64,000 bases of DNA, taken from positions 310,001 through 374,000 of the forward strand of contig JIBA01000014.1 in the NCBI GenBank assembly GCA_000620545.1. The letters are read 5' to 3'. A program made the translations under genes and the position numbers. This DNA comes from Intrasporangiaceae bacterium URHB0013 (GTDB taxonomy: Bacteria; Actinomycetota; Actinomycetes; Actinomycetales; Dermatophilaceae). Shown piece by piece: positions 1 to 64,000 of this stretch. The number at the start of each line of letters is the position of its first letter. Position 1 is the first letter of the stretch. Below the pieces are notes generated by a model. That model worked only from the letters and a program-made list of their open reading frames with translations, was not told the origin of the DNA and did no database searches.

Positions 1-31
1 GGACCGCCCGGCGCCGGCACGCCACCGGCGC

Positions 32-589
32 TCAGCGTGGTGCGTTGAGGCCCCGGACGATGACAGCGAGCCCGACCTCGAACGCCTTGGCCTCGGTCGT
101 CGCGTCAGGTGCGGGAAGGTCGGGATCGACGGACGCCGCACGGGCCCGATCCTGCTGCCCCGCAACGGATCCCAGGATGTGGTGCACGACGAGCGACGCC
201 ACCTCGTCGCGTTCGGAGGCGGGCGCACCGGCGTCGTGGACGAGGCGAGCGAGCTCCCGGAGCGCGCGTGCGGCGCCCGGCTCGACGGCATACGCGAGAC
301 CGACCACGTCGGCGGCGTCGGGCACCTGCACGAGCGCGTCACGCACCGCCACCGCGAGCCCGACGAGTGCCTCCACCGGGGGCCGGTCCGACGGCGGCGC
401 GGGGATCTCAGCCAGTAGCGCGTCGGCCACCTCGACGAGGAGCTCCTGCTTGTTCGCGACGTGCCAGTAGAGGGCACCCGGCGCGACGCCGAGGTCGCGG
501 GCGAGGCGGCGCATCGAGAGGTCTCCGAGACCATAGCGGCGCAGCAGGTCGACGGCAGCCCCGACGACCTGCTCCCGGCTGAGTGCCAC
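32..589 (-). CDS. bioQ: BioQ-type TetR repressor of the biotin operon
   Basis: 185-aa TetR-family protein. The N-terminal helix-turn-helix reads LSMRRLARDLGVAPGALYWH at about residues 23-42, and the C-terminal half is a helical ligand/dimer domain. A GTG start at 589 is chosen because a GGGGGAG ribosome site sits about 6 bases upstream; the frame is open further up but without another good site. It is divergent from bioBAFD, and two TGAAC-N3-GTTCA palindromes lie between them. That is the operator type known for actinobacterial BioQ, so the gene probably represses itself and the biotin genes. The family is seen directly; the BioQ name comes from operator and context. Confidence 0.85.
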   Translation of the reverse strand: MALSREQVVGAAVDLLRRYGLGDLSMRRLARDLGVAPGALYWHVANKQELLVEVADALLAEIPAPPSDRPPVEALVGLAVAVRDALVQVPDAADVVGLAYAVEPGAARALRELARLVHDAGAPASERDEVASLVVHHILGSVAGQQDRARAASVDPDLPAPDATTEAKAFEVGLAVIVRGLNAPR

Positions 590-658
590 GCGGTCTCCCC
601 CTCGGCGAACGGACCCGGCGGATCCGCATTGACAGCCGAGCCTGGCGACTCGGCATAC

Positions 659-687
659 TGAACACTGTTCAAGTTGAACATCGTTCA
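659..687. promoter_or_regulatory. Two tandem BioQ-type operators
   Basis: TGAACACTGTTCA (659-671) and TGAACATCGTTCA (675-687) are two 13-bp palindromes separated by 3 bases, in the divergent region between the TetR gene and bioB and about 23 bases before the bioB start. They match the TGAAC-N3-GTTCA form described for BioQ. A centre-to-centre distance of 16 bp puts two dimers close together on the helix. Confidence 0.85.
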
Positions 688-709
688 ACGCCCCGCGCAA
701 GGAGGCCGC

Positions 710-1786
710 ATGACCCGCCGCTTCGACGACCTCACCGACGCCGTCCTCGCCGGCACACCTGTCGGCCCCGACGAGGCCATCGACGTCCTGCGCGCCACCG
801 ACGAGGAGCTGCTCGCCGTCGTCACGGCCGCGGCCCGGTTGCGCCGCAAGCACTTCGGCAACACCGTCAAGGTCAACTACCTCGTCAACCTCAAGTCGGG
901 CCTCTGCCCCGAGGACTGCCACTACTGCTCCCAGCGGCTCGGGTCAAGAGCCGACATCCTGAAGTACTCGTGGCTCGGGCCGGCCGAGGCCGTCGAGCAG
1001 GCGGCCGCCGGCCTCCGAGGTGGCGCAACCAGGATCTGCATGGTGTCGAGCGGACGAGGCCCGACAGACCGTGACGTGGACCGCGTCGCCCGGGTGGTCG
1101 GCGCGCTCAAGGAGGAGCACCCCGACGTCGAGGTGTGCGCCTGCCTCGGGCTGCTCAAGGACGGTCAGGCGGAGCGGCTGCGCGATGCCGGCGTCGACGC
1201 CTACAACCACAACCTCAACACGGCGGAGTCGCACCACGACCACATCGTCACCAGCCACACCTACGCCGACCGCGTCGACACCGTGACCAGGGCCGTGGAT
1301 GCCGGCCTGTCGCCCTGCTCCGGCCTCATCGCCGGCCTCGGCGAGAGTGACGAGCAGCTCGTGGAGGCACTCTTCGCCCTGCGTGAGCTCGGCGCGGACT
1401 CCATTCCCGTCAACTTCCTCATGCCGTTCGACGGCACTCCCCTCGAGGGCACCTGGGAGCTCACCCCGGGACGCTGCCTGCGCATCCTCGCCATGGCGCG
1501 GATGGTGTGTCCCGACAAGGAGATCCGCATCGCCGGAGGCCGTGAGATGCATCTTCGGTCGCTCCAGGGCCTTGCCCTGCACGTGGCGAACTCGATCTTC
1601 CTCGGCGACTACCTGACGTCCGAGGGCCAGGCCGCGGAGGCTGACCTCGAGCTGATCCGCGACAACGGGTTCGTCGTCCTCGGCGCCGATGCCTCGGCGC
1701 ACGGTCCGGACGGTCGGTCCCCCGCGGGGCACGACCCAGCCAAGCGGCGCCGAGGGGCCGGCACTGACCTTCCCGCCAATGCCTGA
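710..1786 (+). CDS. bioB: Biotin synthase
   Basis: 358-aa radical-SAM enzyme that inserts sulfur into dethiobiotin, the last step of biotin synthesis, in the cytoplasm. The CxxxCxxC cluster ligands are Cys66, Cys70 and Cys73 ([13 protein letters not shown]), followed by SAM-domain motifs. The ATG at 710 has an AAGGAGG site 6 bases upstream. The last 30 or so residues are a charged, probably disordered tail ([13 protein letters not shown]). First gene of bioBAFD; its stop lies inside the start of bioA, so the two are translationally coupled. Regulation is by the upstream BioQ operators. Confidence 0.96.
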
Positions 1787-3119
1787 ACCACTCGGCTCGC
1801 CCCTGACCGCCCGTGACCGCGGGCTCCTCTGGCATCCCTACGCCCCGCTCGACGGACCGGAGCCGTATGCCGTCGACGCAGCCTCAGGCGTCCGGCTGAC
1901 CCTCACCGCGCCGGACGGCGAGCGCTTCGAGGCGGTGGACGCGATGGCCTCGTGGTGGTGCGCCGTCCACGGCTACCGCAACCCGGTCCTCGACGCGGCG
2001 GCCCACGAGCAGCTCGACCGCTTCAGCCACGTCATGTTCGGGGGCCTGACGCACGAGCCCGCCGTGCGGCTCGCCGAGCGACTCACGGCGATGGCGCCCG
2101 GACCGATGGCGCACGTGTTCTTCGCCGACTCCGGCTCGGTCTCGGTCGAGGTCGCCCTCAAGCTCGCGCTCCAGTTCCAGGCGGCCCGGGGCCGGCCGGC
2201 ACGGCAGCGCTTCCTCACCGTCCGCGGCGGCTACCACGGTGACACCTTCGCCGCGATGAGCGTGTGCGACCCCGTCGACGGGATGCACTCCGCCTTCCCG
2301 GGCGTCCTCGCCCGCCAGGTCTTCGCCCCTCGGCCACCCAACGCACGGCTGGTGACCGCGGAGACCGGTGAGGAGCACTGGGAGACGGACCGGTCCGCCC
2401 TGGATGCCTGGGCGGCCGAGGTGCGTACCCTCGCAGAGACGAACCGCGACGAGCTCGCGGCGGTCGTCGTCGAGCCCGTCCTCCAGGGCGCCGGGGGCAT
2501 GCACGTCTTCCACCCGGAGTGCCTGCGCGTGCTGCGCGACGTCGCGGACGAGCACGGGCTTCTCCTCGTCGTCGACGAGATCGCGACGGGCTTCGGTCGC
2601 ACGGGACGGCTCTTCGCCTCCGAGTGGGCCGACGTGGCCCCGGACGTCATCTGTGTCGGCAAGGCCCTGACGGGCGGGTACCTCTCCCTCGCAGCGGTTC
2701 TCATGACCGGCCGGGTGGGTGAGGCGATCACGCGGTCGGCCTTCCGGGCCTTGCTGCACGGGCCCACCTTCATGGCCAACCCGCTGGCCTGCGCCGTGGC
2801 CAACGCGTCGGTCGAGCTCGTCGAGAGCACGTGGAAGGACCACGTCCCCCGCGTGGGACGACTCCTCGCCGAGCACCTGTCGCCGGCTGCCGCTCTCCCC
2901 CACGTCGCCGACGTGCGCACCCTCGGCGCGGTCGGTGTCGTGCAGCTCACGTCCCCGGTCGACGTCGTCCGCGTGACCCGCGCCGCGCTGCGGCGTGGCG
3001 TCTGGGTGCGGCCTTTTCGCGACCTCGTCTACACGATGCCTCCCTACGTCTGCGCCGACGACGACATCCGGCTCATCGCCCAGGGGATCGTCGGGGCCGT
3101 CGCGGAGGTCGACGGATGA
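1779..3119 (+). CDS. bioA: Adenosylmethionine-8-amino-7-oxononanoate aminotransferase
   Basis: 446-aa class III PLP aminotransferase converting KAPA to DAPA with SAM as amino donor. Visible motifs are WHPYAPL near the N terminus, [13 protein letters not shown] (PLP phosphate site), [22 protein letters not shown] (PLP Asp) and [10 protein letters not shown] (PLP Lys). The start at 1779 overlaps the bioB stop by 8 bases; the open frame begins at 1689 inside bioB, but the conserved region begins after 1779. Its stop overlaps the bioF start as ATGA. Length is normal for BioA. Confidence 0.95.
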
Positions 3120-4414
3120 GCGACTGGGACAGATGGCTGGCGGAGCGCTCCGACCTCCGGGCCGAGCGCGGCATCGAGCGCTTCGACCCCGTCCTGCGCC
3201 TGGGCGGACGCCACCGCGGTTTCCGCGACCCCCTCGACCTGGCATCGAACGACTACCTCGGGCTCTCCCGCGACGAGCGCGTCGTGGGCGCGGCCCACGA
3301 GGCACTCGAGCGCTACGGCGCCTCGGCGACCGCCAGCAGGCTCGTCACGGGGACCCTGCCCGTGCACCGTGACCTCGAGGCCGCCCTGTGCCGGCTCACC
3401 GGCCAGCCGAGCGCCCTCGCCTTCTCCACCGGGTATGCCGCCAACCTCGGAGCGCTGACGGCGCTCAGTGGGCGTGGGGCGGAGATCCTCCTCGACGCCC
3501 ACGCCCACGCCTCGCTCCACGACGCCGCCCGCATGTCGCGGGTGCCCCACGCGACGTTCGCCCACAACGACGCCGCGGCCCTCGACCACGAGCTCGCGGC
3601 CCGCCCTGACCGACGGGTCCTCGTCGCCGTCGAGTCGATCTACTCCGTGCTCGGTGACGCTGCTCCGCTGAGAGCACTGGCGGAGGTCTGTCGCCGCCAC
3701 GGCGCCCTGCTCGTCGTCGACGAGGCCCACGGCATCGGGGTGGCCGGCCACGGGCGCGGCCTCGTCCACGAGCTCGGGCTCCTCGGGGCCCGCGATGTCG
3801 TCGTGACACTGACGCTGTCCAAAGCCCTCGGCTCGCAGGGCGGCGCCGTCCTCGGGTCGACCTCCGTGCGCCACCACCTCGTCAACACGGCGCGGACCTT
3901 CATCTTCGACACCGGACTCGCCCCCGCCTCGGCCGCCGCGGCGTGCGCTGCCGCCGGCCTCGTCGCCGACGACCCGACGCTCTCGGCCTCCGTCCGGGCC
4001 AACGCCCGCACCATCGCGGCCATCTGCGGGGTCGAGGAGGCGGCGGGAGCCGTGCAGTCCCTGCCGATGTCCTCGCCCGAGAGCGCGGTCGCCGCTGCCC
4101 TCGACCTCCGCGCCCAGGGTGTCCTCGTCGGCTGCTTCCGCCCGCCGAGCGTGCCCGACGGCGTGTCCCGGCTCCGGGTGACGGCCCGCGCCGACCTCGC
4201 CGGGGACGACCTCTACCAGGCTGCCCGGCTCGTGGCGCGCGCCGCCGCGACCCACGGTGGGACTCCTCAGCCCGATACCGTCGAGGGGCCACGGGCAGGG
4301 GACGCTCCCTCCCCCGTCCGTGGCCTCCCGTCGGTCGCGGCCGTCGAGGGCGCGCAGGGACCGGTCCCCCCTTCGCCGCTCGGTTCGATCCCACCGCACG
4401 GCGACGATGACTGA
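3116..4414 (+). CDS. bioF: 8-amino-7-oxononanoate synthase with extended C-terminal tail
   Basis: 432-aa PLP enzyme condensing pimeloyl thioester with alanine to KAPA. Motifs seen are LASNDYLGLS, the substrate His in DEAHGIGVAGHGRGL, and the PLP lysine in LTLSKALGSQGG. The family is usually about 380-390 aa. Here the last 50 or so residues after RAAATHGG are Pro/Gly/Asp-rich with no clear homology, and may be a recent read-through extension. ATGA overlap with bioA and 8-base overlap with bioD indicate strict operon coupling. Confidence 0.93.
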   Translation: MSDWDRWLAERSDLRAERGIERFDPVLRLGGRHRGFRDPLDLASNDYLGLSRDERVVGAAHEALERYGASATASRLVTGTLPVHRDLEAALCRLTGQPSALAFSTGYAANLGALTALSGRGAEILLDAHAHASLHDAARMSRVPHATFAHNDAAALDHELAARPDRRVLVAVESIYSVLGDAAPLRALAEVCRRHGALLVVDEAHGIGVAGHGRGLVHELGLLGARDVVVTLTLSKALGSQGGAVLGSTSVRHHLVNTARTFIFDTGLAPASAAAACAAAGLVADDPTLSASVRANARTIAAICGVEEAAGAVQSLPMSSPESAVAAALDLRAQGVLVGCFRPPSVPDGVSRLRVTARADLAGDDLYQAARLVARAAATHGGTPQPDTVEGPRAGDAPSPVRGLPSVAAVEGAQGPVPPSPLGSIPPHGDDD

Positions 4415-5111
4415 GCTGCAGGTGCCGCCCGTGGTCGTCGTCACGGGCACCGACACCGACGTGGGCAAGACCGTCGTCACCGCAGCCGTCGTCGCGACGG
4501 GGCGGGCAGCGGGACTGCGGGTGGCGGCATACAAACCCACGCAGACGGGGGTGTCGCCCGGCCAGCCCGGGGACATGGCCGAGGTGGAGCGACTCACCGA
4601 GGCCTGCACGGCCGAGGGGGTGCGCTTGCGCGCGCCCATGGCCCCGAGGCCGGCAGCCGCACTCGAGCACGCTGTCCTGCCGACCCTGGCGGACCACGTA
4701 GCCCGTGTCGCGGACCTGCGCCGCCGCCACGACCTCGTCGTCGTCGAAGGTGCAGGCGGTCTGCTCGTCGAGCTCACCGACGCGGCCGAGACACTGGCCG
4801 ACCTCGCGACCGCCCTGCCGGACAGCGGCGTGCTCGTCGTTGCACGGGCCGCGCTGGGTACCCTGAACCACACGATGTTGACGCGAGAAGCCTTGTCGCA
4901 CAGAGGTGTCCGACAGATCGGGATCGTCATCGGGTCGTGGCCCGCGCGTCCCGACATCATCGAGGAGACGAACCGCGACTACCTCGGCGCCCTGCCCGAG
5001 GGCCTCCTCGGCGTCCTGCCCCTCGGCGCCCCCAGCCTCGACCCGACGGCCTTCCGTGCGGCCGCTCCCGGCTGGCTCGCGGGCCTGTCTCAGCGCCTCG
5101 GCACGCCCTGA
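4407..5111 (+). CDS. bioD: Dethiobiotin synthetase
   Basis: 234-aa P-loop enzyme that closes the ureido ring of dethiobiotin with ATP and CO2. Walker A is GTDTDVGKT at about residues 14-22, and the VVEGAGGLLVEL motif follows. The ATG at 4407 overlaps the bioF stop; the frame is open upstream to 4257 but only the part from 4407 is conserved. Last gene of the biotin operon. Its final 22 bases overlap the 3' end of the convergent cimA gene, so there is no intergenic terminator. Confidence 0.94.
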   Translation: MTELQVPPVVVVTGTDTDVGKTVVTAAVVATGRAAGLRVAAYKPTQTGVSPGQPGDMAEVERLTEACTAEGVRLRAPMAPRPAAALEHAVLPTLADHVARVADLRRRHDLVVVEGAGGLLVELTDAAETLADLATALPDSGVLVVARAALGTLNHTMLTREALSHRGVRQIGIVIGSWPARPDIIEETNRDYLGALPEGLLGVLPLGAPSLDPTAFRAAAPGWLAGLSQRLGTP

Positions 5112-6670
5112 CGCAGCAGGCCGTGCACGATGCCGTCCGTGAGGGCTCGCCACGACGCGGCGAGGATGGAGCCCGCGACCCCGATGGTGTCCCACGACGT
5201 CTCGCCGTCGGAGGTCTCGATCAGCACGCGCGTCACGGCGTCGGTGCCGTGCGACGCGTCGAGAATGCGGACCTTGAAGTCGATGAGCTCGATCTTCTCG
5301 ATCTCTGGGTAGGCCCGCGTCAGGGCGTCTCGCAGCGCGTGGTCGAGGGCGTTGACGGGCCCGTTGCCCTCGCCGGTCGCGATGAGGCGAGTCCCGTCGG
5401 CACGGAGCTTGACGGTCGCCTCGGACGTCGCGTCGCCCTCGCCGGAGGAGTCGGTGATGACGCGCCATGACTCGACCTCGAAGAAGTCGGTGCACCCTGG
5501 CTCGAGCGCCTCTCGGAGCATGAGCTCGACGGTCGCGTCAGCGGCGTCGAACGTCCAGCCCTGCAGCTCGAGGTCCTTGACCTCGGCGAGCACCGCCGCG
5601 ACGACCTCGGGCCGGTCGGAGAGGTCGAGCCCGGCCTCCCGAGCCTTGAGCTCGATGCTGGCTCGGCCTGCCATGTCGGAGACGAGCGTGCGCATGCCGT
5701 TGCCGACCAGGGCCGGGTCCATGTGCTGATAGAGATCGGGGTCCACCTTGAGGGCGCTGGCATGCAGGCCGGCCTTGTGGGCGAACGCGCTGGCGCCCAC
5801 GTAGGGCTGGCGGCTGTAGGCCGGGACGTTGGTCACCTCGCTGATGGCGTGCGCGATGTGCATGGCGCGACGGAACGCCCCCGGGTGCATGGCGTCGAGC
5901 CCGAGCTTGAACTGCAGGTTGGCGGCGACGGTGAGCAGGTCGGCGTTGCCGGTGCGCTCGCCGTAGCCGTTGACGGTGCCCTGCACGTGGGTCGCGCCGG
6001 CCCGCACCGCGGCGACGGAGTTGGCGGCCGCGCAGCCGGTGTCGTTGTGGCAGTGCGCCCCGACCCGGGCGCCGGTCGAGGCGATGACGTCGGCCACGAC
6101 GTCCTCCACCTGGTGCGGGAGCATGCCTCCGTTGGTGTCGCAGAGCACGACGACCTCGGCCCCGGCCTCGTGCGCGGTGCGCACGACCGAGAGCGCGTAG
6201 TCGCGGTCGAGGTGCCAGCCGTCGAAGAAGTGCTCGCAGTCGAGGAAGACGCGGCGCCCCTGACGGACGAGGTGGCCGACCGTGTCGCGGACCATCTCGA
6301 GGTTCTCCGCGAGCGTGGTGCGCAGGGCACGCTCGACGTGGCCGGTGTGTGACTTGGCGACGAGGCACACGACGGACGCCCCCGAGTCCACGAGCGCACG
6401 CACGAGGGGGTCCTCCGCCGCGACCCCGCCGGCACGACGGGTGGCCCCGAAGGCGGCGAGGGTCGCGTGACGCAGGTCGAGCTCGGTCTGCGCCCGCTCG
6501 AAGAACTCGGTGTCCTTCGGGTTCGCGCCGGGCCAGCCGCCCTCGATGAAGTCGACCCCGAGATCGTCGAGCAGTCCGGCGATGGCGAGCTTGTCGGACA
6601 CCGAGAGGTTGAGCCCCTCCTGCTGGGCGCCGTCGCGCAGGGTGGTGTCGTAGACGTGCAGCGCTTCCAT
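5090..6670 (-). CDS. cimA: Citramalate synthase
   Basis: 526-aa enzyme of the isopropylmalate/citramalate synthase family. The N-terminal barrel begins DTTLRDGAQQEG and carries the metal-site HCHNDTG motif; the C-terminal third is a LeuA-type dimer/regulatory domain. CimA condenses acetyl-CoA with pyruvate, giving 2-oxobutyrate for isoleucine without threonine. A (homo)isopropylmalate synthase cannot be fully excluded from sequence alone, but length and layout fit CimA. The ATG at 6670 has GAGGA upstream. A leader peptide ending Leu-Ile-Ile-Gly and a terminator lie upstream, indicating attenuation. Confidence 0.88.
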   Translation of the reverse strand: MEALHVYDTTLRDGAQQEGLNLSVSDKLAIAGLLDDLGVDFIEGGWPGANPKDTEFFERAQTELDLRHATLAAFGATRRAGGVAAEDPLVRALVDSGASVVCLVAKSHTGHVERALRTTLAENLEMVRDTVGHLVRQGRRVFLDCEHFFDGWHLDRDYALSVVRTAHEAGAEVVVLCDTNGGMLPHQVEDVVADVIASTGARVGAHCHNDTGCAAANSVAAVRAGATHVQGTVNGYGERTGNADLLTVAANLQFKLGLDAMHPGAFRRAMHIAHAISEVTNVPAYSRQPYVGASAFAHKAGLHASALKVDPDLYQHMDPALVGNGMRTLVSDMAGRASIELKAREAGLDLSDRPEVVAAVLAEVKDLELQGWTFDAADATVELMLREALEPGCTDFFEVESWRVITDSSGEGDATSEATVKLRADGTRLIATGEGNGPVNALDHALRDALTRAYPEIEKIELIDFKVRILDASHGTDAVTRVLIETSDGETSWDTIGVAGSILAASWRALTDGIVHGLLRQGVPRR

Positions 6671-6821
6671 GGCTTGATTGTCCTCGATCTCGGGGGTTCG
6701 GCCGACCGCCTGTCAGGGCGGCCGACGCCGGTGTGGGTCGCGTCCCGTCTCTTCTCGTGTCGCGACGGCCGGGGTGGTGGCCCTCGCGATGTCTCCGTCA
6801 GGGGTGGTTCGGGAAACAAAA

Positions 6822-6845
6822 AGACCCCCCAGGGTTGGGAGGTCT
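6822..6845 (-). terminator. Attenuator terminator of cimA
   Basis: On the minus strand, AGACCtCCC pairs with GGGgGGTCT around a 6-base loop and is followed by a run of five T (6818-6822). It lies between the leader peptide and the cimA start, about 150 bases before the gene, which is the position expected of a transcription attenuator. Confidence 0.85.
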
Positions 6846-6870
6846 GCGCGACGAGTGGTGCTCGTCGCGC
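6846..6870 (-). promoter_or_regulatory. Perfect hairpin at the leader-peptide stop
   Basis: GCGCGACGAG and CTCGTCGCGC form a perfect 10-bp stem with a 5-base loop. The stem starts on the last base of the leader stop codon and ends directly against the terminator. A ribosome at the stop codon would block it. How it competes with the terminator is not clear from the sequence. Confidence 0.7.
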
Positions 6871-6914
6871 TATCCGATAATGAGGGTGCCGGTGGGCACG
6901 GGCCGCTTCATCAC
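6870..6914 (-). CDS. Leader peptide of cimA (Leu-Ile-Ile)
   Basis: 14-codon ORF starting GTG-ATG and reading MMKRPVPTGTLIIG. The Leu-Ile-Ile run sits three codons before the stop. A TACCGT -10 box (6921-6926) lies exactly 6 bases before the GTG, so the message should be leaderless and start at the peptide. Isoleucine shortage would stall the ribosome near the stop hairpin. This fits control of an isoleucine-pathway gene. Confidence 0.82.
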   Translation of the reverse strand: MMKRPVPTGTLIIG

Positions 6915-7055
6915 ACGCTCACGGTAGGGCCCGCGAAACCGCGGCGAAACACCACGTCCGGATCGTGGACCCGGCGTCCCATTCCGAGTACACCGTCGGC
7001 TTGCCGCCCCGGTGGCCCCTGCGGCCCCTGCGGCCCTCAGGGACGATCCAGTGGG

Positions 7056-7790
7056 TCAGTGTGACGGCGGTCGCCGCCGCCGCCTGACCTCGGCCGCCTC
7101 CACCAGGGCGCGGAAGAGGCGCGGGTCCGTGCCGACCTCGGGGTGCCACTGGACCGCGAGACGGAAGAAGGCGTTCGGGTCCTCCATCGCCTCGAGCGTG
7201 CCGTCGTCGGCCCACGCCGACGCCTCGTAGCCCGGGTGGGTCAGCACCGACTGGTGGTGGTAGCTCGGCACGTCGGCCTCCTCGCCGAGGATCTCGGCCA
7301 GGCGGGTGCCTGCGACGGTGCGCACGGGGTGGCTGCCGTAGGTCGCCGGCGCGGGCGAGTGCTCGTGGTGTCCGACGCGGTCGGGCACGTGCTGCTCGAG
7401 CAGGCCGCCGGCGGCGACCGCCATGACCTGCATCCCGCGGCAGATGCCGAGGATCGGGAGGTCTGCCTCGGCCGTGGCCCGCGCGATGGCGAGCTCGGTC
7501 GAGTCCCGGTCGGGACGCGAGGCCTGTACCGAGGCGTGCCGCTCGTCGGCGTAGATCTCGGGCGCCACGTCGACACCCCCGGCGAGGATGACGCCGTCGA
7601 GTCGCCCGACGATCTCGAGGGCGGTCCCGTCGTCGGCGTCGGGACGCGGCGGGATGACGACCGCGATGCCGCCGGTGTCCTCGACCTGCCGGACGTAGCG
7701 ATGCGGCACGAGTGCCCCGGGCACGTCGACCCAGCGACCCCACGACGCCCGCTCGACGTACGCGGTGATTCCGATGACCGGACGACCCAT
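7056..7790 (-). CDS. puuD: Gamma-glutamyl-GABA hydrolase-like class I amidotransferase
   Basis: 244-aa class I glutamine-amidotransferase fold (peptidase C26, PuuD type). The nucleophile Cys lies in GICRGMQVM and the His/Glu pair in WHPEVG near the C terminus. It would release glutamate from a gamma-glutamylated intermediate at the end of the pathway encoded upstream. GGAGG precedes the ATG by 6 bases. It lies 19 bases after the SDR gene and closes the operon. The same four-gene set (amidotransferase, SDR, aldehyde dehydrogenase, GlnA4) is found at Rv2857c-Rv2860c of M. tuberculosis. The exact substrate is unknown. Confidence 0.8.
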   Translation of the reverse strand: MGRPVIGITAYVERASWGRWVDVPGALVPHRYVRQVEDTGGIAVVIPPRPDADDGTALEIVGRLDGVILAGGVDVAPEIYADERHASVQASRPDRDSTELAIARATAEADLPILGICRGMQVMAVAAGGLLEQHVPDRVGHHEHSPAPATYGSHPVRTVAGTRLAEILGEEADVPSYHHQSVLTHPGYEASAWADDGTLEAMEDPNAFFRLAVQWHPEVGTDPRLFRALVEAAEVRRRRRPPSH

Positions 7791-7809
7791 GTCAGCCTCC
7801 TACCCGGCT

Positions 7810-8577
7810 TCAGAGCGGCGTGACGTACGCGCCCGAGATCCCGCCGTCGACGAGGAAGGTCGAGGCCGTGATGAAGCTCGACTCGTCGGAGGCGAGGAAG
7901 AGCACGGCACTGGCCATCTCCTCCGGCTCGCCGAAGCGCCCCATGGGCACGTGGACGAGCCGCCGCGCCGCGCGCTCCTCGTCGGTGGCGAAGAGCTCCT
8001 GGAGCAACGGGGTGTTGACCGGGCCTGGGCAGAGGGCGTTGACGCGGACACCCTCGCGGGCGAACTGGACGCCGAGCTCCCTGGACATCGAGAGCACACC
8101 ACCCTTGCTCGCGCTGTACGAGATCTGCGAGGTGGCCGCGCCCATCACGGCGACGAACGACGCCGTGTTGATGATCGAGCCCTTGCCCTGTTCGAGCATG
8201 TAGGGCAGCGCGGCCTTGCAGCAGAGGTAGACCGACGTGAGGTTGACCTCCTGCACCCTGCGCCAGGCATCGAGGTCGGTGTCGAGGATGGAGTCGTCCT
8301 CGGGCGGGCTGATGCCGGCGTTGTTGAACGCGATGTCGACCGAGCCGTACGTCTCCTTGGCCGTGCGGAAGAGCGTGTCGACGTCCTCCTTGCTCACCAC
8401 GTCGACGCGCACGAACGTGCCGCCCACCTCGTCGGCTACCCGCGGTCCGTTCACCTCGTCGAGGTCACCGATGACGACCTTGGCCCCCTCCGCGGCGAAC
8501 CGCCGCGCGGTCGCGAGCCCGATGCCCGAGCACCCGCCCGTGATGACCGCGACCTTGCCGTCGAGCCTGCCTGCCAT
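7810..8577 (-). CDS. Short-chain dehydrogenase/reductase of the gamma-glutamylation operon
   Basis: 255-aa classical SDR with nucleotide motif TGGCSGIG (about residues 13-20), NNAG, and the catalytic Ser plus YSASKGG. It is NAD(P)-dependent and cytoplasmic. In this operon it may oxidise a hydroxyl intermediate, or act where PuuB oxidase would act in the enterobacterial putrescine pathway, but this is inference. Often annotated as 3-oxoacyl-ACP reductase; the context argues against fatty-acid synthesis. Spaced 47 bases from the aldehyde dehydrogenase and 19 from puuD. Confidence 0.8.
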   Translation of the reverse strand: MAGRLDGKVAVITGGCSGIGLATARRFAAEGAKVVIGDLDEVNGPRVADEVGGTFVRVDVVSKEDVDTLFRTAKETYGSVDIAFNNAGISPPEDDSILDTDLDAWRRVQEVNLTSVYLCCKAALPYMLEQGKGSIINTASFVAVMGAATSQISYSASKGGVLSMSRELGVQFAREGVRVNALCPGPVNTPLLQELFATDEERAARRLVHVPMGRFGEPEEMASAVLFLASDESSFITASTFLVDGGISGAYVTPL

Positions 8578-8624
8578 GTGGGTTCCCTTCCAGCCAGTGG
8601 ATTGCGTGATGAGCGTGTCGACCG

Positions 8625-9998
8625 TCAGTCGGTCGAGATGAAGACGTTCTTGACGTCGGTGAACGCGTCGAGCGCGTCGGGGCCCAGCTCGCGCCCGATC
8701 CCGCTCTGCTTGAAGCCACCGAAGGGGGTCGAGTACCGCACGCTGCTGTGGGAGTTGACCGAGAGGTTGCCGGCTTCGACACCACGCGCCACGCGCAGGC
8801 CGCGACCGATGTCGCGGGTCCAGATCGACCCCGAGAGGCCGTATGCCGTGTCGTTGGCCTTGGCGACGGCGTCGCCCTCGTCGTCGAAGGGCATGACGGC
8901 GACCACGGGTCCGAACACCTCCTCCTGCCAGACCCGGTCGCTCGTCGAGCGCGGCAGGACGACGGTCGCGGGGTACCAGTAGCCCCTGCCGTCAGGAGCG
9001 TCGCCCCGGAAGGCGACGTCGACGGGCTCGGTGGCGTCCTCGACGTACGAGCGCACCGTGTCGCGCTGGCCGCCGCTGATGAGCGGACCCATCTCGGCGC
9101 CCTCGTCACGGGGGTCGGAGACGACGACCGCGCGCACCGCCGTCTCGAAGTGCCCCATGAAGGTGTCGAAGACGCTGCGCTCGACGAGGATGCGGCTGCG
9201 GGCGCAGCAGTCCTGGCCCGCGTTGTCGAAGACGCCGTAGGGCGCGCGCGCGGCGGCGAGCTCGAAGTCGGAGTCGGCGAAGACGATGTTGGCGCTCTTG
9301 CCGCCGAGCTCGAGCGTGACGCGCTTGACCTGGTCCGCGGCGCCCCTCATGACGCGCTGGCCCACGGAGGTCGAACCCGTGAAGCAGATCTTGCGCACGT
9401 CGGGGTGCGTGACGAAGCGCTCGCCCACCACCGTGCCCTTCCCGGGGACCACGGTGAGGACTCCCTCGGGGATCCCGGCCTCGAGGGCGAGCTCGCCGAG
9501 CCTCATGGCCGTGAGCGGCGTCAGCTCCGCCGGCTTGAGCACGACCGTGTTGCCGGCAGCGAGGGCAGGCGCGAAGCCCCAGCCGGCGATCGGCATCGGG
9601 AAGTTCCAGGGGACGATGATGCCGACGACGCCGAGCGGCTCCCTGAAGGTGATGTCGATGCCGCCCGCGACGGGTATCTGGCGGCCGAAGTTCCGCTCCG
9701 GCGCCCCGGAGTAGTAGGCGAGGACGTCGCGGACGTTGCCCGCCTCCCAGCGCGCGTTGCCGATCGTGTGCCCGGCGTTCTCGACCTCGAGCAGGGCGAG
9801 CTCCTCCTGGTGCTCGCCCACGAGGTCGGAGAAACGACGCAGCAGCAGCGCGCGGTCGGCAGGGCTCACCGCCCGCCAGGCAGGGCTCGCTGCCGAGGCC
9901 CGGGCGATCGCGGCGTCGGCCTGTTCGATCGAGGCCAGGTCGACGGTGCGGACGATCTCCTCGGTCGCCGGGTTGATGACGTCGTGCGTGGTGGTCAC
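8625..9998 (-). CDS. NAD(P)-dependent aldehyde dehydrogenase
   Basis: 457-aa aldehyde dehydrogenase. The cofactor region includes VPWNFP and FTGSTSVGQ, the general base Glu is in LELGGKSAN, and the nucleophilic Cys is in NAGQDCCARSR. It is slightly shorter at the N terminus than the usual 480-500 aa. A GTG start overlaps the stop of the glutamine-synthetase-like gene as GTGA, so the two are coupled. It would oxidise the gamma-glutamyl aldehyde (PuuC role; AldC in mycobacteria). Confidence 0.88.
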   Translation of the reverse strand: MTTTHDVINPATEEIVRTVDLASIEQADAAIARASAASPAWRAVSPADRALLLRRFSDLVGEHQEELALLEVENAGHTIGNARWEAGNVRDVLAYYSGAPERNFGRQIPVAGGIDITFREPLGVVGIIVPWNFPMPIAGWGFAPALAAGNTVVLKPAELTPLTAMRLGELALEAGIPEGVLTVVPGKGTVVGERFVTHPDVRKICFTGSTSVGQRVMRGAADQVKRVTLELGGKSANIVFADSDFELAAARAPYGVFDNAGQDCCARSRILVERSVFDTFMGHFETAVRAVVVSDPRDEGAEMGPLISGGQRDTVRSYVEDATEPVDVAFRGDAPDGRGYWYPATVVLPRSTSDRVWQEEVFGPVVAVMPFDDEGDAVAKANDTAYGLSGSIWTRDIGRGLRVARGVEAGNLSVNSHSSVRYSTPFGGFKQSGIGRELGPDALDAFTDVKNVFISTD

Positions 9999-11362
9999 AG
10001 TCGTTCGAATCCTCTCTTGCGCTCCCAGTCCGTGACGGCCGCGTTGAAGGCCGTGATCTCGACGTCCGCGGCGTTGACGTAGTGCTCGACGACCTCGTCG
10101 CCGAAGGCCTCCCTCGCCACGGCCGACCCGGCCAGCAGGTCACGTGCCTCGAGGAGCGTGGCCGGCACCCGCGGCTTGTCCGACGTGTAGGCGTTGCCCT
10201 CGAGCGCGGGCTCGAGCGCAAGTTCGTTCTCGATGCCGTGCAGTCCACCGGCGAGCATGGCGGCGACGGCGAGGTATGGGTTGAGGTCACCGCCCCCGAC
10301 GCGGTTCTCGACACGCAGACCCGCGCCGTGGCCGACCACGCGCAAGGCGCAGGTGCGGTTGTCACGACCCCAGGCGACCGCGGTCGGGGCGAAGCTCGCG
10401 GACGCGAAACGCTTGTAGGAGTTGATGTTCGGCGCATAGAAGTAGGTCAGCTCGCGCTGCGTGGCGAGGATGCCGGCGAGGAAGTGCTCGAACATCGCGC
10501 TGTGCCCGTGCTCGCGGTCCTCGTCGACGAAGACGGTCTCGCCGTCGAGCCCACGCAGCGACAGGTGGATGTGGCACGAGCTGCCCTCGCGCTGGTCGAA
10601 CTTGGCCATGAACGTCAGCGACTGTCCGTGGTGGGCAGCGATCTCCTTGGCTGCGTTGCGGTAGACGACGTGGTTGTCGCACGTCCGCAGGGCCGTGTCG
10701 AAGAGGAAGCCGATCTCGTGCTGGCCGTAGTTGCACTCGCCCTTGGCGCTCTCCACGACCGCGCCGGCGGCGTACATCTCGTTGCGGATCTCGCGCAGCA
10801 GCGGCTCGACGCGGTCGCCCCCGAGGATCGAGTAGTCCACGTTGTAGCGGTTTGCCGGCGTGAGGCCGGTGTAGTTGGCGTCCCAGGCCTGCTCGTAGGA
10901 CTCCTGGAAGACGATGAACTCGAGCTCGGTGCCGCAGTGCGCGGCCATCCCGAGCGCCGCGGCCCGGTCGATCTGCGCCTTGAGCACCGACCGGGGCGAC
11001 TGGGCGACGGTCCCATTGCCGTCGAGCCAGGTGAGGTCGCACTGCACGGTGGCGGAGTGAGGGCTGCCGGGCGTACGCCGGAGCGTGTCGAGGTCGAGGT
11101 CGAAGAACATGTCGCCGTAGCCGCGCTCCCACGAGGAGATGGCGTAGCCGTCGACGGTGTTCATGTCGACGTCGACGGCCAGCAGGTAGTTGCAACCCTC
11201 GGTCCCGTCCTCGAGCACGTGGTCGAGGAAGTACTGGCCGTGCAGCCGCTTGCCCTGCAGGCGACCCTGCATGTCGGTGAACGCGACGACGACGGTGTCG
11301 ATGTCACCGCACCCGATGGCCTCGCGGAGCCGGTCGAGCGTGAGCGGGGGTGGGGACGCCAT
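9995..11362 (-). CDS. Glutamine synthetase-like gamma-glutamylamine ligase
   Basis: 455-aa protein of the glutamine synthetase fold, nearer to PuuA/GlnA3/GlnA4 than to housekeeping GlnA. The metal-ligand motif ELEFIVF, the HIHLSL motif and NRTCALRVVG are visible. Such enzymes attach glutamate to an amine (polyamine or ethanolamine) with ATP, opening its catabolism. ATG at 11362 with AGGAAGG upstream; the frame is open further up but lacks conservation. It lies 20 bases after the FadR-type regulator. The substrate could be putrescine, another polyamine or ethanolamine. Confidence 0.85.
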   Translation of the reverse strand: MASPPPLTLDRLREAIGCGDIDTVVVAFTDMQGRLQGKRLHGQYFLDHVLEDGTEGCNYLLAVDVDMNTVDGYAISSWERGYGDMFFDLDLDTLRRTPGSPHSATVQCDLTWLDGNGTVAQSPRSVLKAQIDRAAALGMAAHCGTELEFIVFQESYEQAWDANYTGLTPANRYNVDYSILGGDRVEPLLREIRNEMYAAGAVVESAKGECNYGQHEIGFLFDTALRTCDNHVVYRNAAKEIAAHHGQSLTFMAKFDQREGSSCHIHLSLRGLDGETVFVDEDREHGHSAMFEHFLAGILATQRELTYFYAPNINSYKRFASASFAPTAVAWGRDNRTCALRVVGHGAGLRVENRVGGGDLNPYLAVAAMLAGGLHGIENELALEPALEGNAYTSDKPRVPATLLEARDLLAGSAVAREAFGDEVVEHYVNAADVEITAFNAAVTDWERKRGFERL

Positions 11363-11382
11363 GTTCGTGCCTTCCTGTGGTC

Positions 11383-12132
11383 CTAGCCGATGAGGCCACG
11401 GAGCAGCGCGGAGGTGGCATCGCAGTGCTCCTCCATGACAGCCCGGGCTCGTTCCGCGTTGCCGCCGAGGATGGCCCCGACGACCTGGTGGTGCTGGGCG
11501 TTCGAGTGCTCGATGTTGCGCCGGAGGACCGGGATCGCCATCAGCATGTCGTGCAGGGCCGCCTGGGACCGCGTGACGGCGTCGACGAGCATGGGAGAGC
11601 CGGAGAGCGTCGCGATGGCCAGGTGCAGGCGTGAGTCGGCGACGCGGTGCGCCGCCGGGTCGGAGGCATCGTCGACGTCGGCGAGGCAGTCGCTGAGCCA
11701 CGCCCGCTGGTCACCGGCGAGCGGCTGCGTCGCCGCGAGCCACGCCGCTCCGGGCTCGACGACGCGGCGGAAGGTCAGCGCGTCGCGCATGGCCGCTCCG
11801 CTGCGCACGAACGCACCGGTCGTGCCCGACGGCAGCTCGGCCGCGTCGGTGACCGAGGTCCCGCCACCGCGCCCACGCCGCGTCGTGAGGAGCCCGGAGT
11901 CGCGCAGGGCGGCAATCGCCTCTCGCAGCGTGTTGCGACTGACGCCAAGCCTCTCGGCGAGCACGCGCTCGGGGGGCAGCTGCTCGCCGCGCGCGAAGAC
12001 GCCGAGCCTGATCGCGGTCGCGAGCTGCTCGACGGTGCCCTCGAAGACGTTGCCGACGACGGGGCGCAGCACGACGTCCGGCAGGGACGGCTGTCGTGCG
12101 GCTGCGCTCACGTGTCGATCCAATACCGTCAC
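11383..12132 (-). CDS. GntR/FadR-family regulator of the gamma-glutamylation operon
   Basis: 249-aa regulator. The winged helix (RGEQLPPERVLAERLGVSRNTLREAIAALRDSGLL) is followed by an FCD-type helical ligand domain with metal-site Asp/His residues. The open frame extends to 12165, but an ATG there would lie inside the palindromic operator. The GTG at 12132 has GAGG 8 bases upstream and leaves the operator outside the gene, so it is preferred; a GTG 15 bases on is also possible. Probably self-regulated and controlling the catabolic genes. Confidence 0.82.
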   Translation of the reverse strand: MTVLDRHVSAAARQPSLPDVVLRPVVGNVFEGTVEQLATAIRLGVFARGEQLPPERVLAERLGVSRNTLREAIAALRDSGLLTTRRGRGGGTSVTDAAELPSGTTGAFVRSGAAMRDALTFRRVVEPGAAWLAATQPLAGDQRAWLSDCLADVDDASDPAAHRVADSRLHLAIATLSGSPMLVDAVTRSQAALHDMLMAIPVLRRNIEHSNAQHHQVVGAILGGNAERARAVMEEHCDATSALLRGLIG

Positions 12133-12144
12133 TTCCACCTCGTC

Positions 12145-12166
12145 AATGGTCTGACAAAGCACCATT
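12145..12166. promoter_or_regulatory. Candidate FadR-family operator
   Basis: AATGGT and ACCATT form inverted arms around a 10-base centre just upstream of the regulator, resembling the TGGT/ACCA half-sites known for FadR-subfamily proteins. The nine bases AATGGTCTG recur (reverse orientation) near 14067-14079 upstream of the permease, a possible second site. Confidence 0.6.
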
Positions 12167-12274
12167 CAGCGTGTCCCGTGTCATGGCACCGCAGCGGACC
12201 CCCGGCGCGTCCCGGAGGGGGTGGCCGGAGCCCGACCACCCGCGCGCGACGGACTCGACGACGAGGACTCCCGT

Positions 12275-12323
12275 GGCGAGCCGGCCGACCGGGCCGGGAG
12301 CGGGTCCGGCCGCGCCCTCGGCT
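12275..12323 (-). terminator. Possible terminator after the permease gene
   Basis: CGAGCCGGCCG pairs with CGGCCG and CGGCTCG just beyond the permease stop. There is no T run, so it may be only a partial terminator within the operon. Confidence 0.4.
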
Positions 12324-12328
12324 CGGGG

Positions 12329-13921
12329 TCACTCGCTGAACGCGTCGACGACCTCGGGATCGATGTTGGTCTTCGGGCCCTTGAACCAGTGCCGGGCCGA
12401 GACCTGCCACCACACGGCCAGCACGAGCAGGGAGCCGAGCGTGAGGATCGGGGCGTAGTTGACGAACTTCCACTCGAAGCCTTCGGTGAAGGGCACGCCC
12501 CCGGGGACGAAGGGCAGGATGAAGTAGATCGAGATGATGGCGATCTCGATGACGGCCACGAGGTTCATCCACTTGTACTTGGGCCCGTTCGTCCACGACC
12601 CGGGCACGAAGGCGTCGCCCATCTTCCACCGCAGCCAGATCGGGATGAGGAAGGCCAGGTAGAGGCCGATGACGGCGACCGAGACGACGGCGTAGAAGGC
12701 CGTCGGCACGATGAGTGGCGCCTCCTCGGTGCCGATGTTGACCTCGACGAGTGCAGGCAGCGTGATCATCGCGCTGACGACGCCGACGAGCATGACGGCG
12801 TTGGCGGGCACCTTCGCGGCGGTCAGGCTCGACCACAGGCGCGATCCCGGCACGGCCCCGTCACGGCTGAACGCGAACGTCATGCGAGAGGCACTCGTCA
12901 TGCACGACGTCGTGCAGAAGAACTGCCCCACCGCGGAGATCGTGAGGATCGCCGCCGCCCACTTCGAGTCCATGGCGTGCGTGAAGATGTAGGCCACACC
13001 GCCGCCGCCGACGCCGGCGTTGTCCGGGTTGCCGTCGGCTCCGTCCGGAACTGCGAAGAGGAAGCAGAGCAGCAGGATCCAGCCGCCGATGGCGGAGTAG
13101 AAGATCGAGCGCCAGATCCCTTGTGCCGCAGCCTTCGACGCCGCCGAGGTCTCTTCCGAGAGGTGGGCCGAGGCGTCGAAGCCGGTGATCGTGTACTGGG
13201 TCAGCAGGAGGCCGAACGGGACGATGAGGAGCCAGTAGGTCGGTGACGACGTGGAGCCCTCGGCGTAGCCCGAGTTGTTGAAGCGTTCGGTGAAGACGTA
13301 GGAGAAGCTCTGGTGGTTGTCGGGCACGAGGATGAGGATGAGGATGATGGCCGTGGCGCCGACGACGTGCCACCACACCGAGACGTTGTTCATGATCGCC
13401 ATGAGGTGGCCGCTGAAGATGTTGAGCACGGCGGCTGCGACGAGCACGACGAGGAAGATCCAGAAGACACGCGTCAGGGAGTACCCGTCGGCGTAGCCCG
13501 TGGACCAGGTGCTGAGAGCCAGGTCGATGAAGGTGGCGCAGCCGTAGGCGACGGAGGCCGTGACGGCGACGAGGCCGATGAGGTTGAGCCAGCCGGTGAA
13601 GAAGCCGGCGCGCGCGCCGCCCATCTTGTTGGCCCACCAGTAGATGCCACCCGACGTGGGGTAGGCCGACACGAGCTCGGACATCGTCAGACCGATGATG
13701 AGGATGAACGCGGCCACGATCGGCCAGCCCCACGAGATCGCGATGGGTCCGCCGTTGTTGAAGCCCTGGCCGAACGTCGTGAAGCAGCCCGCGAGGATCG
13801 AGATGATGGAGAAGGAGATCGCGAAGTTCGAGAAACCCGACCACGACCGGTCGAGCTCCTGCTTGTAGCCGAGTTCCGCCAAGCGGCGTTCGTCGTCGGA
13901 GAGATTCGTTGCCTGAGCCAT
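12329..13921 (-). CDS. APC-family amino acid/polyamine permease
   Basis: 530-aa membrane protein with about 12 predicted hydrophobic segments. The first segment begins FSNFAISFSIISILAG, which is typical of the amino-acid/polyamine/ethanolamine permease branch of APC transporters. The cytoplasmic C terminus ends DPEVVDAFSE. ATG at 13921 with GGGAG upstream. It heads the gamma-glutamylation operon, so it probably imports the amine that the GS-like enzyme activates. Substrate not decidable from sequence. Confidence 0.85.
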   Translation of the reverse strand: MAQATNLSDDERRLAELGYKQELDRSWSGFSNFAISFSIISILAGCFTTFGQGFNNGGPIAISWGWPIVAAFILIIGLTMSELVSAYPTSGGIYWWANKMGGARAGFFTGWLNLIGLVAVTASVAYGCATFIDLALSTWSTGYADGYSLTRVFWIFLVVLVAAAVLNIFSGHLMAIMNNVSVWWHVVGATAIILILILVPDNHQSFSYVFTERFNNSGYAEGSTSSPTYWLLIVPFGLLLTQYTITGFDASAHLSEETSAASKAAAQGIWRSIFYSAIGGWILLLCFLFAVPDGADGNPDNAGVGGGGVAYIFTHAMDSKWAAAILTISAVGQFFCTTSCMTSASRMTFAFSRDGAVPGSRLWSSLTAAKVPANAVMLVGVVSAMITLPALVEVNIGTEEAPLIVPTAFYAVVSVAVIGLYLAFLIPIWLRWKMGDAFVPGSWTNGPKYKWMNLVAVIEIAIISIYFILPFVPGGVPFTEGFEWKFVNYAPILTLGSLLVLAVWWQVSARHWFKGPKTNIDPEVVDAFSE

Positions 13922-14208
13922 CCTGCACTCCCATCTTCGGTATGAAGTTGGACCGATGCTAGCGCTGCGCATCGCGGCCGAACAGACCTCCGAGTGGCCT
14001 GTTCCGTGCTGGGAGAAGGCCTCTGCACGTGGTTTTCGGGGTCACTACCGGGCCAAAGGAGCCAGAACAGACCATTCGGACACGCACCCTGTGGTCGCGC
14101 CACGGCCCGGGAGGTACAGCGGGACGGGCGCCCGGCTCGAGGCCGTGCGACACCCATCGGCGTCAGGGGACGCGCACCTGCGCGACGACGTGGCCCCGGT
14201 CCCGCCGG
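13922..14208. other. Intergenic region between permease and ilvE
   Basis: Upstream region of the permease. It contains two GAACAGACC copies (near 13980 and 14068), one extending to the AATGGTCTG half-site also found in the FadR-type operator. I see no conserved ORF; the open frames on both strands are shadows of neighbours. Confidence 0.5.
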
Positions 14209-15327
14209 TCAGACGAGCTGCGTCAGCCAGCCGTGGGAGTCCTCGGCGCGACCGTACTGGATGTCGAGGAGCTTGGTCCGGATGGCCTCGGCGTAGCGGT
14301 CCTCGTGGCCCTCGCGCCGATGGTCGACGGAGCCGCCTGCCCAGCGCAGCTCGCCGACCGGCGTGACGACGGCCGCCGTGCCGCACGCGAAGATCTCGAC
14401 GATGTCGCCGCTGGCCGCACCCTGCTTCCACTCCTCGATCGGGATGCGGCGCTCCTCGGGCTCGAGGTCGAGCTCCTTGGCGATCTCGAGGATCGAGCTG
14501 CGGGTCACACCCTCGAGGATCGAGCCGGTGAGCTCGGGCGTGATGATGCGCCCGTCCTTGGTCACGAGGAAGAGGTTCATGCCCCCGAGCTCCTCGATGT
14601 ACGTGTGCGTCGAGGAGTCCAGGAAGACGGCCTGGTCGCAGCCGTGCTCGATGCCTTCGAGCTGACCGGCCAGGGAGCTGGCGTAGTTCCCGCCGCACTT
14701 GGCGGCTCCCGTGCCGCCCTCGCCCGCGCGGGCGTAGTCGGTGGAGATCCACAGCGTCACCGGCTTGAGGCCGCCGGGGAAGTAGGCGCCGGCCGGGGAG
14801 GCGATGACGGAGTAGGTGACCTGCTGCGCCGGTCGCACGCCGAGGAACGCCTCGGAGGCGAACATGAACGGTCTCAGGTAGAGGCTCTTCTCCCCCGCGC
14901 CGCCGGCCGGGACCCACGCCTGGTCGACACCGACGAGCTGGCGCAGCGACTCGATGAAGTCCGCCTCGGGCAGCTCGGGCAGGGCGAGCCGACGGGCGGA
15001 ACGGGCGAACCGAGCCGCATTGGCCTCGGGACGGAAGGTCCAGATCGACCCGTCGGCGTGGCGGTAGGCCTTCATGCCCTCGAAGATCTCCTGGGCGTAG
15101 TGGAGAACCGCAGCCGCGGGGTCGAGCTGGAAGGGACCGTAGGGCCTCACCTGCGCGTCACCCCACCCGCCGTCGGCGGTCCACGTCGCGACGACCATGT
15201 GATCGGTGAAGGTCTTGCCGAAGCCAGGGTTCTCGAGGACCTCGGCGATGCGCTCGGGCGAGGTGGGGTCGTCGCGGCGCGTCACCTCGAACGACAGGGT
15301 CGAAGCCTTCGCGGCATCCGTGGACAT
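14209..15327 (-). CDS. ilvE: Branched-chain amino acid aminotransferase
   Basis: 372-aa class IV PLP aminotransferase for the last step of Ile/Leu/Val synthesis. The PLP lysine is in GTGAAKCGGNYASS, and SLYLRPFMFA, LDSSTHTYIEELGGMN and FACGTAAVVTPVG are typical. The ATG at 15327 follows TTGGAGG. Length is as in actinobacterial IlvE. No leader peptide of the cimA/ilvB type is convincing upstream. Confidence 0.95.
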   Translation of the reverse strand: MSTDAAKASTLSFEVTRRDDPTSPERIAEVLENPGFGKTFTDHMVVATWTADGGWGDAQVRPYGPFQLDPAAAVLHYAQEIFEGMKAYRHADGSIWTFRPEANAARFARSARRLALPELPEADFIESLRQLVGVDQAWVPAGGAGEKSLYLRPFMFASEAFLGVRPAQQVTYSVIASPAGAYFPGGLKPVTLWISTDYARAGEGGTGAAKCGGNYASSLAGQLEGIEHGCDQAVFLDSSTHTYIEELGGMNLFLVTKDGRIITPELTGSILEGVTRSSILEIAKELDLEPEERRIPIEEWKQGAASGDIVEIFACGTAAVVTPVGELRWAGGSVDHRREGHEDRYAEAIRTKLLDIQYGRAEDSHGWLTQLV

Positions 15328-15452
15328 GGCACAACCTCCAAGAGCGATCAGCGGTGATTCGACGTCAGGCTATCGCCCACATCGTGAGACGCAGAAGTAG
15401 GCCCGTGCCGCGGGGCCGCTGCGGTGGCCGTCCGGCCTGCGTCCGGTGCGGC

Positions 15453-16517
15453 TCAGAGCCGGGACGCGACAGCCTCGCCGATGTCCCTGGTGCTGCGGGC
15501 GGCATCCCGGCGCTCGGCGAGGTCCGCGGCGACGGCATCCTCGACGCGTGCAGCCTCCTTGTCGAGGCCGAGATGGGCGAGCAGCATGCCCACCGAGAGG
15601 ATGGCTGCGGTCGGGTCGGCACTCCCTTGGCCCGCGATGTCGGGGGCCGATCCGTGCACCGGCTCGAACATGCTCGGGGTCGTGCGAGCCGGGTTGATGT
15701 TGCCCGACGCGGCGAGCCCGATGCCGCCCGCGATCGCTGCAGCGATGTCGGTGAGGATGTCGCCGAAGAGGTTGTCGGTGACGATGACGTCGAAGCGGCC
15801 GGGGTCGGTCGCCATGAAGATCGTCGCCGCGTCGATGTGCTGGTACGCCGTCTCGACGTCCGGGAACTCGGCGCCGACCTCCTCCACGGTGCGTCGCCAC
15901 AGGTGGCCGGCATACGTGAGGACGTTGTGCTTGTGCACGAGGGTCAGGTGCCGGCGCGGCCGGGCCTGGGCACGGGCGAAGGCGTCGCGGACCACGCGCT
16001 CGACGCCGTACCGGGTGTTGACGCTGACCTCGGTCGCGATCTCGGCTGCGGTGCCGACACGCAGGGCGCCGCCGTTGCCGGTGTACGGACCCTCGGTCCC
16101 TTCGCGGACGACGACGAAGTCGATGCCGTCGGGAGCGACGCGCGCGACGTCGAGCGGGCTCGAGACGCCGGGGAAGAGCTTGGCGGGCCGCAGGTTGACG
16201 TAGTGGTCGAGGGCGAAGCGGAGCGGCAGCAGCACACCGCGCTCGAGCACGCCGCTCGGGACGCTGGGGTCGCCGATGGCGCCGAGGAGGATCGCGTCGT
16301 GACCCCGCAGCTCCTCGAGGACGGACTCGGGCAACGTCTCACCCGTGGCGTGCCAGCGGCGGGCGCCGAGGTCGTACTCGGTGGTCGTGAACGTCGGACC
16401 GCCCTCACTCGTCACCGCCTCGAGGACCTTGAGACCCTCCGCGACCACCTCGGGGCCGATGCCGTCCCCGCCGATCACGGCGATGGAGTACGCGTCCCTG
16501 ACCTGCGTCTGTGCCAT
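15453..16517 (-). CDS. leuB: 3-isopropylmalate dehydrogenase
   Basis: 354-aa NAD-dependent dehydrogenase of leucine synthesis. GGDGIGPEV is at the N terminus, substrate arginines are in the [13 protein letters not shown] region, and the Mg-site motif reads [24 protein letters not shown] -10 box (16524-16529) lies exactly 6 bases before the ATG, so transcripts can be leaderless. Farther upstream lie a 26-aa ORF and a Val-Val-Leu-Ile leader peptide that may also feed into this gene. Confidence 0.94.
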
Positions 16518-16582
16518 GCCGTCACCTTAGAACCCGTCTTGTGATGTGGGATCTGCGTCTCAGGTGCTGAACCGGACGACAC

Positions 16583-16610
16583 AGGCCCCCACCCGGAGGG
16601 GCAGGGGCCT
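16583..16610 (-). terminator. Terminator after the 26-aa ORF
   Basis: AGGCCCC and GGGGCCT pair around a GC-rich inner stem, between the 26-aa ORF and leuB. There is no T run on either strand, so strength is uncertain. Confidence 0.6.
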
Positions 16611-16634
16611 GCTGTCAGTCCTGTCGGGCGCGAC

Positions 16635-16715
16635 TCAGTCCTCGGTGTGACCCTGGTCGCGCAGGTCCATCGACTCCTGCAGAGCCTGACGGGCGGCCTT
16701 GGCGTCTTCGCTCAT
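16635..16715 (-). CDS. 26-aa small protein behind a Val-Val-Leu-Ile leader
   Basis: Short ORF of 26 codons plus stop, starting MSEDAKAARQ and ending DQGHTED: charged, probably helical, with no membrane segment. An AAGGA site lies 8 bases before the ATG. It is preceded by a branched-chain leader peptide with a stem-loop at its stop, and followed by a hairpin. I do not recognise it. It may be a small protein of branched-chain metabolism or a second sensing ORF upstream of leuB. Confidence 0.5.
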   Translation of the reverse strand: MSEDAKAARQALQESMDLRDQGHTED

Positions 16716-16810
16716 GAAGATCAGTCCTTCGAGTTGCGGTGCAGTTGGTGGTCTCAGGTGGCTCCAGCCCGGGTGGGCGAACCGGTCAGCAGGGAGGGTG
16801 CGCGGGATCT

Positions 16811-16846
16811 CCGCGGCGAGGTGCTGACTACCTGGACTCGCCGCGG
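16811..16846 (-). promoter_or_regulatory. Hairpin overlapping the end of the VVLI leader
   Basis: CCGCGGCGAG pairs perfectly with CTCGCCGCGG (10 bp, 16-base loop). The stem covers the last codons and stop of the leader peptide, so its folding depends on ribosome position. It has the same placement as the hairpins in the cimA and ilvB leaders. Confidence 0.65.
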
Positions 16847-16875
16847 CTGGGAATAAGTACGACCTGCCGCGTCAT
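16828..16875 (-). CDS. Leader peptide with Val-Val-Leu-Ile
   Basis: 15-aa ORF reading MTRQVVLIPSRGESR. A TACCGT -10 box (16883-16888) lies 7 bases before the ATG, the same hexamer as in the cimA leader, so the transcript is probably leaderless. The VVLI run at residues 5-8 would report Val, Leu or Ile shortage. An overlapping ATG 4 bases upstream opens another frame with no such signal. Confidence 0.72.
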   Translation of the reverse strand: MTRQVVLIPSRGESR

Positions 16876-17001
16876 GCATTTCACGGTACGCCGGGCCACC
16901 GACGGATAAAGGGGGTTTCCAGCAAATGAGACGCGGTGTCCGCCATTCGTCCGGAGCAGTCGGCCGAGCCGCGCATCCCCCTCTCACGGGACTTCGACCC
17001 G

Positions 17002-17007
17002 TAGGCT
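17002..17007 (+). promoter_or_regulatory. -10 box of a leaderless transcript
   Basis: TAGGCT lies exactly 6 bases before the GTG start of the AI-2E family gene, and no ribosome site is present. The same hexamer precedes the MOSC gene start at 40486. Confidence 0.6.
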
Positions 17008-17013
17008 CGCCGC

Positions 17014-18276
17014 GTGAGCGCCGACCACCCCGACGCGCCTGCGGCCCCCGCCAGCGGCACCGCACGCCTCCACCCCGACCACCGGGCCGATGCCATCCAC
17101 ACCCGGCACACGAACCACGCCGCACCCGGGGCGGCCGGCGACGACCATGCGCGATGGATCGCCATCACGCCGTCCAACGCTCGCCGCGTGGTCATCATCG
17201 TGCTGGTCGCGGTCGTCCTGCTCTCCGTGGCGACGTGGGCGTTCCACGCGATGGGCAGCTTCCTCTTCCTGCTGCTGCTCGCCTGGCTGCTGTCGATCGC
17301 GATGGAGCCCGTCGTGCTGTGGCTGAGCGGGCGCGGCATGAGGCGGGGCCTCGCCACCGGGCTGACGATGCTCGCCATGGTCCTGCTGTTCGCCGGGCTC
17401 GCCGAGCTCTTCGGCCAGGTCTTCGTCTCGCAGCTCTCCGAGCTGTGGTCGCAGCTGCCCGGCGCGATCACCTCGGCGATCGACCGGGTCAACTCCACCT
17501 TCGGGACGAAGTTCGACATCGAGCAGATCCAGCAGGCGCTGAGCCTGACGCCCGACAAGCTCGGCGAGCTGGCGGGCAAGTACGGCGGCGGCATCATCGG
17601 GGTCTTCGGCTCCGTCATCACCCTCATCTTCGACACGCTGACGATCCTCGTCTTCGCCTACTACTTCTCGGCCGACAGCCCGCGGCTGCGGCAGACCATC
17701 GGCTCGTGGCTGCCGCAGCGCTACCAGCGCGTCTTCATCACGATGTGGACCATCTCGGTGGAGAAGACCGGTGGCTACGTCGTCTCCAAGCTCGTCCTGG
17801 CCACGCTCTCCGCTGCCTTCCACGTCGCGTTCTTCTGGTTCATCGACGTCCCGTTCTGGCTACCCCTCGGCATCTTCGCCGGCATCGTCGGCCAGTTCAT
17901 CCCGACGATCGGCACGTACATCGGCGTCGTGCTGCCGGCGCTCTTCGCCCTCCTCGACAAGCCGATCAACGCCGTGTGGATCGCGGTCTTCGCGACGATC
18001 TACCAGCAGCTCGAGAACTACGTCTTCACCCCGCGCATCAGCCGCCGCACCATGGACGTGCATCCGGCCGTCGCGCTCGGCTCCGTCATCGCCGGCGCCG
18101 CTCTCTTCGGCCCGATCGGCGCACTCATCGGCATCCCCATCGCGGCTGTCGCGCTCGCCATCATCGACACCTTCAGCAAGCGCCATGAACTCGTGCCGGA
18201 GCTCGCTGAGCTCGAGCCCGCTGACAACGTCGAGGCGGACGGCGAGGACGACACGGACTCCGCGCACCGGTCCTGA
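17014..18276 (+). CDS. AI-2E (PerM) family membrane transporter
   Basis: 420-aa membrane protein with about 8 predicted membrane segments and the conserved family features: an N-terminal pair of helices, a soluble amphipathic region (LSELWSQLPGAITSAIDRVN), and C-terminal segments with PFWLPLGIFAGIVGQFIPTIG and EPRIS-like FTPRISRRTMDVHP. Some family members export autoinducer-2 or act as Na+/H+ antiporters; the role here is unknown. The first 50 residues and last 30 are disordered and acidic. Leaderless GTG start with TAGGCT at -12. Confidence 0.85.
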   Translation: MSADHPDAPAAPASGTARLHPDHRADAIHTRHTNHAAPGAAGDDHARWIAITPSNARRVVIIVLVAVVLLSVATWAFHAMGSFLFLLLLAWLLSIAMEPVVLWLSGRGMRRGLATGLTMLAMVLLFAGLAELFGQVFVSQLSELWSQLPGAITSAIDRVNSTFGTKFDIEQIQQALSLTPDKLGELAGKYGGGIIGVFGSVITLIFDTLTILVFAYYFSADSPRLRQTIGSWLPQRYQRVFITMWTISVEKTGGYVVSKLVLATLSAAFHVAFFWFIDVPFWLPLGIFAGIVGQFIPTIGTYIGVVLPALFALLDKPINAVWIAVFATIYQQLENYVFTPRISRRTMDVHPAVALGSVIAGAALFGPIGALIGIPIAAVALAIIDTFSKRHELVPELAELEPADNVEADGEDDTDSAHRS

Positions 18277-18310
18277 CCAGCGCGGCGCAAATCCCCGATC
18301 ATCTGCCGCC

Positions 18311-18370
18311 GTATGCGACTGGGCGGGCACCCGTCGGATCTCTCCGGTCGGTGCCCGCCCAGCGGCATAC
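18311..18370. terminator. Bidirectional terminator framed by GTATGC/GCATAC
   Basis: TGGGCGGGCACC (18320-18331) pairs perfectly with GGTGCCCGCCCA (18350-18361), and outer GTATGC (18311) pairs with GCATAC (ending 18370). It lies between the convergent AI-2E gene and serA and would serve both. The outer arms are copies of the over-represented GGCATAC word. Confidence 0.82.
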
Positions 18371-18397
18371 GTGCGTGGCGCCTGTGCGCCCGGCGGC

Positions 18398-19981
18398 TCA
18401 GTCCTGCAGGTTGACGACCGAGAAGGTCTTGGCCTCGACGACCTCGGACAGCTCGGCCGCGAGCGCGGCGGGTACGGCGCTGTCGACATTGAGCACCCCG
18501 ATGGCCCGGTCGTCCTGGCGCGAGACCTGCATGCCACCGATGTTGATGCCGGCGTCACCGAGGATGCGGCCGACGGCGCCGATGACACCCGGACGGTCGG
18601 AGTACTCGAAGACGAGCATGTGGTCCGAGAGCGGGACCTCGAGGTCGTAACCGCCCACGCCGACGAGCTTCTCGACCATCTTCGGGCCGGTCAGCGTGCC
18701 CGAGACCGAGACGACGGTGCCGTCGGCGAGGGTGCCGCGCAGGATCGTGACGTTGCGGAAGTCGCCCGAGTCGGGGTCGGTGACGAGGCGCACGACACAG
18801 CCGCGCTGCTCGGCGAGGACCGGCGCGTTGACGTACGTCACGGCGTCCTCGACGACGTCGGTGAACAGGCCCTTGAGGGCGACGAGCTTCCACACGTTGA
18901 CGTCGTGGGCCGTGATCTCGCCGCGGACGTCGACGTCGAGCTGGGCCGGCACGCTGCCGGCCACCGCGGTGAAGATGCGACCGAGCTTCTCGACCAGCGG
19001 GATGCCTGGCCGGACCTCCTCGGCGATGAAGCCACTGCTGACGTTGACGGCGTCGGGTACGAGCTCGCCGCCGAGAGCCAGGCGCACGGACCGCGCGACG
19101 GCGATGCCGGCCTTCTCCTGGGCCTCGTCCGTCGAGGCCCCGAGGTGCGGGGTGACGACGACGGACTCGTGCTCGAAGAGCGGCGACTCGGTGGTCGGCT
19201 CAGAGGCGAAGACGTCGATACCGGCGCCGGCCACCCGACCCTCGGCGATGGCACGCGCGAGGGCGGCCTCGTCGACGATGCCACCGCGGGCGGCGTTGAT
19301 GATGCGCACCGACGGCTTGACCTTCGAGAGCGCCTCGTCACCGATGAGGCCGAGCGTCTCGGGAGTCTTCGGAAGGTGGATGGTGATGAAGTCGGACTGG
19401 GCGAGCAGCTCGTCGAGACCGACGAGCTGGGCACCGAGCTGGCCGGCCTTGGCGGGCGAGGCGTAGGGGTCGTACGCGACGATCTTCATGCCGAAGCCCT
19501 TGAGGCGCTCGGCGACGAGTGCGCCGATGCGCCCGAGACCGACGACGCCGACGGTCTTGTCGAGCAGCTCCACGCCGGAGTACTTGCTGCGCTTCCACGC
19601 GCCGCCCTTGAGGGCCTGGTTGGCCGGGGCGATGTTGCGAGCGGTCGCGAGGAGCAGACCCACGGCCAGCTCGGCCGCGGACGTGATGTTGGAGGTGGGC
19701 GCGTTGACGACCATGACGCCCGCCTGCGTGGCCGACTGGACGTCGACGTTGTCGAGGCCGACACCGGCGCGCGCGATGACCTTGAGCTGCTTCGCGGCAG
19801 CGATCGCCTCGGCGTCCATCTTGGTGGCCGAGCGGATGAGCACCGCGTCGACGTCCGCGAGTGCCGGGAGCAGCTCGTCGCGGTTGGCACCATCGGCCGA
19901 TCGGACCTCGAAGTCGGGGCCCAGCGCCTCGATCGTGGCGGGCGACAGCTCTTCGGCGATGAGGACAACGGGCTTGCTCAC
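18398..19981 (-). CDS. serA: D-3-phosphoglycerate dehydrogenase
   Basis: 527-aa first enzyme of serine synthesis. The NAD-binding motif is VGLGRIG, the catalytic Arg is in NAARGG, Glu in ASEP, and His in TPHLGAST. An intervening domain is followed by a C-terminal ACT domain (VFEYSDRPGVIGAVGRILGDAGINI), the long actinobacterial form under serine feedback. A GTG start at 19981 is chosen because the conserved sequence begins there; GGAAGGG lies upstream and the further-open frame is proline-rich. Confidence 0.95.
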   Translation of the reverse strand: MSKPVVLIAEELSPATIEALGPDFEVRSADGANRDELLPALADVDAVLIRSATKMDAEAIAAAKQLKVIARAGVGLDNVDVQSATQAGVMVVNAPTSNITSAAELAVGLLLATARNIAPANQALKGGAWKRSKYSGVELLDKTVGVVGLGRIGALVAERLKGFGMKIVAYDPYASPAKAGQLGAQLVGLDELLAQSDFITIHLPKTPETLGLIGDEALSKVKPSVRIINAARGGIVDEAALARAIAEGRVAGAGIDVFASEPTTESPLFEHESVVVTPHLGASTDEAQEKAGIAVARSVRLALGGELVPDAVNVSSGFIAEEVRPGIPLVEKLGRIFTAVAGSVPAQLDVDVRGEITAHDVNVWKLVALKGLFTDVVEDAVTYVNAPVLAEQRGCVVRLVTDPDSGDFRNVTILRGTLADGTVVSVSGTLTGPKMVEKLVGVGGYDLEVPLSDHMLVFEYSDRPGVIGAVGRILGDAGINIGGMQVSRQDDRAIGVLNVDSAVPAALAAELSEVVEAKTFSVVNLQD

Positions 19982-20293
19982 AGGGGGGTCCCTTCCGGAC
20001 GGGCGGGGCCGCACGCACGTCGGGGGCGCGGGCGTCGGAGGCACCGCGGTGTGCCGTCGGCGAGTCTAGGCGCTCGACGTCCGAGAATCACGACAGGTAA
20101 CCAACATGTGAACAGCGCCACTGCGCGTGGTGGACGTATCAGGGGATGGGACACGGATCCCGTATGCCGGACGACGTGATGGGTGATCCCCGTAGCTGGG
20201 GCCGGGCCATCGCCGCCACCACGCGCGGGCTGACCCACTGATCCCACCGTCCGAGGCGTTGCGCGGCCACGACCTGCACGTCAGGGTGGGGTC
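19982..20293. other. Intergenic region upstream of serA
   Basis: 312-base region between two divergently transcribed genes. A TAGACT -10 candidate for serA lies at 20063-20068 on the minus strand, giving an 80-base untranslated leader, and one GTATGCC word is at 20162. I see no riboswitch, leader peptide or ORF that I can support. Confidence 0.45.
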
Positions 20294-21058
20294 ATGCGCA
20301 TCGTGGTGGCTGGTGGCGCCGGGGACCTCGGGTCGCGCGTCGTCCGAGAGGTGACGGCGCGCGGGCACCAGGTGGTGCCTGCGAGCCGGCGGACCGGTGT
20401 GGACCTCACGACCGGCGAGGGACTTGCCGACGCCGTCGCAGGCGCAGACGTCGTCGTCAACTGCGCCGATGACACGTCACGCGGTGACGACGTCACGGTC
20501 TACGGGACGCGACGACTGGCCGACGCGGCCGCCGACAGCGGGGTGCACCTCGTCCACGTCTCGATCGTCGGCATCGACGACCACCCCATGACGTACTACC
20601 GCCGCAAGCTGCGCGCAGAGCAGGGCATCCAGGCGACCGGAGGGCCGGCCACCGTCCTGCGCTCCACCCAGTTCCATTCCCTTGCAGCGTTCTTCGCCCG
20701 AACCATTACGAAGGGGCCGCTCACCGTCACGATCGGCGACATGGCCTTCCAGCCCGTCGACACCGACTTCGTCGCCGCGCGCCTGGCCGACCTCGCGCTC
20801 GGAGCGCGCCCGACGGCATACGCCCGGGCGACGGACGTCGCAGGACCCGACGTGCTGACCGTGGGCGAGCTCGCGACCCTCCTGCGCGCGCACCGTGGCG
20901 CATCCGCCCCGCGGGTCGTGCGCTTCCCAGCCGTCGGCGGCGTCATGCGCGCGTTCGCTGAACGGCGCACCGTTCCCTCCCCCGGTGACGCGCAGACCGG
21001 CGGTCTTCCGTTCGTTGCCTGGCTCGCCACGCAACCGGAACGTCTCACCGGTCGCTGA
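20294..21058 (+). CDS. NAD(P)-binding atypical SDR (NmrA/epimerase-like)
   Basis: 254-aa Rossmann protein. The N-terminal VVAGGAGDLGSRVV nucleotide motif (residues 4-17) is characteristic of extended or atypical SDRs. The active-site YxxxK is partly kept as YYRRK. It is probably an NAD(P)H-dependent reductase or sensor; no substrate can be named. The ATG has GGGTGGGG upstream. It stands alone, ending at a strong hairpin shared with ilvC. Confidence 0.75.
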   Translation: MRIVVAGGAGDLGSRVVREVTARGHQVVPASRRTGVDLTTGEGLADAVAGADVVVNCADDTSRGDDVTVYGTRRLADAAADSGVHLVHVSIVGIDDHPMTYYRRKLRAEQGIQATGGPATVLRSTQFHSLAAFFARTITKGPLTVTIGDMAFQPVDTDFVAARLADLALGARPTAYARATDVAGPDVLTVGELATLLRAHRGASAPRVVRFPAVGGVMRAFAERRTVPSPGDAQTGGLPFVAWLATQPERLTGR

Positions 21059-21078
21059 GGGCGCGCGTCCACGGGGTC

Positions 21079-21109
21079 GGCCGGCGTCCCCACGAACGGG
21101 ACGCCGGCC
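21079..21109. terminator. Bidirectional terminator between SDR gene and ilvC
   Basis: GGCCGGCGTCCC and GGGACGCCGGCC form a perfect 12-bp stem with a 7-base loop in the convergent space. No T run on either side. Confidence 0.8.
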
Positions 21110-21123
21110 GTCGAGCCGTCGTC

Positions 21124-22757
<1,634 letters not shown>

Positions 22758-22759
22758 GC

Positions 22760-24628
22760 TCAGTCCTCCCGCTCCCAGACCGGCGCCTCGTGGCGCGCAG
22801 CCTGGATCATGTCGTTGCTGACGCCGGCGGGCACCATCGGCCAGACCATGGCATCGCGGTGGACGATGAAGTCGATGACGACCGGGCGGTCGTTGGTCTC
22901 GAGCGCCAGCTTGATGACGGCGTCGACCTCCTCGGGCGTCTCGGCGCGCAGGCCCAGGCAGCCGTACGCGTCGGCGAGCTTGACGAAGTCGGGCACGCGC
23001 TGGCTCATCGGCTGGAGGTCGGTGTTGGAGTAGCGCTGGTTGTAGAAGAGCGTCTGCCACTGGCGGACCATGCCGAGCGAGCTGTTGTTGATGATGGCGA
23101 CCTTGATCGGGATGTTGTTGATGACGCAGGTCGCGAGCTCCTGGTTCGTCATCTGGAAGCAACCGTCGCCATCGATCGCCCACACCGTGCGCTCGGGCTC
23201 GGCGACCTTGGCACCCATGGCTGCCGGGACAGAGAAGCCCATCGTGCCGAGGCCACCGGAGTTGATCCAGGCGTTCGGGCGTTCGTACTGGACGAACTGC
23301 GCAGCCCACATCTGGTGCTGGCCGACGCCGGCGACGTAGGTCGCCTCGGGACCGGTGAGCGCACCGATCCGCTCGATGACGTACTGGGGCGCGAGGGTTC
23401 CGTCCTCGCTGTCGGTCCAGCCCAGCGGGAAGGTCCGCTTCCAGTCGGCGACCCGCTCACGCCAGGCGTCGTAGTCCCAGCCCTTCGCGCCGGCGTCGGC
23501 CGTGGCGCGGTCGAGCGTCACCTGGTCGATGAGGTCCCTGATGACCTCGCCCACGTCCCCGACGATCGGCACGTCGGCGATACGGTTCTTGGAGATCTCG
23601 GCCGGGTCGATGTCGGCGTGGATCACCTTGGCGAGCGGGGCGAACGACGACAGCTGGCCGGTGACGCGGTCGTCGAACCGGGCCCCGAGCGCGATGATGA
23701 GGTCCGCCTTCTGCAGGCCGGTGACGGCGGCGACCGTGCCGTGCATGCCGGGCATGCCGAGGTTGAGCGGCTCGCTGTCGGGGACGGTGCCACGAGCCAT
23801 CAGGGTCGTGACGACCGGGATCCCGGTCAACTCGACGAGGCGGCGCAGCGCCTCGCTCGCCCTGGCCCGCACGACGCCACCGCCGACGTAGAAGATCGGC
23901 TGGCTGGCCGCGGCCATGAGGCGGGAGGCCTCACGGATCTGCTTGCCGTGGGGGCGCAGGACGGGTCGGTAGCCGGGTAGGTCGATCCGCGGCGGCCAGC
24001 TGAACGTCGTCTTCGCCTGGAGCGCGTCCTTGCTGATGTCGACGAGGACCGGACCGGGGCGGCCGGTGCTCGCGACGTGGAACGCCTCGGCGATGGCCTG
24101 CGGGATCTTCGCCGGATCCGTCACGAGGTAGTTGTGCTTCGTGATCGGCATCGTGATGCCGCGGATGTCGGCCTCCTGGAAGGCGTCCGTGCCGATGGCG
24201 GCACTCGCCACCTGACCGGTGATCGCGACGACCGGGACCGAGTCCATGTGGGCGTCGGCGAGCGGGGTCACGAGGTTGGTCGCGCCGGGGCCCGAGGTCG
24301 CCATGCACACCCCGACCTTTCCGGTGGCAGACGCGTAGCCCTCGGCCGCGTGACCGGCGCCCTGCTCGTGACGCACGAGGATGTGACGGACCTTCTTGGA
24401 GTCGAGCATCGGGTCGTACGCGGGAAGGATCGCGCCGCCGGGAATGCCGAAGACGGTGTCACAGCCGATGGCCTCGAGCGAGAGGACGAGCGCCTGCGCC
24501 CCGGTGACCTCCAGAACCGGCGCGGCGGGACCGACGGGCTCGCCGGACCGCGCCTCCGCCGCGGGTCGGGGACGGGCCCTGGAGGCCACGTCGGCGGGCG
24601 AGGGCGCCTGCTTCGTCGTGTCGCTCAC
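22760..24628 (-). CDS. ilvB: Acetolactate synthase large subunit
   Basis: 622-aa TPP/FAD enzyme making acetolactate or acetohydroxybutyrate. The N-terminal TPP domain has [16 protein letters not shown] and the catalytic Glu in [16 protein letters not shown]; the C-terminal TPP site is [29 protein letters not shown]. About 40 N-terminal residues are disordered. GTG start at 24628 with AAGGAAG upstream. Transcription runs through a leader peptide and attenuator. Confidence 0.96.
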
Positions 24629-24687
24629 GATCTCTTCCTTGTCTCGAGCACTGCGGTGTCCTGCCGGTTCGGGCTGACTCCAGCCAC

Positions 24688-24723
24688 AAAAAAACCCTTC
24701 GGTCCCGCGGTGGGACGGAAGGG
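24688..24723 (-). terminator. Attenuator terminator of ilvBNC
   Basis: On the minus strand, CCCTTC/GAAGGG and GTCCC/GGGAC form a stem followed by seven T. It lies about 60 bases before the ilvB start and after the leader peptide, and is the clearest intrinsic terminator of the window. Confidence 0.9.
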
Positions 24724-24724
24724 A

Positions 24725-24755
24725 GCGCGCTGACCGTTCGAGCTGGTCGGCGCGC
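24725..24755 (-). promoter_or_regulatory. Hairpin at the ilvB leader stop
   Basis: GCGCGC/GCGCGC plus GACC/GGTC pair around an inner loop, starting at the stop codon of the leader peptide and ending one base before the terminator stem. Same placement as the hairpins of the cimA and leuB-region leaders. Confidence 0.7.
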
Positions 24756-24781
24756 TAGTGAAGTACGAGGAGTAGGGCCAC
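24755..24781 (-). CDS. Leader peptide of ilvBNC (Leu/Val-rich)
   Basis: 8-codon ORF GTG-Ala-Leu-Leu-Leu-Val-Leu-His; five of eight residues are Leu or Val. The -10 box CACGGT lies exactly 6 bases before the GTG, and an in-frame stop upstream rules out a longer peptide. Stalling on Leu/Val codons would sit directly on the downstream hairpin. Confidence 0.85.
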   Translation of the reverse strand: MALLLVLH

Positions 24782-24787
24782 GTGACA

Positions 24788-24816
24788 ACCGTGCTACCAA
24801 GCCCCAGCACTGTCAA
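24788..24816 (-). promoter_or_regulatory. Promoter of the ilvBNC leader
   Basis: TTGACA (24811-24816), a 17-base spacer, and CACGGT (24788-24793), read on the minus strand, followed after 6 bases by the leader-peptide GTG. A full consensus -35 with ideal spacing. Confidence 0.8.
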
Positions 24817-24904
24817 TCGGCCGTCTCGCCCGTCTCAACATGTGACCTCGTGGTCTCACCCATTGTCGCCCGCGGCGGGGTCCACACCGCGCCGCGAAAG
24901 TCGC

Positions 24905-24934
24905 TTGTCGTCCGTCTGAGCGGCTCGGGACACT
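24905..24934 (+). promoter_or_regulatory. Promoter of a leaderless acetyltransferase transcript
   Basis: TTGTCG, an 18-base spacer, GACACT, then 6 bases to the ATG at 24941. The same -10 word and spacing are seen before the BNR-propeller gene. Confidence 0.7.
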
Positions 24935-24940
24935 GACCGC

Positions 24941-25621
24941 ATGACGAGCACCGTGGCCGACCTGCTCCCCGCCCTCGCCCTGCGCATCACGTCAGGGCCG
25001 GTCGAGCTGCGCGGTCTGGGAGACGAGGACCTCGGCGCGCTGGCGGACCTCGCTGCCGCGGGGATCCACCCCGCCGACCGGATGCCGTTCTACCACCCGT
25101 GGACCGACACGGATCCGGAGACGCTGCGCGGCCGGATGGCGCAGTTCCACTGGCGGTGCCGCGCTGACTTCTCGCCGGAGGCCTGGGAGCTCAACCTCGG
25201 CGTGTGGCACGAGGACACGCTCGTCGGCACGCAGGGGATCTCGACGCGGGACTACCTCGTGACCCGCACCGGCGAGACGGGCTCGTGGCTGGGACTGGCC
25301 CACCAGGGCAAGGGCATCGGCACGCTCATGCGCCGCGCGATCTGCGCCTTCGCCTTCGACCACCTCGACGCCAAGGAGGTCACGTCGGGCGCGTTCACCG
25401 ACAACCCGGCCTCGCTGGCCGTGAGCCGCAAGGTCGGCTACCGACTCGGTGGACAGAAGCGGCTGCGCCGTCGCGAGGGCGAGCTGGCCGTCAACCAGCA
25501 GCTCGTCCTGTGCCCCGAGGACCTCGTCCGTGGGGACCACGACATCACCGTGGAGGGCCTGCCGGCCTTCCGTCGCTCGATCGGCCTCGATGCCGACACC
25601 GCCAAGGAGGAGACGCCGTGA
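24941..25621 (+). CDS. GNAT acetyltransferase (RimJ/RimL-like)
   Basis: 226-aa N-acetyltransferase. The acetyl-CoA loop is seen in SWLGLAHQGKGIGTLMRRAI at about residues 115-134, then NPASLAVSRKVGYRLGG. The substrate (amino group of a small molecule or protein N terminus) cannot be told. Apparently leaderless. Its stop overlaps the GTG of the next acetyltransferase (GTGA), forming a three-gene run with the SRPBCC gene. Confidence 0.85.
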   Translation: MTSTVADLLPALALRITSGPVELRGLGDEDLGALADLAAAGIHPADRMPFYHPWTDTDPETLRGRMAQFHWRCRADFSPEAWELNLGVWHEDTLVGTQGISTRDYLVTRTGETGSWLGLAHQGKGIGTLMRRAICAFAFDHLDAKEVTSGAFTDNPASLAVSRKVGYRLGGQKRLRRREGELAVNQQLVLCPEDLVRGDHDITVEGLPAFRRSIGLDADTAKEETP

Positions 25622-26652
25622 CCGCCGATCCCGCCACGGAACCCGCGACCGCGACCGGGTCGGGGACCGAGTCCGCGACCGAGTCCATCGACACGAGGTC
25701 GCCGCGCGGTCCGGTCCGGCTGGACCTGCCCGCAGGGGTGGGTCCGCTGACGACCCGTCCACTCGTCCGCGACGACGCCGCCGCAGTCACGTCGCTCATG
25801 GCGGCGTGCGAGCTGCAGGACGTGGGCGAGGTCCTCATCGAGGAGGCGGACATCGTCGGCGACTGGCAGCGCCCGGCGTTCGACCTGCCCACGCAGTCCG
25901 TCGGCGTCCTCGACGGTGACCGGCTCGTCGCCTACGCGGAGGTCTACAAGGGTCGCTGGGCCGACGCGGCGGTCGACCCGGCATACCGGGGCCGCGGCAT
26001 CGGGACGGCACTTTCCCGGTGGACGCGGGCGGTCGGCGCCAGGGACGGCGGGACTGTCGTGGGACAGCCGGTGCCCGGCGACTCCCCCGGCGAGCGGCTG
26101 CTCTCCGCCCTCGGCTACCGGACGTTGTGGACCTCGTGGGTCCTCGAGCTCCCCGCCGGGCGCGCCATCGAGCCGCAGCCCGTCCCAGAGGGCTACGCCA
26201 TCCGCGAGCCGCGGGACGAGGCAGACCACCGGGCGACCTGGACCGTCAACGAGGACGCGTTCCTCGAGTGGTCCGAACGCGAGCGGACGACGTTCGAGGA
26301 GTGGGCGGCGAACGTCACGAAGCGACCCGGCTACGAACCGTGGCAGCTGAGGCTCATGACCGACCCCACCGGCGAGGTCGTCGGCATGGCCTTCGTCGTC
26401 GTCTCGAGCGGTTGTGCGTACGTGGACAAGCTCGCGGTGCGGCGCGACCAGCGTGGGAAGGGGCTCGCCCGAGCGCTGCTCGTCGATGCCTTCGAGGTGG
26501 CGCGCGCGCACGGGGGCGACCGGTCCGAGCTCTCGACGGACTCCCGCACCGGTGCGCTCGGCCTCTATGAGAAGGTCGGGATGCAGGTCACGTCGGTGTG
26601 GCGCCACTGGGCGGCCGACGTGACGCCCGACCCGGTGGCCACGCAGACCTGA
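25618..26652 (+). CDS. Tandem-GNAT acetyltransferase (MshD-like architecture)
   Basis: 344-aa protein with two GNAT domains: a degenerate first copy with AAVDPAYRGRGIGTALSRW at about residues 119-137, and a second with YVDKLAVRRDQRGKGLARALL. The tandem layout recalls mycothiol synthase MshD, but that assignment needs more than layout. The first 25 residues are Ser/Thr/Glu-rich and disordered. GTG start at 25618 with AAGGAGGAG upstream, coupled to the previous gene. Confidence 0.8.
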   Translation: MTADPATEPATATGSGTESATESIDTRSPRGPVRLDLPAGVGPLTTRPLVRDDAAAVTSLMAACELQDVGEVLIEEADIVGDWQRPAFDLPTQSVGVLDGDRLVAYAEVYKGRWADAAVDPAYRGRGIGTALSRWTRAVGARDGGTVVGQPVPGDSPGERLLSALGYRTLWTSWVLELPAGRAIEPQPVPEGYAIREPRDEADHRATWTVNEDAFLEWSERERTTFEEWAANVTKRPGYEPWQLRLMTDPTGEVVGMAFVVVSSGCAYVDKLAVRRDQRGKGLARALLVDAFEVARAHGGDRSELSTDSRTGALGLYEKVGMQVTSVWRHWAADVTPDPVATQT

Positions 26653-26658
26653 GGAGAT

Positions 26659-27135
26659 GTGGTGGAGCAGCACACCAGCATCGACATCGACGCCTCGGCC
26701 GCTCACGCCTGGACCGTGCTGCGCGACGTCGAGCGCTGGCCCGAGTGGACGGCGTCGATGCGCTCGGTGACGCTGCTTGACGGCGAGCTGCGGGTCGGGG
26801 CGCGGGCCCGCATCGACCAGCCCCGCATCCCGACGACGGTCTGGACCGTCACCGGCCTGACCGAGGGCCACGACTTCACGTGGGAGGCCAGCGGTCCGGG
26901 CACGTTGACGACGGGCCGGCACACCGTCGCGGGCACGGGTCCGGGCACCTGCCGGGCCACGCTCTCGATCACCCAGTCGGGCTGGCTCGGCGCGCTCGTC
27001 GGCCGCGGCTACCGGTCGCTCACCGACCGCTACCTCGCCATGGAGGCCGCTGGGCTCAGGACGCGGGCCGAGGCCGGCGCCCAGCGCACGCCGGGCACGC
27101 CAGGCACGCCAAGCGATCCGGGCACGCCGGGCTAG
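26659..27135 (+). CDS. SRPBCC-family (polyketide cyclase/START-like) protein
   Basis: 158-aa protein with the START-like helix-grip fold. It begins with the family pattern IDIDASAAHAWTVLRDVERWPEW, and a C-terminal amphipathic helix closes the pocket; such proteins bind hydrophobic ligands. The tail is a Gly-Thr-Pro low-complexity repeat. GTG start with GAGGAG upstream, 6 bases after the tandem GNAT. Its TAG stop shares the CTAG palindrome with the stop of the convergent PhyH gene. Confidence 0.8.
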   Translation: MVEQHTSIDIDASAAHAWTVLRDVERWPEWTASMRSVTLLDGELRVGARARIDQPRIPTTVWTVTGLTEGHDFTWEASGPGTLTTGRHTVAGTGPGTCRATLSITQSGWLGALVGRGYRSLTDRYLAMEAAGLRTRAEAGAQRTPGTPGTPSDPGTPG

Positions 27136-27986
27136 CGCCCTGACCCGGCCGAGGGTGCAGTTGCCGGTGCACCACCCAGCGCCGGGTTGGCCGGCGACGC
27201 GGCGAGGTCGCCGGCCGAGAGACCGGGCAGCCACGAGGCGAGGTCGTTCGCCTGGGCCGAGTTGGCCGGCTCGAGCACCGACAGCCCGTCGGCGAACCAG
27301 ATGACCGTCATGACCTCGCGCATCTGCGCCGAGGAGTTGCCGAGCGCCTTGTGCACGGTCCAGCCCGAGTGGAAGGACGCGTCACCTGCACGCATCGCCA
27401 CCGGCTCGTCGACGAGGAGACCGCGGCCGGCGACCAGTCGGTCGAAGTGCTCCTCCGACGCGTCCGAGATGCCGATGTCGCTGAGCGGCCCGTCGACGTG
27501 GCTGCCGGTGGCGAAGGCGAGCCCGCCGTGGGCCGGCGTGATGTCGACGAGCGGCATCCACATGGTCAGACACTGCGAGCCGTCGAGCGGCCAGTACATC
27601 GCGTCCTGGTGCCACGGCGTGTAGCCGCCGCCGGGCTCCTTGAAGAGCGCCTGGTCGTGGTAGAGCCGAACCCGGGGGACGCCGAGGAGACGCGCGGCCA
27701 CGTCTGCGAAGCGGGACGCCATGACGAAGCGCGCCACGGCCTCGTCGTGCCGCCACAGGTTCATCACCTGCAGGAAGGCCATGCCGTAGCTGTCACGCTC
27801 GGCCAGCGGCCGCGTCTCGGTGCTGAGACGCTCCACGGTCGCGGCCACTGGTTCTCGGTACGCGGCGGCCTCCTCCTGCGTCGCCAGCTGGGCGAGGCGC
27901 ACATGGCCGTTCGCGCGGTAGGCAGCGACGTCGGCGTCGCTGACGGGGTATGCCGTGGTGAGCGCGGGTAGCAGGTCCGTGGGCAT
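27132..27986 (-). CDS. Phytanoyl-CoA dioxygenase (PhyH) family oxygenase
   Basis: 284-aa Fe(II)/2-oxoglutarate oxygenase. The HxD pair of the metal triad is in TPWHQDAMYWPLDG (about residues 135-148), and the distal His plus 2-oxoglutarate Arg are near the FHSGWTVHKALGNSS region. It hydroxylates an unknown small substrate. ATG at 27986 with GGAGGA upstream. Divergent from an AraC-type regulator with a perfect palindrome between them, so the pair probably forms a small inducible catabolic or tailoring unit. C terminus is Ala/Pro-rich. Confidence 0.85.
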   Translation of the reverse strand: MPTDLLPALTTAYPVSDADVAAYRANGHVRLAQLATQEEAAAYREPVAATVERLSTETRPLAERDSYGMAFLQVMNLWRHDEAVARFVMASRFADVAARLLGVPRVRLYHDQALFKEPGGGYTPWHQDAMYWPLDGSQCLTMWMPLVDITPAHGGLAFATGSHVDGPLSDIGISDASEEHFDRLVAGRGLLVDEPVAMRAGDASFHSGWTVHKALGNSSAQMREVMTVIWFADGLSVLEPANSAQANDLASWLPGLSAGDLAASPANPALGGAPATAPSAGSGR

Positions 27987-28054
27987 GTGGTGGCTCGTCC
28001 TCCGTCGATCATGAACGTCCCGAGTGGCCGTCACCCCGGACAGCACACCAGTAC

Positions 28055-28068
28055 GTCGCACCTGCGAC
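28055..28068. promoter_or_regulatory. Palindrome between PhyH and AraC genes
   Basis: GTCGCA-CC-TGCGAC, a perfect inverted repeat in the 127-base divergent region. A candidate operator for either gene; AraC proteins more often use direct repeats. Confidence 0.5.
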
Positions 28069-28113
28069 CCGGAACGCCATGGTCAGGGGGGAACGATCTG
28101 GTTCGATGGGCTC

Positions 28114-28953
28114 ATGGACCACCGGACGACGCAGGGTGCCACCCGACGCGTCCTCGCAGGCCGGCTCGGAGAGGTGCTCGTGGCCGGTCGCATTCTCGGA
28201 GGCAGCGGCCTGCCGGTCGGCACGACCCGCACTCACCCGACGTGGGGCCTGACGTTCCTCACTGCGGGCACGGGCCGCTACCGCGACGCGATGCATGACG
28301 AGCCCATCGGGGCCGGCACGCTCGTCATCGTGCACCCCGGCCACCCGCACTGGTACGGCGCCGGTCGCGAGGGATGGGACGAGGTCTTCGTCGTGTTCGA
28401 CGGGGTCGCGTTCGACCTCGCCCGTCGGCGCGGGGCCCTCTCCCCCGACCGGCCACTCGTCCACGGGCTCCCCGTCGCCCGGTGGCGCCACCGGTTTGTG
28501 GCCTTCGGTGAGCGAGCTCGCCCCACGAGCGTCGAGGGCCGGGACAGCGAGGCCGTCGACCTGCTGGCGGCGCTGCTCCAAGCCTGCTCGGCCGCCACCT
28601 CGGCATCCGTACATGCTCCCCGCGGCCGGGGCCGGGACGGCTGGCTCGACCACTCCATCGACGTGCTCGGCCGCGACCTCGCCGAGCCCCTCGACCTGCA
28701 GGCCGTGGCCGCCGAGGTGAACATGCCCTACGAGACCTGGCGCCGCCGGTTCCGCGCCGAGACCGGCGCGAGCCCGTACGCCCATCGAGCCTCGCGGCGA
28801 CTCGAGGCAGCGACCGACCTGCTGGTTCACACGGGGCTGGGCGTGCGTGACATCGCGGCCGCGACCGGCTTCAGCGACGAGAGGCACCTCATCCGCCGGT
28901 TCCGCGAGCAGACGGGACTGACGCCACGCGCCTTCCGCGACGCCGGCCGCTGA
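28114..28953 (+). CDS. AraC-family transcriptional regulator
   Basis: 279-aa regulator. The N-terminal cupin-like sensor contains VIVHPGHPHWYG; the C-terminal double helix-turn-helix reads LDLQAVAAEVNMPYETWRRRF and GVRDIAAATGFSDERHLIRRFREQTG. ATG at 28114 chosen because it begins the conserved sensor; a GTG at 28024 would put the palindrome inside the gene. Divergent from the PhyH gene, its probable target. Confidence 0.85.
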   Translation: MDHRTTQGATRRVLAGRLGEVLVAGRILGGSGLPVGTTRTHPTWGLTFLTAGTGRYRDAMHDEPIGAGTLVIVHPGHPHWYGAGREGWDEVFVVFDGVAFDLARRRGALSPDRPLVHGLPVARWRHRFVAFGERARPTSVEGRDSEAVDLLAALLQACSAATSASVHAPRGRGRDGWLDHSIDVLGRDLAEPLDLQAVAAEVNMPYETWRRRFRAETGASPYAHRASRRLEAATDLLVHTGLGVRDIAAATGFSDERHLIRRFREQTGLTPRAFRDAGR

Positions 28954-29000
28954 CCCGGGCACACGGCATACGCCATAAGGCATACGGCGGCACCTACTCC

Positions 29001-29196
29001 CCCCGGTTCGAGGTGATCGCGCCACCCACGTGCATGTCAGCATCACCTCGAACCGCGGTGCAGCGTCCCCGGTTCGAGGTGATCGCGCCACTCACGTGCA
29101 TGTCAGCATCACCTCGAACCGCGGTGCGGCGTCCCCGGTTCGAGGTGATCGCGCCAACCCACGCGCGTGTCAGCGTCACCTCGAACCGCGGTGGCG
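29001..29196. repeat. Three tandem 66-bp hairpin repeats
   Basis: Each unit is an inverted repeat: GGTTCGAGGTGAT and ATCACCTCGAACC (13 bp) around a 24-25 base loop starting CGCGCCA. Arms lie at 29005-29017/29042-29054, 29071-29083/29108-29120 and 29137-29149/29175-29187. Units 1 and 2 are nearly identical; unit 3 has one arm change (GTCACC) and a changed loop. It lies between the convergent AraC and ilvD genes. Two direct GGCATAC words (28965, 28979) precede it. Confidence 0.9.
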
Positions 29197-29219
29197 GAGG
29201 GGAGGAGGTATGCGGTGGG

Positions 29220-30920
29220 TCAACCGCAGACGGCGCCGCGGCTCGCGCTGCCGACGAGCTTGCGGTACTTCGCGAGGACACCGCGCTGGTACTTCGGCTC
29301 GGGATGCGTGACCCCTTCGGCGCGGCGACGCTCCATCTCGTCGTCGTCGACGACGAGATCGAGCGTGCCGTTCGCGACGTCGAGGCGGATGGTGTCGCCG
29401 TCGTGGACGAACGCGATGGGACCCTCGTCGACCGCCTCAGGCGCGACGTGGCCGACGCAGAGCCCGGTCGTGCCGCCGGAGAAGCGGCCGTCGGTGAGCA
29501 GCAGGACGTCCTTGCCCAGCCCGGCACCCTTGATGGCGCCCGTGACGGCGAGCATCTCCCGCATGCCGGGACCCCCCTTCGGGCCCTCGTAGCGGATGAC
29601 GACGACGTCGTTCTTCGCCAGCGACCCCTGCTCCACGGCGTCCATCGCGGCGCGCTCGCCGTCGAAGACCCGGGCCGTGCCTTCGAAGACCGACTCGTCG
29701 AAGCCCGCCGACTTCACGACGGCGCCCTCGGGCGCGAGCGATCCGGTGAGGATCGTCAGGCCACCGGTCTGGTGGATGGGCGTGGCGATCTCGCGGATGA
29801 CCCGCCCGTCGATGTGCGGCGGGTTGATGTCGTCGAGGTTCTCGGCCATCGTCTTGCCGGTCACGGTGAGGCAGTCGCCGTCGAGCAGGCCCGCCTCGAG
29901 GAGCGTCTTCATGACGACGGGAATGCCGCCGATGTGGTCGATGTCCTTCATGACGAAGCTGCCGAAGGGCTTGACGTCGGCCAGGTGCGGGACCTTCGAG
30001 CCGATCCGGCGGAAGTCCTCGATCGTGAGGTCGACCTCCGCCTCGTGCGCGATGGCGAGCAGGTGGAGGACGGCGTTGGTAGAGCCACCGAACGCCATGA
30101 CGACGGCGATGGCGTTCTCGAAGGCCGGCTTCGTCATGATGTCTCGGGCGGTGATGCCGCGGCGGAGCAGCTCGACGACGGCCTCACCCGACTTGCGCGC
30201 GTACATGTCGCGGCGCCGGTCGGTCGCGGGTGGCGCAGCCGATCCGGGGATCGACATGCCGATCGCCTCGGCGACGGCGGCCATCGTGTTCGCGGTGTAG
30301 AAGCCGCCGCAGGCCCCCTCCCCCGGGCAGATGGCGCGCTCGATCGCGTCGACGTCCTCGAGCGACATACGCCCGGCGGCACACGCGCCCACGGCCTCGA
30401 AGGCGTCGATGATGGTGACCTCCCTCTCGGTGCCGTCGGAGAGCTTGGCTATGCCGGGAAGGATCGTGCCGGCATAGAGGAAGACGGAGGCCAGGTCCAG
30501 TCGCGCGGCGGCCATCAGCATGCCCGGCAGAGACTTGTCGCAACCCGCGAGCAGCACTGAGCCGTCGAGTCGCTCGGCGTTCATGACGGTCTCGACGGAG
30601 TCGGCGATGATCTCGCGCGAGACGAGGCTGAAGTGCATGCCCTCGTGGCCCATCGAGATGCCGTCGGACACCGAGATCGTGCCGAACTCGAGCGGGTAGC
30701 CACCGCCGGCATGCACTCCGTCCTTGACGGCCTTGGCGAGCCGGTCGAGCGACAGGTTGCACGGCGTGATCTCGTTCCACGAGCTCGCGACACCGATCTG
30801 CGGCTTGGCCCAGTCGTCGTCGCCGAGGCCGACGGCCCGGAGCATCCCCCGCGCGGCGGTCTTCTCGAGACCGTCGGTGACGTCGCGGCTGCGGGGCTTG
30901 ATGTCAGGCGTCTGCGTCAT
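29220..30920 (-). CDS. ilvD: Dihydroxy-acid dehydratase
   Basis: 566-aa Fe-S dehydratase of Ile/Val synthesis. Cluster and substrate motifs are [19 protein letters not shown] and [17 protein letters not shown]; the C terminus has [26 protein letters not shown] at 30920; a -10-like TATGCT lies 7 bases upstream and no clear ribosome site is present, so the start may be leaderless. Its 3' side runs into the hairpin repeat array. Confidence 0.95.
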
Positions 30921-31001
30921 GCCCTGCAGCATAGAACCGTGTCCGCTGGGTGGACACCGCATCTCACGGCCTGAGCCGGGGACCCAGCCCGCGGGTCGCC
31001 G

Positions 31002-31535
31002 TCAGTCTTCGTGCCCGCGGCTGACGTGGAAGCGTGTCAGGGCACACGAGCCGAGGTCGAGATCGGCCCAGTCCCCCGCGTACCGCAGGACCGCGAGCCC
31101 GCTCGTCACGAACCCCTCGCCGAGCGCGTCGTGCGCCTCCCGCGACCCTTCACCGTCGGTGAGCAGGCTCGTCAGCTGGGCCATGGTGGGGTTGTGGCCG
31201 ACGACGAGGACCGTCGAGGTGTCGCCGGCGTCCTCGCGCACCGCCTCGAGTGCCTGCTCCGAGCCACCGAGGTAGACGCTGCGCCGGAACTCGACGAACT
31301 CGGTGTGCGCGCCGCCCCGGCACGCCTCCTCCCAGGTCTGACGGGTGCGCTGGGCGGTGGAGCAGATGACGAGGTCGGGGACGAGCCCCTCGGCATGGAG
31401 CCACCTGCCGGCCGCCTTGGCGTCCCGGCGTCCACGAGCGGCGAGCTCCCGGTCGTGGTCGGCCTTGCCGTGCCCCTCCTCGGCCTTGGCGTGCCGCATG
31501 AGGATGAGGGTCTTCTCCTTCGAGGCGCTGCTCAT
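31002..31535 (-). CDS. SixA-type phosphohistidine phosphatase
   Basis: 177-aa histidine phosphatase (phosphoglycerate-mutase fold). The RH signature is LILMRHAKAE at about residues 9-18, and the second His is in VLVVGHNPTMAQL. SixA proteins remove phosphate from phosphohistidine or small substrates. Start uncertain between 31535 and an ATG at 31547; neither has an ideal ribosome site. Lies 46 bases after the YhgE gene on the same strand. Confidence 0.85.
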   Translation of the reverse strand: MSSASKEKTLILMRHAKAEEGHGKADHDRELAARGRRDAKAAGRWLHAEGLVPDLVICSTAQRTRQTWEEACRGGAHTEFVEFRRSVYLGGSEQALEAVREDAGDTSTVLVVGHNPTMAQLTSLLTDGEGSREAHDALGEGFVTSGLAVLRYAGDWADLDLGSCALTRFHVSRGHED

Positions 31536-31581
31536 GGTTTCGAGCATGCTCCGGGCGGGGGCTCTTGTCAGCCCCGACCGC

Positions 31582-33645
31582 TCACAGGCTGAGCTCGGGG
31601 CTGATCCGCGAGGGGGTCCACACGCGGGCCCGCCGAGCTGCCACCGTCGAGACGGCGAGAGCACCGACGAGGTAGGCGGCGAGGACGCCGAGGTCACCGA
31701 GAACCGGTCCGAGGTCGGCGCCGTACATGAGGCGTCGCAGCCCGTCGATGGCGTACGTCATCGGCACGACGTGGTGGATGGCCTGAAGTGGCCCCGGCAG
31801 CGTCTGCCACGGGAAGGTACCGCCTGCGCTGACGAGCTGGACGACCATGAAGACGAGGCCGAGGAACTTGCCGATCGCGCCGAGCCTGGCGGCGAGCGCG
31901 TGCAGGATCGCGACGAAGGTCATCGAGACGACGCCCAGGAACAGCAGCGCGAGCACCGGGTGCGCGACCCGGATGGCGAGGCCCTGCGAGACGACGAGGA
32001 AGAGCGCAACGGTCTGCACGATGCCGACCGCAACGGGCGCGAGCCAGCCACCGATCGCGGTGCGCAGGGAGCGCTGGCTCGTCGCGAGGGCCCGCGTCGA
32101 GAAGGGCCGCACGAGGAGGAACAGCGTGTAGGCACCGATCCACAGGGAGAGGCTGAGGAACAGCGGGGCCAGTCCCGCGCCGTAGGTGCCTGCTGCCGCC
32201 ATGCTCGCCGAGGACACGTCGACGGGGTCGCCGAGGGTGGCGGAGACGGCCCGACGCTGCGCGACTGTCGGGTCGGGCACGGCGTTGCGCCCCTTGGCCA
32301 GCTGGGCATGCAGGTCGGTGGCTCCGGTCGCGAGGCGGTCGATCCCCGTCTCGAGCTCGGCCGCACCGGCAGCCAGCGAGTCGCCGCCGGAGGCCGCCCG
32401 CGCCGCCCCGGTCCGCAGCTGTGCCGAGCCGGTGACGAGCCTGCCCAGCCCCGTCTCGAGGGCCGCCGTGCCCTCCCGCAGCTGGCGCGCGCCACTGGCG
32501 GCCCGGGAGATGCCGCCGGTGAGTCCCGGCGTCGTGTCGGCGAGCCGGCGGGCGCCGGTGGCGACCTCGTCAGCTCCTGCAGAGAGGCGGTCGAGGTCGG
32601 AGGACGCCGACTGGATGCGTCCGTCCGCCGTGTCGACGAGTCCGTCGATGGTCTCGAGGCGGCTCTCCACGAGGGCCAGCTGGGCGCCGTCGACACCGGC
32701 CGCGCGCAGCTCGTCGAGCAGACGCGAGCGCTGGGTGGTGAGGTCACCGTGCAGGGTCGTCGAGACGCGGGCGACCCTTTCCCCGACCGCCGCGACCTCC
32801 CGGTTGCCGGCAGCCACCTGGGCGGCACCGCGGGCCAGCTGCTCGGTCCGGGCCGGCAGCGACCGCGTCCGCGTCTCGAGGGTGTCGAGCCCCGAGGACA
32901 GGGCGGTGGCGCCGGAGCTCAGCTGCTCGGCACCCGAGAGCGACTGCGCCGCGCCCGAGTGCAGCGACGTGGCTCCCGAGGCGAGGACGTGCAGCCGTGA
33001 CGCGAGGGACCGCGCGCCGTTCGCCGCCTTCGCCGCTCCGTCGTCGGCCGAGGCCAGACCGACGCGGAGCTTGTCGGAGCCGTCCACAGCCTTTCCCAGG
33101 TTGTCGTGGATCTGGTTGAAGCCGATGAGGAGCCGGTCCGCGGCCTTCTGGCTGACCTGGGCGGCAACCGACGTGCTCACCTCTTTGATGACGGTGTTGC
33201 CCATGATCGTCGTCATGTAGTTGTTGGCGTCGTTCGTCTCGAGGACGACGTCGGCCTGCCGTGGCTCGAGGTCCGCGGTCGCGGCGAGGTCGGCGGAGAA
33301 CGTCGACGGAAGCAGGACGGCGAAGGAGTAGCGGCCGTCGTGCACGCCCTCCAGGGCCTCGGCGCGCGAGACCTTGTGCCAGTCGAAGGACCTCGACTCG
33401 ACGAGGTGGTCGGCGACCTCGTTGCCGACGTCGAGCGTCTCACCGGTCGAGAGGGTAGTGCCGATGTCGTCACTGGCCACCGCCGCTGGTACCTGTGGCA
33501 GGGCGGCATACGGGTCACGGTTGGCGTAGAGGTAGAGCCCCCCGTAGAGCGTGGGGATGACGGCGAGCGCGACGATGCCCAGCCGGGCCAGGCGCGAGGA
33601 CGTGAGCCGGCGCAGCTCGGCGAGGGCCAGTCGGACGGGGTTCAT
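31582..33645 (-). CDS. YhgE/Pip-family ABC-2 type membrane protein
   Basis: 687-aa protein. There is one N-terminal membrane segment, then a long extracytoplasmic region of heptad-like repeats rich in Ala/Gly/Ser/Leu (LHSGAAQSLSGAEQLSSGATALSSG type) that should form a helical stalk, then about five C-terminal membrane segments with the ABC-2 pattern. The family includes phage infection protein Pip and YhgE. The ATG overlaps the stop of the ATPase-like gene (ATGA). Probably exports or organises cell-envelope material; function unknown. Controlled by the divergent TetR. Confidence 0.85.
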   Translation of the reverse strand: MNPVRLALAELRRLTSSRLARLGIVALAVIPTLYGGLYLYANRDPYAALPQVPAAVASDDIGTTLSTGETLDVGNEVADHLVESRSFDWHKVSRAEALEGVHDGRYSFAVLLPSTFSADLAATADLEPRQADVVLETNDANNYMTTIMGNTVIKEVSTSVAAQVSQKAADRLLIGFNQIHDNLGKAVDGSDKLRVGLASADDGAAKAANGARSLASRLHVLASGATSLHSGAAQSLSGAEQLSSGATALSSGLDTLETRTRSLPARTEQLARGAAQVAAGNREVAAVGERVARVSTTLHGDLTTQRSRLLDELRAAGVDGAQLALVESRLETIDGLVDTADGRIQSASSDLDRLSAGADEVATGARRLADTTPGLTGGISRAASGARQLREGTAALETGLGRLVTGSAQLRTGAARAASGGDSLAAGAAELETGIDRLATGATDLHAQLAKGRNAVPDPTVAQRRAVSATLGDPVDVSSASMAAAGTYGAGLAPLFLSLSLWIGAYTLFLLVRPFSTRALATSQRSLRTAIGGWLAPVAVGIVQTVALFLVVSQGLAIRVAHPVLALLFLGVVSMTFVAILHALAARLGAIGKFLGLVFMVVQLVSAGGTFPWQTLPGPLQAIHHVVPMTYAIDGLRRLMYGADLGPVLGDLGVLAAYLVGALAVSTVAARRARVWTPSRISPELSL

Positions 33646-34265
33646 GCGGTCGCTCCGTGGAAGGTCAGGGGTCGCAGCGTGGCGGCGATGGCGGGAGAGC
33701 ACAGGACGACGACGGTCAGTCCGGTGTCGGCGAGGGCGCGCGCGGCCTCGAACCACTCGTGGGGGTCGCCGCCGTGTCGGTCGGGGCCGGCGAGCACCAC
33801 GACACGCGCCCGGGGGTGCCACGAGCCGAGCTCGAGGAGCAGCCGGGTGCGCAGTCCGGGCGGGAGGCTCGCCCAGCGGCGCCCGGCGCGGTCGGTGAGG
33901 TCGCGATCCCGCAGGAACGCCGCGACGTCCTTGCGCGCTGACGGGCGCTCGCTGAGGGCGAGCTCCTCGGCGATGACGGCGCGCAGCGGCAGCGCATCCT
34001 CCGGCGCGGTGACACCGAGCAGGTCGACGAGCCGGGTGCGGAGCTGAAGGTGCGATCGGTCGGCGCAGCCGCCGATGCTGATCGACCCGGTGAGCAGGTC
34101 GACGCGCCCGCCGATGGCGAGGGCGAGGGCCACCTGGCCGACTCCGGGGTCGATCCCCACGAGGCTGACCTCACCGGCCTGGGCGACGAAGTCGACGCCA
34201 TCGACGAACGGCTCGTGGGTGCCCTTGATCGACACGTTGCGCGCGGTGACCTGGCGCTCGTTCAC
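33642..34265 (-). CDS. Degenerate ABC ATPase-like partner of YhgE
   Basis: 207-aa protein aligning with ABC ATPase domains but with key residues lost. The P-loop region reads GIDPGVGQVALAL (no GK-S/T), the signature motif is replaced by SLPPGLRTRLLLEL, and Walker B plus catalytic Glu by VVVLAGPD. It should not hydrolyse ATP in the normal way. Length is close to a short ABC domain, so this is divergence rather than truncation. Coupled to yhgE by a 4-base overlap. GTG start at 34265 with GAAGGGAAG upstream. Confidence 0.72.
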   Translation of the reverse strand: MNERQVTARNVSIKGTHEPFVDGVDFVAQAGEVSLVGIDPGVGQVALALAIGGRVDLLTGSISIGGCADRSHLQLRTRLVDLLGVTAPEDALPLRAVIAEELALSERPSARKDVAAFLRDRDLTDRAGRRWASLPPGLRTRLLLELGSWHPRARVVVLAGPDRHGGDPHEWFEAARALADTGLTVVVLCSPAIAATLRPLTFHGATA

Positions 34266-34300
34266 GCTGCACTTCCCTTCGGCGGGCGGATCCCGTCTCG

Positions 34301-34331
34301 ATACGAGTATGCATCCGATACACACTCGTAT
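34301..34331. promoter_or_regulatory. TetR operator in the divergent region
   Basis: ATACGAGT (34301-34308) and ACTCGTAT (34324-34331) are inverted, with an inner GTAT/ATAC pair. They lie between the ATPase-like gene and the TetR gene, where repression of both is expected. Confidence 0.7.
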
Positions 34332-34357
34332 TCAATTCAGGCGCGTATCCTTGGCGT

Positions 34358-34987
34358 ATGCCGTCCGCCACACCTCCGCCGCCCGCCGCGCCACCCATCA
34401 CAGCCCGTCGACAGGCCACGCGTGACCGCGTGCTCGCGGCAGCGAGCGAGGTCTTCGCCGAACGTGGGTTCCACGGTGCCAGCGTCGAGGACATCTGCGA
34501 GCGCGCCGGGTTCACCCGTGGCGCGTTCTACTCGAACTTCGGCTCCAAGGATGACCTGGTCGTCGAGCTGTCGCGCCGCCACTCGGAGGCGCTCGTCGAC
34601 CGCATCCGGCGAGCGAGCAAGCGGGAGCACGCCAGCGCCGACGAGGTGCTGGGCGATGTCTTCGCCGCCCTCGCGGACGACAGCCGGAGCAAGGAGCGGT
34701 GGCTGGTGCTGACGACGGAGTTCACCCTCCACGCCATCCGCGACGCCGATGCTCGGCGGGCCTGGGCGGCGCAGCAGCGCCGGGTGCGAGACGAGCTGGT
34801 GGCGGTCGTCGACGAGGCGGTGTCTCGGCAGGGGCTGACCCTCCCGATATCCACCGAGCTCTTCGTCCGCGCTGCCATCGCGCTCGCTCAGGGATCGATG
34901 ACCCAGCGACTCGTCGAGCCACGCTCGCTCACCGTCGGCGAGCTCGAACGCACCGTCCTGCCGATCCTGCTCGGTGTCGACGCCTGA
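34358..34987 (+). CDS. TetR/AcrR-family regulator
   Basis: 209-aa regulator with helix-turn-helix VLAAASEVFAERGFHGASVEDICERAGFTRGAFYSNFGSKDDL at about residues 26-68. A TATCCT -10 box (34346-34351) lies 6 bases before the ATG, giving a leaderless message. The start codon is itself within a GTATGCC word. Divergent from the YhgE/ATPase pair, its likely target. The first 18 residues are proline-rich. Confidence 0.88.
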   Translation: MPSATPPPPAAPPITARRQATRDRVLAAASEVFAERGFHGASVEDICERAGFTRGAFYSNFGSKDDLVVELSRRHSEALVDRIRRASKREHASADEVLGDVFAALADDSRSKERWLVLTTEFTLHAIRDADARRAWAAQQRRVRDELVAVVDEAVSRQGLTLPISTELFVRAAIALAQGSMTQRLVEPRSLTVGELERTVLPILLGVDA

Positions 34988-35115
34988 TTGGGACGTCTTG
35001 CACCAAAGCAGGGCGAATGCCGGAATTGGGTTGCCGTTCAAGGGAATTCAGCCAAGTTGCCAACGCGGTCGGCGGGCTCCGCCTAGGCTGGACGGACATG
35101 CTCGAGGGGGAAACC

Positions 35116-36690
35116 ATGTCTTTGTCTCGCCGTGACCTCATGAAGCTGGGCGTCGTCGGGGGCGCTGCCCTGGCGCTGCCCCTGGAGCGCACGGTGAGCG
35201 CTGGGTCCATTGCGCAGAGCCGGCTCGCGAGCAGCCGGTTGCCCCCACCGTTCACGCTGCCCTTCCGTGTGCCGGAGCCCTTGAGGCCGTACCGCACGGA
35301 TGCGACGACCGACTTCTACAAGGTCTACATGAAGCCGCTCCAGGCCGAGGTCATCCCCGGCCTGCGCACGCCGCTGTGGGGCTACAACGGGCTGGTGCCC
35401 GGGCCGACGGTCCGGGTCTCACAAGGCCGACGCACCGTCATGCGCCAGGTCAACAACCTGCCGGGCAGGCACCCGATCCTGAACTACACGCCGTGGACCT
35501 CGGTGCACCTGCACGGGTCCGCGTCGCTGCCGCAGTACGACGGCTACGCGAGCGACATCACGAACCCGGGCCAGTACAAGGACTACGTCTACCCGAACAC
35601 CCAGACGGCACGGACCCTCTGGTACCACGACCACGGCCTGCACCACACCGCCGAGAACGTCCTCATGGGCCTCGCCGCCCAGTACCAGCTCACGGACTCC
35701 CTCGAGCAGTCCCTTCCCATCCCGCACGGCGACTACGACGTCCCGCTGCTGGTCAGTGATGCGATGTTCGCCAGCGACGGGTCGCTCTTCTTCGACAACC
35801 ACGACGAGTCCGGGATGTACGGCGACGTCATCCTCGTCAACGGCGTGCCCTGGCCGACGATGAAGGTCAAGCGGCGCCGCTACCGTTTCCGCATCCTCAA
35901 CGCGTCGGTCTCGCGCTCCTACCAGTGGTCGCTCGACTCCGGCGACGTGTTGACCGTCATCGCGACGGACGGGGGCCTAATGCCCTACCCACAGAAGGTG
36001 CAGCGGTTCCGGCACGGTGCCGCCGAGCGCTACGAGGTCATCATCGACTTCAGCAAGATGCCCGTCGGTCGACGAGTCGTCCTGCGGAACACCAGCCCGA
36101 AGAACAACATCGACTACGTCAACACGAACAAGGTGATGGCGTTCGACGTCGTCGGTGACGACTTCGACCCCGCCGCCAACTCCGTGCCCGACGTACTGAA
36201 CCCGACGAACCCGACGATGCTGCTCACGGCTCGCGACGCGGTGCGTACGCGTCGGCTCGACATGGTGCGCGAGCACGGCAGATGGACGATCAACGGACAC
36301 ACCTGGGATGACGTCGTCAAGAGCAAGTTCTCGCTCGTCGAGGCGGACCCGCGCGAGGGCGACGTCGAGGTCTGGGAGATCCGCAACCCATCGGGAGGTT
36401 GGTTCCACCCGGTCCACATCCACCTCATCGACTTCCGCATCCTCGACCGCAACGGCAGGCCGCCGATGCCGCACGAGCTCGGGCCGAAGGACGTCGTCTA
36501 CGTCGGCGAGAACGAGACGGTGCGCGTCGTCGCGCGCTTCGAGGGGCGAGGCAAGTACATGATCCACTGCCACAACCTCGTGCACGAGGACCACGACATG
36601 ATGACCCAGTTCGTGGTCCGCGCCGACCAGGACGTGTTCGACCCGTTCAGCGACCCGTGCAAGTCGCTGCCCGAGGCCAACGACCTCTGA
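35116..36690 (+). CDS. Tat-exported multicopper oxidase (CotA/bilirubin-oxidase-like)
   Basis: 524-aa three-cupredoxin oxidase. The twin-arginine signal is SRRDLMKLGVVGGAALALP (residues 4-22). Copper motifs are HLH at 131-133 (VHLHGS), HDH at 171-173 (LWYHDHGLHHT), HPVHIH at 431-436 and HCHNLVHEDHDMM from 484, so T1, T2 and T3 ligands are all present. It oxidises phenols, bilirubin-like compounds or metal ions outside the membrane. ATG at 35116 with GAGGGGGA upstream; an in-frame ATG 18 bases earlier has no such site. Followed by a membrane protein and a signal peptidase. Confidence 0.9.
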   Translation: MSLSRRDLMKLGVVGGAALALPLERTVSAGSIAQSRLASSRLPPPFTLPFRVPEPLRPYRTDATTDFYKVYMKPLQAEVIPGLRTPLWGYNGLVPGPTVRVSQGRRTVMRQVNNLPGRHPILNYTPWTSVHLHGSASLPQYDGYASDITNPGQYKDYVYPNTQTARTLWYHDHGLHHTAENVLMGLAAQYQLTDSLEQSLPIPHGDYDVPLLVSDAMFASDGSLFFDNHDESGMYGDVILVNGVPWPTMKVKRRRYRFRILNASVSRSYQWSLDSGDVLTVIATDGGLMPYPQKVQRFRHGAAERYEVIIDFSKMPVGRRVVLRNTSPKNNIDYVNTNKVMAFDVVGDDFDPAANSVPDVLNPTNPTMLLTARDAVRTRRLDMVREHGRWTINGHTWDDVVKSKFSLVEADPREGDVEVWEIRNPSGGWFHPVHIHLIDFRILDRNGRPPMPHELGPKDVVYVGENETVRVVARFEGRGKYMIHCHNLVHEDHDMMTQFVVRADQDVFDPFSDPCKSLPEANDL

Positions 36691-36701
36691 GGGATGACGT
36701 C

Positions 36702-37301
36702 ATGTCGACCTCGACCTCGGCCAGGCGGACAGACCCCGGCACCGGGCCGCCGCCACCCGCCGGCGCGGTGCCCGTGTCGCGGAGCCGTGCGGCCGCAGCC
36801 CTGTGCTGCGTCGCCGGCCTCGTCCACCTGCTGGTGGCCCGCGAGCACGTCGAGGTGTGGGCCTTGGCCGCCTTCTTCTTCATCACCGTCTCCGCCGGTC
36901 AGCTGTGGCTCGCCCAGGCGCTGTGGCGGGGTCTGAACGCGCGGCTCGTCCCAGCGGCGGTGCTGCTCACGTCCGGCCTCGTCGCGCTCTACGTCCTCTC
37001 GCGAACCATCGGCCTGCCGATCCCCGCGGCCGGCGAGGTGGGACTGAGTGAGAGTCACCACGCTGGTCCACAGGTGCCCGGCGGCCAGGGCAACGGCGTG
37101 CCGGTGCTCCCGGGTTCCGGCGCCGGCACGGCGATCGCGACGGTGGGGCCGCTGGACCTCGTCTGCCTCGTCGCCCAGCTCGGAGCTCTCGCGCTGCTCG
37201 TCGGGCTGCTCCCGGCCGGCCAGCGGCGGTCGCTCGGCAACCTGCTCCTGGCTGTCGGCCTGTGCGGCTGGGTCGTCTGGGGCCTGGTGCACTTCACGTG
37301 A
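36702..37301 (+). CDS. Small membrane protein, partner of the multicopper oxidase
   Basis: 199-aa protein with about four hydrophobic segments (near residues 27-45, 50-70, 78-97 and 165-198) and a Gly/Pro/His-rich loop (SESHHAGPQVPGGQG) that might bind metal. I do not recognise a named family. It begins 11 bases after the multicopper oxidase stop with GAGGG upstream, and overlaps the signal peptidase start by 4 bases, so the three are one transcription unit. Confidence 0.75.
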   Translation: MSTSTSARRTDPGTGPPPPAGAVPVSRSRAAAALCCVAGLVHLLVAREHVEVWALAAFFFITVSAGQLWLAQALWRGLNARLVPAAVLLTSGLVALYVLSRTIGLPIPAAGEVGLSESHHAGPQVPGGQGNGVPVLPGSGAGTAIATVGPLDLVCLVAQLGALALLVGLLPAGQRRSLGNLLLAVGLCGWVVWGLVHFT

Positions 37302-37963
37302 GCGCCATCGGACACGAGGGGCCGCCACCTGACGCCCGGGGTGTGACGCCCGCCGCCGACGGTGTGCTCGCCGGCCCTCGCCCAGAGACCTCCTCGCGGC
37401 GCGCTACCGGGGCGCCGAGACGTCGCCGTGCTGTGGCCATGGTCCTCGTCGCCGGCGCGCTCGTTGCGACCATGACGTGGGTGGTCGAGCCGCTTCGCGT
37501 CCGATCCGATTCGATGAGTCCCACCCTGGCCGCGGGCGACCACGTGCTGCTGCTCAAGACGCCGTGGGCCGGCACCATCCACCGGGGCGACATCGTGGTG
37601 CTGGACGGGACGGGCTGGGCCGACCGCGCCGGCAAGGACGGCCCCGTCGGGCAGTCACGTGACGGGATCGACGCCGCGGCGCGCATCGTCCGGGACACAT
37701 CGCTCGTCAAGCGGGTCGTCGGGGTCGGCGGCGACACCGTCGGCCTCGAGGACGGCGTGCTCGTGCTCAACGGCGCGGCCGTCCCCGAGCCCTTCGTCGA
37801 CCTCGAGTCCGTCGACGGAGTGTGGTTCGGGCCGGTGACGGTCCCGGCCGACGCGGTCTTCGTGATGGGCGATGCCAGGTCGACCTCGGTCGACTCGCGC
37901 GATCTCGGACCAGCCCCGCTGGACGTCGTCGAGGGCCGTGTCGTCAGCCTCGGTCCGTCATGA
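37298..37963 (+). CDS. Type I signal peptidase
   Basis: 221-aa S26 peptidase. A single membrane anchor lies near residues 45-63. The catalytic Ser is residue 72 (SDSMSPTL) and Lys is 138 (LVKRVVGVGGD); box E reads GDARSTSVDSRDLGP, with Ala instead of the usual Asn in GDN. Reads GTGA at the junction with the membrane protein. Linkage to a Tat multicopper oxidase suggests a dedicated processing enzyme rather than the housekeeping LepB, but that is inference. Confidence 0.85.
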   Translation: MSAIGHEGPPPDARGVTPAADGVLAGPRPETSSRRATGAPRRRRAVAMVLVAGALVATMTWVVEPLRVRSDSMSPTLAAGDHVLLLKTPWAGTIHRGDIVVLDGTGWADRAGKDGPVGQSRDGIDAAARIVRDTSLVKRVVGVGGDTVGLEDGVLVLNGAAVPEPFVDLESVDGVWFGPVTVPADAVFVMGDARSTSVDSRDLGPAPLDVVEGRVVSLGPS

Positions 37964-38045
37964 AGACCAACGTGGTCCGACCCGCCGCGCGCCCGACCGA
38001 CGCCTCTCCGTGCGGCCGACGCCACACCGGTCGGCTCGCGGCCCC

Positions 38046-38342
38046 TCAGCCCCCGGAGACGGCGTTGATGATGTGCACCCGTGCACCTGCAGGCACCGGA
38101 GCGCCGACGCCCTGACCGCGCGTGGCGTCCTCGCCGTTGACGAACACCTTGACGTGACGACGGATCTGGCCCCGCTCGTCCCGTACCTTGCCGTCGAGGA
38201 TGCGATGACCCGAGAAGGCCCGGTCGAGCAGCTCGGCCACGGTCTGGCTCTCGGTCGGCGACTCGACCTCGATCTCCGCGACACCGCCCACGAGGTCGCG
38301 GAGCATGCCGGGGAGGATGACGCGGACGGGTGCGGACGGCAT
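38046..38342 (-). CDS. MoaD/ThiS-type ubiquitin-like protein with C-terminal Gly-Gly
   Basis: 98-aa beta-grasp protein. It ends INAVSGG, with the terminal Gly-Gly used for adenylation/thiocarboxylation in MoaD, ThiS and SAMP proteins. Typical MoaD features include LRDLVGG near residue 15 and VFVNGEDATRGQG. It starts 17 bases after the BNR-propeller gene; AAGG lies about 8 bases before the ATG. No molybdopterin, thiamine or E1-like gene is nearby, so it is probably not a cofactor carrier of those pathways. Confidence 0.82.
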   Translation of the reverse strand: MPSAPVRVILPGMLRDLVGGVAEIEVESPTESQTVAELLDRAFSGHRILDGKVRDERGQIRRHVKVFVNGEDATRGQGVGAPVPAGARVHIINAVSGG

Positions 38343-38359
38343 ACGGAATCCCTTGCTGG

Positions 38360-39442
38360 TCAGGTGAGCTGGGCGGCACGCACGACGAGCACGTCGGGCA
38401 GCTGCGTCGCGATGCGCTGGAACGACTCGCCCTCGTCCGCCGAGGCGAAGACGTCGCCGTTGCGGGTGCCGAGGTAGACGCCGACGGGGTCGGCCATGTC
38501 GAGAGAGGCGGCGTCGCGCAGGACGCACGTGTAGCTGTGGTCCGGGAGGCCCGTCACCTGCTGCCGCCACGTCTCGCCGGCATCGTCGGACCGCTGGACC
38601 TGCAGCTGGGCGTCGGGCGGGATGCGTTCACCCGCGTCGGCAACGGGCACGACCCAGACGACTCCGGGGCGGCGCGGGTGCGCGAGGACCGTGAACCCGA
38701 AGTCGGTGGGCAGCCCGTCGGCGATCGAGTCCCACGTCGCGCCGTTGTCGTGCGAGCGGTAGACGCCGTTGTGGTTCTGCGCGAAGAGCTCACCCTCGCC
38801 CTGGCCGCGGGCCACCTTGTGCACGCACTGGCCGTACTCGGGGTACTCGTTGTCGGGCATGAAGCCGGCCCGGATACCGGGGTTGCTCGGCGCCCACGTC
38901 TCGCCACCGTCGGCCGAGCGGTAGACCCCACCGGCGCTCATCGCGACGAGAACCGACTCCGGGTGACCCGGCTCGGGCACGATGGTGTGCACCGCTCCAC
39001 CGCCGAAACCAGGCTCCCAGCTCGGGCGGTGCGGGTGGTCCCAGAGGCCCCGGACGAGCTCGTAGTGGTCCCCGCGGTCGGTGCTCTTGAAGAGGGCGTG
39101 GGGCTCGACCCCGGCCCAGACGACGTCGACGTCGTTGGGGTCGGGCGTCAGCTGCCAGACGCGCTCGAGCGCCGTGTCGGTGTCGGCCGGGAAGGCGAGT
39201 GCTCGCTCGGCGCTCTCGGTCCACGTGCGACCACCGTCGGTGGACGCCTGGACGGTCGGTCCCCAGTGCCACGACTTGACCCCCGCGAGGACGGTGGAAC
39301 GGTTCTCGCGCGTGTCCACGGCGACGGACGCGACCTCGCTCATGAGGAAGTGGGGACCTTCGAGCGTCCAGCTCTGCCGATCGCCGGAGCGGGCGATCCA
39401 GAGCCCTTTGCGGGTGCCGATGGCAACGATGGTCTCGGTCAT
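38360..39442 (-). CDS. BNR/Asp-box beta-propeller protein (sialidase/sortilin-like)
   Basis: 360-aa repeat protein with at least five Asp-box copies of the S-x-D-x-G-x-x-W type (STDGGRTW, RSADGGETW, RSHDNGATW, RSDDAGETW and weaker ones). No signal peptide is seen, so it is probably cytoplasmic. It lacks an obvious sialidase arginine triad, so a glycosidase role is doubtful. Leaderless start at 39442 behind a good promoter. Co-transcribed with the MoaD-like gene. Confidence 0.82.
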   Translation of the reverse strand: MTETIVAIGTRKGLWIARSGDRQSWTLEGPHFLMSEVASVAVDTRENRSTVLAGVKSWHWGPTVQASTDGGRTWTESAERALAFPADTDTALERVWQLTPDPNDVDVVWAGVEPHALFKSTDRGDHYELVRGLWDHPHRPSWEPGFGGGAVHTIVPEPGHPESVLVAMSAGGVYRSADGGETWAPSNPGIRAGFMPDNEYPEYGQCVHKVARGQGEGELFAQNHNGVYRSHDNGATWDSIADGLPTDFGFTVLAHPRRPGVVWVVPVADAGERIPPDAQLQVQRSDDAGETWRQQVTGLPDHSYTCVLRDAASLDMADPVGVYLGTRNGDVFASADEGESFQRIATQLPDVLVVRAAQLT

Positions 39443-39448
39443 GTTGAC

Positions 39449-39477
39449 AGTGTCCACTACGTCTACGGGGCAGACAA
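39449..39477 (-). promoter_or_regulatory. Promoter of the BNR-MoaD unit
   Basis: TTGTCT (39472-39477), 17-base spacer, GACACT (39449-39454), then 6 bases to the ATG, read on the minus strand. A leaderless transcript. The promoter overlaps the stop region of the upstream dehydrogenase gene. Confidence 0.75.
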
Positions 39478-40413
39478 GGGTCCGGCAACGGCGTTGTCGA
39501 CGGACCGGCCGGCGAGCAGGGCCTGCACCTGTCGACGCACGAGAGCGATGGCGCGAGGACGCATGGCCTCCGTCGCTCCACCGACGTGTGGCGTGATGAG
39601 CACGCCCGGTGTCGTCCACAGCGGATGGTCCTCCGGCAGTGGCTCCGGGTCCGTCACGTCGAGGGCAGCCTGCAGCCGACCGGTGGAGCACTCGGCGACC
39701 AGGGCATCGGTGTCCACCACGGGGCCTCGGGCCACGTTGACGAGGAGGGCACCGTCCGGCATACGGCCCAGCAGCGACGCGTCGAAGAGACCTCGCGTCG
39801 CGTCCGTGAGCGGCACGATGACGACGACGACGTCGTGGTGCGCGACGAGCTCGGGCAGGTCCCCGATGCCGTGCACCTGCGGCACCAGCTCGTCACCCTC
39901 GCGTGCCCTCGAGGCGACTGCCGTGAGCGTGACCTCGAAGGGCGCGAACCGGCGGGCGATCGCCCGGCCGATCCGGCCGTAGCCGACGACGAGCACCCGA
40001 CGGTCGGCGAGCGCCGGTCGCAGGCGCAGCGGCGCCCACTGTGCCCGCCCCTGCGACGTGACGAACTCCGGGACGTGCCGGATCGAGGCCAACGTCAGAG
40101 TCAGGGCGAGCTCCGCGGTCGACGCGTCGTGCACACCGGCTGCGTTGCACAGCGTCACACCCTCGGGAAGCTCACCGACGAACTGCTCGTAGCCGGCGCT
40201 CTGGAGCTGGACGACCTCGAGCGCGTCGAGTCCCCGTGTGACGTCGGCGAGGCCGAGCCTCGTCATGTAGGGCATGACCGCGAAACGGATGTCGCGGCCG
40301 CGTGGGTGTGGCCGCTCCATGTCCCAGACGATGGGGTCGACGCCGTCGAGATCGGCGAGCGCCTCGGCGTAGTCGGGCTCGGGGACGGACACGACGAGGG
40401 GAAGATCGACCAT
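39463..40413 (-). CDS. D-isomer-specific 2-hydroxyacid dehydrogenase
   Basis: 316-aa NAD(P)-dependent dehydrogenase. Cofactor motif VGYGRIGRAIA, catalytic Arg in NVARGPVVDTDAL, Glu in DVTDPEPLP, His in ITPHVGGATE. It could act on glyoxylate, hydroxypyruvate or another 2-oxoacid; the substrate cannot be told. A TAGCGT -10 box (40421-40426) lies 7 bases before the ATG and no ribosome site is seen. The long upstream frame is a shadow of the PQQ and MOSC genes. Confidence 0.87.
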   Translation of the reverse strand: MVDLPLVVSVPEPDYAEALADLDGVDPIVWDMERPHPRGRDIRFAVMPYMTRLGLADVTRGLDALEVVQLQSAGYEQFVGELPEGVTLCNAAGVHDASTAELALTLTLASIRHVPEFVTSQGRAQWAPLRLRPALADRRVLVVGYGRIGRAIARRFAPFEVTLTAVASRAREGDELVPQVHGIGDLPELVAHHDVVVVIVPLTDATRGLFDASLLGRMPDGALLVNVARGPVVDTDALVAECSTGRLQAALDVTDPEPLPEDHPLWTTPGVLITPHVGGATEAMRPRAIALVRRQVQALLAGRSVDNAVAGPLSAP

Positions 40414-40485
40414 GTCGCCCACGCTAACGAAGGCTCTCCGGGTGGCCGGAGACCGGTCCAGCGTCACGCGGCTAGGCTCGCGCGA
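40414..40485. promoter_or_regulatory. Compact divergent leaderless promoters
   Basis: Only 72 bases separate the two divergent start codons. TAGCGT (40421-40426, minus strand) and TAGGCT (40473-40478, plus strand) each lie 7 bases from their start codon. The -35 zones would overlap, so the two promoters may exclude each other. Confidence 0.6.
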
Positions 40486-41148
40486 GTGATGTCCCACCCG
40501 CACGTCCTCGCCCTCGGCTCGGGCCGACGCACCGCCCCGAGGGGCGGCGGCCGACCGACAGCCATCGACAAGCGGCCCGTCGAGTCTTTCGAGGTGCGCG
40601 ACCCGGGCCCCAAGCACGGCGGCCTCGGCAGCGGTGTCGTCGGCGACGAGATCGGCAATCGCAAGCACCATGGAGGCGCACTGCAGGCCGTCTACGCTTA
40701 CCCGCGCGAGGACCAGGAGTTCTGGGAGCTGCAGATCGGGCGTCCCATCACCCCAGGCGGATTCGGCGAGAACATCACGACGGTCGGCCTGGGGACGACA
40801 CACGCTCTCGTCGGTGAGCTGTGGCGGATCGGCGAGGTCGTGCTCAGGGTCGAGGTACCCCGCATCCCGTGCAGCACGTTCGCGGCGCACATGGGCGAGC
40901 CTCGCTGGGTACGGCGTTTCACCGAGGCCGGACGGACCGGCGCCTACCTCTCCGTCGTGACGCCCGGGTTCGTGCACACCGGCGCGGCCATCGAGGTCGA
41001 GCGCCCTGCCCACGACATCGACCTGCTCCTGCTCTTCAGGGCCTTCACTGGCGACCTCGCCGCCGCGCGACGGGTCGTCGACGCGAACGTCGTCCATCCC
41101 GACGTCCGCGAGGAACTCGTCGAGACACTCGCGCGACGCGGCGGCTGA
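40486..41148 (+). CDS. MOSC-domain protein
   Basis: 220-aa MOSC protein (YiiM type). The region ITPGGFGENITTVGL and the conserved Cys in RIPCSTFAAHMG are diagnostic; the family binds sulfur or molybdenum cofactor sulfide and detoxifies N-hydroxylated compounds. GTG at 40486 or ATG at 40489, both in frame; the TAGGCT box favours the GTG. Divergent from the 2-hydroxyacid dehydrogenase. Confidence 0.85.
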   Translation: MMSHPHVLALGSGRRTAPRGGGRPTAIDKRPVESFEVRDPGPKHGGLGSGVVGDEIGNRKHHGGALQAVYAYPREDQEFWELQIGRPITPGGFGENITTVGLGTTHALVGELWRIGEVVLRVEVPRIPCSTFAAHMGEPRWVRRFTEAGRTGAYLSVVTPGFVHTGAAIEVERPAHDIDLLLLFRAFTGDLAAARRVVDANVVHPDVREELVETLARRGG

Positions 41149-41187
41149 GCCACCGCGTTCCGGGCGCCACGTGGGACACAATGAGGT

Positions 41188-42366
41188 ATGCCGCACACGT
41201 CCCGCTCGATCGGCCGCGCCCTCCTGGGTGGGGTCGTCGTCGCCCTGGTCTCGGCCGCGTGCACGTCGGCCGAGCCCAGCTCTCCCCCGAGAGGTTCCGG
41301 GACGACCGCCCCGACGACGCAGAGCCCGACGACCGCGTCCGGGAGCAGCAGCTCGACGACGACGGCCGCCGCGACCACACGCGCGCCCGTCGCCCAGCCG
41401 GCCGGACCGGTGACGCTGCTCGGTGGGATCGACATCGCGTGGTCGGTCGCCGAGCTGCCCGACGGCAGCGCTCTCGTCAGCGAGCGCAACACCGGCCGCA
41501 TCCACCACGTGCCCAAGCCGGGCTCCGGAGGCCGGGCGACCGTCGCCGGGAGGCTCCCGATCACCCGCACCGAGGGCGAGGGCGGACTCCTCGGGCTCGC
41601 CGTGCCGGAGGACTTCGTCGCCGACCCCGTCTTCTACGCGTACTACTCGACCGAGAGCGACAACCGCATCGCCGCCGTGCCGTGGCGCGACGGGACCATC
41701 GGCGAGCCGGTCGTCATCTTCTCCGGCATACCCCGTGGCCGGAACCACAACGGCGGTCGCATCGCCTTCGGTCCCGATGGCTACCTCTACGTCGGTACGG
41801 GCGAGGCCGGCGACACGTCGCTGTCGCAGAACCTCGACTCCCTCGGCGGCAAGATCCTGCGCATCACTCCGGACGGCGATGCCGCACCGGGCAACCCCTT
41901 CGGGGGCTCGCCGATCTGGTCCCTGGGTCACCGCAACGTGCAGGGCCTTGCGTGGGACAGCCGGAAACGCTTGTGGGCGAGCGAGTTCGGACAGAACACC
42001 TTCGACGAGCTCAACCTCATCGAGCCCGGCAAGAACTACGGGTGGCCAGAGGTCGAGGGTCGAGCCGACGACCCGGACTACGTCGACCCGGTCGCCGAGT
42101 GGCCGACGTCCGACATGTCCCCGAGCGGCATCGCCGTCGGCCCCGACGGTGCCGTCTACATGGCCGCCCTGCGCGGTCAGTCGGTATGGCGGGTGCCGGT
42201 CAACGCCGACGGCTCCGTCGGCACCCCGACGCGCCACCTCCAGGGCGTCTACGGTCGCATCCGTGACATCCGCTTCCGCGACAACCGCGCGTGGATCACG
42301 ACGAGCAACAACGACCGCGCCGACCGGCTCCTGTCGCTGCCGCTGTCCGCGGTCGGGGTCGGCTGA
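41188..42366 (+). CDS. PQQ-dependent soluble glucose dehydrogenase-type lipoprotein
   Basis: 392-aa lipoprotein. The signal has lipobox VSAAC (Cys25), then about 45 Ser/Thr-rich linker residues, then a six-bladed propeller of the sGDH/sorbosone dehydrogenase family. Typical motifs are GGLLGLAVPEDF, RNHNGGRIAFGPDGYLYVGTGEAGD and GHRNVQGLAWD. It oxidises sugars outside the membrane if PQQ is available; many homologues have unproven activity. A CACAAT-like -10 lies about 5 bases before the ATG, so leaderless expression is likely. Confidence 0.86.
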   Translation: MPHTSRSIGRALLGGVVVALVSAACTSAEPSSPPRGSGTTAPTTQSPTTASGSSSSTTTAAATTRAPVAQPAGPVTLLGGIDIAWSVAELPDGSALVSERNTGRIHHVPKPGSGGRATVAGRLPITRTEGEGGLLGLAVPEDFVADPVFYAYYSTESDNRIAAVPWRDGTIGEPVVIFSGIPRGRNHNGGRIAFGPDGYLYVGTGEAGDTSLSQNLDSLGGKILRITPDGDAAPGNPFGGSPIWSLGHRNVQGLAWDSRKRLWASEFGQNTFDELNLIEPGKNYGWPEVEGRADDPDYVDPVAEWPTSDMSPSGIAVGPDGAVYMAALRGQSVWRVPVNADGSVGTPTRHLQGVYGRIRDIRFRDNRAWITTSNNDRADRLLSLPLSAVGVG

Positions 42367-42473
42367 CCTCGCCGGCACATCGGCACGCACGACCCTGCCG
42401 TCCCCGCACGAACCTGACTAGCCTGACGGCACGGGGCGGCGCCGGCGTCACCCACCGAGCAGGAGGGCACGCG

Positions 42474-43141
42474 ATGGGCGCGTACGACGAGATCATCGAC
42501 CAGGTACCGATCGACCAGCTGGCTGACCGGCTCGGGGTCAGCAGTGATGAGGTCCGCCAGGCGGCGGAGAACGCGCTGCCAGCCCTCCTCGGCGGACTCG
42601 AGGCCAACGCCTCCGACCCCGCAGCTGCCGACTCGCTGCTGGCCGCACTGTCCGACCACCAGGGCTCCGTCGCCGGCCTCGACGACGTCGACGAGCAGGA
42701 CGGTCAGGCCATCGTCGGCAACATCTTCGGCGGCAGCACCGACCAGGTGGTCAACCGGCTGGGCGGCCTCGAGGGGACGTCCGGGAGCCTCGTGCAGAAG
42801 CTGCTGCCCATCCTTGCCCCCATCGTCATGTCCTGGCTCGCCAACAAGTGGGCGAGGGCGGTCTCGGCGGGATGCTCGGCGGGTCCACCTCGAGGGGTTC
42901 GGCGGGTGGGGGGTCGCTGACCGACGGCCCGCTCTTCCCCGGCGGGGCAGGAGCGGACAGCGGGCCGGTACGCGCCCCCGGGACCGCGACCTCGACGGGC
43001 GCCGCGTCCGGCGGGTCGAACCCGCTCCAGGACATCCTCGGACAGGTCCTCGGCGGCTCCGGTTCCTCGCGGGGCAGCGGCGGGGTAGACGACATCCTGG
43101 GCGGCGTGCTCGGTGGCCTCCTCGGCGGCGGCAAACGCTAG
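42474..43141 (+). pseudogene. DUF937-like protein, frameshifted
   Basis: The first frame (42474-42920) encodes YDEIIDQVPIDQLADRLGVSSDEVRQAAENALPALLGGL and LLPILAPIVMSWLANK, typical of DUF937 proteins. After Lys at about codon 125 it runs into atypical sequence and stops. The Gly-rich tail expected of the family (GEGGLGGMLGGS to GGLLGGGKR) continues in the -1 frame to 43141. One missing base near 42847-42852, in a G-rich stretch, explains this. It may be a true mutation, a sequencing error or programmed slippage. AGGAGGG precedes the ATG. Confidence 0.75.
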
Positions 43142-43162
43142 CCGACCACCCCCACACCTCCA

Positions 43163-43443
43163 CCGTCGAGAGGCCAAACTTCGCGGCACCCAACCCGTCG
43201 AAAGGCCAAACTTCGCGGCACCCGACCCGTCGAGAGGCCAAACTTCGCGCCCACCCAACCCGCCGAGAGCAAGATGTGGCGCGTCTCTGCGTCGAAAGGC
43301 CACGTCGCGCCCCATTCGGGCTGACGAACTTTGGCCTCTCGACGGTCACCAGGCCACGAACTCTGGCCTCTCGACGGTCACCAGGCCACGAACTTTGGCC
43401 TCTCGACGGTCACCCGGGCGCGAACTTTGGCCTCTCGACGGTT
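43163..43443. repeat. Head-to-head array of 32-bp repeats
   Basis: Three direct copies of a 32-bp unit beginning CCGTCGAGAGGCCAAACTTC (43163, 43195, 43227), then two decayed copies. Four copies in the opposite orientation follow, GAACTTTGGCCTCTCGACGG (43326, 43358, 43390, 43422), also at 32-bp period. The two halves can pair along 17 or more bases per unit. It lies between the DUF937-like gene and the convergent gatB and reaches the gatB stop codon. Confidence 0.9.
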
Positions 43444-44989
43444 ACTGGAGCTTGGCGAGGATGAGCTCGCGGGCCTTGCCGGCGTCGGCCTGGCCCTTCA
43501 TCTCCTTCATGACCTGACCGATGAGCGCGCCCGCAGCCTGGACCTTGCCGTCGCGGATCTTCGCCGCGACGTCGGGGTTGGCCTCGATGACCTTGTCGAC
43601 GGCGGCCTCGAGGGCGCCGTCGTCCCGGACGAGCTCGAGTCCCCGGGCGTCCGCAACAGCCGTGGGCGTGCCCTCGCCGGCGAGCACGCCGTCGAGCACC
43701 TGCCGGGCCATCGAGTCGTTGAGCCGGCCTGCGGCGACGAGACCGTCGAGCTCGGCGATGTGCGCAGGCGTCAGCCCCAGCCCGGCGGCATACGTCACGA
43801 TGTCCTGGCCCTCGGCGTTCGCACGCCGCGAGGGCTCACCGAGCCACCACTTCCTCGCGGCAGCGGCGCTGGAACCGGCGGCGACGGTCTGCTCGATGAG
43901 CTCGACGGCCCCGGCGTTGACGACGTCGCGCATCTCCAGATCGCTGTAGCCCCAGTCGGACTGGAGGCGCCTGCGGCGCAGTCCGGGAGGCTCGGGCAGC
44001 GTGCCACGCAGGGCATCGACCGTCGCGCGCGTCGGCGCGACGGGCACGAGGTCGGGCTCGGGGAAGTACCGGTAGTCCTCGGCGTCGGACTTCACGCGGC
44101 CCGACGTCGTGATGCCGGTGTCCTCGTGCCAGTGCCGGGTCTCCTGCAGGATCGAGCCGCCGCTCGCGAGGATCGCCGCGTGACGCGAGATCTCGTAGCG
44201 CACGGCGCGCTCGACCGACCGCAGCGAGTTGACGTTCTTCGTCTCGGTGCGCGTGCCCAGCGGCACGGCGAGCTGCTCCTCGCTGAGCGGGTCGCCGACC
44301 CGGGGGCGCAGCGACACGTTGGCGTCGCAGCGCATCGAGCCCTGCTCCATCTTCACGTCGCTGACGTCGAGGGCGCGCAGCAGCTCGCGCAGGGCCGAGA
44401 CGTATGCCTTGGCGACCTCGGGCGCGCGCTCCCCCGCCCCGACCATGGGCTTGGTGACGATCTCGATGAGCGGGATCCCGGCACGGTTGTAGTCGACGAG
44501 CGAGTGGTCCGCGCCGTGGATCCGGCCGGTCGCCCCGCCGATGTGCAGCGACTTTCCCGTGTCCTCCTCCATGTGCGCCCGCTCGATCTCGACGCGGTAG
44601 GTGCTGCCGTCCTCGAGCTCGACGTCCAGGTGGCCCTGGAACGCGATCGGCTCGTCGTACTGCGACGTCTGGAAGTTCTTCGGCATGTCCGGGTAGAAGT
44701 AGTTCTTCCGGGCGAAACGGCACCACTCGGCGATCTCGCAGTTGAGCGCGAGCCCGATCCGGATCGCCGACTCGACGGCCTTCTCGTTGACCACGGGAAG
44801 GGCGCCCGGGAGGCCGAGGCACACCGGGCAGACCTGCGAGTTGGGCTCGGCGCCGAACTCCGTGGGGCAGCCACAGAACATCTTGGTCGCCGTGTGCAGC
44901 TCGACGTGGACCTCGAGCCCCATGACAGGGTCGAACTTCTCCATGGCCTCGTCGTAGTCCAGGACGGCGTCGGTCGCGACGGTGGCCAT
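43442..44989 (-). CDS. gatB: Asp/Glu-tRNA amidotransferase subunit B
   Basis: 515-aa GatB. The catalytic cradle begins [18 protein letters not shown] (N-terminal Cys ligands), then [18 protein letters not shown]-type residues. The C-terminal tail domain includes [29 protein letters not shown], which binds tRNA. Part of GatCAB, which forms Gln-tRNA and Asn-tRNA by transamidation. ATG at 44989, one base beyond the gatA stop. Stop codon lies inside the last copy of the repeat array. Confidence 0.96.
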
Positions 44990-44990
44990 G

Positions 44991-46529
44991 TCAGGCTCCC
45001 TTCACAGCAGCGACGCCGCCCAGCTCGGGTGCGCGGTCGAGGATCGGACCGCCCCAACGGTCGACGAGCGCGGCCTCGAGGGCGGCGCCCACGGAGTAGA
45101 GGCGCTCGTCCTTCGTGGCCGGCGCGAGGATCTGGATACCGGCGGGCAGGCCGTCCTCGTCCGCGAGACCGGACGGGATCGACATGCCGGGGACGCCCGC
45201 GAGGTTGGCCGGGATGGTCGCGATGTCGTTGAGGTACATCGCCATCGGGTCCTCGAGCTTGTCGCCCAGCCTGAAGGCCGTGGTCGGCGCGGTGGGGCTG
45301 ACGAGCACGTCGACCTTGTCGTATGCCTTGGAGAAGTCCTGCGCGATGAGCGCGCGGACCTTCTGCGCCGAGCCGTAGTACGCGTCGTAGTAGCCGGAGC
45401 TGAGGGCGTAGGTGCCGAGGATGATGCGGCGCTTGACCTCGGGTCCGAAGCCGGCGTCGCGCGTGGCTGCCATGACCTGCTCGGCGCTCGGCGCGTCGAC
45501 GCCCTCGGGCAGCACGCGCATCCCGTAGCGCATCGCGTCGAACTTGGCGAGGTTGCTCGACGCCTCGCTGGGCAGGATGAGGTAGTAGGTCGCGAGGGCG
45601 TACTCGAAGTTGGGGCAGCTCACCTCGACGACCTCGGCTCCGAGCTCCTCGAGCAGGGCGACGGCCTCGTCGAAACGGGCTCGCACGCCGGGCTGGTAGC
45701 CCTCCCCGCCGAGCTCCTTGACGACACCGATCCTCATGCCGCGCACGTCGGCGGAGCGGGCCGCCTCCACCACCGGCGGGACCGGCGCGTCGATCGACGT
45801 CGAGTCCATCGGGTCGTGGCCGCCCATGACGGCGTGGAGCAGCGCGGTGTCGAGCACCGTGCGACCGCACGGGCCGGCCTGGTCGAGCGAGCTGGCTAGG
45901 GCAACGAGGCCGTAGCGCGAGACGCCGCCGTAGGTCGGCTTGGTGCCGACCGTCGCCGTGACGGCCGCAGGCTGCCGGATCGAGCCGCCGGTGTCGGTGC
46001 CCGTGGCGAGCGGCGCCTGGAAGGAGGCGAGCACCGAGCTCGAGCCACCGCCAGATCCGCCGGGGATGCGGTCGAGGTCCCACGGGTTGTGCGACGGGCC
46101 GTAGGCGGAGTGCTCGGTCGAGGAACCCATCGCGAACTCGTCCATGTTCGTCTTGCCGAGGATCGGCAGGCCCGCTTGGCGCAGCTTCGTCACGACGGTC
46201 GCGTCGTACGGCGGGATCCAGCCCTCGAGGATCCTGCTGCCGCAGGTTGTCGGCAGGCCCTTCGTCGCCATGACGTCCTTGACGGCGATGGGCACTCCTG
46301 CCAGCGCACCGAGGCTCTCGCCGGCGTGACGTCGCTCGTCGATCGCCCGGGCCTGAGCGAGGGCGCCCTCCCCGTCGACGTGCAGGTAGGAGTGCACCTG
46401 CCCGTCGACGGCCGCGATGCGGTCGAGGTGCGCCTGGGTCACCTCGGCGGAGCTGATGGTGGAGCTCGCGAGGGCGTGGGCCAGGTCGGCGGCCGTGGCC
46501 CTCGTCAGGTCAGTTGGCAGGTCGGTCAC
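44991..46529 (-). CDS. gatA: Asp/Glu-tRNA amidotransferase subunit A
   Basis: 512-aa amidase-signature protein. Catalytic Lys in [10 protein letters not shown], the Ser-cisSer-Lys surroundings in [11 protein letters not shown] and [11 protein letters not shown]. It supplies ammonia from glutamine to GatB. GTG start at 46529 with GAAGG about 8 bases upstream; the frame extends to a TTG at 46559 without better support. Between gatC and gatA lies a GTATGCC/GGCATAC hairpin. Confidence 0.95.
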
Positions 46530-46587
46530 GTCGGTGCCTTCAATTCGTAGCTGCGACAAGAGGTTTCGGGATGCCCGTCCGGGGCGG

Positions 46588-46621
46588 GCGTATGCCGGGT
46601 GCTCGGCAGGGCGGCATACGC
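46588..46621. promoter_or_regulatory. Inverted GTATGCC/GGCATAC pair between gatC and gatA
   Basis: GCGTATGCC and GGCATACGC form a perfect 9-bp stem around a 16-base loop inside the gatC-gatA gap. It may attenuate or process the message, or mark the motif family only. No T run follows. Confidence 0.65.
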
Positions 46622-46642
46622 AAGCTTTCTGTGGTGGCCGGC

Positions 46643-46939
46643 TCAGTCCTCGTCGAGGATGCGCGGCACCGAGAAGCGCTGCAGCTCGGCCTCTGGCGCT
46701 CCGGCGAGCACGGCTTCGGCCCCGAGGCTCGGACGCACCACGTCCGGACGGGTCACGTTGGTCAGCGGCATCGGGTGCGACATCGGGGCGACGCCGTCGG
46801 TCGGGGCCTGCTGGACCTTGGCTACGGACTCGAGGATGACCCCGAGCTCACCCACCATGCGGTCGAGCTCGGCGTCCGAGAGCTCGATGCGGGCGAGGCC
46901 GGCCAGGTGGGCTACGTCGTCGCGGGACAGGGATGACAT
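46643..46939 (-). CDS. gatC: Asp/Glu-tRNA amidotransferase subunit C
   Basis: 98-aa GatC, starting [33 protein letters not shown], the family pattern; it stabilises GatA on GatB. ATG at 46939. First gene of gatCAB, 113 bases before gatA. Confidence 0.94.
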
Positions 46940-47087
46940 GCGAGCCAGTCTATGGGGCAGCCCACCAGGCCCGGAGCAGCCGTCCGGGTGCTCCCCGCGA
47001 CGAACTCGCGACGGCGCAGGCGTGTCCTGCGGCAGGGGTCGCTCGTTGACCACACCGGATCCACGAACCGCCCAAGGAGAGCCCTCG

Positions 47088-47678
47088 ATGACGAGCCCGG
47101 CCAGCCCGACCACCACGACGCCCGAGCCCACCGCTCCCCCGACAGGCACGCCCACGGCCGCGCCGACACCGCCGACCTTGACCAGCGAGTCGACCAGCGA
47201 CTCCACGTCCGCGACGCCCACGTCACCGCCCTCGGCCACGCCTGCGTCAGCGCCCTCGGCCACGCCCGCGTCAGCGCCCACGGACCGGGCCGCCGCGAAG
47301 GGGGACACCCCCACGGTGCGCCGCTCCCCCGGCGTGCGAGCCGGCGCCCGCCGCGCCGCGCACCTCACCGGGGCCGGCATCAAGCGCGTCCGCACGCTGC
47401 TCGGCGAGATCGTCTGGTTCGGGTGTCTGCTGGCGGCCACGGCGCTGCTGCTCGGAGCCGTCCTCGTCGTGCTCGAGGCCAACACGCGCAACGCGCTCGT
47501 CGAGGCGGTGCTGCGTGCGGCCGACTGGGCCGACCTCGGCGTCTTCAGCCGCACCGCCGGTGTCAAGCAGTTCACCGGCGACGGTGCCGTGGTCAAGAAC
47601 ACGGTCACCAACTGGGGGCTCGGCGCCGTCGCCTGGCTCGTCGTCGGCCGGGTCGCGCGTCGCATCATCACTCCCTGA
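47088..47678 (+). CDS. Low-complexity N-terminal membrane protein of unknown function
   Basis: 196-aa protein. The first 75 residues are Thr/Pro/Ser/Ala repeats, including a duplicated SATPASAP block (47227-47280 as DNA repeats). A membrane segment (IVWFGCLLAATALLLGAVLVVLE) and a second C-terminal hydrophobic segment (GLGAVAWLVVGRV) follow. AAGGAG lies upstream of the ATG. I do not recognise the family. Divergent from gatC. Confidence 0.75.
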   Translation: MTSPASPTTTTPEPTAPPTGTPTAAPTPPTLTSESTSDSTSATPTSPPSATPASAPSATPASAPTDRAAAKGDTPTVRRSPGVRAGARRAAHLTGAGIKRVRTLLGEIVWFGCLLAATALLLGAVLVVLEANTRNALVEAVLRAADWADLGVFSRTAGVKQFTGDGAVVKNTVTNWGLGAVAWLVVGRVARRIITP

Positions 47679-47716
47679 CGGCGCCGCCGCGGCGCCTCGC
47701 GCGTCACGGACGCGGA

Positions 47717-47750
47717 CAGGCCCGGGTCGCCGTGCATCGACCCGGGCCTG
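47717..47750. terminator. Bidirectional terminator between the membrane protein gene and livM
   Basis: CAGGCCCGGGTCG and CGACCCGGGCCTG form a perfect 13-bp stem with an 8-base loop in the convergent gap. Confidence 0.85.
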
Positions 47751-47786
47751 CAGCCGTCGACCGCCCACGAGCGGAGCCGGGTGCGA

Positions 47787-48806
47787 TCAGTCGCGCGGCC
47801 TGCGCCGCCGTTCGAGCACGTAGCGGCGCAGGACGTTGCGCCCCGTGCCCCAGATGCCGTGGCGGAAGAGCAGGACGATGAGCACGAAAATCGTGCCGGT
47901 GATGAGGCCGATGCCCTCGAAGCCGGAGCTCGCGAGGTAGTCCTCGAGCGTCACGACCACGCCGGCGCCGACGAGGCCGCCCCAGAGGGTGCCGATGCCG
48001 CCGAGCACCGTGACGAGCACGACCTTGCCCGACGTCGTCCACATCAGCTCCTGCAGGGAGGCGAACTGGTGGCTCACCGCGAAGACGCCGCCGGCCAGAC
48101 CCGCGAGGCCCGCCGAGATGATGAACGCCGTGATCTTGTAGCGCTCGACGTCGTAGCCCAGGGCGCGGGCCCGGGCCGGGTTGTCGCGCACGGCGGTCAG
48201 CACGCGGCCGAAGGGCGAGTTGACGACGCGCCAGGCGATGAGGATGCCGACGAGGATCATCGCGGCGCCGACGTAGTAGAAGTAGAAGGGGTCGGTCTCG
48301 ACCGCCTCGATCCCGAAGAAGTTCCTCGGGATGCCCTGCAGACCGTTCTCGCCGCCCGTGAGGTCCCGGGCCTGGTTGGCGATGAAGTAGAGCATCTGCG
48401 CGAAGGCCAGCGTGACCATCGCGAAGTAGATGCCGGTGCGACGCACGGAGAGGTAGCCGATCGGCCACGCGATGAGCATCGAGAAGACGGCCCCGCCGAG
48501 GACCGCGACGGGGAACGGCACGCCCCAGTGGGTCGCGATGAGACCGGCGCAGTAGGCCGAACCACCCCAGAACGCGGCGTGCCCGAAGCTGAGGAGCCCG
48601 GTGAAGCCGAGGAGGAGGTCGACGCTGATCGCGAAGAGGCCCCAGCAGAGGATGTCCATGGCGACGGGCGGGTAGATCCAGTACGGCAGCATCACGACCA
48701 CGGCGAGGCCGGCCAGGAGCAGGACGTAGCGCAGCGGGTTGCGCCGCGACAGGATCGAGGGCTGGGCCAGGTCGACGTCGACCTTGGCGGTCATCTGCTC
48801 GCTCAT
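47787..48806 (-). CDS. livM: Branched-chain-type ABC permease (LivM family)
   Basis: 339-aa inner-membrane permease with about 9-10 hydrophobic segments and the family motifs GFTGLLSFGHAAFWGGSAY and VRDNPARARALGYDVERYKITAF. The ATG overlaps the LivH stop (ATGA). The importer may serve branched-chain amino acids, amides or urea; the permease sequence does not decide. Confidence 0.9.
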   Translation of the reverse strand: MSEQMTAKVDVDLAQPSILSRRNPLRYVLLLAGLAVVVMLPYWIYPPVAMDILCWGLFAISVDLLLGFTGLLSFGHAAFWGGSAYCAGLIATHWGVPFPVAVLGGAVFSMLIAWPIGYLSVRRTGIYFAMVTLAFAQMLYFIANQARDLTGGENGLQGIPRNFFGIEAVETDPFYFYYVGAAMILVGILIAWRVVNSPFGRVLTAVRDNPARARALGYDVERYKITAFIISAGLAGLAGGVFAVSHQFASLQELMWTTSGKVVLVTVLGGIGTLWGGLVGAGVVVTLEDYLASSGFEGIGLITGTIFVLIVLLFRHGIWGTGRNVLRRYVLERRRRPRD

Positions 48807-49672
48807 GCGACCTCCTCCCGTCCGAAGAGCCCCGAGGGCCGGACGAGGACGACGAGCGCCATCAGCACGAAGATGACGATCTGGGCGTACGTGGGGGCGT
48901 AGGCGATGCCGTAGGCCTCGACGAGTCCGACGAGGAGGCCCGCGACCACCGCCCCGAGAATGGATCCGAGGCCGCCGATGACGACGACGGCGAAGAGGAT
49001 GATGATGAAGTTGCTGCCCATCTCGGCAGTGATCGCTCGGGTGGGAGCTGCCAGCACACCGGCGAGACCGGCGAGGGCGATGCCGAAGCCGAAGACCGGG
49101 GTCACCCAGCGACCGACGTTGATGCCCAGGGCGCGCGTGCGTTCGGGCGCCTCCGTCGAGGCGCGGACGATCATGCCGATGCGCGTCCTCGTCAGGAGCA
49201 GGCCGACGGCCAGGCACACGGCGACGGAGAAGACGCAGGCGAAGATGGCGTAGGCCGACAGGTTGACGCTGCCGACGCTCACCTGGCCGCCGAGTCCGGC
49301 GGGAACCTCGTAGGGCAGGCCCGAGACGCCGTAGCGCTGCTTGACCGCCTCGACGAGGATCAGGGTGAGACCGAAGGTCAGCAGGAAGTTGTAGAGCGGG
49401 TCGAGCGCGAGGAGCCAGCGCACGAGGAGCCGCTCCATGAGCACGCCGAAGCCGAACATGAGGATCGGCACGACGAGGAGTGCTACCCAGAAGCCGACCT
49501 GCAGCTCGGCGAGCAGCACCGCGGCGATGACGGCGCCGAGCATGTAGCAGGCACCGTGGGAGAAGTTGACGACCCCGAGGACGCCGAAGATGACGGCGAG
49601 GCCCAGCGCGGACAGCGCATAGAAGCCGCCGGCAGCGAGCCCCTGGAGGGTGTACTGGATGAATTCGCTCAT
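48803..49672 (-). CDS. livH: Branched-chain-type ABC permease (LivH family)
   Basis: 289-aa permease with about 8 hydrophobic segments and motifs GLAVIFGVLGVVNFSHGACYMLGA and RASTEAPERTRALGINVGR. ATG at 49672 begins the first family motif (MSEFIQYTLQGLAAGGFYAL); the frame stays open upstream through the intergenic hairpin. Partner of LivM. Confidence 0.9.
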   Translation of the reverse strand: MSEFIQYTLQGLAAGGFYALSALGLAVIFGVLGVVNFSHGACYMLGAVIAAVLLAELQVGFWVALLVVPILMFGFGVLMERLLVRWLLALDPLYNFLLTFGLTLILVEAVKQRYGVSGLPYEVPAGLGGQVSVGSVNLSAYAIFACVFSVAVCLAVGLLLTRTRIGMIVRASTEAPERTRALGINVGRWVTPVFGFGIALAGLAGVLAAPTRAITAEMGSNFIIILFAVVVIGGLGSILGAVVAGLLVGLVEAYGIAYAPTYAQIVIFVLMALVVLVRPSGLFGREEVA

Positions 49673-49716
49673 GTCTCTCGCTCGGTTCGCGGTCGATCGG
49701 GCTGGGTGGACCTGCA

Positions 49717-49764
49717 GTATGCCGTCCGGCGCGTCCGCGCGTGGGACGCGGCCGGACGGCATAC
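49717..49764 (-). terminator. Long hairpin downstream of the binding-protein gene, built on GTATGCC
   Basis: GTATGCCGTCCGGC pairs perfectly with GCCGGACGGCATAC (14 bp), and an inner GCGTCC/GGACGC pair extends it to about 20 bp. It lies 35 bases after the substrate-binding protein stop and before livH. This position fits partial termination or message protection that gives more binding protein than permease. Confidence 0.8.
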
Positions 49765-49798
49765 CGGCGCTGCGCGCCCGGTCCGGGGATCGGAGCGG

Positions 49799-51043
49799 TC
49801 AGCTCATCGAGCAGGCGGGGTTGGCCTCGCCGTACGCCTCGGCGGCCGGGATCGTCTTCTCGATGTCCTCGTAGTCCCACTCCTCCGGAGCAGAGCTCTT
49901 CACCTTGGCGAGGTAGACGTCGTGCGTGACGGCGTGGTCAGCCTTGCGGATCTCGCCGTTGCGCAGGAAGACGTCGTTGATCTTCTTGCCCTCCAGCTTG
50001 CCCACGACGGCGTCCGCGTCATCCGTGCCGGCCTCCTGGACGGCCTCGAGGTAGTTCATCGCGGCCGAGTAGTTCGCAGCATGGGCGAAGGAAGGACGGG
50101 TGTTCGTCTTCTCCTTGAAGCGGTCGGCCCACTTCTTGTTCTGCTCGTCGAAGTTCCAGTACCACGCATCGGTGAACTGCGTGCCGGCGAACTGGTCCAC
50201 GCCGAGCGAGTGGATGTCGGTGATGAACATCAGCCCGACCGCGAGCTGGACCTTGCCCTTGAGCGAGCTCTGGTTGAACTGCTTGACGAAGTTGATGAGG
50301 TCGCCGCCGGCGTGCATCGAGCCGACGACCTTCGGGCTGCCCTCGCCCGCCTTGGTGATGAAGGTGGCGAAGTTGTCGCTCGGGAAGGGCGAGGCGATCG
50401 ACTGGCCGACGCTGCCTCCGGCCGTGGCGACCTCGGCGCTGAACGACTTGTTCATGTCCTGGCCGAACGCATAGTCGGGGTAGACGATGTTCCAGCTCGT
50501 CCCACCCTCCTGGGTGATGGTGCCGGCGGTGCCCCGGGCGAGGACGGCCGTGTTGTACGCCCAGTGGAACGTGTACTTGTTGCAGCTGGCACCCGTCAGG
50601 GCCGTCGTGCCGGCACCGATGTTGAGGTAGAGCTTCTTCTTGTTCTTGGCCTGCGTGGCGACGGCGAGGGCGGCGGCCGAGTTCGGCACGTCGAGGATGA
50701 CGTCCGCCTTCTGCCGGTCGTACATCTCCTGCGCCTTGGAGTTGGCGATGTCGGCCTTGTTCTGGTGGTCGGCGGTGACGACCTCGATGGTCTTGGCAAC
50801 GGCCTTCTCGCCGTACTTGGCCTTGTAGTCATCGATCGCCATCTCGAGGGCGACCTTGCTGTTCGGACCGGACAGGTCCTTGTAGACGCCCGACTGGTCG
50901 TTGAGCAGACCGAGGACGACCTTGTCGTCGGTGAGCTTGGTCGAGCCGCCGGACTGCGGCCCGCCGGCGCCTCCGCACGCGGCGAGCGCGAGCGACGCGC
51001 TCGCCGCGATGGCGACGGTGCTCTGGACTGTCCTGCTACGCAT
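49799..51043 (-). CDS. ABC substrate-binding lipoprotein (Peripla_BP_6 type)
   Basis: 414-aa lipoprotein. The signal ends in lipobox LAAC (Cys23), followed by a Gly/Ser linker and a type I periplasmic-binding fold (VVLGLLNDQSGVYKDLSGPN at its start). Binds the solute for the adjacent permeases; amino acids or amides are likely, but specificity is unknown. AGGAGGGG precedes the ATG. Third of five genes in order livG, livF, binding protein, livH, livM. Confidence 0.9.
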   Translation of the reverse strand: MRSRTVQSTVAIAASASLALAACGGAGGPQSGGSTKLTDDKVVLGLLNDQSGVYKDLSGPNSKVALEMAIDDYKAKYGEKAVAKTIEVVTADHQNKADIANSKAQEMYDRQKADVILDVPNSAAALAVATQAKNKKKLYLNIGAGTTALTGASCNKYTFHWAYNTAVLARGTAGTITQEGGTSWNIVYPDYAFGQDMNKSFSAEVATAGGSVGQSIASPFPSDNFATFITKAGEGSPKVVGSMHAGGDLINFVKQFNQSSLKGKVQLAVGLMFITDIHSLGVDQFAGTQFTDAWYWNFDEQNKKWADRFKEKTNTRPSFAHAANYSAAMNYLEAVQEAGTDDADAVVGKLEGKKINDVFLRNGEIRKADHAVTHDVYLAKVKSSAPEEWDYEDIEKTIPAAEAYGEANPACSMS

Positions 51044-51187
51044 GTCCCCTCCTGGGGTTGTGACGAGATGTGACGGGTGTGTGACGGGTGACGCGAGGGA
51101 GTGACGCGGGGTGTGACGCGGTTGACGAGGGGACGCCGCCGTGACGGCGGGTGGCCGTGGGCTCGGCCGGGCGGTGACGTTCGGGTG

Positions 51188-52009
51188 CTACATCCCGAGG
51201 TAGGTGAGCAGTTCGCCCTCACGGGCCCGGAAGTCGTCGTTGCCGAGGTGCTCGACGACCCTGCCCTGCGCGAGCAGGTAGTGCCGGTCGGCGACCGTCG
51301 CGGCGAACTTCACGTTCTGCTCGACGAGGAGCACGCCGACACCCTGGCCCTTGATCTCGCGGATGATCTCGCCGATGCGTTGGACGATGACGGGGGCCAG
51401 GCCCTCGCTGGGCTCGTCGAGCAGCAGCAGCCGCGAGCCCATCCGCAGGACCCGCGCCATCGCGAGCATCTGCTGCTCACCTCCCGACAGCCTGGTGCCG
51501 GGGAAGTCACGTCGTTCGCGGAGCACCGGGAAGAACTCGTAGACCCGCTCGAGCGGCCACGCGTCGGGGTGGACGACGGGCGGCAGCAGCAGGTTCTCGG
51601 CGACGGTGAGGCTCGCGTAGATGCCACGGTCGTCCGGGACCCAGCCGATGCCGGCGCGGGCCCGAGCGTCGGCAGACCGCTTGGCGAGGTCGGTGCCGTC
51701 GAAGGTGATGGTGCCCTCGGTCTGCCGGTGCAGACCCATGACCGAGCGCAGGAGGGTCGTCTTGCCGGCGCCGTTGCGTCCGACGAGCGTGACGACCTCG
51801 CCGGGAGCGACGTCGATGCCGACCTCCGTGAGGACGCGCGCCTCCCCGTACCACGCCGACAGTCCCGAGACCTCGAGCATCCGGGCGCCCCGGTCGGGTT
51901 CCGCGACCGCAGGCGAGCCCGCGCCGGCGGCCTCGGGGGCTGGTGCGTCGTGCCCGGTCTGCTCGGTGGTCCTCGTGCCGGTCGTCGTGCGGGACCGGTC
52001 GTCACTCAT
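51188..52009 (-). CDS. livF: Branched-chain-type ABC ATPase (LivF family)
   Basis: 273-aa ATPase. Walker A VGRNGAGKTTLL, signature LSGGEQQMLAMARVL, Walker B LLLLDEPSEGL. An N-terminal extension of about 40 disordered residues precedes the conserved start MLEVSGLSAWYGEA, so an internal start is possible. Overlaps livG by 8 bases. Confidence 0.92.
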   Translation of the reverse strand: MSDDRSRTTTGTRTTEQTGHDAPAPEAAGAGSPAVAEPDRGARMLEVSGLSAWYGEARVLTEVGIDVAPGEVVTLVGRNGAGKTTLLRSVMGLHRQTEGTITFDGTDLAKRSADARARAGIGWVPDDRGIYASLTVAENLLLPPVVHPDAWPLERVYEFFPVLRERRDFPGTRLSGGEQQMLAMARVLRMGSRLLLLDEPSEGLAPVIVQRIGEIIREIKGQGVGVLLVEQNVKFAATVADRHYLLAQGRVVEHLGNDDFRAREGELLTYLGM

Positions 52010-52757
52010 GGGCTGCTCCCAGGTAGGCCGTGATGACGCGCTCGTCGGCGCGAACCTGCTCGTAGGGGCCTTCTGCGAGCACCTGCCCCGACTGGAGCAC
52101 GGTGACGCGGTCGGCGAGCGACCCGACCACGTGCATGTTGTGGTCGACGAAGACGACGGTGCGGCCTTCGGCGAGCTGCTTGACGAGTGCGATGGTGCGG
52201 TCGACGTCCTCGATGCCCATGCCGGCGGTCGGCTCGTCGAGGAGCAGCAGCTTCGGGTCCAGGGCCAGCGCGATGGCCAGCTCGAGCGCCCGCTTCTGGC
52301 CGTAGGCCAGGGACGAGGCCGGTGCGCCCGCGCGGTCGGCGAGACCGACCTGCTCGAGCAGCTCCATGGCCCGGTCCTTGAACGTGGCCATGCGGGCGAC
52401 CGAGCGCCACCACTGCCTGCCCATGCCGGTCGGGCTCGCGAGGGCGAGCTCGAGGTGCTCGCGCAGCGTCATCGCCTCGAAGAGGCTGGTGATCTGGAAG
52501 GAGCGCGCGATGCCGAGCGGTGCGATCTGCTCGGGCGCCCGGCCGGTGATGTCCTGACCGTCGAACAGGACGGTGCCGGACGTCGGCGACAGGAACCCGG
52601 TGAGCAGGTTGAACAGCGTGGTCTTGCCCGCTCCGTTGGGTCCGACGAGGGCGTGGACGGTGCCGCGCGTGACCGTCAGGTCGACCTCCGAGACGGCCCG
52701 GAATCCGCGGAACTCCTTGGTCAGGGCCCTGGTCTCGAGCAACGGGGTACCCGTCAA
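52002..52757 (-). CDS. livG: Branched-chain-type ABC ATPase (LivG family)
   Basis: 251-aa ATPase. Walker A VGPNGAGKTTLFNLLTG, signature-region LAYGQKRALELA, Walker B LLLLDEPTAGM. Start uncertain: a TTG at 52757 has GGAGG 8 bases upstream, while a GTG 9 bases earlier sits directly on that site; the frame is open to 52853. First gene of the importer operon. Confidence 0.88.
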   Translation of the reverse strand: MTGTPLLETRALTKEFRGFRAVSEVDLTVTRGTVHALVGPNGAGKTTLFNLLTGFLSPTSGTVLFDGQDITGRAPEQIAPLGIARSFQITSLFEAMTLREHLELALASPTGMGRQWWRSVARMATFKDRAMELLEQVGLADRAGAPASSLAYGQKRALELAIALALDPKLLLLDEPTAGMGIEDVDRTIALVKQLAEGRTVVFVDHNMHVVGSLADRVTVLQSGQVLAEGPYEQVRADERVITAYLGAAHE

Positions 52758-52886
52758 GACCTGCACCTCCTCGTGCGTCGCGCTCGGTAGCGTCGTGTCG
52801 GCCGTGCCGGTCGGGGGTGATCGGCGAGCGTCGACACTGGGAAACTTCGGCAAAGCCTAGGAGGGCGGCTCGCCGAAAGGACGGTG

Positions 52887-52920
52887 GGGACCCACACACC
52901 TGACCGGCTTCTGTGGGCCC
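52887..52920 (-). terminator. Hairpin downstream of ligA
   Basis: GGGACCCACA pairs with TGTGGGCCC (one bulged A) about 45 bases beyond the ligA stop and before livG. No T run. Confidence 0.55.
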
Positions 52921-52966
52921 GGCACACATGCGTGGGGACGGCCCTCGATGAGGACTCGTCAGGCGG

Positions 52967-55183
<2,217 letters not shown>

Positions 55184-55242
55184 TCACCGGGCGACCCAGC
55201 AGTGACAATGGGCCGGAGCCCGCCCCCTGCATAGGAGCAGAG

Positions 55243-56754
55243 ATGACCAACCTCGCCGCCAACCTCACCGCCACCGCGGCCCGCGTGCCCGACAAGGTCG
55301 GCATCAAGCTCGACCAGGTGGAGCTGTCGTGGTCGGCACTGCACCGGGCGGCGGCTGCGGTGGCCGGACAGCTGCGCGCGGCAGGGCTCGAGCCGGGCGA
55401 CCGGGTCTCGCTCATCCTCCCGAACGTCCCGGCCTACCCCGTCGCCTTCTACGGCACCCTGCTCGCCGGCGGCGTCGTCGTGCCGATGAACCCGCTGCTC
55501 AAGGCCGGGGAGATCCAGTACTTCTTCGAGGACAGCGGCGCGCGGTTCAGCTTCGTGTGGCCCGACTTCGCCGACGAGGCCGGCAAGGCCGCCGCCGAGA
55601 CCGGCACCCGTCTCGTCGTGTGCGGCCCGATGGGCCCGGCCGACGGCCAGTTCGACGCGTCCGAGTCGGTGGGAGCCCCGGTGCACGAACCGGTCGAGCG
55701 CGCCGACGACGACACCGCGGTGATCCTCTACACGAGCGGCACGACCGGCAAGCCCAAGGGCGCCGAGCTGACGCACTTCAACCTCCACCGCAACGCCGAG
55801 CGCTCGGCGACCGACATCATGCAGATCGTCGAGGACGACGTGATCATGGGCTGCCTGCCCCTCTTCCACGTCTTCGGCCTCACCTGCGGCCTCAACACCT
55901 CCGTCCAGCGTGGCTGCACGCTGAGCCTCATCCCGCGCTTCGACCCCGCCAAGGCCATCGAGGTCCTCGGGCGCGACCGCGTGACGATCTTCCAGGGGGT
56001 CCCGACGATGTATGCCGCGATCCTCAACCACCCGAACGCCGACCAGGCCGACACGAGCAGCCTGCGCACCTGTGCGTCCGGCGGTTCCGCGATGCCGGCG
56101 CAGGTCATGAAGGCGTTCGAGGAGAAGTTCGGCTGCCAGATCCTCGAGGGTTACGGCCTGTCCGAGACCTCACCCGTCGCGTCGTTCAACATGCCCGACA
56201 TGCCGACGAAGCCCGGCACCATCGGACGCGCCATCCCCGGCTGCGAGATGAAGCTCGTCGACATCGAGGGCAAGGACACCCCCGCCGGCGAGATCGGCGA
56301 GATCGCCATCCGGGGCGAGAACATCATGAAGGGCTACTGGAACCGCCCCGAGGCCACCCAGGAGGCCATTCCCGACGGGTGGTTCCGTTCCGGAGATCTC
56401 GCGACCGTCGACGACGAGGGGTACTACACGATCGTCGACCGCAAGAAGGACCTCATCATCCGCGGCGGCCTCAACGTCTACCCGCGCGAGGTCGAGGAGG
56501 TGCTCTACACGCACCCCGACGTCCTCGAGGCTGCGGTGGTGGGCGTGCCCGACGACCTCATGGGCGAGGAGGTCGGCGCCGCCGTCGTGCTGCGCCCCGG
56601 CTCGGCGGCGACCCTGGAGGACGTCCAGGCCTACGTCAAGGACCGCATCGCGGCCTACAAGTACCCTCGCCGCATCTGGTCGCTCGACGAGCTGCCGAAG
56701 GGACCCACCGGCAAGATCCTGCGTCGTGAGGTGCGCCCCCAGAACGCCTCGTGA
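55243..56754 (+). CDS. AMP-forming acyl-CoA ligase (FadD-like)
   Basis: 503-aa ANL-superfamily ligase. The P-loop-like motif is [16 protein letters not shown]5 is [11 protein letters not shown]7/A8 is [41 protein letters not shown], and the A10 Lys is in PTGKILRRE. It activates a carboxylic acid with ATP and CoA; chain length is unknown. ATG at 55243 with ATAGGAG upstream; the frame is open earlier without conservation. Confidence 0.92.
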
Positions 56755-56789
56755 CGGCCGGCCGAAGCCGCGCTAGGGCGTCGCGGGCA

Positions 56790-56870
56790 CCCTCCGCACC
56801 CCCGTGAGCGGCCCTCCGAACACCCCTGACCGGCCCTGCGCACACCCGTGACCGGCCCTCCGCGCCCGCG
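56790..56870. repeat. 22-bp tandem repeat, about 3.5 copies
   Basis: Units of 22 bp at 56790, 56812, 56834 and partly 56856, consensus CCCTCCGCACACCCGTGACCGG, lie just after the acyl-CoA ligase stop. Copies differ at a few positions. Non-coding as far as I can see. Confidence 0.85.
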
Positions 56871-57011
56871 GCGACACGCGACGGCTGGACTCGCCGTACG
56901 TTTTGGAGTAATCGACCCGGATCGGTGACACTGGAGCAGGGTCACTATCGACGTGCCGCACCCCGCCCCACCCTGGAGCGCCGGCGTCACGTCTGCGAAG
57001 GGTATTCACGC

Positions 57012-58244
57012 GTGAAGTTGAGCATCCGTTCCGCCGCAGTCTCGGGGATGGCCGTCCTGGCCATGCTCGGCGTCACGGCCTGCAATGCAGCTGCCACGGC
57101 CGACAACGGCACGCCCGCGAGCTCCTCGTCGGCCCCGGCCAGCGAGACCGCGTCGCCGGCTCCCACGCCGACCACCGACCCGGTCGTCTTCAAGACGACC
57201 CCGGGCGACGACTCCGAGGACGTCCCCGTCGACACGCGGGTCACCGCCTCGGCCGAGAAGGGCACCCTCAAGAAGGCCTCGCTCTCCTACAAGAGCAAGA
57301 AGGGCAACCGCATCCCGGTCGACGGCACGCTCGATGGCGGCACGTGGACCGCTGGCGACCTGCTCGAGCCCGGCGTCAAGTACACCCTGTCCCTCGAGGC
57401 GGAGGACTCCGACGGCAGGACCACCGAGTCGACCCGGACCTTCCGCACCGCCAACCTCACCCTCGACGACCAGGTCTACGTCGCCGTGTCCCCGCGTGAC
57501 GGCGGCACCGTCGGCATCGGCATGCCCGTCGTCGTCCGCTTCGACCTGCCGGTCGTCGACAAGGCGAACTTCGAGAAGCACATGAAGGTCACCTCGACAC
57601 CGGCGCAGGCCGGCTCCTGGTACTGGCTCAGCTCGCGGGAGGCGCACTGGCGTCCCAAGACGTACTGGAGGGCCGGCACCAAGGTGCACGTCGAGGCCAA
57701 CCTCAACGGTGTGCCCGCCGGCGGCGACCGCTACGGCGAGATGAGCCGGACCTCGGACTTCACGATCGGCCGCGCGCTCGTCGCGAAGGTCAACCTCAAG
57801 ACCCACCAGATGGACGTGTTCATCAACGGCAAGTGGGCCAGGCGGGTCCCCGTCACGGGGGGCCAGGAGGGCTTCATCACGCGTTCGGGCGTCAAGGTCA
57901 TCATGGACAAGCAGACCAACATCACGATGCGCGCGGAGACGATCGGCCTCAAGAAGGGCGACACCGGCTACTACGAGGACACCCCGGTCAAGTACGCCAT
58001 GCGCGTCACGAACTCCGGTGAGTTCCTCCACACCGCGCCGTGGTCCGTCAAGGACCAGGGGCACCGCAACGTGAGCCACGGGTGCACCGGCATGAGCGAC
58101 GCCAACGGCAAGTGGCTCTACGAGCAGACGCGCATCGGCGACGTCGTCGAGACCACCGGCACCGACCGCGGCATGACGATGGGCAACGGCTACGCCGACT
58201 GGAACCTCAGCTGGGCCAAGTGGACGTCAGGCTCCGCGCTCTGA
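57012..58244 (+). CDS. L,D-transpeptidase lipoprotein
   Basis: 410-aa cell-wall enzyme. Lipobox LGVTAC (Cys18) is followed by a Ser/Pro/Thr linker, two Ig-like domains, then a YkuD catalytic domain ending in the His-x14-18-S-HGC motif (LHTAPWSVKDQGHRNVSHGCTGM). It makes 3-3 peptidoglycan crosslinks outside the membrane, with the layout of mycobacterial LdtMt2. GTG start with GAAGGG upstream. Confidence 0.93.
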   Translation: MKLSIRSAAVSGMAVLAMLGVTACNAAATADNGTPASSSSAPASETASPAPTPTTDPVVFKTTPGDDSEDVPVDTRVTASAEKGTLKKASLSYKSKKGNRIPVDGTLDGGTWTAGDLLEPGVKYTLSLEAEDSDGRTTESTRTFRTANLTLDDQVYVAVSPRDGGTVGIGMPVVVRFDLPVVDKANFEKHMKVTSTPAQAGSWYWLSSREAHWRPKTYWRAGTKVHVEANLNGVPAGGDRYGEMSRTSDFTIGRALVAKVNLKTHQMDVFINGKWARRVPVTGGQEGFITRSGVKVIMDKQTNITMRAETIGLKKGDTGYYEDTPVKYAMRVTNSGEFLHTAPWSVKDQGHRNVSHGCTGMSDANGKWLYEQTRIGDVVETTGTDRGMTMGNGYADWNLSWAKWTSGSAL

Positions 58245-58260
58245 CCTCGCCCTGAACCGC

Positions 58261-58299
58261 GCGAGAGGCCGGTCACCTTCCGGGTGGCCGGCCTCTCGC
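58261..58299. terminator. Bidirectional terminator after the L,D-transpeptidase gene
   Basis: GCGAGAGGCCGG and CCGGCCTCTCGC form a perfect 12-bp stem with an inner CACC/GGTG pair, between convergent genes. Confidence 0.85.
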
Positions 58300-58330
58300 A
58301 TGCCCCGGTTAGACCTGCCTCATGCGAGTG

Positions 58331-59311
58331 TCAGTCCGCGCTGCGCTCCTCGAGCTCTCGCGCGGTCTCCACGGCTGCCCGCTGCACCGCCCGGGCGACG
58401 TCCGGCGCGGCAGTGGCCAGCCCACACGCGGGCGTGACGACGACGTCCATGAGTGCCGTGAGCGGCAGGCCGGTCCTCGTCCACGCCTCGACGAGCTCCG
58501 TGGCGAGCTCCTGCGGCCGCGTGCGGCTCCCGTCGGTGGGCACGACTCCGGCGTGAAGGCGTATGCCGTCCTCCACCGCGACGGCGACGCCCTCCCACTC
58601 GCGGGGGCGGAGCACGGAGGTGTCGAGCGACAGGGCGGTCGGAGAAGCCGCGCGCAGGAGCGGCAGCGGCGGGCTGGCCGCGCAGCAGTGCACGACCGTG
58701 TCGCCGTCATGGGCTGCGAGCACGGTCCTCAGCCCGTTCGCGGCCACCTGTGGGTCGAGGCTCGGGAGGCGACCGAAGCCCGACGAGGTCGGCAGCCGGC
58801 CGGCGAGCACGGTGGGCAGGCTGGGCTCGTCGACCTGGAGCACGACCTCCGCACCCGGGACGAGGCGGCGCACCGCAGCGACGTGCAGGCGCACGCCCTC
58901 TGCGAGCGAGTCGACGAGGTCCCGGCTGGCGCCGTCGTCGACGATGACGCGTTCACCGCGCGAGAGCCACACGTTGGCCGCCAGGGTCCACGGCCCGACG
59001 ACCTGGAGCTTGAGCGGCCCGGTGTGACCGTCGAACGCCTCGGCGAGCTCGTCGAGGTCCTCGCGGAGCAGTGCCCCGGTGCGCGAGGCGTCGCGCCCGG
59101 GCCTGTCGACGAGTCGCCAGCCGATCGGCTGCAGGTCGACCGGAAGGTCCACGAGCAGACCCGCCGTACGCCCGACCATGTCGGCGCCCGGCCCGCGCGC
59201 CGGCAGCTCGGGCAGGTGGGGCAGCTGGCCGTCGAGGAGCTCACGCACCTGTCCCAGCGCGTCACGCACGGAGGTGCCGGGCCAGGAGCCGATGCCGGTA
59301 GCGAGGGTCAC
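58331..59311 (-). CDS. MetE-like C-terminal-domain protein (Rv3015c type)
   Basis: 326-aa barrel related to the catalytic half of cobalamin-independent methionine synthase. The zinc-site residues appear as VVHCCAASPP and TPACGLATA, and QVDEPSLPTVL matches the MetE substrate loop. It lacks the N-terminal MetE half, so the methyl donor and acceptor are unclear. The same gene neighbours ligA in mycobacteria. Confidence 0.82.
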   Translation of the reverse strand: MTLATGIGSWPGTSVRDALGQVRELLDGQLPHLPELPARGPGADMVGRTAGLLVDLPVDLQPIGWRLVDRPGRDASRTGALLREDLDELAEAFDGHTGPLKLQVVGPWTLAANVWLSRGERVIVDDGASRDLVDSLAEGVRLHVAAVRRLVPGAEVVLQVDEPSLPTVLAGRLPTSSGFGRLPSLDPQVAANGLRTVLAAHDGDTVVHCCAASPPLPLLRAASPTALSLDTSVLRPREWEGVAVAVEDGIRLHAGVVPTDGSRTRPQELATELVEAWTRTGLPLTALMDVVVTPACGLATAAPDVARAVQRAAVETARELEERSAD

Positions 59312-59459
59312 CGCGCCAGCCTAGGGCGACGCGACGGCGGCGCCGCCACTGCGGTCCCCCCGGTCCAAGGGGCGCACCGTCGCACGTCTCAATCCCTTGA
59401 GCGTGCCCTCCCAGCCGTCGCGCACTGGTCGGCCAGGGGCACGCAGTAGCGTGGCGCCG

Positions 59460-60347
59460 GTGCGACGCCACGACTTCTCCGGACCAGCCGACCTGCGCGC
59501 GATGCAGGATTTCGCCTCGCGGCTCTGGTCACCGACGAGTCGCTTCCACCCCGGCCAGCTGGCGTGGAGCCGGTACCACCGACCTGTCGACCCGAGCAGG
59601 CTCGACGAGGGCGAGGCCATCGCCATCTGGACGGAGGGCGGCGAGGTGCTCGGCTTCGGGTGGGCCGAGGCACCGGACTGGCTCGAGCTGCAGGTCGCTC
59701 CCGAGCGGCCCGACGTCGCCGCCGAGATCATCGACTGGTTCGAGGAGGTGAGCGACGCAGAGACGCAGTCAGCGCTCGTCATGGAGGACGATGTCGCCGA
59801 GCCGGCACTTGCTGCAGCGGGATTCACACCACACGCCGATGACCCCTTCTTCACGCACCACGTGCTCGACCTCGTCGACCTTCCCCCGGTGCCGCGCATT
59901 CCCGGCTATCGCTTCAGGCACGTCGGGCCGCACGAGGCTCGCGACCGTGCTGCCGTGCATGCCGCCTCCTGGTCGGATCTCGGGGCGTCGACGATCGACG
60001 AGCAGGCCTACGAGCAGGTCATGGCCGCGTGGCCCTACCGGCCGGACCTCGACTGGGTGGCCGTCGACGCCGACGACCGGATGGTGGCCTCGGCCCTCGT
60101 CTGGCTCGACCCGGCCCGCGGCGCGGGCCTCCTGGAGCCGGTGGGCTGCGTACCCGAGCACCGCGGCCGGGGACTCGCTCGCGGGGTGACCCTGGCCGCG
60201 GTGCACCGGCTCGCCGAGGTGGGCGCTACTGCGGCACAGGTCAGTCCGCGTGGCGACGACGGCTATCCGGCCCCGCAGCGCCTCTACCGTTCGATGGGCT
60301 TCCGCCCGTGCGCGCGCACGGTCACGTGGAGCCGGTCGCTGGACTGA
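59460..60347 (+). CDS. GNAT-family acetyltransferase (two-domain)
   Basis: 295-aa protein. The C-terminal GNAT domain has the acetyl-CoA loop [28 protein letters not shown] and ends [13 protein letters not shown]; the N-terminal half looks like a degenerate GNAT copy. GTG at 59460 chosen because TAGCGT (59447-59452) lies 7 bases upstream, giving a leaderless start; a TTG at 59397 opens the frame earlier. Its last 26 bases overlap the convergent mnmA. Confidence 0.8.
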
Positions 60348-61470
60348 AACGCCGCCGCATCCCGTGCTGACCACTCGCGCGCTCGAGGCCCGACGCGGCG
60401 ATCGTGGCGGACCCCACGACACGAGTCCCCTCGTAGAGCACGACGGACTGCCCGGGCGCCACACCCCGGACCCGGCCCTCGAGCCGGACCTCGACCCGGT
60501 CGCCTTCCGCCCACGCCGTCGCGGGGTACTCCTCGCCGTGCGCCCGCACCTGGGCGCCGACGTGCACGATGCCGTCGGGCGCGGGACCGCACCACCGGGC
60601 GTGGTCCCCCGTGATCGCGTTGACGCCGAGGAGGTCGGCGGCGCCCACGACCACCTGGTTGGCCTCGGGACGCACCTCGACGACGTAGCGCGGCTCACCG
60701 TCGGCGGCAGGCCGCGACAGACCGAGTCCGCGCCGCTGACCGACCGTGTAGGCGAAGGCCCCCGCATGGTGTCCCACGACGTCACCGGACGTGTCGACGA
60801 TCTCCCCGGGCGACTCGCCGAGCTCGCGCGTCAGCCAGCCCCGGGTGTCGCCGTCGGCGATGAAGCAGATGTCGTGGCTGTCCGGCTTCCTGGCGATGAA
60901 GAAGCCACGCTCGGCCGCCTCCTCGCGGATGCGCGGCTTGGTGGTGTCGCCGAGCGGGAAGAAGGACCGGGCCAGCTGGTCGGCGTCGAGCACTCCGAGG
61001 ACGTAGCTCTGGTCCTTGGCCGCGTCGACGGCGCGGTGCAGCTCTCGCCGCACCTTCCCGGTCCCGTCGTCGGTCTCCACCACCTGGGCGTAGTGGCCCG
61101 TGGCGACCGCGTCGAAGCCAAGGGCGAGCGCCTTGTCGAGCAGGGCAGCGAACTTGATCTTCTCGTTGCAGCGCAGGCACGGGTTCGGCGTGCGGCCGGC
61201 GGCGTACTCCGCGCGGAAGTCGTCGACGACGTCACGCTTGAACCGGGCCGCCATGTCCCACACGTAGAAGGGGATGCCGAGCACGTCCGCCACCCGTCGC
61301 GCGTCACCGGCGTCCTCGATGGTGCAGCACCCGCGCGCCGACTCACGCAGCGTCGCGGCGCTCTGGCTCAAGGCGAGGTGCACGCCGACGACCTCGTGGC
61401 CGGCGTCGAGCATGCGGGCGGCGGCCACCGCCGAGTCGACGCCACCGCTCATCGCCGCCACGACCCTCAC
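60322..61470 (-). CDS. mnmA: tRNA 2-thiouridylase
   Basis: 382-aa enzyme that thiolates the wobble uridine of Lys, Glu and Gln tRNAs. The ATP PP-loop is [10 protein letters not shown] at the N terminus, and the catalytic Cys pair is in [14 protein letters not shown] and [13 protein letters not shown] start overlaps the iscS stop (GTGA), coupling it to its sulfur donor. Confidence 0.95.
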
Positions 61471-62657
61471 GACGCGTTCGCCTCCCGTGCGCGACGGGCC
61501 CGGTCGATGGCCGCAGGGAGGGCCTCGATGAAGGTGTCGACGTCGGCACGGGTCGACGTGTGTCCGAGGGTCAGGCGCAAGGCCCCCCGCGCGTCGCTCT
61601 CGGCCACCCCCATCGCCAGCAGGACGTGGCTCGGCTGCGGCACCCCGGCCTGGCACGCGGAGCCGGTCGAGCAGGAGACCCCGGCCGCGTCGAGCAGGTA
61701 CAGCAGTGAGTCGCCGTCGCACCCGGGCACCAGCAGGTGCACGTTGCCCGGCAGTCGGCTCACACCGTCGCCGCGCTGCCAGACACCGGAGGGTCGGATG
61801 TCGGGCGAGATCGCCATGGCGCGCTCGATGAGGTCGTCGCGCAGGGCCACGAGCCGGGCGGACTCCTCGGCGATCGACCCGGTGGCCTCGACGAGCGCGG
61901 CGGCGAAGCCGACGATGGCCGGGGCGTCGAGCGTGCCGGAGCGCACCTGCCGCTCCTGCCCACCGCCGTGAGTGAGCGCGACGAGCTTCGCGTCGCGTCG
62001 CGCGACGAGGGCGCCGACACCGATGGGGCCACCGAGCTTGTGCGCGGTGACCGACATGAGGTCGGCGCCGCTCGCCTCGAAGTCGACGGCCAGGTGACCG
62101 GCGGCCTGCACGGCGTCCGTGTGGAACGGGACCCCGAACTCGTGCGCCACGTCGGCGATGGCCCGGACGTCCTGGACGGCCCCGACCTCGTTGTTGGCCC
62201 ACATCACCGACACGAGGGCGACCGAGTCGGGGTCGGCCGCGATGGCGGCGCGGACGGTGGCGGGCTCGACGACTCCGTCGGGCGTGCACTCGAGCCAGGT
62301 GACCTTGGCGCCCTCGTGGGCGACGAGGAAGTCGACGCAGTCAAGGACGGCGTGGTGCTCGGTGACACCGACGAGTAGGCGCACACGCGCGGGGTCGCCG
62401 TCCCGGCGAGCCCAGTAGCTGCCCTTGACCGCGAGGTTGTCGGACTCGGTACCGCCGGACGTGAAGATGATTTCCGAGGGGCGTGCGCCGAGGCAGCGGG
62501 CGATCTTCTCGCGTGACTCCTCGACGGCCCGACGTGCAGCGCGACCCGTGCGGTGGAGGGACGAGGCATTGCCCACGACCGCGAGCTGCTCCGTCATCGC
62601 CGCGAGGGCAGCAGGAAGCATCGGCGTCGTCGCCGCATGGTCGAGATAGGTAGTCAC
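61467..62657 (-). CDS. iscS: Cysteine desulfurase
   Basis: 396-aa PLP enzyme taking sulfur from cysteine. PLP Lys is in [13 protein letters not shown], and the catalytic loop Cys in [20 protein letters not shown]. The GTG start (62657) gives [13 protein letters not shown], the conserved N terminus. Immediately precedes mnmA, so it probably serves tRNA thiolation. Confidence 0.94.
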
Positions 62658-62845
62658 CCACCGATTCTAGGACGCCTGCGCGTCCCTCCCGGACCGCCCG
62701 CGGGACGAGGCCGCCGGCCCGTCCGAGGCCAGCGCGTATGCCGTCCCGTCGGCTACCCACGCGTAACCTCCCGCCGCGGCGCCTCGTTGGCCAGTCACGT
62801 CGCCACCCTCCACCGTCGCGGGGTGGCCCAGCAGAGAGGGATCTC

Positions 62846-64000
62846 ATGCGATCGACCACCACCCGCCGCCTCCGTCTCGGGGCGGTGACCGTGGCTGCAG
62901 CCACGGCCTTCACCTCCGCCACCGTCGCTGCGGTCGCCTCGGCCGCACCGGCGTCGTCCGGTCCGCTGACCGCCGGCCTGACGGGCGCGACCGGGCTCCT
63001 GGGCTCGTCACAGGCCAAGGCCCCGCTGTCGACCTGGCTCTCGAAGAAGTGGTCGACGCTCTCGGCGGTCAGCCCGACGACGGTGCTGGTCCACGCAGTA
63101 GACGTCTCGACGGCGCGCCGGGCCGCCATCGCCTCGGGCCTGGCGGTCCGAGACAGCTACGACAAGATCGGCGTCGTCGTGGCCGCCGGCCTGCCGCGCC
63201 AGATCGATGCCGTCCGTTCCGTGCCCGGCGTGACCTACGTCGAGGGCAACCAGCCCATCGACATGTTCCTCTCGACCTCCAACACGGCCACCCGCGGCTC
63301 CGAGGCACGGGCCACCCTGACCGGGTCCGACGGCACGGCCCTCGACGGTTCCGGGGTGAGCGTGGCCGTCATCGACTCGGGGGTCGACCCCACGCACCCG
63401 TTCCTGCGGAACACGGACGGCACCTCGGCCGTCGTGAAGAACCTCAAGATGGTGTGCGACCCGCTCGAGCTGCTCCCCTGCCAGTCCGTGGACGCCGGCA
63501 GCCTCAACACCGACCTGCTGGCCGCCGGTGGCCACGGCATGCACGTCTCGGGCATCGTCGCCGGTCGTGACGTCACCCTGTCGGACGGCACGAAGATGCA
63601 CGGCGCGGCGCCCGGGGCCAGCATCGTCAGCCTCAGCACCGGCGCGGTGCTCCTCATCGTCGGTGCCGACTCGGCGCTCAACTGGGTCCTCGAGCACCAC
63701 GCCGCGCCGTGCGGTGCGGACGTCCCGGCCACCACCTGCCCGCCGATCAAGGTCACGAGCAACTCCTACGGGCCGACGGGCGGCGGCGAGTTCGACCCGA
63801 GCTCGGCGACGGTGAAGCTGCAGCGCGCCCTCGTCAGTGAAGGTGTCGTGTCGGTCTGGGCCAACGGCAACGACGGCGGGGACGGCTCCGCCAACCTGTC
63901 CAACCCTCCGGGCCAGGACCCCACCGGGGGCATCATCTCCGTCGCGTCCTACAACGACCATGACACCGGCACGCGGAGCGGCACGGTGAGCGACTTCAGC
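62846..64000 (+). CDS. Secreted S8 (subtilisin-like) protease, cut by the window edge
   Basis: At least 385 residues, open to the end of the window. A long signal peptide (LGAVTVAAATAFTSATVAAV) is followed by a prodomain-like region, the catalytic Asp in VAVIDSGVDPTHPFL, His in GGHGMHVSGIVAG, and the oxyanion Asn region NSYGP. The catalytic Ser lies beyond 64000. GAGAGGGA precedes the ATG. Divergent from iscS. Confidence 0.88.
   Translation, partial: MRSTTTRRLRLGAVTVAAATAFTSATVAAVASAAPASSGPLTAGLTGATGLLGSSQAKAPLSTWLSKKWSTLSAVSPTTVLVHAVDVSTARRAAIASGLAVRDSYDKIGVVVAAGLPRQIDAVRSVPGVTYVEGNQPIDMFLSTSNTATRGSEARATLTGSDGTALDGSGVSVAVIDSGVDPTHPFLRNTDGTSAVVKNLKMVCDPLELLPCQSVDAGSLNTDLLAAGGHGMHVSGIVAGRDVTLSDGTKMHGAAPGASIVSLSTGAVLLIVGADSALNWVLEHHAAPCGADVPATTCPPIKVTSNSYGPTGGGEFDPSSATVKLQRALVSEGVVSVWANGNDGGDGSANLSNPPGQDPTGGIISVASYNDHDTGTRSGTVSDFS

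Follow-up and report, generated by a model that had tools for sequence, protein, structure and literature searches.

Copies of a short word in the window

The window, the whole 64-kb stretch of DNA analysed here, contains exactly 31 copies of GGCATAC/GTATGCC, 17 on the + strand and 14 on the − strand. This recount is identical to that of the first-pass annotation, and the 20 positions quoted there hold, except that 54348 should read 54347. The number expected by chance had been put at about 6, which is too high: dinucleotide shuffles gave 2.06 (sd 1.43, maximum 8 in 100 shuffles) and an order-3 Markov model gave 3.6. A G directly precedes 31 of the 34 GCATAC in the window, in agreement with the claim that nearly every one has it. 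Because 28 of the 31 GGCATAC have C before them, the unit is the 8-mer CGGCATAC; the heptamer first described is enriched, but the true unit has eight bases.

Copies were labelled as genic or intergenic with a home-made gene caller, which placed 13 of the 31 between genes and bore out the statement that they also occur in intergenic DNA. Within called coding sequences (CDS), CGGCATAC is found on the + strand at 287..293, 4526..4532, 15909..15915, 20815..20821, 25980..25986, 33505..33511, 39758..39764, 41725..41731, 54347..54353 and, in gatB, 43787..43793, and on the − strand at 1865..1871, 3433..3439, 8841..8847, 27948..27954, 56010..56016 and 58561..58567. Intergenic copies are located at 652..658, 18364..18370 and 28965..28971 on the + strand and at 34356..34362 on the − strand, together with two that are the same in all genus relatives aligning there (20162..20168, −, 3/3 relatives; 38338..38344, +, 7/7 relatives). 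The copy at 41186..41192 (−) is at the edge of a called CDS and was scored as intergenic, and that at 62736..62742 (−) lies outside the called genes. Three heptamers are preceded by A (AGGCATAC): one at 28979..28985 (+), intergenic and 14 bases past the 28965 copy, one at 44402..44408 (−) in gatB, and one at 45321..45327 (−) in a CDS. Two inverted pairs, each between two genes, have a CGGCATAC copy on the − strand as the first arm and the word on the + strand as the second (46590..46596 with 46613..46619, and 49717..49723 with 49758..49764).

Genome-wide abundance and codon choice

In the whole genome (4.57 Mb), GGCATAC occurs 2156 times (1093 + and 1063 −), or about once per two thousand bases, compared with 203 + and 188 − for a control word, the same word read backwards. 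These counts rule out an island or window-only effect and leave the claimed over-representation standing; with a balance of 68/64 on one 300-kb stretch as well, the reported lack of strand bias also holds by contig strand. A 464-kb sample of this genome contained 202 CGGCATAC against 10.9 expected, an approximately 18-fold excess of the exact 8-mer, whereas none of its 24 one-base variants exceeded 2.3 times its own expectation and several were depleted. The flanks of GGCATAC in this sample carry C at −1 in 92%, A at −2 in 45% and G at the next base in 63% of cases. The GGAC or CGAC extension noticed earlier is a real preference, but a weak one.

The first-pass annotation had argued that codon preference alone is insufficient, and a codon-aware null supports this. 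Within the CDS of the 464-kb sample, 146 copies of CGGCATAC were observed, compared with a mean of 9.85 and a maximum of 18 in 20 synonymous-codon shuffles; the excess of the backwards word under the same null was far smaller (24 versus 6.0). The word was 2.6 times denser in intergenic DNA (50 copies in 54 kb) than in CDS (146 copies in 410 kb). It is read as Tyr-Ala in antisense frame 2 (88 copies), as Ala-Tyr in sense frame 1 (35) and as Gly-Ile in sense frame 2 (15), and the codons concerned are concentrated at it: the Tyr codon TAT was used at 88 of 112 positions in word context versus 8.1% overall, GCA at 35 of 96 versus 5.8%, and ATA at 15 of 78 versus 0.55%. The related word CGGCATCC behaved likewise in genome G034 (CDS 44 versus 6.6 under the codon null; intergenic 12 versus 0.6). 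Codon usage was rejected as the cause on these tests of CGGCATAC and of other dialects. A further word, CGGCGTAC, is made of common codons, and its counts in CDS were only about 1.5 to 4.5 times those of the codon null (7 versus 4.7 in G084).

Dialects in the family

We counted the words in 186 genomes of one family, which named relatives place as Intrasporangiaceae/Dermatophilaceae, and in an outgroup of 362 genomes from 19 other families of the order. CGGCATAC was present in 400 to 4724 copies in 106 of the 186 family genomes, and in at most 180 copies in the outgroup. Among the remaining 80 family genomes, 5 carried CGGCATCC, 10 carried CGGCGTAC and 19 carried CGAAGGGR, the rest being intermediate or having none of these words. 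In counts on 58 shared genomes, CGGCATCC reached 2195–4480 copies in 6 and 260–1038 in the other 52, and CGGCGTAC, a looser motif, reached 1125–4185 in 10. CGAAGGGR, which is unrelated to CGGCATAC, serves as a replacement word in two genera: it occurred 1621–3405 times in 19 of the 186 family genomes and 113–547 times in the other 167, and the 19 rich genomes held only 7–41 copies of CGGCATAC each. All four words are non-palindromic, and CGGCATAC, CGGCATCC and CGGCGTAC are dialects that differ by single bases. In genus g47, no clear word was found in the approximately 94 kb searched. CGGCGTAC was also raised outside the family, in Nocardioides (4.4 to 22.8 times the reversed control).

Dialect labels clustered on a tree built from 53 TadA rows, with 12 changes compared with 24.8 when the labels were shuffled. 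For CGGCATCC, 2 changes are required and well-supported branches force both; for CGGCGTAC, 5 are required and 3 are forced. The lineage-specific dialects thus track phylogeny, with repeated switches.

Inverted pairs and conservation of sites

Close pairs of words, within 60 bases of each other, were inverted in 42 of 51 cases (18/22 for CGGCATAC, 7/11 for CGGCATCC and 17/18 for CGAAGGG), often at gene ends. Such pairs are a minority, 22 having been counted among 572 CGGCATAC in 1.0 Mb. Among intergenic inverted pairs, those between divergent genes numbered 0/11 for CGGCATAC, 0/12 for CGAAGGG and 1/2 for CGGCATCC.

Positions were checked in 8 genus relatives, where 39 of 58 word sites were identical compared with 39.6% for control 8-mers. 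At a single locus, the word was kept in 18 of 25 comparisons with four CGGCATAC relatives; with two CGGCATCC relatives it was kept in 2 of 11 and had turned into CGGCATCC in 2 more, and G178 kept 0 of 5 sites there. Over the few sites compared, relatives with the same word keep it, and those with another dialect have mostly lost it. In 15 genome-by-site cases at 4 sites, a relative carries the word but the window lacks it; the window differed there by 1, 2 or 3 bases in 3, 7 and 5 cases, respectively.

Competence and pilus genes

Pfam matches in the genome of the window include ComEA, ComEC, DprA, a ComM-type Mg-chelatase, TadE, Tad, DUF4244 and two T2SSE ATPases, and there are two Tad/Flp pilus loci. 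Transformation of Micrococcus luteus depends on comEA, comEC and two tad clusters, one of them with flp (PMC4322843, PMC6370729), and the genome studied here holds the same set, although the term "uptake sequence" appears 0 times in two papers on that organism (PMC4322843, PMC8467076).

Presence or absence of these genes does not account for the bimodal word counts: ComEC and T2SSE ATPases were each found in all 69 genomes tested, with or without a word, and tad genes also occur in wordless genera. Nor is a classical type IV pilus the discriminating machine, as PilM was detected in only 3 of the 69. A broken comEC would fit G068, which is wordless and has the gene interrupted by an inserted element, but a similar insertion also splits comEC in G126, a genome with 1513 words; in G114 the gene is short only because the contig ends there. 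That the machinery is common to bearers and non-bearers, and that the word-rich G126 has a split comEC, were both counted against the uptake reading set out below, as were the rarity of PilM, the small CDS excess of CGGCGTAC and its rise in Nocardioides, and the outcome of the receptor searches described next.

Two candidate receptors, TadF and TadE2, were examined for co-variation with dialect, and neither held up. A search for the TadF of tad-1 matched 28 of 30 genomes and missed two bearers, G178 (a single contig with 3949 copies of CGGCATCC) and G088 (2111 copies of CGGCGTAC). In 7 of the 54 loci no TadE2 was found next to tadA2, and 6 of these loci belong to genomes that carry a word. One TadF residue is associated with CGGCGTAC in 3 independent pairs, which is not significant. 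Phages that infect these hosts were sought, to see whether they lack the word, but only phages of Microbacterium, Nocardia and Propionibacterium were returned.

Interpretation

The first-pass annotation had left open whether the word is an uptake word, a modification site or a regulatory word, and had spoken against Chi and KOPS. A regulatory word is unlikely, because there are about 2000 sites and 146 of 202 in the 464-kb sample lie inside genes. An uptake word fits best, because of the one-base lineage dialects, the inverted pairs and the spread over coding and intergenic DNA. We therefore propose, with a probability of roughly 0.65 and from sequence comparison, that CGGCATAC is a putative uptake-type sequence (DUS/USS-like), a genome-wide self tag for natural transformation via Tad/Flp competence pili. 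A Tad-pilus protein or other surface protein would read the word; tagged DNA would be preferred by this surface DNA receptor of the transformation machinery, and cells would take up word-bearing DNA better. Transformation and recombination of tagged fragments may then spread and maintain the word; in that case a new dialect would arise when the receptor changes, and the word would decay once competence is lost.

To our knowledge, published uptake words are confined to two Gram-negative families, Neisseriaceae and Pasteurellaceae, which also counts against the present reading. The DUS of Neisseriaceae is likewise a short non-palindromic word with thousands of copies on both strands, with one-base lineage dialects that change along the tree and tight inverted pairs at gene ends (PMC3630211, PMC2397512). 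The hosts here differ in being high-G+C Gram-positives that have Tad/Flp loci and, in 66 of 69 genomes, no PilM-type pilus, and in having a second, unrelated word within one family; moreover, DUS has the receptor ComP, whereas co-variation did not support TadF or TadE2 as its counterpart here. The USS of Pasteurellaceae is similar in being spread over the whole genome and in having two dialects within its family, but is discontinuous with A/T-rich flanks, unlike the compact 8-mer with weak flanks described here; its receptor, according to the same source, is only predicted so far, a minor pilin (PMC12616744).

The strongest alternative, though an improbable one, is a word tied to DNA modification, in which a methyltransferase or restriction-modification system would cause accumulation through attack avoidance, repair bias or regulation, and dialects would be changes of specificity. 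HIP1 (GCGATCGC) of cyanobacteria is a comparable highly iterated 8-mer, patchy in relatives, for which a methyltransferase is the leading clue (PMC4390886), and swapped specificity subunits could give both one-base dialects and an unrelated word. HIP1 is, however, palindromic, while the words here are non-palindromic with single-base dialects, and modification does not predict inverted pairs. An approximately 18-fold excess of one exact 8-mer is also atypical for methylation sites.

Much less probable is a Chi-like recombination signal for AdnAB/RecBCD-type enzymes, or a segregation or nucleoid word of the KOPS or matS kind. High copy number, genic and intergenic spread and conserved sites would suit it, but words of the Chi/KOPS type are usually skewed by replication strand and the counts given above are balanced by strand of the contigs, and the replacement by an unrelated word in two of the family's genera is hard to square with conserved enzymes. 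Context-dependent mutation or repair, or codon-pair bias, acting in place of selection or drive, is slightly less probable again. Amino-acid context does matter, since Tyr-Ala and Ala-Tyr are the commonest reading frames, but the synonymous shuffles, the still higher intergenic density and the much smaller excess of the reversed word all argue against this explanation; no single precursor mutation explains the word, because wordless window sites differ from it by 1, 2 or 3 bases. Least probable is a transcription terminator or other RNA-level element of which single copies would be remnants: the inverted pairs at gene ends and their near absence between divergent genes are in its favor, but most copies stand alone within genes, and known uptake words double as terminators when paired (PMC2397512).

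Returning to uptake, we would give only even odds to a wider proposal, drawn from the same comparisons, of sequence-tagged natural transformation in Actinobacteria: the whole family, and perhaps also Nocardioides, would use lineage-specific words with a predicted Tad/Flp-type reader, and repeated one-base switches plus the unrelated word of Janibacter-like genera would mean that this family has changed its receptor–word code several times. With its four words and several independent switches of dialect, the family would offer a natural experiment, in which the word-reading protein may be findable by co-variation. As old-dialect sites decay and new ones appear at orthologous positions, the system also bears on whether such words spread by recombination drive or by selection. 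Such DNA tags would be unexpected in this bacterial group. If the uptake reading is correct, this would be a third, independent case of an uptake word, in high-G+C Gram-positives without PilM-type pili; it would mean that DNA self-tagging for transformation evolved more than once, and it would draw attention to environmental genera capable of natural transformation.

An 8-base word enriched throughout the genome

The window contains 31 copies of the heptamer GGCATAC (17 on the plus and 14 on the minus strand), exactly as counted in the first-pass annotation, vs 2.06 copies expected from dinucleotide shuffles. The excess extends beyond the window: the whole genome contains 1093 and 1063 copies by strand, or one per 2.1 kb, vs 203 and 188 for the reversed heptamer. 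Over 464 kb of this genome, the most over-represented 8-mer was CGGCATAC, which carries a C in front of GGCATAC (202 copies vs 10.9 expected), and the other top-ranked 8-mers were words overlapping it. Recognition of CGGCATAC looks sharp, because none of its one-base variants (24/24) exceeded 2.3 times expectation. The next most over-represented 7-mer of the window was TTGGCCT/AGGCCAA (24 copies vs 3.1 under an order-3 model). A stretch of about 190 bases at window positions 29001-29191 is an interspersed, partly palindromic repeat, with many matches in both orientations across the same genome and weaker ones in genus relatives.

Codon choice was tested as the cause on 400 genes from a custom gene caller, which divided the sequence into 410 kb of CDS and 54 kb of intergenic DNA. 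CGGCATAC occurred 146 times in CDS, vs a mean of 9.85 and a maximum of 18 in 20 synonymous shuffles, which rules out this explanation and bears out the earlier view that codon preference alone is insufficient. In the same test, the reversed word showed a smaller excess (24 vs 6.0) that the null does not account for. Rare codons were concentrated in the word context, where 88 of 112 Tyr codons were TAT, 15 of 78 Ile codons ATA and 35 of 96 Ala codons GCA, vs overall usages of 8.1%, 0.55% and 5.8%, respectively. The density of the word was 2.6 times higher in intergenic DNA than in CDS.

Word positions are also conserved in relatives, a check that the first-pass annotation had proposed: in eight genus relatives, the word at 9 sites was kept in 39 of 58 alignable comparisons, which are not independent, vs 39.6% for control 8-mers of equal G+C. 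Among word pairs at most 60 bases apart, inverted pairs accounted for 18/22 with CGGCATAC (1.0 Mb), 7/11 with its one-base dialect CGGCATCC and 17/18 with CGAAGGG. Intergenic inverted pairs avoided divergent promoter regions, except for one of two CGGCATCC pairs, and several in Janibacter are textbook hairpins. Neisserial DUS likewise form inverted pairs (PMC2397512).

Distribution and dialects of the word

The family of this genome is Intrasporangiaceae in NCBI and Dermatophilaceae in GTDB, as judged by its nearest named GatB relatives, Janibacter, Ornithinimicrobium and Nostocoides (81 to 83% identical). CGGCATAC was present in 400 to 4724 copies in 106 of 186 family genomes, including 1423 to 2358 copies in all nine genomes of the genus, and in fewer than 400 copies in the other 80. 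At most 180 copies were present in any of the 362 genomes from 19 other families that formed part of a 396-genome sample of the order.

Dialect candidates were obtained by word scans of genomes lacking CGGCATAC, followed by whole-genome counts. Among 58 genomes, CGGCATCC reached 2195 to 4480 copies in six (G017, G018, G034, G035, G036 and G178) and 260 to 1038 in the remaining 52; G036 is mixed, with 2195 copies of CGGCATCC and 1217 of CGGCATAC. A second one-base dialect, CGGCGTAC, reached 1125 to 4185 copies in ten of the same 58 genomes and 752 to 1011 in four more. It is a looser motif (CGNCGTAC in G002) composed of common codons, and its modest excess in CDS, from 7 vs 4.7 expected (G084) up to 27 vs 6.0 (G090), was exceeded by that in intergenic DNA (4 vs 0.5 in G002; 4 vs 0.3 in G090). 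The unrelated word CGAAGGGR occurred 1621 to 3405 times in all 19 genomes of genera g27 and g36, vs 113 to 547 times in the other 167 family genomes; loci of J. terrae and J. hoylei contained it and lacked CGGCATAC. In G117 and its genus, the favoured form is GGCATACC, the first base being free. Thus, the 80 genomes low in CGGCATAC comprise five with CGGCATCC, ten with CGGCGTAC, 19 with CGAAGGGR and 46 that were intermediate or, where tested, had none of these words (the two one-base variants were tested in part of them).

Word labels clustered on a tree of the ATPase of tad-2, one of two Tad/Flp pilus loci (53 rows, bootstrap not settled, CGAAGGGR genomes labelled none), with 12 changes vs 24.8 in shuffles. 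CGGCATCC required two changes, both forced by starred branches, and CGGCGTAC five, three of them so forced; once wordless rows were excluded, the four words needed 7 changes. In a small sample of comparisons over the tad-2 locus, words of the window's genome were kept by CGGCATAC relatives in 6/6 (G039), 6/6 (G045), 4/10 (G175) and 2/3 (G041) cases, and by CGGCATCC relatives in 0/5 (G178) and 2/6 (G017). One site each in G178 and G017 had changed to CGGCATCC, and lost sites mostly read CGGCGTAG or similar, restoring the common Tyr codon.

Among 49 genomes searched, CGGCGTAC occurred 1026 to 3280 times in 10 named Nocardioides genomes, which lie outside the family, or 4.4 to 22.8 times as often as the reversed word; J. 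hoylei and J. terrae had ratios of 1.1 to 2.0, three Arthrobacter relatives 1.0 to 1.3 and four Streptomyces 2.8 to 4.6. Pooled loci gave 96 copies in CDS vs 26.8 expected and 13 vs 1.0 in intergenic DNA for Nocardioides, and 42 vs 24.5 and 5 vs 1.2 for Streptomyces. The Nocardioides excess is a lead, short of a finding. CGGCGTAC and CGTCGTAC were over-represented in Nocardioides loci L178, L180-L184, L186, L187, L199 and L217. Arthrobacter and Pseudarthrobacter (L231, L233, L234, L236, L244, L247) possibly have another word, CGACGGCG, with 116 CDS copies vs 44.5 and 35 copies in 38.8 kb of intergenic DNA; conserved proteins may contribute to this excess, because the pooled loci are orthologous.

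Competence genes and the proposed uptake reading

Domain matches in the window's genome identified ComEA (SLBB and HHH), ComEC, DprA, a ComM-type Mg-chelatase, two T2SSE ATPases, TadE, Tad and a DUF4244 pilin. Names of the TadF-like, TadE2-like and first Flp-like proteins rest on position and similarity; none of the three matched Pfam. In M. luteus, transformation requires both tad loci, comEA and comEC (PMC4322843, PMC6370729). Contrary to a simple account, ComEC and T2SSE were found in all 69 genomes tested, word-bearing or not, and the difference must therefore be one of specificity or use.

Both receptor candidates failed: TadF was missing from G178 and G088, and TadE2 went undetected in 7 of 54 tad-2 loci, some being truncated by contig ends; co-variation of candidate and dialect was not significant. 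In tad-1, the other pilus locus, Arg replaces Pro after a conserved Cys-Leu of TadF in seven of nine CGGCGTAC genomes (G002, G003, G004, G014, G015, G089, G090) and in none of the other 24 rows that have a word and cover this site, although only three pairs are independent and the association is not significant.

The two longest word-free gaps in the 464 kb measured 14.7 and 11.1 kb. The longer contains, between dprA and comM, a wordless element encoding a serine recombinase and a phage capsid protein (L012:7888-14040, about 227.9-234.0 kb of C12). This single island is no test, because only about 3.5 words are expected in its 8 kb. In two genomes from different genera, comEC is split by inserted elements of about 27 kb (G068, L292/L293) and 39 kb (G126, L295/L296); the downstream piece starts at an SNVA-type motif in both, with a serine recombinase at the edge in G126. 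In this family, comEC may serve as an attachment site for phages.

Among the matches listed from the open-licence literature, there was no actinobacterial uptake word, and GGCATAC as a whole word gave only matches unrelated by title. As a whole, the feature is real, large and structured by lineage. In all respects that can be judged from the DNA, the word behaves like an uptake sequence, and we put the probability that it acts as a DUS/USS-like self tag for natural transformation at roughly 0.65.
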